Shown here: positions 1-33,263 of the stretch, one piece after another
How positions within the stretch are numbered: position 1 is the stretch's first letter
Layout of the letters: each line of letters begins with the position of its first letter
Origin: a virus
DNA: 33,263 nucleotides
Strand: one strand, 5' to 3'
Virus record (IMG/VR): IMGVR_UViG_3300044846_005924
Location: 1 to 33,263 of that record
Notes under the pieces: generated by a model
Told to the model about the DNA's origin: nothing
Databases searched by the model: none
Seen by the model: the letters and a program-made list of their open reading frames with translations, nothing else
Program-made: the position numbers and the translations under genes

Positions 1-240
1 ATGTAGATTCTTTTTTAAGAATAGGGTTCCAGTATTTTATTGGCATGGGTTCTGATGCGTATTCAACAACCGCATCAGTATTATCACAATAGGTTAAAAA
101 CTTAAGTTCCCAACTAGATCGATAAATTATCTTGGTTATGTCACCAGAATATTTTTCAGGATTCATCGGATTAAAGTATCCCTGTTTTACTTTACCGCGT
201 TGTGGCTTTAGAAAATCATGTATGTTTCTTTCTTGTTTCA
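1..240 (-). CDS. 4: T4 gp4-type head completion protein (3' end beyond left edge)
   Basis: Reading the minus strand from the ATG at 240 gives 80 codons open to the window edge, so the C-terminus is missing. The segment NPEKYSGDITKIIYRSSWEL, followed by a CD and an SEP motif with an aromatic-rich stretch, matches what I know of T4 gp4. That small (about 150 residue) protein finishes DNA-filled heads before tail joining. An ATAAATAA motif ends only 7 nt before the ATG, unusually close compared with other genes here. A strong terminator (264-294) separates it from the upstream gene, so it probably has its own late transcript. The family call rests on recalled sequence similarity; missing C-terminal residues prevent a full check. 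Confidence 0.75.
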
Positions 241-247
241 TATTAAT

Positions 248-254
248 TATTTAT
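248..254 (-). promoter_or_regulatory. ATAAATA late-promoter-like motif for the gp4-type gene
   Basis: The minus strand reads GAAATAAATAATTAAT directly before the ATG at 240. The core matches the motif found upstream of eleven other genes and the T4 late consensus TATAAATA. Spacing to the start is 7 nt rather than the usual 14-23, so the transcript could be nearly leaderless or the motif may be fortuitous. Confidence 0.45.
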
Positions 255-263
255 TTCAAAAAA

Positions 264-294
264 AGACCTCACCCTTGTGTAAAGAGTGAGGTCT
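264..294 (-). terminator. Rho-independent terminator after the acidic leader protein gene
   Basis: A perfect 9-bp stem (AGACCTCAC at 264-272 pairing with GTGAGGTCT at 286-294) with a 13-nt loop is followed on the minus strand by a run of seven T. It lies just past the stop of the gene at 321-629 and just before the ATAAATA motif of the next gene. Confidence 0.85.
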
Positions 295-320
295 AAACTT
301 ATAATATGGAAATTAGAAAG

Positions 321-629
321 TTATCCTAAGTATTTTTCGATTAGTCCATCAGCATCATCTGGACCAAGCTTTCCTTTTTCTACTAATTTAACTAATAGTG
401 CGGCGATTACTAATTTTTCTGGCATATCCTCTTCAGACATTTCAAGTTCTCCACTATCTGCTGCATCTGCAAGATCAGAATAAGCATCTTCTGCTGCTTC
501 TTCAACATCTTCTTCAGAACCAACGAGCTCAACTAGTTCATCTAATAATGATTCGTCTAATTCAAATGGAGTTTCCATTTCCTCCATCTCATTTAATTTA
601 TATTCTCTAAAAGACATGACTCTTTTCAT
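321..629 (-). CDS. Acidic leader-bearing protein, probable head/core component
   Basis: A 102-residue strongly acidic protein, rich in Glu, Asp, Leu and Ala, probably helical. Its N-terminus MKRVMSFREYKLNE ends in L-N-E, the form of a T4 prohead-protease cleavage site, and resembles leaders at 4748, 9013, 13092 and 13480. Met5 is a possible alternative start that would leave a 10-residue leader. An ATAAATAA motif ends 17 nt upstream and a strong terminator follows, so it looks like a single-gene late unit. The acidic helical nature recalls small prohead core proteins of T4 (gp67/gp68 class), but I see no specific sequence match. Function inferred only from leader and composition. Confidence 0.7.
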   Translation of the reverse strand: MKRVMSFREYKLNEMEEMETPFELDESLLDELVELVGSEEDVEEAAEDAYSDLADAADSGELEMSEEDMPEKLVIAALLVKLVEKGKLGPDDADGLIEKYLG

Positions 630-646
630 GAATTGCGATTTTTTAT

Positions 647-653
647 TATTTAT
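647..653 (-). promoter_or_regulatory. ATAAATA late-promoter-like motif
   Basis: The minus strand reads AAATAAATAATAAAAAA ending 17 nt before the ATG at 629. It overlaps the stop codon region of the primase gene (stop at 654-656), so a late unit starts at the end of a replication gene. Confidence 0.65.
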
Positions 654-1787
654 TTACACATATAGTAAATCTAATGGAGATTCAGAAAAGTATTGTAGAA
701 CAAATTTATTGAATGAATCAAAAGTAAGAGATTTATCATGTTTTATCATGAATAGGAATAGATCGTTAACGTCTTTGATGAGTCGAACACTTCTATAATC
801 TTCATTATACTGTTTTCGAAGATCTGCCATTACTTTATTCCATAAGAATACTCGATAACCTTTTTTAATTAGATCAATAGATTGAGTTTTACCAGCAAGG
901 TCACTATCAAATAGGATTAAGGTATTTGATTTACTTAGTAGGTTCTCTAATAGAAGTTTACTTTTAGAAATACCAGTAGTTGCAATTGAATTGTTTAGAA
1001 ACATTGCATCAATTTGCCCTTCAGTTACTAAGATAGGTTTTGAGAAATCAACATTCAATACATTAAAATAATTGTTAATTGAATCAATATCAGTTATAAT
1101 ATCATCTTCAACATTTCGAACAAGCCCATTCTTTTTTAATTCTGAATAGTTTTTAATCAAGTATTTTGGCCCAGCAATATCTTCACCTATTCGACGTATT
1201 GCAAATCCTAGAATCTTTCCAGTTCGCTGATCTAAATTAAAAAGATATACTTTATCTTCTCTTGAATCAAAGTAACTGCACCTTTGAAATGCAGGAAGAG
1301 TGTCAAGTGCACGATTTATTATGAATAGCCCAAGTTCAGTATCTGGATCAATTTCACTGCATGGAGTTAATGAAAATCGACGAACTACCTCTTCTATTTT
1401 TAAGAGATGATCGCTTGCATTTTTATTAATTAGGAGTTCAATTAAAGAGCCTCTCTTCTTTTTAGAAGTTTGCGGAGACCAGTTGACCTCAGTCTTAACT
1501 TCAGGTACGCCTAGTGAATATTTAAGTGCAAACTTAGAGATAAACTTAGGAAGGTCAGATTTTACTCCACAACCATCATTATAACACTTATAGAATCCTC
1601 TATCTGGATATAAGTTACCTCTCTTTTTTCTAGAGTCTGATTTAGAATCTCCACAATATGGACAAGCAAAATTTATCTTATCACCAGATTCGTATACTTC
1701 CTGCTTAAATCGATCTTCTGGAAATCTCTTCTTTAAGACATCCTTTATGAACTGGTGTATGTTATATCCGGCCACCAAATTAATCAT
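654..1787 (-). CDS. DNA primase, T4 gp61-like (zinc finger plus TOPRIM)
   Basis: A 377-residue DnaG-type primase, expected to make RNA primers for the lagging strand with a replicative helicase. A CHC2-like zinc-binding region is at residues 42-73 (C42, C45, C68, C73). A TOPRIM domain follows around 250-300, with the acidic set E256 (VTEGQID), D294 and D296 (LFDSD) that binds metal. T4 gp61 is somewhat shorter (about 340). The start ATG lies inside the end of the polymerase gene: the polymerase stop TAA overlaps it by 8 bp, so translation is probably coupled. No ATAAATAA motif precedes it, consistent with early or middle expression. Confidence 0.88.
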   Translation of the reverse strand: MINLVAGYNIHQFIKDVLKKRFPEDRFKQEVYESGDKINFACPYCGDSKSDSRKKRGNLYPDRGFYKCYNDGCGVKSDLPKFISKFALKYSLGVPEVKTEVNWSPQTSKKKRGSLIELLINKNASDHLLKIEEVVRRFSLTPCSEIDPDTELGLFIINRALDTLPAFQRCSYFDSREDKVYLFNLDQRTGKILGFAIRRIGEDIAGPKYLIKNYSELKKNGLVRNVEDDIITDIDSINNYFNVLNVDFSKPILVTEGQIDAMFLNNSIATTGISKSKLLLENLLSKSNTLILFDSDLAGKTQSIDLIKKGYRVFLWNKVMADLRKQYNEDYRSVRLIKDVNDLFLFMIKHDKSLTFDSFNKFVLQYFSESPLDLLYV

Positions 1788-3216
1788 TGTCTTCTTCCTC
1801 TAATACAAGAGCAGGATTAGCTTTCTCCTTCTTTTTTGTCATTCTTTTCAAGTATTTATCGAGTTCTGGTTTAGGCACGATAGTTGTATTTAAACCATAT
1901 TTTGTAATAACTCCTAAATATTCTTGGAAGTCTTCTTCTGGTATATCAGCATCTGCATTTCCTATTACTTTCCAGAATTTTTCTGGAACTTCTACATATT
2001 GTAGGGTCTCCTGATCGACTACGTACAGTGGAAAGATCTGAGCATCAGTAAGTATTTTCTTACTTTTTACTGTGACCAGTTCAACTGCTCTTTTTAAGTT
2101 TGAATCAAGTGAACTAATCTTCATTGCAGTAAGCAAACGATTTACTGGTTCAATGATTAGTGAAAAAAACTGAGCATCAATATCCATTAGTAAAGCTATT
2201 TCATCTGGATAAGTTCCAGGAGAATATGCAAATACGTCGTGACCTCCTTCATTAGCAGTAGGATTACAATAATAAAATTTTATTTTATCACCTTCTCTAA
2301 GCTTTGGGTATTTTTCAACAAGGCCAGTGGTAATTAGTGTATGATTATAGATCGCAGCTGCTCTAGGAAATATTGAGATTCCCTTTTTAAGTTCAAGTCT
2401 AGTTTCATTTGCAACATACTTATTATAAACTCTAATTCTAAAGTTAAATGTAAGCTCATCTGGATGAAGGGAAAGAGCTTCATTTTTAAGAGCAGTTAAT
2501 CGTGGAATAATATCTTTTTCTAGATCAAGTCTCTTACCACGATCCATAATAAAAGAGGTAAGCTCAGTAAGTTTATTTCTAGCCCAGATAGGATATGAAC
2601 CCTTAACTGGCTCTAAACCTTTTATTATTAAGTATCTCTTTTCTTGCGGTTCTAATTCGTAATTTGGATTTGGCTCATATGCTACACGAATAGCATAGTT
2701 TTTCTTTTTAAGCCAAATACCAGTTTCAGAAAGATTTTCAAGCTTAAATTTAAGTCGGTTTTTTGTATTGAATACTCTTCCATATTTCTCAAAACACATA
2801 TCAAAATAACTTGATAGACGGTAACGATCAATACTAATACAGATATTTAATGCTTCATCTTTAGAAAAATCAGCACCGATTATTGAATCAAGAGCAGAGT
2901 CAAACTGCACATAGATTGAGTCAGTATCAGTATAGATAGCGGCTTCATCTTCAATTTTATTGATTGTGTATTGATCAATTCCAAGCAATTTATGTAGTTC
3001 AGTATCAAGATGCCACTTTTCTAAAAAATAATGATTTACTGCTTTAATCGAAAACTTGATCAGATCTTGTCCCTGTAGAGTAATAGACTGTGCAATATCT
3101 GGGTTATAGAAATAGAACCACTTATTTCCGAATGCACCGTAAATTGAGTTAATTAGGATCTTTATCGCATTTTGCTTAAGATCAAGTTTTTTAATATTTT
3201 TTGCTTTATCTTCCAT
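1780..3216 (-). CDS. 43: Family B DNA polymerase, C-terminal half only (split gp43)
   Basis: A 478-residue protein that begins just before the fingers. Motif B (ILINSIYGAFGNKW) is at residues 19-33, motif C (YTDTDSIYV, D97 and D99) at 95-103, and a KKNY motif at 171-174, followed by palm and thumb. The 3'-5' exonuclease domain and motif A, which supplies another catalytic Asp, are absent. The frame closes with TAA three codons before the ATG and only 118 bp separate it from a divergent gene, so the N-terminal half must be elsewhere. Split gene 43 is known in some T4-like Aeromonas phages and in Rhodothermus phage RM378. The C-terminus (ALVLEEEDND) shows no obvious clamp-binding motif. Overlaps the primase start by 8 bp. 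Confidence 0.9.
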   Translation of the reverse strand: MEDKAKNIKKLDLKQNAIKILINSIYGAFGNKWFYFYNPDIAQSITLQGQDLIKFSIKAVNHYFLEKWHLDTELHKLLGIDQYTINKIEDEAAIYTDTDSIYVQFDSALDSIIGADFSKDEALNICISIDRYRLSSYFDMCFEKYGRVFNTKNRLKFKLENLSETGIWLKKKNYAIRVAYEPNPNYELEPQEKRYLIIKGLEPVKGSYPIWARNKLTELTSFIMDRGKRLDLEKDIIPRLTALKNEALSLHPDELTFNFRIRVYNKYVANETRLELKKGISIFPRAAAIYNHTLITTGLVEKYPKLREGDKIKFYYCNPTANEGGHDVFAYSPGTYPDEIALLMDIDAQFFSLIIEPVNRLLTAMKISSLDSNLKRAVELVTVKSKKILTDAQIFPLYVVDQETLQYVEVPEKFWKVIGNADADIPEEDFQEYLGVITKYGLNTTIVPKPELDKYLKRMTKKKEKANPALVLEEEDND

Positions 3217-3310
3217 ATAATTTTATACTTGGCTGAGACGATCTAGTTTCAGACATGACTATAATACTAAATATCTAATCAACATTAAATACTAGTTTGA
3301 CCACACTGAA

Positions 3311-3317
3311 ATAAATA
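3311..3317 (+). promoter_or_regulatory. ATAAATA late-promoter-like motif
   Basis: The sequence AAATAAATAACAAAAAG ends 17 nt before the ATG at 3335, in the 118-bp divergent gap between the polymerase half and this plus-strand unit. Confidence 0.6.
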
Positions 3318-3334
3318 ACAAAAAGAAGTTTGGT

Positions 3335-3961
3335 ATGGATGACCGCGATTACGATGGAACAGTAGACCGAACTTCAGAACTAATAACAGTTCTTCCATTT
3401 ATGGCAGAATTTCCTTTTGGAGAATATGACATATTGATGGTTGAAAGAGGTGAAGACTTTATAAAACTTGGAGTTTCACCAATATTAGTGAAGGAGTTTG
3501 GGGACACTGGAAAAATACAAAGCCTTAACTTCTACTATATTGAAGAAGGATCAGACATCTCAATCTCACTATATAGGGGAGATGTCGAATGGATAGCTGA
3601 AGAAGCGATCAATATAAAAAAAGTAGATGCTCTCTGTAAAATACTGGACACTTCTCTATCCAGTGAAGATCTCATTTTAAAAACTAAAGCAATTAAGACT
3701 GGCAGAAAATTTTCAAAACTTTTGAATTGTGATGCGGTGACTGGAATTGACTTTAATGAATTACTATCAGAATTTTTAATTATTTACGATACTCATCTTA
3801 ATTCAAAGATAAAATTGAGTTTGCAAAAATTAAGCGAAGCTACACTAAAATCCACTGAATTCTCAGAAAAACAATTTAAAGCAGTGAAAGCATTCCTTAA
3901 TTTTCAAATTCATTATATAAAAATCCTGTTAGGGATTGTGATTGCAGCTAAAATATATTAA
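3335..3961 (+). CDS. Hypothetical protein
   Basis: A 208-residue protein I do not recognise. The N-terminal half is mixed and acidic (starting MDDRDYDGT, with likely beta strands such as SLNFYYIEE and SISLYRGDVEW). The C-terminal half is helical and Lys-rich, ending in a hydrophobic stretch (IHYIKILLGIVIAAKIY), possibly a membrane anchor or buried helix. It is the first gene of a plus-strand unit with an ATAAATAA motif 17 nt upstream. Its stop is separated from the phoH start by 3 nt, so the two are co-transcribed and probably translationally coupled. Late expression and position suggest a virion or assembly role, which is unproven. Confidence 0.65.
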   Translation: MDDRDYDGTVDRTSELITVLPFMAEFPFGEYDILMVERGEDFIKLGVSPILVKEFGDTGKIQSLNFYYIEEGSDISISLYRGDVEWIAEEAINIKKVDALCKILDTSLSSEDLILKTKAIKTGRKFSKLLNCDAVTGIDFNELLSEFLIIYDTHLNSKIKLSLQKLSEATLKSTEFSEKQFKAVKAFLNFQIHYIKILLGIVIAAKIY

Positions 3962-3964
3962 TCT

Positions 3965-4726
3965 ATGGCACAAAAGAGAAAATTAACTAAAGATGAATTA
4001 GAGGATGTTGATAATTGGCAAAAAGAGCGTGAAGCTCTACTTGCAGCAAAGGCATTTACGAATAAGATAGAGATAAAATGCAAGTCGAAGGCCCAAAAGG
4101 ATGCCTTAACTGCAATGGAAAACCATGATATTTCAATTATAACTGGACCTCCAGGAACAGGTAAGACTTATCTATCTTGTGCAAGAGCACTGAAGTACAT
4201 AAAGGATGATCCTGGAACATACAAGAAGATCATCTTAATAAAATCTGTTAATGTACCAAAGGATGAGGAGATAGGGTATCTAAAAGGGACAATGGAGGAG
4301 AAGATGGAGATGTACATGTATCCATTTATCTCAAACTTTCAAAAGGTAATTGGTAAGCAGGCAACGGATGCATTGAAAGCTAGCGGAAATATTGAAATTT
4401 TACCTATTAAGTTTGCATTAGGTGTTACTCTAGACAATGCAATCATCTTAATTGATGAAGCTCAACAAATAGCAAAAGATCACTTACATACATTATTAAC
4501 TCGAATTGGAACCGACTCTAAGATGATATTTTTAGGAGATATTAAGCAAAAATCTGTAAATAAGGGACAAAAAAGTGCTCTTGAAATCTTAATTGAACAT
4601 TTCGTAGATATAGAGGAGATTGGAGTAGCACAATTATCAAAAGAGGATATTGTACGTCACCCAATTATTATAAAGCTTGAAGAAGTCTTTGAAAAGATCG
4701 AAAATTCAGAAAAATTAAATAAATAA
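3965..4726 (+). CDS. phoH: PhoH-like P-loop ATPase
   Basis: A 253-residue member of the PhoH family, common in marine and T4-like phages. Walker A is GPPGTGKT (61-68), followed by the typical LIKSVNVPKDEEIGYLKG segment (91-108), Walker B LIDEAQQ (162-168) and the LGDIKQK sensor region. The family resembles the ATPase part of superfamily 1 helicases and is linked to RNA or nucleotide metabolism; its phage role is unsettled. The first 40 residues are charged and probably helical. It follows the hypothetical gene by 3 nt, and its last codons hold the promoter-like motif of the next gene. Confidence 0.92.
   Translation: MAQKRKLTKDELEDVDNWQKEREALLAAKAFTNKIEIKCKSKAQKDALTAMENHDISIITGPPGTGKTYLSCARALKYIKDDPGTYKKIILIKSVNVPKDEEIGYLKGTMEEKMEMYMYPFISNFQKVIGKQATDALKASGNIEILPIKFALGVTLDNAIILIDEAQQIAKDHLHTLLTRIGTDSKMIFLGDIKQKSVNKGQKSALEILIEHFVDIEEIGVAQLSKEDIVRHPIIIKLEEVFEKIENSEKLNK
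4719..4725 (+). promoter_or_regulatory. ATAAATA late-promoter-like motif
   Basis: ATAAATAAC overlaps the phoH stop codon and ends 22 nt before the ATG at 4748. Confidence 0.5.
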
Positions 4727-4747
4727 CTGAAAATAATTTCATAATCT

Positions 4748-5149
4748 ATGGATCGTGCATTATCATTTAATAAATGGAAAAGGGTAAATGAACAGGGTGA
4801 GGCCGCACTTCAACATCGACATAGAGATACAATGGTTTACCTGATACCTAGAGCATATCGAATTAAGGTAGAACTATCTCCAGAATATACCGGTACTGAA
4901 AGTCAATCTAGGAGTGAAGGAATGTTGACTCGTAAATTTGATCAGTTTAAACAAGATAAATTAACATTCACTAAAAGTGATGGAGTTAATATAGTAGGAG
5001 ATACTGCTTACTTTAAATTAAAAACGGTATTTACTGACGATTTTATTAAACTTCTAATAGAGACGTTGTTTGGTGAAGCGATTGGTGGAGAAATTAATAT
5101 TGAAGAAACGTCAATCGAAGAATTTTCTAATGGAAGATGGCATTGGTAA
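4748..5149 (+). CDS. Leader-bearing hypothetical head-associated protein
   Basis: A 133-residue protein whose start MDRALSFNKWKRVNE ends in V-N-E and closely resembles the leader of the protein at 321-629 (SFREYKLNE). Cleavage there by the prohead protease would leave about 118 residues. The rest is mixed alpha/beta with an IPRAYRIKVELSP strand region and an acidic C-terminus ending GRWHW. I recognise no domain. It has its own ATAAATAA motif and is followed by a hairpin terminator (5171-5194), so it ends this plus-strand unit. A packaged internal or core protein is the best guess, based on the leader alone. Confidence 0.65.
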   Translation: MDRALSFNKWKRVNEQGEAALQHRHRDTMVYLIPRAYRIKVELSPEYTGTESQSRSEGMLTRKFDQFKQDKLTFTKSDGVNIVGDTAYFKLKTVFTDDFIKLLIETLFGEAIGGEINIEETSIEEFSNGRWHW

Positions 5150-5170
5150 TATCTGTGCATCCTAAATATA

Positions 5171-5197
5171 AAAGCGACTCATTCGGGTCGCTTTTTT
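5171..5197. terminator. Bidirectional terminator between convergent genes
   Basis: A perfect 8-bp stem (AAAGCGAC 5171-5178, GTCGCTTT 5187-5194) with an 8-nt loop is followed by T residues on the plus strand. On the minus strand it includes the last codons and stop of uvsW (stop at 5179-5181), so it can end transcription from both sides. Confidence 0.8.
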
Positions 5198-6756
5198 GTT
5201 ATATCTACTGTATTTTCTGACATTTCAAATTTTTGTTCTCGATAAATCTCTTTTCTTATCTTAGCATGGCGAATTGAATAACCATCAAGCTGATCAACTA
5301 GGTCCCAGACTAAAACTTTTGTCTTTTCGGCTAGTTTTCGCATTCCTCGACCTATTGCTTGTCGTAGAGTGACTTCAGCTTTAATTGATTCTGCTAAGAT
5401 AATATGGTGTAGGTTCTTAGAGTCAATTCCAGTAGCAAAAGTACCAAATGAAGCAACTAGAATCACATCATCCTGCGATTCTAATATATCTTTAAATTTA
5501 TCACGCTCTTTTGAGTCAACTTCGCCATCTATATAGAAGGTATTTGGGTTCCATTCCAATAATTTTGATTGAATCATCTTTCCATAACCGTTCTTGACAT
5601 CTGAAAAGAGAATGAGTGAGTTTTTACCGAATTTTTTAACTAGATCATTAATAAAATCTAGTCTCTCTTTGCTATCAAAAATAATTCCCTTTTCAATGGC
5701 TAACATGTCTCGGCCAAAGTCCTTGGGATTGTTATACATTTCCTTTCCAGTCTCTTTAAGGTGCCAGTATTTTTGAATCATTGGATCAGACTCATCGTAT
5801 TTTAGTTTGACAATTTTAATCTTAATATTTGGTGAATATCCATTGTCAATTAGGTGTTTGGCAGAAAGAACCATCACAAGAGGTCCGACATTTTCCTGAA
5901 CCTTAAAAAAATCTGAAAACTGTTCGTCTAATTTAACTGTTCCTGACAAACCAAGGCGATATTCCCAATTTACACAGCATAAGAGGATCTCTCGAATAGA
6001 ATTACCTTTAGATTTGTGTACTTCATCAACTTGAACAACTGCAAAAGATCTAAATAACTCTACTGGAAGGTTGATTAAGCTTTGATAAGTTGAAATTACT
6101 ACTTCAGATTCATCAAACCTCTCTTGTGTAAATTTATCCTTTCCTCCAATCGTACATACTTTCCATTCTTTTCCTGGCTGAGCATACATTTCAAATTTCT
6201 CAGCAGTTTGACCAACTAGTGAAATATTTGGAACAATAATTAGAGATTTTCGATCCTTTGTGATTTTTCCTCCATCTCTTAAGAATGAGTTATAGATAAA
6301 AAAGATTAGCGTCTTACCAGCAGAGGTTGCAAGTTCTTGTGTACAAAACTTATATTTGATTGCTCTAAATGCACCTTCAACTTGATAGTCTCTAGGGATG
6401 ATTGGAAGACCTCGTTCATCGACTATTCCAGCCAATAGGTTTTCTACGTATTTAAGATATTTAGCTCGATCTAATTGAGTATTTACAAATTCTTCTGATC
6501 CTTCAATCTCACAATCGTAGCCATACTTATCGGCAAAATTATAAATCTCTTTCCATAGACCAATTGCGATATTACCGTCCTTTGTGATAAACGAATCAAG
6601 ACCATCCCATACACCACGATCTACTAGAACGTTAAATGCAGCTTTCTTTGATTTACGTTTAAAAAACTTAAATAAACTTGACTTTTCGCTATTGAGAGTA
6701 ACATCTACAAGTTTAATGAATTTCTTGTCATTTGATACTTTAAATTTTAACAACAT
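5179..6756 (-). CDS. uvsW: UvsW-type superfamily 2 helicase
   Basis: A 525-residue DEAH-like helicase of the T4 UvsW type, which unwinds branched DNA and R-loops and helps switch origin-dependent to recombination-dependent replication. Motif Q-like PRDYQ (121-125), Walker A ATSAGKT (143-149), motif Ia IVPNISL, Walker B DEVH (244-247), motif III SGT (271-273) and motif VI QAIGRGMRK near 470-480 are all present. The N-terminal 110 residues form a substrate-binding region, as in T4 UvsW. It follows the UvsY-like gene by 11 nt, recalling the T4 uvsW-uvsY neighbourhood. Its 3' end forms part of the bidirectional terminator. Confidence 0.93.
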   Translation of the reverse strand: MLLKFKVSNDKKFIKLVDVTLNSEKSSLFKFFKRKSKKAAFNVLVDRGVWDGLDSFITKDGNIAIGLWKEIYNFADKYGYDCEIEGSEEFVNTQLDRAKYLKYVENLLAGIVDERGLPIIPRDYQVEGAFRAIKYKFCTQELATSAGKTLIFFIYNSFLRDGGKITKDRKSLIIVPNISLVGQTAEKFEMYAQPGKEWKVCTIGGKDKFTQERFDESEVVISTYQSLINLPVELFRSFAVVQVDEVHKSKGNSIREILLCCVNWEYRLGLSGTVKLDEQFSDFFKVQENVGPLVMVLSAKHLIDNGYSPNIKIKIVKLKYDESDPMIQKYWHLKETGKEMYNNPKDFGRDMLAIEKGIIFDSKERLDFINDLVKKFGKNSLILFSDVKNGYGKMIQSKLLEWNPNTFYIDGEVDSKERDKFKDILESQDDVILVASFGTFATGIDSKNLHHIILAESIKAEVTLRQAIGRGMRKLAEKTKVLVWDLVDQLDGYSIRHAKIRKEIYREQKFEMSENTVDITKKRPE

Positions 6757-6767
6757 TGTCCATTTTT

Positions 6768-7202
6768 TTATAGACCTAACGTTTTTTCTATATCAAGTCT
6801 AGTCTTGATACCAAATATAATATTATCAATTGTTTTGATTGATTCATTAAAAAAGGCGATTTGATTCTCGATTATTTCTAATGATTCTTTAGTACTAGAT
6901 GTTCTACCCTCTATTACTATATTTTTTTCATTTGCTTGATATCGTATTTGAAGATTCCTAGAAATATTTTCCATTTCAACTGAACGTTCATCTCTATATT
7001 TTTTTCTAAGAAGAGTGACATGTTCTAATAGAGAGTGATTATCTTCTAATAATCTTTGACGAAGAGAGAGCATATTTACTTGAGCTTCCTTAAGAGTCTT
7101 AAGATTTGATAGTTTCTCAATATTTTCATAAATCTCTTTAGAAACTTCTGATCTACGATCTTGAAACTTTTTAGCAATCTTTAATTTCGTCTCTTCGTTC
7201 AT
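6768..7202 (-). CDS. Coiled-coil protein, candidate UvsY-like recombination mediator
   Basis: A 144-residue, almost entirely helical, charged protein. The T4 UvsY mediator (137 residues) loads UvsX recombinase on single-stranded DNA and lies near uvsW in T4. The C-terminal part here (QANEKN, then ENQIAFFNESIKTIDNIIFG) recalls the C-terminal helix pattern of cyanophage UvsY as I remember it. Length, helicity and position just upstream of uvsW also fit. The N-terminal half does not align by eye, so a generic coiled-coil protein remains possible. No ATAAATAA motif precedes it, consistent with a replication/recombination gene. Confidence 0.5.
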   Translation of the reverse strand: MNEETKLKIAKKFQDRRSEVSKEIYENIEKLSNLKTLKEAQVNMLSLRQRLLEDNHSLLEHVTLLRKKYRDERSVEMENISRNLQIRYQANEKNIVIEGRTSSTKESLEIIENQIAFFNESIKTIDNIIFGIKTRLDIEKTLGL

Positions 7203-7245
7203 AATAAAAGTATTTTATCCTTTATACTTAAAAAAGAATAATAGT

Positions 7246-7737
7246 TTAACCTGCAAAGTCAATGAACTTATAGTACGTTGAACCCATTTTAAAGTGCTCG
7301 TCGTTTTCCATATCATCTTTACTAATTGATGAAACGATTTCATTTCCTGCTGGAGATGATGTACCATCACTATAGTAATAGTCAACGTATTCTTCTCCTT
7401 TTTTACCAAGAATTAAGTTCTTAATCTTATATTTTTCAAATATTTGTGGTATCTTATCTTTAAACTCAGCATCATCGTCAAGTACCATAAAGATTGAAGG
7501 ATAGTCAACCATTTGACCATCTCGGCTAATTGCCGCAGTTTGTTTGATATAGTCGTCTTGAAAAAGATCTGAGTCAAGTGCAGAAGAATAGCTTTCACTG
7601 TTCTTAAAAGTAATTATTATGAATGGAATCTTAGTTTGAATTGCATCCCTAATTTGAGTCCAAGTATGACTAGTGTCTTCAGTCGTTTTGTTTATGTCCT
7701 GTTGATAGTCTTCGTATAGTTTAACGTATTTAGTCAT
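7246..7737 (-). CDS. Hypothetical protein with possible packaging leader
   Basis: A 163-residue acidic protein I do not recognise. The N-terminus MTKYVKLYEDYQ carries L-Y-E at residues 7-9, which could be a short prohead-protease site, though it fits the leader family less well than the others. The body has likely alternating strands and helices (IPFIIITFKNSES, YPSIFMVLDDDAEF, KIKNLILGKKGEEY) suggesting a small alpha/beta fold. An ATAAATAA motif ends 22 nt upstream, marking it as late, while the uvsY-like and uvsW genes downstream could be read through from it. Confidence 0.65.
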   Translation of the reverse strand: MTKYVKLYEDYQQDINKTTEDTSHTWTQIRDAIQTKIPFIIITFKNSESYSSALDSDLFQDDYIKQTAAISRDGQMVDYPSIFMVLDDDAEFKDKIPQIFEKYKIKNLILGKKGEEYVDYYYSDGTSSPAGNEIVSSISKDDMENDEHFKMGSTYYKFIDFAG

Positions 7738-7759
7738 CCTTAAAGATAAAACTTTTTAT

Positions 7760-7766
7760 TATTTAT
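7760..7766 (-). promoter_or_regulatory. ATAAATA late-promoter-like motif
   Basis: The minus strand reads TTGATAAATAATAAAAAG ending 22 nt before the ATG at 7737. It lies in the 43-bp divergent gap with the HAD gene, which has no matching motif on the plus strand. Confidence 0.6.
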
Positions 7767-7780
7767 CAATAAAATATAGT

Positions 7781-8386
7781 ATGAATGAAATAACCAAGAT
7801 TTTAGTCTTTGATTTTGATGAGACACTATTTAGAATGCCAGGATATACTGATAGATTTTCAGTAGAGAGGCTCAAGCCGGAACTAAGTTTCCCAACACCA
7901 TATTCTTTTTATGATCACCCGACCTCGATGGATCCTGAAATACATAATATTCAGATCATTGGTCCTGTGTATGAGGATTGGAAAGAAGCATCACGGGATC
8001 CAACTGCAAGAACTATCCTAATCACTCATAGAACTGAAGAGCTTCGTCCTTGTGCTGAACATTTACTTAAAATACATGGAATAGAATTTGATGAATTGTA
8101 TTTTCTAGGTAGAGTTTCTGAAAAGATTACTATTCTTGAAAAAGAATTAAGTTACTTACCTAATGTAAAAGAGATATCAGTATATGAGGATTCTCTTGAA
8201 CAATTAAGAAAGTATCAAGATTTTTATTATGAATATACATCAGAAATCTATAAGACTCGATCGATTGACGCGACTGACTTTTTTGAAAACTTTATTTTAC
8301 TAAATATGCAATTTGTTGATAAGTCAAAGGTTATGAGCTTAAGTGATTTTAGTGCAGGACCATCTAGAAAAATAGAATTACGATGA
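7781..8386 (+). CDS. HAD-superfamily phosphatase-like protein
   Basis: A 201-residue HAD-fold protein. Motif I is DFDETLF (D11 nucleophile, D13 acid), motif II includes T82 in ILITHRTE, and motif IV is YEDS (E136, D137). The insert between motifs I and II and the DFDETL form recall the Swiss Army Knife RNA-repair-type HAD family, in which the domain sits beside nucleic-acid repair enzymes. Substrate is unknown. Its stop TGA overlaps the ATG of the next gene, a P-loop kinase, so the two are coupled. A phosphatase-kinase pair suggests nucleotide or polynucleotide end processing by analogy with T4 Pnkp. That analogy is inference. Confidence 0.75.
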   Translation: MNEITKILVFDFDETLFRMPGYTDRFSVERLKPELSFPTPYSFYDHPTSMDPEIHNIQIIGPVYEDWKEASRDPTARTILITHRTEELRPCAEHLLKIHGIEFDELYFLGRVSEKITILEKELSYLPNVKEISVYEDSLEQLRKYQDFYYEYTSEIYKTRSIDATDFFENFILLNMQFVDKSKVMSLSDFSAGPSRKIELR

Positions 8387-8979
8387 TAATAATGATAGAG
8401 GGTCACCGCCATAGTGGCAAGACATATTTAATTGAAAAATTCTTTGAACAGAATAAGAATCCTGATGTTCACTATTATAAATTTCAATTTGCAAAATATA
8501 TTGATGAACTTGGGATGAGAGATCAGGAAACTGGTCCAGGTGTTCACTATTTTAGTATTGCAAATGTCTTAACTATTCTTGAACTCAATAATACTCTATT
8601 AAAAGATAAGATCCTAGTATTTGACCGATGTATCTTTTCAGCATATGTATGGTCGATCTATAGAGAACGAATGGGTCAATTTAGACTAGTTGAAGAATTT
8701 AAAAAAATTCTCACAAGTGATCTCTTCAATGATGTTAAGCTATTATATGTTGAAAGAGACGAAGATATTAAGATCACTAAAAGAGAAAAGGACTATTTTG
8801 GTAATTTTGAAAGTGCTGATCATGAAAAAGAACTCTTTGAAAGAATATTCTCCGAATTCAATCCTCAAATCACTGATATAAAAAGAAATAATGAATTCGG
8901 TCGCATGATTAATGAGTTCGATAATGAGAGTTCTATCCAATTTAATAGAATGCTAAACGATCTAATAAATAGAGGTTGA
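8383..8979 (+). CDS. P-loop nucleoside/nucleotide kinase, thymidylate kinase-like
   Basis: A 198-residue P-loop protein with Walker A GHRHSGKT (7-14), a VFDRC motif (79-83, D81-R82) matching the DR(Y) motif of thymidylate kinase-like enzymes, and a LLYVERDED strand before a lid-like KITKREKDYFG segment. It probably phosphorylates a nucleotide or a nucleic-acid 5' end; the substrate cannot be read from sequence. The second Met (residue 4) is an alternative start. It overlaps the HAD gene by 4 bp. Two ATAAATA motifs follow: one inside its last codons (8965-8971) and one after it (8988-8994). Confidence 0.75.
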   Translation: MIIMIEGHRHSGKTYLIEKFFEQNKNPDVHYYKFQFAKYIDELGMRDQETGPGVHYFSIANVLTILELNNTLLKDKILVFDRCIFSAYVWSIYRERMGQFRLVEEFKKILTSDLFNDVKLLYVERDEDIKITKREKDYFGNFESADHEKELFERIFSEFNPQITDIKRNNEFGRMINEFDNESSIQFNRMLNDLINRG

Positions 8980-8987
8980 TTACTATA

Positions 8988-8994
8988 ATAAATA
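8988..8994 (+). promoter_or_regulatory. ATAAATA late-promoter-like motif
   Basis: TAATAAATAATAAAAAAAT ends 18 nt before the ATG at 9013. A second ATAAATA occurs at 8965-8971 within the preceding gene. Confidence 0.65.
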
Positions 8995-9012
8995 ATAAAA
9001 AAATAATTTAGG

Positions 9013-9573
9013 ATGGCAACCAAATATACGTTAGGCTATTTACAATATATTAAAGAAGCAGAAGAGGCAGAACTTGCCGCACCTTTAAAAGGATATACTG
9101 CTGACCAAGTAATTACTAGAATCGAGGAATTAATGGAAGTTCTATCAGATAAAGTAAGATTTGGTATACCTTCAGACAATTTAGGTAGAACAATAACTTA
9201 TAGAGATGCGAATGGAGTAATTGCTAGAATTAGGGATATTGTTCACTATTATGATAGTAAGAAAGAACAGGTTAGATTTTATTGCTGGTCAATAAGTTAT
9301 AGCGGAACGTGGAAAGCATCTAAAAATCTAAGACAAAAAATAGAGAATGATGGAGGATTTGGCGAATCAGATCTTAATATAAACATTAAAAAAGTTATCG
9401 ATTATTTTATGGAGAACCCAGAAGATTCAGATAACATTGCAAGTATCTCTATTGGTATTGATTCAGAAAGCATTAGAAAAGCAATGTCTGCACCAAAACC
9501 TGAAGCAAAACCAGCACCCGCTCCAGAAAAACCTCAAGTTACTGAGCAAAAACCAACAGAACCAGAAATCTAA
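9013..9573 (+). CDS. Leader-bearing protein with Pro/Ala-rich tail, probable internal head protein
   Basis: A 186-residue protein starting MATKYTLGYLQYIKEAEEAE. The Y-I-K-E|A junction resembles the T4 internal protein III leader, which ends F-I-A-E|A and is cut by the prohead protease. The central part (about residues 27-155) is mixed alpha/beta without a domain I know. The last 25 residues are a low-complexity Pro/Ala/Glu/Lys tail (KPEAKPAPAPEKPQ), likely flexible. It is the first gene after an ATAAATAA motif and precedes the ligase-like/NMNAT-like fusion gene by 11 nt, so both should be made late and together. Confidence 0.65.
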   Translation: MATKYTLGYLQYIKEAEEAELAAPLKGYTADQVITRIEELMEVLSDKVRFGIPSDNLGRTITYRDANGVIARIRDIVHYYDSKKEQVRFYCWSISYSGTWKASKNLRQKIENDGGFGESDLNINIKKVIDYFMENPEDSDNIASISIGIDSESIRKAMSAPKPEAKPAPAPEKPQVTEQKPTEPEI

Positions 9574-9584
9574 AAGATAAATTC

Positions 9585-11459
9585 ATGGCCGGAATAAACA
9601 ACTTAAAGGAAATCTATGAAAAGAAAGGCGAGTCTTTCTTAAGTGGATTACTAAACCAGTATGTAATAATCAATGAAAAGGTTGATGGTGCATTCTTTGG
9701 ACTAAAAAAGACACAAGACGATAAGTTTAAGTATTTTAAGAAGTCTGGAGAGATCACATATGTTGATCAAGTCTTAATGAAGTATTATAATCCTGCAATT
9801 CAGCATTTTCAAAACTTATCTGATGATAAGAGACAGCGTATTCCTGCTAACTTCTTTTTTGGGTTTGAGTATTTTACAAAGAGTGATATTAAATCTAGTA
9901 GAAAGGCTGATCTTCCTAAAAATAACTTGGTTCTTTCATATATTCATAGATTAGATGAAACTGGTAAAATTGTTGAGACTCTTCAATCAAAGGAACAATT
10001 GACTCGATGGGCAGAATACTTAGACGTTGATGCGCCACCTATTATTTTTGAAGGTCGACTTGATGATGAGCAGAAAAGTAGGATCCTAGAGTTTGTATAT
10101 ACTGAAAAGAAGGATCTTGAAGAACAATTTAAGACTACTTCATTTACTAAGTATATTATATCTGTGCTTTGCCCAGATGAAAAGTCTGAATTTTCAGATA
10201 GAGAACTTGAAACTATTGTTTTTAGGTTTTATGGAGACGATTCAGAAAACGAAGCGTTCTTAGCAAAATTAGTGGATCCAATATTTCAACAAAGAGCACA
10301 AGAAGTTCAACCTAAAACTTCAAACTCACAAGACTATATTTGGTTAATTGTAATCGACTTGATGAATCACTTTGAAATGTACGACATTGATAAGCTTCGT
10401 CAAATGATTTCAGACTCAGAGTTGTATGAACAAAAGTATATTGACTTAATTAATCAGATATTTAAAGACTTTTTACAGGATTATTCTGAAAAATATGAAG
10501 GTCTTGAACTAGAGATACCTGACTACTTAAAGAGACCTGAATTTGAGCTTGATGTAAATTTAGTGGGAGACCCAGAAGTGGTGAACCTAATTAAAAAGAA
10601 TTCAACTAATTTAGAGATCTATAAAGTTCTACTAAACTTCTTTAGAAAAGTAAGAAAGAAATCAAGTGTGGGATTTTTTACACCTGAAATGATTTCACAG
10701 CTTAACTTAATTGTTCAAAAGATCAAGAATATTATAATGGGTGATGCAGTATATGAAGGACTGTTTCCAAGCTTTAATGAGTTTATTGGAGCACCAAATG
10801 ATTATATGACGTTAAGCGAAGTTGAGCATGCAAAACAACTTAAAGACTCACCAGAAGTACAAAATGTAAATATCTTAATCGGCGGTTTTCAACCTATAAC
10901 AATGGGACATATTAAGGCAGCAAAAGCCTTAAAGGAGAAGAATGGAAATAAGATTGTCTTTATTGCAATAAAAGGATCAACTCCTACTAAAAAATCTCCT
11001 TTTTCTCTTGAAACGACTAAGCGACTTTTAAATAAAGTACAACAAGAATATCCTGAATTAATTGTAAGTGCCATGATCGTCCCTAACGGGCAAATCACAG
11101 ATATTATAAAAGAACTTAGGCCTCAGTATGAACCGATCCTATGGGGAACAACAGATCGTCGAGTAAAGGACTATGCTCTACAGTTTGATTATATTAAAAA
11201 GAGAGATCTTCCACTCAGAATATCAAAAGACTTTAAATTAGTAGAACTTCCAAGCTTTGTAAAATCAGAAGATATGATAGACTTGATTAAAGATTCAAAT
11301 TATGAGAAGTTTAAGAGTGAGACCCCGACATCAGTATCAGCTGAATTTTTTAATCTACAAAAGGAAATTGGAAAACATATTAATGTGAACGAAGCTAATC
11401 AAGATACTCGCTTTATGGAGCCTGGAGTAAACGATGATTCAACAGAAGATATCGTTTAA
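9585..11459 (+). CDS. Ligase-like nucleotidyltransferase fused to NMNAT-like cytidylyltransferase domain
   Basis: A 624-residue two-domain protein. The N-terminal part has the ligase/capping-enzyme motif I EKVDG (K32 is the expected AMP- or GMP-accepting lysine), a possible motif III FGFEYF (92-97) and lysines at 183 and 189 in a possible motif V. These spacings fit an RNA-ligase-like domain. A helical linker (about 200-425) follows. The C-terminal part has GGFQPITMGH (433-442), the nucleotide-binding signature of nicotinamide-nucleotide adenylyltransferases and cytidylyltransferases. The usual final ISxTxxR appears only as a weak TSVSAEFF. A V-N-E|A near the C-terminus could be a protease site. 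Possible roles are RNA or NAD repair; the exact reaction is unknown. Confidence 0.72.
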   Translation: MAGINNLKEIYEKKGESFLSGLLNQYVIINEKVDGAFFGLKKTQDDKFKYFKKSGEITYVDQVLMKYYNPAIQHFQNLSDDKRQRIPANFFFGFEYFTKSDIKSSRKADLPKNNLVLSYIHRLDETGKIVETLQSKEQLTRWAEYLDVDAPPIIFEGRLDDEQKSRILEFVYTEKKDLEEQFKTTSFTKYIISVLCPDEKSEFSDRELETIVFRFYGDDSENEAFLAKLVDPIFQQRAQEVQPKTSNSQDYIWLIVIDLMNHFEMYDIDKLRQMISDSELYEQKYIDLINQIFKDFLQDYSEKYEGLELEIPDYLKRPEFELDVNLVGDPEVVNLIKKNSTNLEIYKVLLNFFRKVRKKSSVGFFTPEMISQLNLIVQKIKNIIMGDAVYEGLFPSFNEFIGAPNDYMTLSEVEHAKQLKDSPEVQNVNILIGGFQPITMGHIKAAKALKEKNGNKIVFIAIKGSTPTKKSPFSLETTKRLLNKVQQEYPELIVSAMIVPNGQITDIIKELRPQYEPILWGTTDRRVKDYALQFDYIKKRDLPLRISKDFKLVELPSFVKSEDMIDLIKDSNYEKFKSETPTSVSAEFFNLQKEIGKHINVNEANQDTRFMEPGVNDDSTEDIV

Positions 11460-11505
11460 AACTTTAATTGATTCTTGGATATAATATACAAAACTTTCCA
11501 AAAAT

Positions 11506-13065
11506 ATGAGGTTTAAAGAATTAGAAGAGTCAGATATTAAATATTTTACTGAAGTATATTACAATAAAGCTATTTCATGGGATAATCGATTACGTATACT
11601 ATCTGAAAAGTTTGAATGTTCAACTAGAACATTAGAAAACTGGGCATCTAAACTTAAATTAACTGAGACTGCTCAAGAAGAATCACCGCAATATCAAAGT
11701 GCACAAGCTAGAGAATATAATAAAAAATCAAAACGTTTTATTATTTCTTGGGCTCAAAATAATACTGGCGTACATACTTCATTTATTGAAAATATGAAAG
11801 CATATGCTGATTTTATTAATGCAGATATTCATATAATTGCAGGTCGATATAAAAATCCTACCTCTGTCTGGACAAATAGTCAAGAAGAGAGTGAATTTTG
11901 GGATCCAATAGTAGTTCCTTACTTGGATGCAAATCGTCATGATATACATAAGTATCTTTCAATCATGTCAGATGTTAAGATTCAGCCAACCGCTGTTAAT
12001 CCTATGACTGGTTTAGAGGGAATGAGTGGAATTAATTCATGTGTAGTGGGTTCTCCTAAAATGCAAATGGAAATGATTCCAGTACTCGAAGGAAACGCAC
12101 CAAAGATGATGATTACAACTGGAGCTTGCACAAATAAGAATTATACTGATTCTAAAGCTGGTAAAAAGGGAGAATTTCATCATACTTTAGGTTTTGTTAT
12201 TGTTGAAATTAAGAATGATGAAATATTCTTTATGAGACAGGTAACTGCAACTGATTCAGGAAGCTTTACTGATCTTTTTTATAATACTACTGATGGTGAG
12301 GTGACTCGCATTTCTGAAATATCAGCAATTATCTTAGGCGATCTACACTATGGCAAACATGATCAAGATGTACTAAATAAGACTCTTGATTTTATGAATA
12401 TTCTTCATCCTGAACACGTGATCCTACATGATGTTTTTGATGGGACATCTATTAGTCACCACGAAGAAAAGGATCCATTTATACAATATCAAAAGGAATT
12501 AGACGGAACAAATTCACTAAAGAAGGAAGTTGATGACTTACTTGTAGGTCTTTCTGATTTTCAAGACTATAATACTGTAATTGTTCGAAGTAATCATGAT
12601 GATTTCGTAGACAGATGGTTAAAAAATACTGATTGGCGAAAAACAGTCACTCCTAAAAACTCTCTAGAATACATGCTCTATTCTGCAGCTATCCTAGGCG
12701 GAGAGGCACCAAATGGTGTTATTCCTTGGGTAATAAACAAGGCATATCCTCACTTTATTACACTAGGCAGAAGTGATAGTTATATTGTTAATGGCTGGGA
12801 ACTAGGTCAGCATGGAGATATAGGGGCTAGCGGTAGTCGAGGATCCTTACAACAGTTTAGAAAACTAAATACTAAAATAGTAGTTGGACACTATCATTCA
12901 CCTGGAAGAAAGGATGGAGCATTAGCAGTCGGCACAACTAGTAAATTAAGATGCGGATATAATATCGGACCGAGCTCATGGTTACATTCACATGTAATTA
13001 TTCATAAAGATTCAAAAGCACAACACATTAACTTTATAAAAGGCGGATATACTACATTGAAATAA
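11506..13065 (+). CDS. HTH domain plus calcineurin-like metallophosphoesterase
   Basis: A 519-residue protein. Residues about 25-53 resemble a helix-turn-helix (RLRILSEKF, then TRTLENWASKL). The C-terminal half is a calcineurin-like phosphoesterase: GDLH (D279, H281), HDVFDG (D309, D312), SNHDD (N363-H364-D365), GQHGD (H436) and GHYH (H462, H464), giving a full dinuclear metal site. The domain order recalls the phage T5 A1 protein, a first-step-transfer factor with nuclease-type signature, but that match is from memory. A nuclease or phosphodiesterase on nucleic acid is plausible. No ATAAATAA motif precedes it; a TATAAT-like sequence occurs at 11480-11485. Its stop overlaps the next promoter-like motif. 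Confidence 0.78.
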   Translation: MRFKELEESDIKYFTEVYYNKAISWDNRLRILSEKFECSTRTLENWASKLKLTETAQEESPQYQSAQAREYNKKSKRFIISWAQNNTGVHTSFIENMKAYADFINADIHIIAGRYKNPTSVWTNSQEESEFWDPIVVPYLDANRHDIHKYLSIMSDVKIQPTAVNPMTGLEGMSGINSCVVGSPKMQMEMIPVLEGNAPKMMITTGACTNKNYTDSKAGKKGEFHHTLGFVIVEIKNDEIFFMRQVTATDSGSFTDLFYNTTDGEVTRISEISAIILGDLHYGKHDQDVLNKTLDFMNILHPEHVILHDVFDGTSISHHEEKDPFIQYQKELDGTNSLKKEVDDLLVGLSDFQDYNTVIVRSNHDDFVDRWLKNTDWRKTVTPKNSLEYMLYSAAILGGEAPNGVIPWVINKAYPHFITLGRSDSYIVNGWELGQHGDIGASGSRGSLQQFRKLNTKIVVGHYHSPGRKDGALAVGTTSKLRCGYNIGPSSWLHSHVIIHKDSKAQHINFIKGGYTTLK

Positions 13066-13068
13066 ATA
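13062..13068 (+). promoter_or_regulatory. ATAAATA late-promoter-like motif
   Basis: AAATAAATAACTTAGAA overlaps the preceding stop codon and ends 23 nt before the ATG at 13092 of the small zinc-ribbon gene. Confidence 0.5.
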
Positions 13069-13091
13069 ACTTAGAAATAAGTACTATTTTT

Positions 13092-13259
13092 ATGAAGTAT
13101 ATTTTAGGACATGTTAATTATATACGTGAAGCCGTAACTGATACTCGTGTCATATGCGATAAGTGTGGATGGAATTGGGCAATCGTTGATGGAGGAGATG
13201 ACTTATATATGTGTCATAAATGTGGGAATGATAATACTCCATCCAATACTTTAAAATAA
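13092..13259 (+). CDS. 55-residue zinc-ribbon protein with packaging leader
   Basis: A short reading frame of 55 codons starting MKYILGHVNYIREAVTD. The Y-I-R-E|A junction matches the leader family and the T4 internal protein leader form. Cleavage would free a 42-residue domain with CDKCGW (C22, C25) and CHKCGN (C41, C44), a four-cysteine zinc ribbon separated by a short WAIVDGGDD hairpin. Such small ribbons often bind nucleic acid or protein. It has its own ATAAATAA motif 23 nt upstream and lies between the phosphoesterase and another small gene. A packaged, possibly injected, zinc-binding peptide is the inference. Confidence 0.75.
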   Translation: MKYILGHVNYIREAVTDTRVICDKCGWNWAIVDGGDDLYMCHKCGNDNTPSNTLK

Positions 13260-13268
13260 TTAAGCAAC

Positions 13269-13460
13269 ATGGCCAAGAAAAATGATAGTCAACAAAATTT
13301 TGAAAATTACCGTAAAGGTAAAGCAAAATTAGAAAACGCAGTTTTACAACACCCAGAAGAGAGTAAAGGAGGAAAATCAGTATATGATTTTATGAAAGGT
13401 GAAGTTAAACGTAATATGTGGGTCATTCCGTATGAGCAGTTTAAAAAGAGAGATAAATAA
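13269..13460 (+). CDS. Small basic hypothetical protein
   Basis: A 63-residue, Lys-rich protein beginning MAKKNDSQQNFENYRKGKAK, with a YDFMKGE motif in the middle and ending QFKKRDK. No recognised domain and no leader of the type seen in its neighbours. It starts 9 nt after the zinc-ribbon stop, so it is likely co-transcribed with it. Its last codons contain the promoter-like motif of the next gene. Charge and size would suit a DNA- or RNA-binding or virion accessory protein, but nothing specific supports that. Confidence 0.6.
   Translation: MAKKNDSQQNFENYRKGKAKLENAVLQHPEESKGGKSVYDFMKGEVKRNMWVIPYEQFKKRDK
13453..13459 (+). promoter_or_regulatory. ATAAATA late-promoter-like motif
   Basis: GAGATAAATAATTAAAAT overlaps the stop of the 63-residue protein and ends 20 nt before the ATG at 13480. 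Confidence 0.6.
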
Positions 13461-13479
13461 TTAAAATCTCAAAGATCAT

Positions 13480-15414
13480 ATGAGTTTTGAAGCATATTTA
13501 AGGAATTGGCTTAGAATCACCGAATCAATCGTAAATGAGACTGACGAAAAAGAAGATAATAAATCATCTGAGCTTGATGAACTTCTTAATATTATTGAGT
13601 CAGGAATAGGCGGAGAAACATCGGACAGGACAGCTAGAACTACTTCATTTGAGTCGATTGAACAGGTACTACAAAAAGTAGACATACTTACTCTAGAAAA
13701 AATAAAAGACAATCCAGATCTACAAAGAGTATTACTTGCAATGGTTGCTCCTGGAAAAGTAGAGTGGATGGGTGAATACTTAACTAAATCTAAAAAGAGT
13801 TTAAGCGCTCTATCTTCAGACAAGAAGAAGACTGATCCTTCTCTTAATTTTGAAGGATATAAAAGATTTATATTACGCGAGGCTGACGTTAAGAGCAGAA
13901 TCTATAAGATGCACTTGATCTTTAAATATGCATCCGACTTGCCTGAATTAGATAAGGAGACAAATTTACTATTGGCATTAAAAAAATTAGATGTTTCTCT
14001 AAATACTGAAACTGATCAACCTACTATTAAGATCCATAAGATTGGAAGCATTGATAATACAGTCGAGACAAATGAGTTTGAGGTAATAGATTCAAATGGA
14101 GAATCTAGAGTAATGAAAAAGGAAGAACTCGCAAATCTTCTTGAAAAGAATCCTGATATTGCAGAAAAGGCTAAGGCTATCGCTAATGATTCCTATAAGA
14201 AAAAATTAAATAAGCTCGTACAGAGAACAGAAGATACTATTAGAAAAGAGGTAGCTGGATCAATGCGAGAAACTGAACAAGTAATCTCAAACTTACCAAA
14301 CGATGAGAAGACTATGGAAAAACTACAAGTTGATTGGAAACCTCTAATCGATGCGTTAGGTTATTCTAAATTCTTTAGTGGTCCAATCAAGGCAAAGGAG
14401 AAGGAGATAACTAAGAATGAACGTCCAAGCTTAAGAAAAAAGAATAGGATTAAGGAAAAACTAATGAGTGCATTAAGTTCAGCACTTCTTCCACCTATGG
14501 CAAATGGCGAGATCTCTGCTCCAGGTGGAGATTATTATAAATTATTTAAGAAATTAGAAGGGCAAAATACTGCATGGCTAGAAGCAGCAATTAAAGAAGT
14601 GCTTGTAGATTCAGCTAGAATTGCTCAATTTAATAATTCAGCCCGAACTGCAGAAAGCGCGCTTGAAGAGAATCAATTAGCCTATTTACAGATCAGTAGT
14701 GCATGGATAATTAAATATATCGAGAGTGAAGTTGATGGAGAATTATCTAAACGAGATACTGATAATGCGATTGCTAAGATTAAGTCAATTACTCAACAGA
14801 AGGAGAAAGAGATTAAAAACTACTATTTGTCAAAGGATTTTAATATGAAGAACTTTAAGGGTATTCAGTTAAAACCAGATCTGCGCCTTCCTCTTTATCA
14901 AAGGGTTAGATTAGCGGTTAGTGAGGCAGATCGAATCGCTGAAAGTCCACTAAAGAACCTTCTTAAAGGATTAGGTCAAATAGCCGTTGGATTGTTTTCA
15001 ACTATTCCTGATCGAGGCGACATGGCACTAGCTAAAAAGAATGCTGATCAAAATCGAGCAGTCTTTAATGGCCTATATAGTATTATTAAGGGCGGAGTAT
15101 ATGGAGTAAGTAAGCAAGGAGGTCGAGACTTTGAAAAAGGAGTGGAAAAAGCAACTAATAAGATGAGATTAGATGCAGTTGGCTTGACTCCATATGAAAA
15201 AGGAGAAGGTCCTAAATTTTATAAGTCAGCTGAAAAGAAAACAAATGAAGAAGCTGCAGCAGTTTCACCAGGAGCTACTTTCCAAACACCTGATACTCTA
15301 CCATCGGATAATATGGATACATTTGCACTAGCTGGTCCAGGTAAAAAGACCAAAAAGAAGAAAATTATAAAAAAGGTTTCTACATTTAACGATTTTCTGA
15401 AAAGTAAGGACTAA
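13480..15414 (+). CDS. Large leader-bearing helical protein, probable virion/internal protein
   Basis: A 644-residue, highly charged, mostly helical protein. The N-terminus MSFEAYLRNWLRITESIVNE contains I-T-E|S, matching the leader family. Long charged helices follow, with a possible hydrophobic helix region around SPLKNLLKGLGQIAVGLFST. The C-terminus has a strongly basic run (GKKTKKKKIIKK) and ends with TFNDFLKSKD. I recognise no catalytic domain. It is preceded by an ATAAATAA motif and followed by the baseplate module. It could be a large internal head or pilot-type protein, or a tail-associated protein; the leader favours head packaging. Function is unassigned. Confidence 0.7.
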   Translation: MSFEAYLRNWLRITESIVNETDEKEDNKSSELDELLNIIESGIGGETSDRTARTTSFESIEQVLQKVDILTLEKIKDNPDLQRVLLAMVAPGKVEWMGEYLTKSKKSLSALSSDKKKTDPSLNFEGYKRFILREADVKSRIYKMHLIFKYASDLPELDKETNLLLALKKLDVSLNTETDQPTIKIHKIGSIDNTVETNEFEVIDSNGESRVMKKEELANLLEKNPDIAEKAKAIANDSYKKKLNKLVQRTEDTIRKEVAGSMRETEQVISNLPNDEKTMEKLQVDWKPLIDALGYSKFFSGPIKAKEKEITKNERPSLRKKNRIKEKLMSALSSALLPPMANGEISAPGGDYYKLFKKLEGQNTAWLEAAIKEVLVDSARIAQFNNSARTAESALEENQLAYLQISSAWIIKYIESEVDGELSKRDTDNAIAKIKSITQQKEKEIKNYYLSKDFNMKNFKGIQLKPDLRLPLYQRVRLAVSEADRIAESPLKNLLKGLGQIAVGLFSTIPDRGDMALAKKNADQNRAVFNGLYSIIKGGVYGVSKQGGRDFEKGVEKATNKMRLDAVGLTPYEKGEGPKFYKSAEKKTNEEAAAVSPGATFQTPDTLPSDNMDTFALAGPGKKTKKKKIIKKVSTFNDFLKSKD

Positions 15415-15435
15415 TCCTAAACTTTTAAAAGCCTA

Positions 15436-15442
15436 ATAAATA
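15436..15442 (+). promoter_or_regulatory. ATAAATA late-promoter-like motif for the baseplate module
   Basis: CTAATAAATAATAAAAAC ends 17 nt before the ATG at 15460. The six genes that follow have small gaps or overlaps and no further such motif between them, so this may drive the whole module to 21898. Confidence 0.7.
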
Positions 15443-15459
15443 ATAAAAACTAGATTCTT

Positions 15460-17340
15460 ATGGATATCCTTAGTGTAGTAGGTAATGGCGGAGTATCTGA
15501 TGATATTTTAAATTTAGCATCAGGTCAATCTCTTGGACAGTCTTCTCAAGTGAGCGGTGGTAATACTCAACAGACTGGTGAAGTTAAAGGAGATGGATCA
15601 AAGACAATTAAGATAATTGGTACCGAATCGCTATTTAACCCATTCTATATTTTTAGATATTCGGAATTTGGTGCAGGAACAACTACTAATACTTCTGGAG
15701 ATTATGATTTAAAGAGACACAACTTAAGTTATGAAGGTTCCAGTAGTCTACTTAGTAGAGTACAAGAATCTGCTGAAAGATTAAAGAGACACCAGGCGGC
15801 TGTTGTACAGAATCCAACAGCAGTCGCAATTAAGACTTGGGCAGATGAACAAGGAGCAAAAGGATCAGGCCATACTGGCCCACTATATCCATATCCATAT
15901 TCCCTAACTGATTTTGTTCAGTGTAAACACTATGGACTTGTCCCAAATAACCGACTACTGACTCTTAGACGATATCCTGTACCGATTGAAGATAACTTAC
16001 AAGTTCATCAAGATAAGTTACCTCTGGTTCCTATCGCTCAAGCAGTCACATGGTTTGGAGGAGCTACCGATAATACTCTCAATAAGATTTTAGGTATGAG
16101 CTTTGGTTTTAATTGGAAAGACTATCCTAAAGAAGGTGAAGAGATACAGGATGTCCAAGGAAATGAGATTATTCTTGAAGACGCGTTAGATGCCGCTGGG
16201 ATAACGAATCCGACTGCTAGACAAGCATTAATTGCTGCTTTTGCAAATCAGGGAGATCAAAACCCATTTGCAGTATCCGGATATGATAAAACATTGCAGG
16301 ATAATTCTGTAAAACAACAAGAGTCTGGTGCATATGCCAATCGTGTACTTGGGCCAATTAATGTTATTACTAAAACTCAAATAAGAGATAGAGGATTTAC
16401 GTTTACTCATAAAATAGATCTTACATTTGAATATAAGTTAAGAGCAATTGGAACAGTTAATCCAAAAGTGGCTATGCTTGATCTAATAAGTAATTTTTTG
16501 TCGTTAACGTATAATAGAGCCTCTTTTTGGGGAGGAGGATATCGATATTTTCAAAGAACCGGACCTCTTTTGCCTGGATTTAATACTGACTCTATGGAAA
16601 AGGGGGACTATGCAGCAGCAACTAAAGATATTACTGCAATGTTGACTCAAATGATTGCTGCAGGTGGAGATGATCTTAAGGGATTTATGGATAAAGTTTC
16701 AAATGATGCATCAGCAGCTACTGGTTTTGTAGAAAAGTTTAAAACCGTTGCTGGCGACGTTGCTGGCAGTAAAGTCGGTCAAAATATTATTGCAAGTAGA
16801 ATTGGTAAGTTGCATCAAGCGCCTTTAGTAATGAGAGCACTAGCTGACGGTAGAGCAGTTGGTGAATGGCATCTAATGGTAGGAAACCCAATGGACCCAA
16901 TCGCAGTAATTGGGAATCTTTGTTTAGACTCGACAAGTATAGAATTTGGTGAAGAACTTGGTGCCCACGATTTTCCAACTGAAGTAAAATTTAAAGTTTC
17001 TTTAACTCACGGAAGACCTAGAGCAAAACAGGATATTGAATCAATGTTTAATCATGGTGGAGGAGATCTCTTTTTTAGTGCTCTTCAACCTCCATCAAGT
17101 GCACAAAATTCATATGGTGAATATACGAGTAAAAGAATAGCTGATTCGACTGGATCAGTATCTGCTAGCTTTAATTCAGCTACGACAACTGCAGACACAG
17201 CAGTTGGAGAAAACGGATTGACTGCAGGCCAAAATACTGCTAATTATTTTAGACCAGCGGTTTCAAATAAATATGGAACGGGCTTTGGAAATTCTGGAAT
17301 ATTACCAGATTATTTTACGAAGTTATATACAAAAGATTAA
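15460..17340 (+). CDS. Large baseplate/tail structural protein
   Basis: A 626-residue protein opening the baseplate operon. The first 50 residues are Gly/Ser/Gln-rich and likely flexible. A conserved-looking block (LVPNNRLLTLRRYPVPIEDN) sits around 165-185. The C-terminal part (GEWHLMVGNPMDPIAVIGNL, then FGEELGAHDFPTEVKFKVSL and GRPRAKQDIESMFN) is rich in beta strands, recalling tube-like folds of tail initiator proteins. It is followed at 5 nt by the LysM-like gene and then hub and spike genes, so a baseplate or tail-tube-related position is likely. A direct T4 counterpart cannot be named by eye. Confidence 0.65.
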   Translation: MDILSVVGNGGVSDDILNLASGQSLGQSSQVSGGNTQQTGEVKGDGSKTIKIIGTESLFNPFYIFRYSEFGAGTTTNTSGDYDLKRHNLSYEGSSSLLSRVQESAERLKRHQAAVVQNPTAVAIKTWADEQGAKGSGHTGPLYPYPYSLTDFVQCKHYGLVPNNRLLTLRRYPVPIEDNLQVHQDKLPLVPIAQAVTWFGGATDNTLNKILGMSFGFNWKDYPKEGEEIQDVQGNEIILEDALDAAGITNPTARQALIAAFANQGDQNPFAVSGYDKTLQDNSVKQQESGAYANRVLGPINVITKTQIRDRGFTFTHKIDLTFEYKLRAIGTVNPKVAMLDLISNFLSLTYNRASFWGGGYRYFQRTGPLLPGFNTDSMEKGDYAAATKDITAMLTQMIAAGGDDLKGFMDKVSNDASAATGFVEKFKTVAGDVAGSKVGQNIIASRIGKLHQAPLVMRALADGRAVGEWHLMVGNPMDPIAVIGNLCLDSTSIEFGEELGAHDFPTEVKFKVSLTHGRPRAKQDIESMFNHGGGDLFFSALQPPSSAQNSYGEYTSKRIADSTGSVSASFNSATTTADTAVGENGLTAGQNTANYFRPAVSNKYGTGFGNSGILPDYFTKLYTKD

Positions 17341-17345
17341 GAAAA

Positions 17346-17930
17346 ATGTTAGTAAGTAAATTATTAAGAGTTAAAAAACTTTTTACTACGTCGACTGGTG
17401 AATCAATTATTGACTTAATTAGTTCAACATTTACATTTGGTGAAAATTCTTCGACATCAGGACCAGTGCTTATTTCTGAATATGAAGTAATGAGACCTGA
17501 TCTCTTATCAAATCGAGTATATTCAACACAAGATTACTGGGAAACGATCTTAAAGTTTAATGGAATATCAAATCCTTTTTCACTAGACCAAGGAGAAGTA
17601 TTATTGGTTCCTGCATATTCAATGATGGAAAAAATGGTAAAACCACCAAGAGAGATAAAAGAAAAAGGGACTGAACCTGCTAAAAAGAATGAGAGTGCAG
17701 TAATCAAGCCAAAATCTGCAAAAGACAAACAGAGACTGGAATCTCTTAGAACAAAGACACCTGAAATAGTTCCACCAAATGTGAATCTTACTGGTGCACA
17801 AAATGTCAAAGTGGTAAATGGTAGAGTAATATTAGGAGGAGATATGACTCAAACTAGTACAACAAATACTAATCAGTCTTCAATTAGATCACGAGTACAA
17901 GATCAGTTAAAAAATAGTCCTGACTTTTAA
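17346..17930 (+). CDS. LysM-like baseplate protein (gp53 / tail protein X type)
   Basis: A 194-residue protein with a LysM-like segment at about 45-91: EYEVMRPDLLSNRVYST, then DYWETILKFNGISNPFSL, ending GEVLLVPAY. That is the usual order of a LysM fold. In contractile tails such proteins (T4 gp53, P2 gpX, Pvc7/Afp7) clamp the hub to the wedge or tube. The C-terminal half is low-complexity, rich in Lys, Pro, Thr and Asn, and probably disordered. It follows the preceding gene by 5 nt and precedes the hub gene by 3 nt, which is the expected neighbourhood. Confidence 0.68.
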   Translation: MLVSKLLRVKKLFTTSTGESIIDLISSTFTFGENSSTSGPVLISEYEVMRPDLLSNRVYSTQDYWETILKFNGISNPFSLDQGEVLLVPAYSMMEKMVKPPREIKEKGTEPAKKNESAVIKPKSAKDKQRLESLRTKTPEIVPPNVNLTGAQNVKVVNGRVILGGDMTQTSTTNTNQSSIRSRVQDQLKNSPDF

Positions 17931-17933
17931 AAG

Positions 17934-19436
17934 ATGGCATTTAGTCAAGTAATAAAAACTCATTTTCAGCCCAAGATAAAACTAATTGAACTTGGTGATT
18001 TTGATACTTCTGCTGAGAGCACAACACCTGCATTTAGCCGACAAAATCAAAACACGCAAGACTTTAGCCAAAAGGCAGGTGTAAACAAGCCATTTGTTAA
18101 ATTAGGAGGAAAATCACTAACTGAAGTCGATTATTTAATAATTGATGAATCCGGATTTATGCCTATCTTAAATATGGTATTTACTGATTCTGCTGGAGAA
18201 TTTTCAGGAAATTACTTTCCTAAGAGAAATTTAATGGTTAGTCTTTTTATTAATAGTGGTAATCCAAAATTAAAACCGGTAAGATCAGATTATGTGATAA
18301 CTAGTGTAAAATCAATTCCAGTACAAAATAGAGGTGATAATGTCACACTAAGTAAAGGAATAAAGTATTATATAAAGGCTGAGCTATTTGTTCCTAGAAT
18401 ATACAATAATGTATCTAAGAGTTATTCCAATATGACGTCAGTTGATGCAATAAAAGCAATTTGTTCAGAATTGGGACTAGGCTATGCTCAAAATGAATTT
18501 GCAACATCTGACTCAATGACTTGGATAAATTTCAATACTAGCCCTGCAAATTTCTTAAAAGAAATAGTAAGTTATTCATATCAGGATGATAATTCTTTTT
18601 TTACTGGATTTATTAGTAAAGAATTAATTTTTAACTTAGTTAATGTGAATGAACAATTGAGACAAGTTGAAGTCGATGAAACATTTACTAGTAATTCAAA
18701 TCCAATGTCTCAAAATATTACACAGGCTCAAAAGGATAGTCCACTTCAAGCCGGATTAGCTGAATCAACTGTTCCTAATTTTCTAACAAATCAAAGAAAA
18801 AGCATAAATCATCCAAATTATATTTATGAAGCCAACTTAATATCTGATCATGGTGCAGTACTTAAGAAGGAGGGATACAAGAAGAAAATTTATTATTATG
18901 ATCATTTTGATGAGAGCGAAGATCAAAAGAAAAAATTTAAAGAATTTTTTATTGCACCAACAAATACTGAAGGTAATTCAGAAGACTCAATGTTAATTCC
19001 AGATGATGAAGGAATGGATGAGATTGGAAATAAGAAATGGATGAATATTAATTATGGAAACACTCATGAGCATTGGAATGCAGCTCGAGTATTTAATCAC
19101 CATAACCTAAAAGAGCTAGATAAAATAAAACTTAGGGTCCTATTAAAGGGTGTAAACTTTCAAGTAATTAGAGGAATGACTATTCCCGTATTAATGACGA
19201 CGTCGATGGCTGAAAAAATAAAAAAAGAGACTGACCCGACTGGAAAAGAGGATGTTGACCCAAATAAACAAAAAATGGAAGAAGAGACTCTGGATTCAGA
19301 ATTAACTGGCTGGTATTATATAAAAGAGGCAAAATATACGTTTGATCCAACTGATCAACATATATTTTATACTGAATTGATTTTAGCTAGAAGAGAATGG
19401 ATACCATCAAAAATAAAATTTACAGCAAATGCATAA
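17934..19436 (+). CDS. Baseplate hub protein, gp27/gpD-like
   Basis: A 500-residue protein. The N-terminal third contains beta-rich segments, including DYLIIDESGFMPILNMVFTD and FPKRNLMVSLFINSGN, typical of a tube-like hub domain. The middle has DAIKAICSELGLGYA then TSPANFLKEIVSYSYQDDNS, the helix pattern of gp27/gpD/VgrG-type hub proteins. A second beta region (NFQVIRGMTIPVLM, then GWYYIKEAKYTFD) follows at the C-terminus. The hub trimer links the tail tube to the central spike. It lies between the LysM-like and tube-like genes, and its end overlaps the next start by 8 bp. Confidence 0.72.
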   Translation: MAFSQVIKTHFQPKIKLIELGDFDTSAESTTPAFSRQNQNTQDFSQKAGVNKPFVKLGGKSLTEVDYLIIDESGFMPILNMVFTDSAGEFSGNYFPKRNLMVSLFINSGNPKLKPVRSDYVITSVKSIPVQNRGDNVTLSKGIKYYIKAELFVPRIYNNVSKSYSNMTSVDAIKAICSELGLGYAQNEFATSDSMTWINFNTSPANFLKEIVSYSYQDDNSFFTGFISKELIFNLVNVNEQLRQVEVDETFTSNSNPMSQNITQAQKDSPLQAGLAESTVPNFLTNQRKSINHPNYIYEANLISDHGAVLKKEGYKKKIYYYDHFDESEDQKKKFKEFFIAPTNTEGNSEDSMLIPDDEGMDEIGNKKWMNINYGNTHEHWNAARVFNHHNLKELDKIKLRVLLKGVNFQVIRGMTIPVLMTTSMAEKIKKETDPTGKEDVDPNKQKMEEETLDSELTGWYYIKEAKYTFDPTDQHIFYTELILARREWIPSKIKFTANA

Positions 19437-20604
19437 TTTTTACGGAGTACGAAATAAAGTTGATAATTTTAGAAAAGGTTTTTTTCTTGATCCATATGAT
19501 CAGCCTACATATTTGACATTTGCCCTAGACTTTAGGTTTGAAGGAATTGATGTTGATTCTACAATGGACGATGGTTTATGGAAAAGCCCACTTTTTGAAA
19601 GCGGTGGACCGACTAAATGGAGAAGTGCACAGACTCATTTGGGATCCATTGGATATAAAGATCGAGAGGCAAGTCTAGTTAAATTTAAGTCTATTCTTGA
19701 ATATTTGACCTTTAATGCCCCTTGGTATTTTCAATCTATCCAAGGATTAGAAAAGCTTTGGAGCAATGCTACAGATATGACTGGTGCATATAAAGGTAAT
19801 GAAGCAGTTCTAACAATTGAGACACTAGAGGCAATTGACTTAAGAATAACTGAGATTGCAAGTCTTTATAGATCTGCGATATATGATAAAGTATATATGC
19901 GAGAGTTGGTCCCAGATAACCTACGATGGTTTTGTGTTGATGTGTATATTGCAGAAGCTAGAAATATCAGATATAATCCAGCTGGTTCATTTAGTAATAT
20001 GACAAGTGCTTTAGGAATAGATACTAGTGGTTTAAATAGGACACTTACTGATGCTACTGCAGGATTAGGTTCACTATTAGGCAATCAGCAATTAGATCAA
20101 AGTAATCCAATGAAGCAGTTCGGCTACTTAAAGTTTAAGTGTAGACAATGCGAGTTTGATTTTTCAGATAGTTTTGCTGCAGGAAATGATATTGGTGTAG
20201 ATACTAGTAAAATGACTGCTCCGAATACTAATAAATTCAAGATTAAAGTTGGCTACTTTGAAGAGGAGAGCGAATATCACGATTCAACTAAGATCGCAGA
20301 TGACTATGTTGCAAATGCACTAAAAAATCCATGGAGCGCAATGAATACGGCAGCCGATATTCAATCTAGAGTAAATGGAGCATCAGATTTGCCATTTGTT
20401 GGAGGATTTGTTGATAAAGGTGTACAGGGATTACAGGAGAAACTTAAATCTATTGGAGGACTTGTTAATCCTGCATTGGGAGCAGCATTTGGTGGGCCTA
20501 CTATTAAGAATATCGGCGACTTATATGAAGGTAATACTCCAGGAGAATTTCCACGTAAAGATGGAGATAAACCTAATCCTGCTGATCTTGGAAACATTTA
20601 TTAA
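19429..20604 (+). CDS. Tail tube-like baseplate protein (gp48/gp54 class candidate)
   Basis: A 391-residue protein. FFLDPYDQPTYLTFALDFRF near the N-terminus and YLKFKCRQCEFDFSDSF near 230-250 resemble strands of tube-fold proteins that initiate the tail tube on the baseplate. A helical, Gly/Ala-rich region (TDATAGLGSLLGNQ) lies between them. The C-terminal 60 residues are Gly/Pro/Asn-rich and likely extended. It overlaps the hub gene by 8 bp and precedes the spike gene by 35 nt. The role is inferred from position and fold pattern; I cannot tell whether it is the tube initiator, the cap or a wedge part. Confidence 0.6.
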   Translation: MHNFYGVRNKVDNFRKGFFLDPYDQPTYLTFALDFRFEGIDVDSTMDDGLWKSPLFESGGPTKWRSAQTHLGSIGYKDREASLVKFKSILEYLTFNAPWYFQSIQGLEKLWSNATDMTGAYKGNEAVLTIETLEAIDLRITEIASLYRSAIYDKVYMRELVPDNLRWFCVDVYIAEARNIRYNPAGSFSNMTSALGIDTSGLNRTLTDATAGLGSLLGNQQLDQSNPMKQFGYLKFKCRQCEFDFSDSFAAGNDIGVDTSKMTAPNTNKFKIKVGYFEEESEYHDSTKIADDYVANALKNPWSAMNTAADIQSRVNGASDLPFVGGFVDKGVQGLQEKLKSIGGLVNPALGAAFGGPTIKNIGDLYEGNTPGEFPRKDGDKPNPADLGNIY

Positions 20605-20639
20605 TAAAACTTATTCTTAATTAAAAGTAAAAATTAAAG

Positions 20640-21314
20640 ATGCTAGACAGAAATCACGAAATATCAAATAGAGACTTGGATGACTTACGAGACAAACAAT
20701 TCTTAGGTGTAGTTGAGCTTATTGATGATCCTCGAAAAGAGGGTAGAGCTAGAGTTAGGGTATATAGTATTCATGATGACTTGGAAGCAGCGGATATTCC
20801 GTGGGCATATCCAAAGAATAAAGCACTATTTTTTGGTCAAGCAGGTAAAGCAGGATCTATTTCTATTCCTAAGGTTGGAAGTATTGTTGCGGTAAAATTT
20901 GACAATGGGAACCCGTATTCACCTGAGTATTTTGCTATTCATGAATTGGCTCAAGACGTAAAAGATGAGCTAAATACTGAATATGAAGGCAGTCATATTG
21001 TTCTCTTTGATGGAGATCAAGAATTAAAGTTATGGTTTAGCATAAGTAAAGGATTGACTATTTCAGTTAAAGGCGCAAGCATAAACCTTGCGCCAGATAA
21101 TTTAATAACTGTGAAAACTGATAATAAAGTTGTAATCGATTGTCCTAATATTGAACTTGGTTCAACTACCTCAGCTGCACTATCTGAATATGTAATAAAA
21201 GGTGAAACTTTCTTAAACCTTTTTAATGCTCATGTACACCCAGCAGCAGGTGCACCACCGGCTCCTCCTCTTATTGCAGATGTAGTAATAAGTAAAACAA
21301 CAAAAACTAAATAA
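20640..21314 (+). CDS. Central spike protein, gp5-type OB fold without lysozyme domain
   Basis: A 224-residue protein. Residues about 18-105 form an OB-fold-like domain (KQFLGVVELIDDPRKEGRAR through VGSIVAVKFDNGNPYSPEYF), the N-terminal domain type of T4 gp5 and P2 gpV. A beta-rich, probably helix-like needle follows (ELKLWFSISKGLTISVKGAS to KVVIDCPNIELGS). The C-terminus has HVHPAAGAPPAPP (H198, H200), resembling the metal-binding or PAAR-contact ends of spike proteins. Unlike T4 gp5 there is no lysozyme domain, so cell-wall cutting must come from another protein, as in P2 and many non-enteric phages. Neighbours fit the hub-spike order. Confidence 0.78.
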   Translation: MLDRNHEISNRDLDDLRDKQFLGVVELIDDPRKEGRARVRVYSIHDDLEAADIPWAYPKNKALFFGQAGKAGSISIPKVGSIVAVKFDNGNPYSPEYFAIHELAQDVKDELNTEYEGSHIVLFDGDQELKLWFSISKGLTISVKGASINLAPDNLITVKTDNKVVIDCPNIELGSTTSAALSEYVIKGETFLNLFNAHVHPAAGAPPAPPLIADVVISKTTKTK

Positions 21315-21316
21315 AG

Positions 21317-21898
21317 ATGGCACTAGAAGATCAAGCAAAAGCAGTAACTAAACTAGGATCACTTGGAACAGATATTCCAAAATTAAACGCAGATAGCGTG
21401 ATTGAGAATATTATTAAAAAGGACGAGAATCTTGGTAAATACTTAGTAATGATTGATTCAGCTAAAGCTGAAAAGGTCGAACGCGGTATGACTAAAGAAG
21501 AGGCAGATAAAGCAGCAGAGGAGGCAAAGAAGAAAGCTATCGAAGATATAAAAAAGAGTCTTAAACCGCAAGTAGAGGAAGATATTATTAAGATGAAACA
21601 AGAGTACAAGACTGCAAAGGAAGCTCTTGATTCCATTCCAACTGAGGTTAGTGCAACTGTTGCAAATGCTGCATTACCCGCAGCTCTTCCACCAGCTGTG
21701 CCTAATCCGGTGTATACATTAGGTGTTGCACTACAAACTAAAAAGAGTCTACTTAAGACTCTAAATATTGTACTCTCTTCCCTAACTACTGTGATGATGT
21801 TAGCGAATAAGTTAAAATTTGAATTGCCTGCACCAATCTTAAAATTAGTAGAAACTCTTTCGATAGTTACTCAAGGATTATCGCTTATTCCAGGATAA
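21317..21898 (+). CDS. Small helical/hydrophobic baseplate-operon protein
   Basis: A 193-residue protein. The N-terminal 115 residues are charged and coiled-coil-like (EEADKAAEEAKKKAIEDIKK). A Pro/Ala-rich hinge follows (ALPAALPPAVPNPVYTLG), then two hydrophobic helices (KTLNIVLSSLTTVMMLANKL, and a LIPG C-terminus) that could be membrane-active or buried. It starts 2 nt after the spike gene, so it is coupled to it. It could be a spike-associated, tape-measure-like or membrane-penetrating protein; none is established. Its 3' end overlaps the convergent minus-strand gene by 14 bp. Confidence 0.6.
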   Translation: MALEDQAKAVTKLGSLGTDIPKLNADSVIENIIKKDENLGKYLVMIDSAKAEKVERGMTKEEADKAAEEAKKKAIEDIKKSLKPQVEEDIIKMKQEYKTAKEALDSIPTEVSATVANAALPAALPPAVPNPVYTLGVALQTKKSLLKTLNIVLSSLTTVMMLANKLKFELPAPILKLVETLSIVTQGLSLIPG

Positions 21899-22172
21899 TC
21901 TCATTATCAAGTTTAAATTTTTCCCAGTCAGTCTTATTCATTAGGTCAGGAAATCTTTCTCCTCCATTACATGAATCCTTAACATAAAGTTTTCCTGGGA
22001 TATCACATCCACAGTATACACAGTACCCCAATTCTATGCACTCGTCCTTACAAATCATTGCTCGATATGCAACCTGTTCCTTTTCATGATCAGGTAGGAG
22101 ATACATCTTGTCACCAAGCATTTTGATATTGCCCTCTATATAATGTTTAATATTCTTTAGCGTAATCTTCAT
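21885..22172 (-). CDS. Cys-rich small protein, probable metal-binding
   Basis: A 95-residue protein with cysteines at 41, 45, 51, 54, 56 and 68 (CKDECIELGYCVYCGCDIPG), then NGGERFPD. The grouping suggests a zinc or iron-sulphur site. I recall similar short proteins in marine T4-like phages, with no known function. Its ATG overlaps the stop of the NeuB-like gene as ATGA, so the two are translationally coupled and may act together. It ends inside the 3' end of the convergent baseplate-operon gene, with no clear terminator between the two. Confidence 0.68.
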   Translation of the reverse strand: MKITLKNIKHYIEGNIKMLGDKMYLLPDHEKEQVAYRAMICKDECIELGYCVYCGCDIPGKLYVKDSCNGGERFPDLMNKTDWEKFKLDNEIILE

Positions 22173-22930
22173 TTTCCCTTAAGTTCTTTTTCCTTTTTAC
22201 TTAGCTTACGGGCCTCATAGCCTCCTCTAGAGTTATCTATTTGATTTAGATCGTTTACTAATTGACAATATTCACCAAATACTCCAGGAGTACTCAAATA
22301 GTACTCAGTGACATCATTGGTTACCTCAATTGTAAATTCTAGGAACTTTGCATCTAACATACGAGCAGCAATAAGTAGAGAAGTATTTTCAAAGTGATTA
22401 TTTTTAAATCCGGTAGCATATTTTTTTTCAAATTCGATTGAGATTCCCTGAAGATATTTTATGTAGTCTAGTCGAGTCTCTCCATGAGAATGATGTATTA
22501 CTAGATCGGGCTGAGCCGCCTCAATCGCTCGATCTATCTCCTTTTGTGTACAGGATCCAGTATAGAGGACAAGATAATCTGAACTTTCTCTGGCATGTTT
22601 AAGAAGATTAGTATCTTTAATACATTCTGAGGGAATCCCTACCATATAGCCAATTTTACCATTTGGAAGCTTAGAATAGTAAGGTCTAGTAAGATTAATT
22701 GCTCGGATTGAGGTCACGGTTGGAAACCATGAAATATTCCTCTCTCTACAGAAATTATCAAGTTCATCGCACATATTAACATTAATCATCGCACACTTAT
22801 AGAGATCAAGAGAGATATAATCTACTTGAGTACCATCAAATGACTGGATTAAATTTTGTACTATTTTTAAATTATTTAGATCATCAGTTGCCTTCCAATC
22901 AATTGATACGCATAACTTAGCTTTTTCCAT
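22169..22930 (-). CDS. NeuB/SpsE-like TIM-barrel protein, reduced
   Basis: A 253-residue protein from the ATG at 22930. A TTG at 22957 would add nine mostly basic residues, but the ATG is preferred because it begins just before the first strand (LCVSIDWKATDD). Repeating strand-helix units indicate a TIM barrel. Late segments (DLVIHHSHGETRLDYIKYL, then a GFKNNHFENTSLLIAARMLD block followed by KFLEFTIE) resemble the end of the sialic-acid synthase (NeuB) barrel, where GYSDH...AAxxGAxxIEKHFT is usual. The barrel appears shortened and the C-terminal antifreeze-like domain is missing. Activity is uncertain. A role in modifying sugars or DNA would be speculation. Coupled to the Cys-rich gene. Confidence 0.55.
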   Translation of the reverse strand: MEKAKLCVSIDWKATDDLNNLKIVQNLIQSFDGTQVDYISLDLYKCAMINVNMCDELDNFCRERNISWFPTVTSIRAINLTRPYYSKLPNGKIGYMVGIPSECIKDTNLLKHARESSDYLVLYTGSCTQKEIDRAIEAAQPDLVIHHSHGETRLDYIKYLQGISIEFEKKYATGFKNNHFENTSLLIAARMLDAKFLEFTIEVTNDVTEYYLSTPGVFGEYCQLVNDLNQIDNSRGGYEARKLSKKEKELKGK

Positions 22931-22993
22931 AGAACCTTTTCTTTTTTTCTTATACAATATAAATTAGACGAAGTTTAGAAAAAATCCCAATCA

Positions 22994-24004
22994 ATGGATC
23001 ACTATACAATTCTAGGAGTTTCCAAAACTGCTACTCAAGAAGAAATTAAAAAGGCATATCGTAAGCTTGCGGTAAAATATCATCCAGATAAAACAAATGG
23101 TGATAAAGATTTAGAAGAATTGTTTAAAAAGATCTCAGATTCATATACTATATTGGGTGATGAGACAAAAAGAGCTGAATACGATAAGAAGACAGCTAAT
23201 CCTTGGAGTTCGAGCGGATTTGGCGAAACATCAAGTGGTTTTGGTTTTGATGAGTTTGTTAGAAACTTTTCAGATTCAGAATTTAGAAGAAGATCCTCCG
23301 ATCGAGCTAGAAAGACGCAAGGTCGAACTCATCCTACTCCTCCAAGCACAGATCATCTAAACATATATGTTCATGATAAGATTGAGTTAAAGGAGGCAAT
23401 GCTAGGTAAAAAGATCGAATTACTATTTACTAGAGAAAAGATTAATTATACTGGAAAGGCAGGTACTACTCTGACTTTTGATAAGGTAGAAGAGGAGAAA
23501 GGAATAATGATAACTATTGATCTTAGAAAAAAATATGTTATTATTAAAAAGGACGGAGATGCATATGTAGTAGCAGCAAGAGTAGCTAAGCTCGGTAATG
23601 AGGACGTAATTAGTCAATTAAATATGTGGGGTGACGTTGAGCAGGTTCCATTAATAGGAGACCTGCATGTTACGGTAGAATTAATTATTCCAGAAAATGT
23701 AACAATTGAAGATAATCGAATAGTTCAAATAGTTGATATCCCATTGAGTGGAGTAATATTTAGTGAAGAAAAAACTAAGATTGAGACACTAGTTGGTAAG
23801 AAGTATGAAGTTGATTTTAATAATCCAAGATCCGCATCTAATTTAAAATTCTCAATACCTAGTGAAGGGATTATTAATGATCAAGGAAAGATAGGAGAAT
23901 ACTTAGTTAAGTTTAATGTCAAGTTACCTCAAATGGATGATATAACAGAAGAAGATTTATTAAAATTAAAATTGATATTATCTGATTACGAAAATAAAAC
24001 TTAA
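22994..24004 (+). CDS. DnaJ-like chaperone (J domain, G/F region, C-terminal domain)
   Basis: A 336-residue type B J protein. The J domain occupies residues 1-62 with the HPD motif at 30-32, needed to stimulate DnaK ATPase. A short Gly/Phe/Ser-rich linker ([20 protein letters not shown]) is followed by a beta-rich C-terminal substrate-binding region. There is no CxxCxGxG zinc-finger set, so it resembles CbpA rather than DnaJ. It sits just before the prohead protease-scaffold and capsid genes. That position suggests help with head-protein folding or assembly through host DnaK; T4 instead supplies the GroES-like gp31. The role is inferred from position. It is divergent from the NeuB-like gene. 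Confidence 0.88.
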
Positions 24005-24024
24005 AAAGTTTTAAATAGCTCTTA

Positions 24025-24031
24025 ATAAATA
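24025..24031 (+). promoter_or_regulatory. ATAAATA late-promoter-like motif for the capsid genes
   Basis: TTAATAAATAATAAAAAATA ends 19 nt before the TTG start at 24051. No equivalent motif precedes the capsid gene at 26051, so this may drive both. The spacing supports the TTG as the true start. Confidence 0.7.
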
Positions 24032-24050
24032 ATAAAAAATATTTTGGGCT

Positions 24051-26024
24051 TTGTCAAATCTAAATTCAGCACAAATTAACTACGGCGACTGGGTACTAGT
24101 CGTTGAAAATGTTGGTGAAAAACTTCAAGTAAGTGAATCATCTGCATCTGGTGCAGTACTTGAAGGAGTATGCGCAGTATTCGGCCAAATGAATAATAAC
24201 CGAAGAGTCTATGAAAAATCAGAATACCTTCCACACCTTACTTATCTTCAAGATAAGATCTCAAAAAGACAATTAGTCGGAACGGTAGATCACCCTCAAC
24301 ACTTTGAACCAAAATTAAGCGAAGCTTCTCATATTATCGAAGCGCTTAACTATGACGGTGGTGATAAAGTATACATCAAAGTTCGACTATTAGAAAACAC
24401 TCCTCACGGTAAATTAGCGAAAGCATTACTTGATGGAGGAGTTCAATTATCAGTTTCTTCAAGAGCAGCTGGTCAAGTTAGTGAGAGCGGTAACGTAAAA
24501 TTACAGAGAATCTTTACTTATGATTTAGTAGGTGAACCTGGATTTACGGAAGCGGTTTTACGCAAGACGGTTAGTGAGTCTTTAAAGAGTGACTTTTCAA
24601 TGATTACTGAAAGTTATAATTCAATGAAGGAAAATTCGTTTATTCAAAAATCTGGATTAATGGATATTTCAGAAAGTTTAAACTTCGCAGATAATTTTAA
24701 AGTTTATAAGATAAATAAATTAGAAAATAGTTCAGGAATACAATTCCAAGGGACTCTACAAGAACAAAAAAATAATAACACGATGGCCGAGTTTGTAACA
24801 AAAGAACAAATGGATAAATACTCAGAAGTTCTTAAAACACAATTCAATGGGATTAAAAAAGAACTTAAGAATCACAAGTCTATTCTAGAGTCTGCTCAAT
24901 CAACTGGATCTAGTAGCTCTGAGCTAGTTGGATTCGTTAATTATTTAGCAGAATCATTAGAAGGAGTTATTAATTTTACTGATTATCTTTCTCATAAATT
25001 GAATGAGTCAGTTAGGTATACTGAACATGTATCTGAGACAGTTAACAATTCAATTGAATATTCTTCTTACTTAGGAGAAAAATTAAATCAGTCAGTTAAT
25101 TACCAAGACTATATTTCTGAAAAAGTAAATGAGTCAATTAATTACGCTGAATATATCAAAGAAAACGTAAACAACTCTATTAAATACCAAAATTATTTGG
25201 CTGAAGAGCTTGATAAAGGATTACAATACGTTGAATACGTTGCTGAAGGAACTAACCGTTCAATTGAATTCGGAGAATATCTTTCAGAAAACATTAACTT
25301 AAATCGTGATTATTCTCAGTATTTAGCTGAAACTGTTGGTAAAACAATTGGTTATGCTGAATATCTTGCTGAATCTTTAGGAGAAGGAGCTATCGTAGGT
25401 AAAAGAAACGTTTTAGGAGGAGTTTCTAAATTAGACGAGTCTAACTCTATTGATAACTTAATTTCTAAAGTTGATCAAGTAATTACTGAAGTAAATGACA
25501 AATCTTCTAAAGCAGTTCTTGAAAGCAAATATCCTTTCTTAAAGGTTATGAATGAAGCTAACAAGAAAAGTTTCTTTGGATTAGAATCAAATACTAAACA
25601 AGCAATTGTTGAAGCACTTAATGGTTCAGTATGGTTTAACGAAAACGATATCGTTGGAATCATGGAAGCAGTAGTAAATCACAAAGAGCAAAATATCCCT
25701 ACTTATATTAGATTCATGCCAGCAGAATATAAACCTACTTGGAATGAAATGAATGAGAATGAAAAAAGTAAAGTTCACGCTAAAGCACAACTTTATAATG
25801 TAAACACTCCATACCAAGTTAAAGCATTTTGGGATGATATTGATATGAGAGGTATCAATGAAAGAATTGAAATTCAAAAACATAATACTAAAAAAATGCA
25901 ACAACTCAACGAAAGCCAAAGTACAGAAGGCCTAATACCTGTAGATCAGGTTGTTGAGATGCAGAGAGGTTACTCTCAAGGTTACTTAGAGACTATGCTA
26001 AGAAGCGCAAACTCTAGATTGTAA
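24051..26024 (+). CDS. 21: Prohead protease fused to scaffold protein (gp21-gp22 fusion)
   Basis: A 657-residue protein from a TTG start. Residues about 30-180 form a gp21-type serine protease: GVCAVFGQMNNNRRVY, DHPQHFEP with H81 as the likely catalytic His, and QLSVSSRAAGQV with S136 or S137 as nucleophile, matching T4 NHP and VSSRG. From about 245 a different, helical part begins with MAEFVTKEQMDKY, then eleven 14-residue repeats (295-448) and an acidic C-terminal domain. In T4 the protease (gp21) and scaffold (gp22) are adjacent genes; here they are one frame. An in-frame ATG at 24783 follows an A-rich stretch and could yield scaffold alone. Cleavage-like V-S-E|S sites occur, for example at residues 27-30. 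Confidence 0.85.
   Translation: MSNLNSAQINYGDWVLVVENVGEKLQVSESSASGAVLEGVCAVFGQMNNNRRVYEKSEYLPHLTYLQDKISKRQLVGTVDHPQHFEPKLSEASHIIEALNYDGGDKVYIKVRLLENTPHGKLAKALLDGGVQLSVSSRAAGQVSESGNVKLQRIFTYDLVGEPGFTEAVLRKTVSESLKSDFSMITESYNSMKENSFIQKSGLMDISESLNFADNFKVYKINKLENSSGIQFQGTLQEQKNNNTMAEFVTKEQMDKYSEVLKTQFNGIKKELKNHKSILESAQSTGSSSSELVGFVNYLAESLEGVINFTDYLSHKLNESVRYTEHVSETVNNSIEYSSYLGEKLNQSVNYQDYISEKVNESINYAEYIKENVNNSIKYQNYLAEELDKGLQYVEYVAEGTNRSIEFGEYLSENINLNRDYSQYLAETVGKTIGYAEYLAESLGEGAIVGKRNVLGGVSKLDESNSIDNLISKVDQVITEVNDKSSKAVLESKYPFLKVMNEANKKSFFGLESNTKQAIVEALNGSVWFNENDIVGIMEAVVNHKEQNIPTYIRFMPAEYKPTWNEMNENEKSKVHAKAQLYNVNTPYQVKAFWDDIDMRGINERIEIQKHNTKKMQQLNESQSTEGLIPVDQVVEMQRGYSQGYLETMLRSANSRL
24783..24785 (+). 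promoter_or_regulatory. Probable internal translation start for a separate scaffold product
   Basis: In-frame ATG (Met245) preceded by AACAAAAAAATAATAACACG, an A-rich leader like those before other genes here, and placed exactly where protease-like sequence ends and helical scaffold sequence begins. The weak TTG for the full protein and an ATG for scaffold would give much more scaffold than protease, as capsid assembly needs. Confidence 0.5.
24933..25394 (+). repeat. Eleven tandem 14-residue (42-bp) repeats in the scaffold part
   Basis: Residues 295-448 of the fusion protein divide without gaps into eleven 14-residue units of the form [YF]-x-x-Y-[LIV]-x-E-x-[LIV]-N-x-S-[IV]-x, for example YSSYLGEKLNQSVN and YQDYISEKVNESIN. 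DNA copies have diverged while the aromatic, Tyr, Glu and hydrophobic positions persist, so selection is on the protein. A regular helical rod with an aromatic stripe every 14 residues is likely. Confidence 0.9.
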
Positions 26025-26050
26025 CAAAAACTAAAAAAACATTTTAACAA

Positions 26051-27730
26051 ATGGCACGTACTAAAATTTTTAAGCGTTCAAGCGATTCTCGCTTAGCGAA
26101 CACATGGCAGCCGATTTTAGAAGGTTACGGTGCTGATGTTGCAAAGACTCCATGGTTAGCTGAGTACGCTCACAACCACGCTATCTTTGATAACACTACA
26201 CCAGTCTTTGAATCTGCTCCAGGTGTATTCTTCCAAACTCCAGGTTCTCTTGGTGGTTTTATGGGAAACCCGTCAGCTCCTACATCAGCAATGACTCCGT
26301 TCACTGCAGGTGCTAAGAATTCTTTCTCAGCTGATGCTAACGGTTCTGGTGATAAATTTCCATCACTTTTACCAGTTGCTATTCAGGTAGCAGCAAAAAC
26401 TATTGGTTTCGATCTAGTTCCAGTTATCCCTATGGATTCTCCAGTTGGATTCCTTCCATATTTGGATTACTTATATGCTGGTGGTAGAACAGGTAATGAG
26501 TTTGACCCATACCTAATTAAAATCACTGGAATTACTGCAGATAATTTAGCTGGTGGTACTTTTACAGCAGGTGCAAATAATGTTATTGTATTTGCATTAC
26601 CAGCTCCTCCAAATACAGCAGCACTTGGTACTTATCACTTTGTTGGATACTCACGCGTTGATGGTCACTTGATCGTTAAAGTTGTTGATGATGGTGGTAG
26701 TGCATCAGTTGCGGCTGACCTTCAAGGAAAAGAGATAGTTTCTATCGGTGGTGGAACAGTAACTGTTCAACCAGTCGTAGCGACAGGAGCAGTTCAATTG
26801 GTTTCTGCACTAGAAAACCATATTTCTGGTTTCACTTCAGTATCAGATGCTGACTATGCAACTGAGCCTTTTAGTGGTTCTTACTTACCTACTACAGGTA
26901 ATGTACCAGGATCAATGAAGAGAGAAGCTGGTGAAAACTCTAAATTCCGTCAAATGGGATTAAGAATGTTCACTAAATTTGTTGAAGCTGAAACTGATCA
27001 AGTATCAATTTCTGCAACAGTTGAGCAAATCCAAGACTTAAACAGAGTTTGGAATTATGATGTTATCTCTATGTTGGAAAACGTAGCAGTTAATGACCTT
27101 GCTCAATCAATCAACAAGAGATTAGTTGACAAAGTATTAAACTTGGCTGACGTTCACTCTGCTGAAATTGACCTAGTTGAAGGTGGAGGTGGTACTATTA
27201 CTACCCTTAACTTAACTGCTGGTGGATTTGATAACACTTCTACACTACAAAGAAGATTGGTTACAAAAGTTCTTGAAATGGCAAACTTGATTTACCATAG
27301 AGGACGTTTTGGAGCTGGTACTTTCTTGGTAACTAACGGACGTGTTGCTTCTGCAATGGCTGATGTTGCTGGTTACTCAATCGCGCAAGTTCCAACTGAT
27401 ATGGGTGGAGTTGCAGGTAACCTTTACCCAGCTGGTAAAGTTTACGGAGTACAAGTTTACGTTGATCCTAACATGTCTTGGGGAGACTCAAGAATCATGA
27501 TTGGACGTAAAGGTGCTGACGAAGAACCAGGTGTTAAATTCATGCCATACATCATGGCTGAATCTCTTCAGACTATCTCTGAAGGTACATTCTCTCCAAA
27601 AATCGGTATGAAATCAAGATACGCGATTACTGAAGCTGGATGGCATCCTGAAACTCAATACGTAAGTTTAACAGTTGATGGTGCTGCTCTTGGAGTTCTT
27701 ACAGGTTCTGATGTACTAGTAGGTATCTAA
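26051..27730 (+). CDS. 23: Major capsid protein, T4 gp23-type
   Basis: A 559-residue gp23 homologue that forms the hexamers of the head shell. Near the N-terminus WQPILEGYG offers an I-L-E|G site at E24 for prohead-protease maturation, parallel to the gp23 cleavage. IQVAAKTIGFDLVPVIPMDS, YGVQVYVDPNMSWGDSRIMI, KFMPYIMAESLQ and MKSRYAITEAGWHPE match the gp23 pattern. Residues about 165-260, a Gly/Val/Thr-rich segment, may be an inserted domain where T4 has one. Codon use shifts to CGT, AAC, TTC and TAC relative to AGA-, AAT- and TTT-rich neighbours, as expected of a very highly expressed gene. It follows the protease-scaffold gene by 26 nt and ends at a strong terminator. Confidence 0.95.
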   Translation: MARTKIFKRSSDSRLANTWQPILEGYGADVAKTPWLAEYAHNHAIFDNTTPVFESAPGVFFQTPGSLGGFMGNPSAPTSAMTPFTAGAKNSFSADANGSGDKFPSLLPVAIQVAAKTIGFDLVPVIPMDSPVGFLPYLDYLYAGGRTGNEFDPYLIKITGITADNLAGGTFTAGANNVIVFALPAPPNTAALGTYHFVGYSRVDGHLIVKVVDDGGSASVAADLQGKEIVSIGGGTVTVQPVVATGAVQLVSALENHISGFTSVSDADYATEPFSGSYLPTTGNVPGSMKREAGENSKFRQMGLRMFTKFVEAETDQVSISATVEQIQDLNRVWNYDVISMLENVAVNDLAQSINKRLVDKVLNLADVHSAEIDLVEGGGGTITTLNLTAGGFDNTSTLQRRLVTKVLEMANLIYHRGRFGAGTFLVTNGRVASAMADVAGYSIAQVPTDMGGVAGNLYPAGKVYGVQVYVDPNMSWGDSRIMIGRKGADEEPGVKFMPYIMAESLQTISEGTFSPKIGMKSRYAITEAGWHPETQYVSLTVDGAALGVLTGSDVLVGI

Positions 27731-27752
27731 TCATATTTACTCTAGATAAATT

Positions 27753-27783
27753 AAAGAGGATTCGAAAGAATCCTCTTTTTTTG
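27753..27783 (+). terminator. Strong terminator after the major capsid gene
   Basis: A perfect 11-bp stem (AAAGAGGATTC 27753-27763, GAATCCTCTTT 27768-27778) with a GAAA tetraloop, followed by more T residues. It lies 22 nt after the capsid stop and 9 nt before the next ATAAATA motif. Confidence 0.92.
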
Positions 27784-27792
27784 TTTATGGAG

Positions 27793-27799
27793 ATAAATA
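27793..27799 (+). promoter_or_regulatory. ATAAATA late-promoter-like motif downstream of the capsid terminator
   Basis: GAGATAAATAATAAAAAAC ends 20 nt before the ATG at 27820. The match in sequence and spacing suggests the downstream gene starts at 27820, not at the in-frame TTG (27781) or ATG (27787) that precede or overlap the motif. Confidence 0.6.
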
Positions 27800-27819
27800 A
27801 TAAAAAACTTATAGAAATT

Positions 27820-28188
27820 ATGACAAGTTTAATGTCAACATTCTTGGGAATCCAATCTCAATTTAAAGTATTTCACTGGCAAACACAATCTTATTCTAAA
27901 CACATAGCATATGGTGGAATCTATGATACAATCGGTAACTTGTCCGACGAGTTTATGGAAATCTATATGGGTAAATACGGTAGGGTTGCCCTAGAAGGAG
28001 AAACAGATGCTATCCTATTGGGAAATATCGGAGAGGTCAATATAGAGGAATTCCTGGACACTATTGTAGAATTCTTATTATCTTTTAATCATAAACTAGA
28101 TGGTAACAAGGACAGTGATCTATTAAACCTTAGAGATGAGATGTTGGCCGCAATCAATAAACTAAAATACTTATTGACCTTAAAATAA
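27820..28188 (+). CDS. Ferritin/Dps-like DUF5856-type protein
   Basis: A 122-residue helical protein (135 from the upstream TTG). The segment FKVFHWQTQSYSKHIAYGGI and the following YDTIGNLSDEFMEIYMGKYG match a family often seen in T4-like phages, with a Dps/ferritin-like helix bundle in which H, E and D positions could bind metal. Biological role in phages is unknown. Start choice: the ATG at 27820 stands 20 nt after the ATAAATAA motif, like other late genes, and begins one helix before the HW motif. The ATG at 27787 would place the motif inside the coding region. Late expression is implied. Confidence 0.75.
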   Translation: MTSLMSTFLGIQSQFKVFHWQTQSYSKHIAYGGIYDTIGNLSDEFMEIYMGKYGRVALEGETDAILLGNIGEVNIEEFLDTIVEFLLSFNHKLDGNKDSDLLNLRDEMLAAINKLKYLLTLK

Positions 28189-28198
28189 CTTTAACATT

Positions 28199-29110
28199 AT
28201 GTCATTTATTAATTGGGGACATGAGAGCCCAGAACAAAAACTAGCTAGAAAGAGGTTTGAGGAAGACCAGGCGATTTTTGAACAAAGAGCAGCCGCGATA
28301 TCAGCAGCTGCCGCAGCTGCTGCAGGTTCAGGAAAAATAATTGATAATAGCTGGATTGGCCAGGCTAAATCTCGTCTGCGTTCAAGATATACAGAAGTGA
28401 CTAGTTTAGTTCCAAACATATATCTTTTTTGGGATGATTACACTACTGACGAGGATGGCAATCCTATGCCTGGAATAGAAGATGGCGGAGATGACATGTA
28501 CGATGGTGCAAACTATATGAATACTAATTTAACTAATCTGTATGATGTAGTAAAAGAAGGAGAAGTTGACAACGAAGACGGTTTAGCTGCTGCAAGTATA
28601 CCGTATACTCATACTCAAGCTGAAAACGAAGACGATGATTTTGAATACACTGATCCACCAATGGACGGAACGATCGAGAGTGGTACTAATTATTTTGGAC
28701 TGGGCTCTAGATATTTTACAAATATGTATCCTGGATTATTCGTAATGATTGCAGATAATATTGCAATATCTGAATTTAATATTAGCGGAGATGTTGGATC
28801 AGACGGTGATGGTGTAGGCGCAGGTTACGTGGAGGCAATTGTACCCGATTGGACTCTTTTTTATAAAACAAATACAGATGACTCAAATGATGACCCTTCG
28901 ATTAATCAACTGATCCTAGTACCTGGAAATTCTAGTGGAATAACTCAAGAATATGATATTTCTTCTGAATATGACGATCATAGATTAACTGGAATAAGCG
29001 ATAGAAGTAGAATTGTATACTTGGTAGTTGCTAGACAACCTGAAGAAGATGTATTAAGCGAGGAAGATGCTATATTAGTAGCACAAAAGATATTAGAGAT
29101 TATTTTATAA
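28199..29110 (+). CDS. Hypothetical virion-associated protein
   Basis: A 303-residue acidic protein starting MSFINWGHESPEQKLARKRF. I recall this opening from other marine T4-like phage proteins of unknown function. An Ala-rich helix (AAAISAAAAAAAGSG) at about 31-45 follows. The remainder is rich in Asp, Gly, Tyr and Thr with extended acidic stretches (ENEDDDFEYTDPP, DVGSDGDGVGAGY), typical of surface-exposed beta-rich structural proteins, and ends with a short helix (ILVAQKILEIIL). It begins 10 nt after the ferritin-like gene, so is part of the same late unit. Structural role is inferred from position and composition. Confidence 0.65.
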   Translation: MSFINWGHESPEQKLARKRFEEDQAIFEQRAAAISAAAAAAAGSGKIIDNSWIGQAKSRLRSRYTEVTSLVPNIYLFWDDYTTDEDGNPMPGIEDGGDDMYDGANYMNTNLTNLYDVVKEGEVDNEDGLAAASIPYTHTQAENEDDDFEYTDPPMDGTIESGTNYFGLGSRYFTNMYPGLFVMIADNIAISEFNISGDVGSDGDGVGAGYVEAIVPDWTLFYKTNTDDSNDDPSINQLILVPGNSSGITQEYDISSEYDDHRLTGISDRSRIVYLVVARQPEEDVLSEEDAILVAQKILEIIL

Positions 29111-29119
29111 TTAAACAGT

Positions 29120-29845
29120 ATGAAGAAACAAGAGCACATATCAATGGGATATCTAGTCTCATATCCAATTTGGGAGAGTATTGACTCTCTAAAAAAGCTT
29201 GAAGAGAAGGAGCAGGCAATACTTTTTACAGACGTTAAGTCTAGTTCTAAATTATGGAAGTTACACCACTCTGGCATGTTTGATGCGCTAGAAGACCATG
29301 GTAAAAGAATGACAAAAATAGTCTCAAAATTCAATGGAATGATAGTAAAGACGATTGGCGATAGTTATATGGTAAGTTTTGAAGGAAAGGACTCTCTACT
29401 TAGAGCAGTATCTGCAGGTATGGAGATGCAAGAAAATCTTAAAGATGATCCAATTAAAATTAAGGATAAGAGTATGACGATTCGACTAGGAATCTGTTGG
29501 GGTCCACTATATAAAAAGCAGACTGATATTCAAGGCAAGAAACTATGGGACTATTTTGGAAATACGGTAAACACTGCATCTAGAATGGAGTCAACTGTCT
29601 CTGAACCTGGATGCGTGTCTTTTAGTTTTACTGATACTTTACCTAAAGATGAGGAAAAGAAGATTGAAGAACTTGTTTCTAAAAAGAGTCGTAAGCTTGA
29701 GATTATTGATTATCAGCAGAGATGTTGGGAAGGTAAACGCAAGCGAAGCGGTCGATTACTTTCAGAATTACAGCTGCACTCATGTGAACCTTTAAAAGAA
29801 TTAAAAGGAGTAGCTAAGACTACTGCTTATAAAATAAAGATTTAA
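29120..29845 (+). CDS. Class III nucleotidyl (adenylate-type) cyclase
   Basis: A 241-residue soluble protein with one class III cyclase catalytic domain (about 30-160). All canonical residues are visible: metal-binding D38 (LFTDVKSSS) and D81 (KTIGDSYMVSF), purine-recognition pair K77 and D144 (WDYFGN), and transition-state N151 and R155 (NTVNTASRMES). The K/D pair favours ATP, hence cAMP, over GTP. The domain would dimerise to form two active sites. A Lys/Arg-rich C-terminal tail (about 190-241) of unknown function follows. No sensor or membrane domain is present. It starts 9 nt after the preceding virion-like gene and is followed by a terminator, so it is the last gene of a late unit. Confidence 0.88.
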   Translation: MKKQEHISMGYLVSYPIWESIDSLKKLEEKEQAILFTDVKSSSKLWKLHHSGMFDALEDHGKRMTKIVSKFNGMIVKTIGDSYMVSFEGKDSLLRAVSAGMEMQENLKDDPIKIKDKSMTIRLGICWGPLYKKQTDIQGKKLWDYFGNTVNTASRMESTVSEPGCVSFSFTDTLPKDEEKKIEELVSKKSRKLEIIDYQQRCWEGKRKRSGRLLSELQLHSCEPLKELKGVAKTTAYKIKI

Positions 29846-29864
29846 CTTAATTTTTATAAACAAG

Positions 29865-29892
29865 AAAAAGGATCCTATATGGATCCTTTTTT
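29865..29892. terminator. Bidirectional terminator between convergent units
   Basis: An 11-bp stem (AAAAAGGATCC 29865-29875, GGATCCTTTTT 29881-29891) with a 5-nt loop and T runs on both strands. It lies 19 nt after the cyclase stop and ahead of the convergent minus-strand unit. Confidence 0.9.
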
Positions 29893-30092
29893 AGTATGGT
29901 GGGTTCGCCTAGAGGAGAAAGTAAATAAAGCTAAAGGAATTTTGACTGAATAAGTTTTACCGTTTTTGAACTCGTGCATCTTGAATTTTGAGTACAGTAT
30001 CACAATCAGATCATCCTAGTTCCAAGTATAGACTTTGCTGTCTCTGAATAAGCAAATATAAACTTAACTCCAGCTAGGGTCGCCCATATTTC

Positions 30093-30521
30093 TTAGATCT
30101 CTCTAGTGTGATTGAAATTATCCAATCTCTCTTGAATCTTTTCAATTTGAGCTTCTAACTCCTCAACCTTTTTATCTTGCCACATAATATCTAGGACAGC
30201 AGTCATTACTGAGCTTGTTGAATCGTATCGATCACGGTATACTCCTTTAGTAGTTGTTACTGATTTTACTCTCTGTACCAAGTTTTTCAACTCAGACAAT
30301 TCAAAGATGCTTTCTCTAATCGGTTGAGAAACTTCGTGAATTCTAGCTTTAAGCTTTACTAATGCAGTAGTTTCAGTTTCAACTTGAATAAAAAGATCCT
30401 CAATATTGTAGGGTCTTTCTGCTCCTTCTTGAACTGAATTGTATCGATTAATTCGGTCCCAAAGTTTTTGGATACTTGCTACTTTTTTGTTCTTTTCTTT
30501 TAATGCTTGTGCGATTGTCAT
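30093..30521 (-). CDS. DIP1984-family (DUF6847-like) coiled-coil protein
   Basis: A 142-residue helical protein. MTIAQALKEKNKK, then LWDRINRYNSVQEGAERPYN, VETETTALVKLKARI and a C-terminal IQERLDNFNHT match the layout of the DIP1984 family as I recall it (leading ALxER, RLxxNxxVQEG, ending LNWTT). Those are small bacterial and phage proteins without a known role. The D-R-Y-D motif in the middle (GVYRDRYDSTS) is also typical. An ATAAATAA motif ends 14 nt upstream, so it can be transcribed apart from the topoisomerase operon ahead of it. It ends about 200 bp before the bidirectional terminator. Confidence 0.75.
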   Translation of the reverse strand: MTIAQALKEKNKKVASIQKLWDRINRYNSVQEGAERPYNIEDLFIQVETETTALVKLKARIHEVSQPIRESIFELSELKNLVQRVKSVTTTKGVYRDRYDSTSSVMTAVLDIMWQDKKVEELEAQIEKIQERLDNFNHTREI

Positions 30522-30535
30522 ATTGCTATGTTTTT

Positions 30536-30542
30536 TATTTAT
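30536..30542 (-). promoter_or_regulatory. ATAAATA late-promoter-like motif
   Basis: The minus strand reads ACAATAAATAAAAAACA ending 14 nt before the ATG at 30521. It overlaps the stop region of the 77-residue gene. Confidence 0.5.
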
Positions 30543-30772
30543 TGTACTACTACTTCATGGTAAGGTTTCCATTCAATTTTATCTTCTTCCTTTCTAAAGG
30601 CAAGAATTATCTCACCAGAATCATCTTTGCCGATTGCAACGAAACCATATCCTTCACAAATATATGAGATACAGTGTTCATTAGGTATATCTTTGGCTAT
30701 TTCAAGTATATCAAAATCCCAAGAGAAATCACGATCATCACATTCGCAATATTGTTTTGAGAATTCTGCCAT
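30539..30772 (-). CDS. Small hypothetical protein
   Basis: A 77-residue acidic protein (MAEFSKQYCECDDRDFSWDF start) with two CxC/C positions at its N-terminus and a beta-like centre (HCISYICEGYGFVAIGKDD) followed by IILAFRKEED. I recognise no family. Its ATG overlaps the stop of the lipoprotein gene as TAATG, implying translational coupling. Its own stop region holds the promoter-like motif of the DIP1984-like gene. Position suggests early or middle expression with the topoisomerase genes. Confidence 0.6.
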   Translation of the reverse strand: MAEFSKQYCECDDRDFSWDFDILEIAKDIPNEHCISYICEGYGFVAIGKDDSGEIILAFRKEEDKIEWKPYHEVVVQ

Positions 30773-31038
30773 TATTTCTTAGTTTCGACAATATTATATG
30801 TACCTTCGGTAATTCCCCAACCAGATTCTTCATGGAATTGGTAAGTCTGTGCAACATCAGTTGAATCCATAGGACGAGTTAGATACCAGATCTGAGTCTC
30901 TTTCCAAGTGATATTAACAAGCTTACGACCTGCTGGAAGATTGATAGTTCCTTCACCTCCCCAAGATTTAACTCTTTCGTTTTCAGTACATGCTGCAAGT
31001 GAAATTGCTATCAGGATAAAAATAGATAATCGTTTCAT
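30772..31038 (-). CDS. Small predicted lipoprotein
   Basis: An 88-residue protein with a lipoprotein signal peptide: MKR, a hydrophobic core (LSIFILIAISLA) and a lipobox LAAC with C17 as the acylated cysteine, followed by TENER. The mature part (about 71 residues) is beta-rich (KLVNITWKETQIWYLTRP). It would be anchored in the host envelope. Short phage lipoproteins made during infection can block receptors or superinfection, as with T5 Llp; that role here is inference. It follows gp52 by 11 nt and overlaps the next gene start as TAATG. I recall related lipoproteins in phages of Bacteroidota. Confidence 0.78.
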   Translation of the reverse strand: MKRLSIFILIAISLAACTENERVKSWGGEGTINLPAGRKLVNITWKETQIWYLTRPMDSTDVAQTYQFHEESGWGITEGTYNIVETKK

Positions 31039-31049
31039 TATTATGATTT

Positions 31050-32417
31050 TTAGTTATTATACTCTTTTTGTAGGGCTTTTTTCAATTCTTGTAAATCTTC
31101 CCTATACATTTGTAATGGTTCTCTCTTCTTGATCTCTTCAAGCTCCCTCTCTTTTTGAAATTCTGCACTTATTAAGTCTTCGTAAGTTTCCTTAGTAAGT
31201 GAATGAATAGGCATTCCTAGTAGGTATTGGTAGGATCCGTTTATTTCATCAAAGTTAGCAGTTTCTAGATAGAGGATAATCTCTTTTCGAGGCACATTAT
31301 TAATTTTTAATTTACCTTCAATTATTGCTTTTACAAAACGAGCCCTATTTGAGAGAAGAGTAAGTTCTTGATTTAGGGTATCTATGATAAATTGTTTCCT
31401 CTTAGCATAAAAAGAGAGTCTAAATTTTACAAAATACTCAATAATTTCACTCGCTGAGTTGAATATCTTAAGTCGACCAAACTCATCAAGAACAGTAAAG
31501 TTCTCAGTTTGGCGCTCTTCCATCTTTAAAAGTCTCTTTAATCTAACTGAATCACTTAGGGTCTTAAGATCTTCTCTTCTAAACTTAAGAACATAATTAA
31601 TATTAGATTTACAGTTATTTTCATAACTTGCAATTCTTCTAGAATCCTCAAGATCTATTAGGTGTTGATCAAATTTCTCATATGTGATAGATGGCGGAAG
31701 CTCTGTAATGGCTACAGTTGTTGTGTTTTTTACTTCATACTTTCCACTAAATACCCAAGAAAACTTTTCAGGATCAACTAGGTCACAGTCTCCAATAAAT
31801 TCTCTATTCCATGGAGTTGGTTCTGCATATTTCTTTCCTTCTAGAGATTTTAAACAGGCATCGATTAGGCTAATCGGATTGCGATTTAATATATTTGTTG
31901 CGAAACCTACAGCAATCCCGCTACCTCCATTCAAGAGGACAGTTGGAATAATTGGTAGGAAATATTTAGGTTCAATCTCATTACCCTCTTCATATCTTGA
32001 TTCCAATAACTCAAAATCCTTATATAGTAGTCTAAAGTTCTTATGTAGTTTAGTTGCAATATATCGAGGAGCAGCTGCTTCTGGAGAACGTAAGGATCCG
32101 AATTGGCCAATATCTTCTAATACTGGCATTGAATTCTTAAATTTTTGAGCCATCCCAACAATTGCAGAATTTAGGGATCCATCTCCATGATGATAAAAAG
32201 CATCTGCTGCTACTCTACCAGCCAATTGGAAGATCTTCATTGGTTTTTCTGAACCATTTTTCCAAACTTTATTTGCAACAAAGATTACTTTACGTTGGGT
32301 TGGTTTAAATCCGTCAATTACTGATGGGATTGCTCTTTCTTCAACAACATATACGGCATATTCTCGATAATCATTGTCTAAATAATTAGTTACTGTTTTT
32401 ATTTCTGGCTTTCGCAT
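31050..32417 (-). CDS. 52: DNA topoisomerase II medium subunit, gp52-type
   Basis: A 455-residue GyrA/ParC-type subunit; T4 gp52 is of similar size. It starts with YLDNDYREYAVYVVEERAIP, then IDGFKPTQRKVIF. The catalytic tyrosine is Y119 in AAAPRYIATKL, and the GGSGIAVGFATNI segment (about 182-195) is present. A coiled C-terminal gate region with IEYFVKFRLSFYAKRKQF follows. It lacks a gyrase-type wrapping domain, as in T4. It pairs with gp39 encoded two genes upstream to relax DNA during replication. Its start overlaps the end of the 112-residue gene by 19 bp. Confidence 0.95.
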   Translation of the reverse strand: MRKPEIKTVTNYLDNDYREYAVYVVEERAIPSVIDGFKPTQRKVIFVANKVWKNGSEKPMKIFQLAGRVAADAFYHHGDGSLNSAIVGMAQKFKNSMPVLEDIGQFGSLRSPEAAAPRYIATKLHKNFRLLYKDFELLESRYEEGNEIEPKYFLPIIPTVLLNGGSGIAVGFATNILNRNPISLIDACLKSLEGKKYAEPTPWNREFIGDCDLVDPEKFSWVFSGKYEVKNTTTVAITELPPSITYEKFDQHLIDLEDSRRIASYENNCKSNINYVLKFRREDLKTLSDSVRLKRLLKMEERQTENFTVLDEFGRLKIFNSASEIIEYFVKFRLSFYAKRKQFIIDTLNQELTLLSNRARFVKAIIEGKLKINNVPRKEIILYLETANFDEINGSYQYLLGMPIHSLTKETYEDLISAEFQKERELEEIKKREPLQMYREDLQELKKALQKEYNN

Positions 32418-32737
32418 TTAAAATAGTTGTTTTCTGTAAGATACTCATAAAGACCTTCAAGATCCTTGATTATTTCGACCTGTTCACCACTATCAGTAGA
32501 ATATGCCTGCATTTCAGGATTACCGATGCCGTCCTGTAAATAGTTTTTCTCATACATAAACCAGTCAAACCAGTCTAAACCCTCAGTTGTTAGTAATTGT
32601 CCCCAAAGATAGTTGATTACAATATTGTAACCCTCTGAGAATTCGATTAAATCAATACCTAGTTCATACGAACCATCTAATTTAGCCGAATTTTGAACCA
32701 TTAGATCAACTATGTGTTTAAACTTTTCAAATGTCAT
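32399..32737 (-). CDS. Hypothetical protein between topoisomerase genes
   Basis: A 112-residue acidic protein with a mostly helical N-terminus (MTFEKFKHIVDLMVQNSAK) and a Trp-rich centre (GLDWFDWFMYEKNY), followed by an ending with DLEGLYEYLTENNYF. I recall similar DWFxWF-type proteins of unknown function in other T4-like phages. Its 3' end overlaps the gp52 start by 19 bp. It follows the small membrane peptide gene by 25 nt. It is part of the gp39-gp52 operon and probably expressed with them. No function can be assigned. Confidence 0.65.
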   Translation of the reverse strand: MTFEKFKHIVDLMVQNSAKLDGSYELGIDLIEFSEGYNIVINYLWGQLLTTEGLDWFDWFMYEKNYLQDGIGNPEMQAYSTDSGEQVEIIKDLEGLYEYLTENNYFKCESQK

Positions 32738-32762
32738 TTTATGAGATTTTTCTATCTTTTAC

Positions 32763-32879
32763 TTAGACCGATCCTAAAGTTTTGATTAACCATGAAATTA
32801 GGCCGATTGTTGAACCGCAAATAATCATCCATATAAAGATGAATTTAGGTCTTCTTTCAAATTCATTGTAGTATTTCAT
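32763..32879 (-). CDS. 38-residue single-span membrane peptide
   Basis: A short frame of 38 codons starting MKYYNEFERRPKFIFIWMII. A charged N-terminus with an RRPK stretch precedes one hydrophobic span (about 13-32), ending LIKTLGSV; the orientation would be N-in by the positive-inside rule. Its ATG overlaps the gp39 stop as TAATG, an arrangement shared with another pair in this operon, which supports it as a real gene. The function is unknown; small phage membrane peptides often affect host envelope or lysis. Confidence 0.6.
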   Translation of the reverse strand: MKYYNEFERRPKFIFIWMIICGSTIGLISWLIKTLGSV

Positions 32880-33263
32880 TAATTTTGATTATTTCCAAGA
32901 ATTCTATCTTTTCTAGGTTGAGAATCCTTTCCAAACCACGATTCAAGTGATTCTTTATAGTCTTTATCGTTCTTTATTTGAACAAGGTAGGGATTTTTGA
33001 TTATTTCTTCATATTCAGCGTCTTCTAGCGCACCAAGTCCCTTTTTATACTCAATATCCCAAGAAGCGGCCTTATTTTTCTTTGACCATACATCAAATTC
33101 ATCATTTGTGTAAAAATTAAGCGATTCTTTGCCTTTTTTAGCGACTACTAGTGGAGTCATTACTTTATATACTCTACCTTGATCAAAAAGTTCGGGCCAA
33201 AAGCGATTAAAGAAATTAATTAAGGTTGCAGCGATGTGGCTACCGTCTGGATCAGCATCGGTA
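32879..33263 (-). CDS. 39: DNA topoisomerase II large subunit, gp39-type, C-terminal part
   Basis: The frame is open to the right edge; the visible 127 residues start TDADPDGSHIAATLINFF, so the apparent Met at 33160 is internal. TDADPDGSHI is the TOPRIM metal-binding motif (DxDxDG) of GyrB/ParE/gp39 proteins. VMTPLVVAKKG, FYTNDEF, WDIEYKKGLGALEDAEYEE and the terminal SWFGKDSQPRKDRILG complete the usual end. The ATPase and transducer domains lie beyond the window. gp39 pairs with gp52 to pass DNA strands. The stop overlaps the start of the membrane-peptide gene. Confidence 0.92.
   Translation of the reverse strand, partial: TDADPDGSHIAATLINFFNRFWPELFDQGRVYKVMTPLVVAKKGKESLNFYTNDEFDVWSKKNKAASWDIEYKKGLGALEDAEYEEIIKNPYLVQIKNDKDYKESLESWFGKDSQPRKDRILGNNQN

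What the first reader, a model, noticed from the sequence alone, without database searches (positions are those of the whole stretch)
321..15414. Family of N-terminal leaders resembling T4 capsid-targeting sequences
Five unrelated proteins (starts at 629 minus, 4748, 9013, 13092, 13480) open with a short leader of the form hydrophobic-[S/G]-aromatic-x-x-[YW]-...-[I/L/V]-x-E: SFREYKLNE, SFNKWKRVNE, LGYLQYIKE|A, LGHVNYIRE|A and YLRNWLRITE|S. A sixth (start 7737 minus) ends L-Y-E. T4 internal protein III uses a leader ending F-I-A-E|A, cut by gp21. All six genes carry the late motif. This suggests a set of internal head proteins packaged and then cleaved, possibly injected with DNA.
Basis: partly seen in the sequence, partly recalled or inferred. 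Interest (0 to 1): 0.78.

Follow-up and report, generated by a model that had tools for sequence, protein, structure and literature searches.

The report
Head-packaging tags on many phage proteins
Many otherwise unrelated proteins of this large T4-like phage and its relatives start with the same short tag, very like the one phage T4 uses to load proteins into its head and then cut off, so the set of proteins these uncultured phages probably carry inside the virion can be read from their first ~15 residues.

Summary
All six named proteins have the stated starts, leaders and an upstream ATAAATA late-type motif. Two leaders (9013, 13092) have the T4 capsid-targeting spacing Ar-xx-Ar-[LIV]-x-E (Ar aromatic or His; T4 IPII/IPIII MKTYQEFIAE|A). 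In 321, 4748 and 13480 the [LIV]-x-E sits one or more residues further on. 7737 has the short form KLYE.

Across eight relatives (109-270 kb) the strict motif opens 97 proteins against about 7 expected from shuffled N-termini; C-termini show no excess. Three genomes were held out. In T4 the same pattern finds IPII and IPIII. Fifty leader proteins, one per body cluster, align with a single invariant column, the Glu.

The window encodes the expected partner: a gp21-type (S77) protease fused to a helical region of eleven 14-residue repeats, most reading Y-xx-Y-[LIV]-x-E. The major capsid protein conserves W-x-P-[ILV]-L-E and a second [LIVM]-x-E. Recognised cargo domains (lysozyme, Nudix, nucleotidase) are enzymes.

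Best reading: cleavable capsid-targeting propeptides docking cargo onto the scaffold core. Packaging, cleavage and injection are inferred. New variant of a known kind.

The parts
588..629 (-). leader MKRVMSFREYKLNE of the 102-aa acidic protein 321-629 (class A', Glu site one residue further on)
   Evidence: ORF; three of four orthologs keep a leader with aromatic pair and [LIV]-x-E, G003 does not; ortholog lies near the portal gene in relatives, net charge about -22
4748..4792 (+). leader MDRALSFNKWKRVNE of the 133-aa protein 4748-5149 (class B, Glu site two residues further on)
   Evidence: ORF; no homolog found; same class in many relatives
7711..7737 (-). leader MTKYVKLYE of the 163-aa protein 7246-7737 (short L-Y-E form)
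   Evidence: KLYE/RLYE/KLFE in most orthologs, replaced by class A KTFQHYLNE in L114
9013..9057 (+). leader MATKYTLGYLQYIKE of the 186-aa protein 9013-9573 (class A, T4 spacing)
   Evidence: Glu15 invariant in 9 orthologs; leader outside the folded domain, pLDDT mostly below 50; 10.8 bits against the scaffold-repeat matrix
13092..13130 (+). leader MKYILGHVNYIRE of the 55-aa zinc-ribbon-like protein 13092-13259 (class A with His first)
   Evidence: orthologs end YLFE/YLYE/YLFE; 8.9 bits against the scaffold-repeat matrix
13480..13524 (+). leader MSFEAYLRNWLRITE of the 644-aa protein 13480-15414 (class B)
   Evidence: in close orthologs SFEAYLRxWL stays while the [IV]-x-E slides downstream by several residues
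24051..26024 (+). prohead protease (S77, gp21-type) fused to a C-terminal scaffold region
   Evidence: PF03420 36.5 bits over cut-off 27; PHROG 207 head maturation protease 1.6e-34; hit to T4 gp21 5JBL E 0.0025
24927..25388 (+). eleven tandem 14-residue repeats, most matching [IV]-x-Y-x-x-Y-[LIV]-x-E: candidate core-docking units and protease sites
   Evidence: predicted helical at low confidence
26051..27730 (+). major capsid protein (gp23 family); conserved W-x-P-[ILV]-L-E (26105-26122) and [LIVM]-x-E near residue 54 (26204-26212) in its N-terminal region
   Evidence: PF07068 7.7e-35; N-terminal conservation in relatives; T4 gp23 NKWKPLLE|GEG
29120..29845 (+). class III nucleotidyl cyclase with a leader-like start SYPIWE|S (tentative member)
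   Evidence: PF00211 8.9e-22; orthologs MKHLLSYPIWES, MSNYINSYAIWEN

Best explanation
The leaders are N-terminal capsid-targeting propeptides working like those of T4 internal proteins. Late in infection the leader (aromatic pair plus nearby [LIV]-x-E) docks an otherwise unrelated protein onto the scaffold core of the prohead. That core is built by the protease-scaffold fusion, whose 14-residue repeats carry the same Y-xx-Y-[LIV]-x-E pattern. When the protease is activated it cuts after Glu in the leaders, in the capsid-protein propeptide and in nearly every scaffold repeat, so the core falls apart, leader peptides are lost and the cargo stays in the head. Some or most cargo is then probably ejected with the DNA. 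Shown: the leaders, their N-terminal enrichment, late-motif association, conservation of the Glu, the protease, the repeats and the capsid-protein motifs. Inferred: docking, cleavage, packaging, ejection.
For: T4 IPIII mutagenesis: targeting at residues 4 and 7, processing at 8 and 10; gp21 cuts after L/I-x-E. Class A has that layout and finds IPII and IPIII in T4. Strong N-terminal enrichment in eight relatives, three held out, none at C-termini. Alignment of 50 leader proteins, one per body cluster: only the Glu is invariant. P3 is I/L/V by definition, but P2 Asn (49/113) and P1' Ser/Ala/Asn (60/113) were not imposed; capsid proteins of part of the family have INE|A or INE|S at their conserved site. 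Leader genes carry the late motif 66/120 versus 184/1036 for others, p 1.5e-17, not corrected for relatedness. Orthologs exchange leader classes: 9013 YLQYIKE to FREFEKINE, 7246 KLYE to FQHYLNE. Nearly the same leader on different bodies: MSNILNFKNWLNE and MSNILNFKNWLRVNE. Tail and portal genes examined lack it. Leader lies outside the folded domain in the 9013 model.
Against: No virion proteomics, so neither packaging nor cleavage is shown. About 45% of leader genes lack the upstream motif (some may be within operons). Class B patterns have a higher chance rate and include clear false hits such as a 400-aa family starting MAKSTNDAINAFNKFNDLLEK. 4748 has no homolog. The first aromatic position of 13092 is not conserved (H/Q). 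The repeat matrix scores only 9013 and 13092 well, not the displaced leaders, so shared protease specificity alone could explain part of the likeness.
Confidence: 0.83

Rival explanations
1. The leaders are only protease recognition tags: the proteins reach the head by other contacts of their bodies and the tag serves to mature or activate them.
For: The common invariant is the Glu; the scaffold-repeat matrix does not recognise displaced leaders; in T4 targeting and processing are separable.
Against: The aromatic pair at fixed spacing is kept although the protease needs only [LI]-x-E; in most close 13480 orthologs the aromatic half SFEAYLRxWL stays while the cleavage half moves.
Confidence: 0.12
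2. Some leader proteins, such as the acidic 102-aa 321-629 and the 644-aa 13480, are prohead core or scaffold parts (gp67/gp68-like) that are consumed, not cargo that is carried and injected. This would be true alongside the best explanation for part of the set.
For: 321-629 is small, very acidic and near the portal gene in relatives, as T4 gp67 is; 13480 has a conserved C-terminal F-x-[DK]-F-[LIM] as well.
Against: Most leader families are patchy, single-genome proteins, as expected of accessory cargo; some contain enzyme domains.
Confidence: 0.35
3. The leaders are chance or a general N-terminal sequence bias of these genomes.
For: Short motif; the class B pattern has a notable chance rate.
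Against: About nine- to seventeen-fold excess over shuffled N-termini of the same proteins, none at C-termini, no excess in phiKZ, pT24 or PAU.
Confidence: 0.02

Closest known systems
Phage T4 internal proteins IPI-IPIII and their capsid targeting sequence (Mullaney and Black 1996, as reviewed in PMC9026906; PMC3012670)
   Same: short N-terminal leader, aromatic pair three apart, [LIV]-x-E cleavage site, unrelated bodies, gp21-type protease in the same phage; IPI also has its cleavage site displaced (MKTFKEF...ITE|A)
   Different: 7-19 strict class A (15-36 with looser classes) candidate genes per relative genome instead of three IPs; displaced and short variants; recognised enzyme domains among the cargo
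T4 gp21 protease, gp22 scaffold and gp23 capsid protein
   Same: S77 protease domain, gp23-family capsid protein with N-terminal W-xx-[LIV]-x-E motif, scaffold with many [LIV]-x-E sites
   Different: protease and scaffold are one polypeptide here and the scaffold has tandem 14-residue CTS-like repeats; T4 gp22 shows no such match
phiKZ and SPN3US head proteins with propeptides (PMC5694885)
   Same: jumbo phages with cleavage after Glu of several head proteins
   Different: their propeptides are mostly over 100 residues; phiKZ shows no excess of this leader
P1 DarB capsid targeting (PMC9024508)
   Same: N-terminal signal that brings a protein into the head
   Different: no shared consensus among the Dar proteins was found in that study

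Membership tests
T4-type capsid targeting sequence | short N-terminal leader, 10-19 residues | tested here: met
   Glu at residue 13-15 in five of the six; residue 9 in 7737
T4-type capsid targeting sequence | aromatic residues three apart at the targeting positions | tested here: met
   Y/Y 9013, F/Y 321, F/W 4748, F/Y 13480; H/Y only in 13092; not before the Glu in short-form 7737
T4-type capsid targeting sequence | [LI]-x-E cleavage motif directly after the second aromatic | tested here: inconclusive
   exact in 9013 and 13092; displaced in 321, 4748, 13480, as it also is in T4 IPI
T4-type capsid targeting sequence | gp21-type protease in the same genome | tested here: met
   24051-26024, PF03420 over cut-off
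T4-type capsid targeting sequence | leader sufficient to bring a protein into the head | not testable with these tools
   needs a fusion experiment
T4-type capsid targeting sequence | leader removed in the mature virion; protein ejected with DNA | not testable with these tools
   needs virion proteomics and an ejection assay
Prohead protease S77 | match over the curated Pfam cut-off | tested here: met
   36.5 bits against 27
Prohead protease S77 | His and Ser of the T4 gp21 active-site blocks conserved | tested here: met
   H81-P82 and S136-S137-R138 invariant in 26 relatives, matching NHP and SSR of gp21 by eye; active-site assignment from general knowledge
phiKZ-type long propeptide | propeptide of about 100 residues or more | tested here: not met
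   leaders of 9-15 residues in the window

The most novel reading that the evidence does not exclude
The leader is a stand-alone copy of the scaffold's own repeat code. A protein is loaded because its first ~15 residues mimic one 14-residue unit of the protease-scaffold core, and the same code marks the capsid-protein propeptide. The protein content of the heads of a whole group of uncultured jumbo phages could then be predicted from N-termini.
Probability: 0.4. Interest if true: 0.75.

Novelty: new variant of a known kind. Interest (0 to 1): 0.6.

Why it matters
If right, the proteins that these uncultured jumbo phages carry into the cell can be listed from sequence alone: 15-36 candidates per relative genome (a few of them chance hits), most without any known family. 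Phage-injected proteins such as T4 IPI act against the first host defences, so this is a ready list of candidate anti-defence and takeover proteins. The tandem-repeat scaffold fused to the protease also offers a simple model of a self-dismantling core, relevant because no gp22-like scaffold had been confirmed in giant phages of the SPN3US kind (PMC5694885).

Tried and rejected
Near-identity DNA search of the phage collection gave no match, so relatives came from IMG/VR. A homolog search for 4748 found none, and 13092 has none in the phage collection at E 0.01. Fold searches with the 9013 model gave no Foldseek match at E 0.001 and no Z of 5 or more, so its function is open. Considered and dropped: 13480 as the portal, because the portal of relatives is a separate leaderless gene; a general C-terminal copy of the tag, because C-termini show no enrichment. 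The first scan with the scaffold-repeat matrix recognised only two of the window leaders, so the claim of repeat mimicry is kept as a separate, weaker claim. Patterns that caught non-leader proteins (e.g. the 400-aa MAKSTNDAINAFNKFNDLLEK family) were left out of the cargo list. No paper found here describes this leader set in T4-like jumbo phages of this group, but subscription journals are mostly not held.

Full report
What the window is. G000 is a 33,263-base IMG/VR virus fragment of a T4-like jumbo-phage group. Its capsid protein belongs to the gp23 family. The nearest named records are uncultured huge phages such as LR756500, Prevotella Lak phages and Tenacibaculum pT24, at 29-40% identity.

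The observation. All six proteins, starts and leaders are as described. All six have ATAAATA upstream. They are not homologous to each other outside the leader. Gene starts are from a simple open-frame caller, not from experiment.

More than chance. T4 mutagenesis puts targeting at IPIII residues 4 and 7 and processing at 8 and 10. Writing that as Ar-xx-Ar-[LIV]-x-E and searching the first 24 residues of every gene finds, in T4, IPII, IPIII, 61.1 and 61.4. In eight relatives it finds 97 proteins against about 7 in shuffled N-termini. Three of these genomes were fetched after the patterns were fixed. Huge phage LR756500 has 23 against 3.4, many reading MKYIxxYxxF[LI]xE. phiKZ, pT24 and PAU show no excess, although PAU has its own shared start MKTxSKLYE or similar in 13 proteins. 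The same pattern at C-termini gives only chance hits.

Variants. Classes A' and B have the Glu site one or two residues further on (321, 4748, 13480), and a short form is K[LT][FY]E (7737). Evidence that these are one thing: orthologs swap them. 9013 has YLQYIKE or similar in most relatives and FREFEKINE in L146; 7246 has KLYE in most and FQHYLNE in L114. In 13480 orthologs SFEAYLRxWL stays while the [IV]-x-E slides, although the distant L114 ortholog starts differently. T4 IPI has the same displaced layout. Aligning 50 leader proteins, one for each body cluster, leaves one invariant column, the Glu; these proteins were chosen by the pattern, so that column shows alignment at the tag and absence of any other shared residue, not independent proof of the Glu.

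The machinery. ORF 24051-26024 is an S77 protease with a distant match to the solved T4 gp21, fused to a region with eleven 14-residue repeats, ten of them with [LIV]-x-E. The repeats occur in nearly all relatives, and degenerate copies in LR756500. The region is predicted helical, at low confidence. The capsid protein keeps W-x-P-[ILV]-L-E, as T4 gp23 does (NKWKPLLE), and a further [LIVM]-x-E near residue 54, which in one branch reads INE|A or INE|S, the commonest leader ending.

Cargo. Of 50 leader proteins, few match known families: lysozyme and peptidoglycan-binding domains, a Nudix hydrolase, a deoxyribonucleotidase. Leader genes are enriched for the late-type motif (66/120 versus 184/1036), though relatedness of the genomes makes that p value too small. 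The tail and portal genes examined have no leader.

How it most likely works. Late synthesis, docking of the leader on the scaffold core through the aromatic pair, assembly of the shell, activation of the protease, cuts after Glu in leaders, capsid propeptide and scaffold repeats, loss of the small peptides, DNA packaging, and probable ejection of cargo. These steps follow what is established for T4; none was tested in this group.

Known or new. The kind is known: T-even internal proteins share only the targeting sequence (PMC3012670). New here are the scale, the interchangeable leader classes, and a protease-scaffold fusion whose repeats look like the leader. Whether the leader binds the core by mimicking a repeat is open: the matrix built from repeats alone gives a roughly ten-fold N-terminal excess over the rest of the proteins, but that could reflect shared protease specificity.

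Noticed in passing
window 29120-29845: Class III adenylate/guanylate cyclase domain (PF00211, 8.9e-22) just after the capsid genes, with a leader-like start; found in three relatives' loci. A possibly packaged nucleotidyl cyclase.
   Followed up: partly
window 28199-29110 and paralogs in G001/G002: A separate shared start MSFINWGxESPEQ opens several proteins per genome; no family match.
   Followed up: no
window 15379-15411 (C-terminus of 13480-15414): All 11 homologs end in F-x-[DK]-F-[LIM] or close (one reads FADFI), like the aromatic half of the leader without the Glu; could be a second, uncut docking site.
   Followed up: partly
T4 NC_000866 18966-19130 and 20112-20408: T4 proteins 61.1 (MKTFKEFIKED) and 61.4 have CTS-like starts and are annotated only as hypothetical.
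   Followed up: partly
Sphingomonas phage PAU NC_019521: 13 proteins, several in the head gene cluster, share a different leader MK[ST][LI]xxLYE, often followed by KLNE.
   Followed up: partly
Prochlorococcus phage P-SSM2 158143-159417: A cytidyltransferase begins MKSFSQFLTE, a class A leader on an enzyme in a cultured cyanophage.
   Followed up: no
window 9585-11459 and 22169-22930: A cytidylyltransferase with a weak RNA-ligase match (below the curated cut-off), and a NeuB-family protein.
   Followed up: no
window 11506-13065: Strong match to PHROG 1745 'DNA transfer protein' (1.8e-152), without a leader.
   Followed up: no
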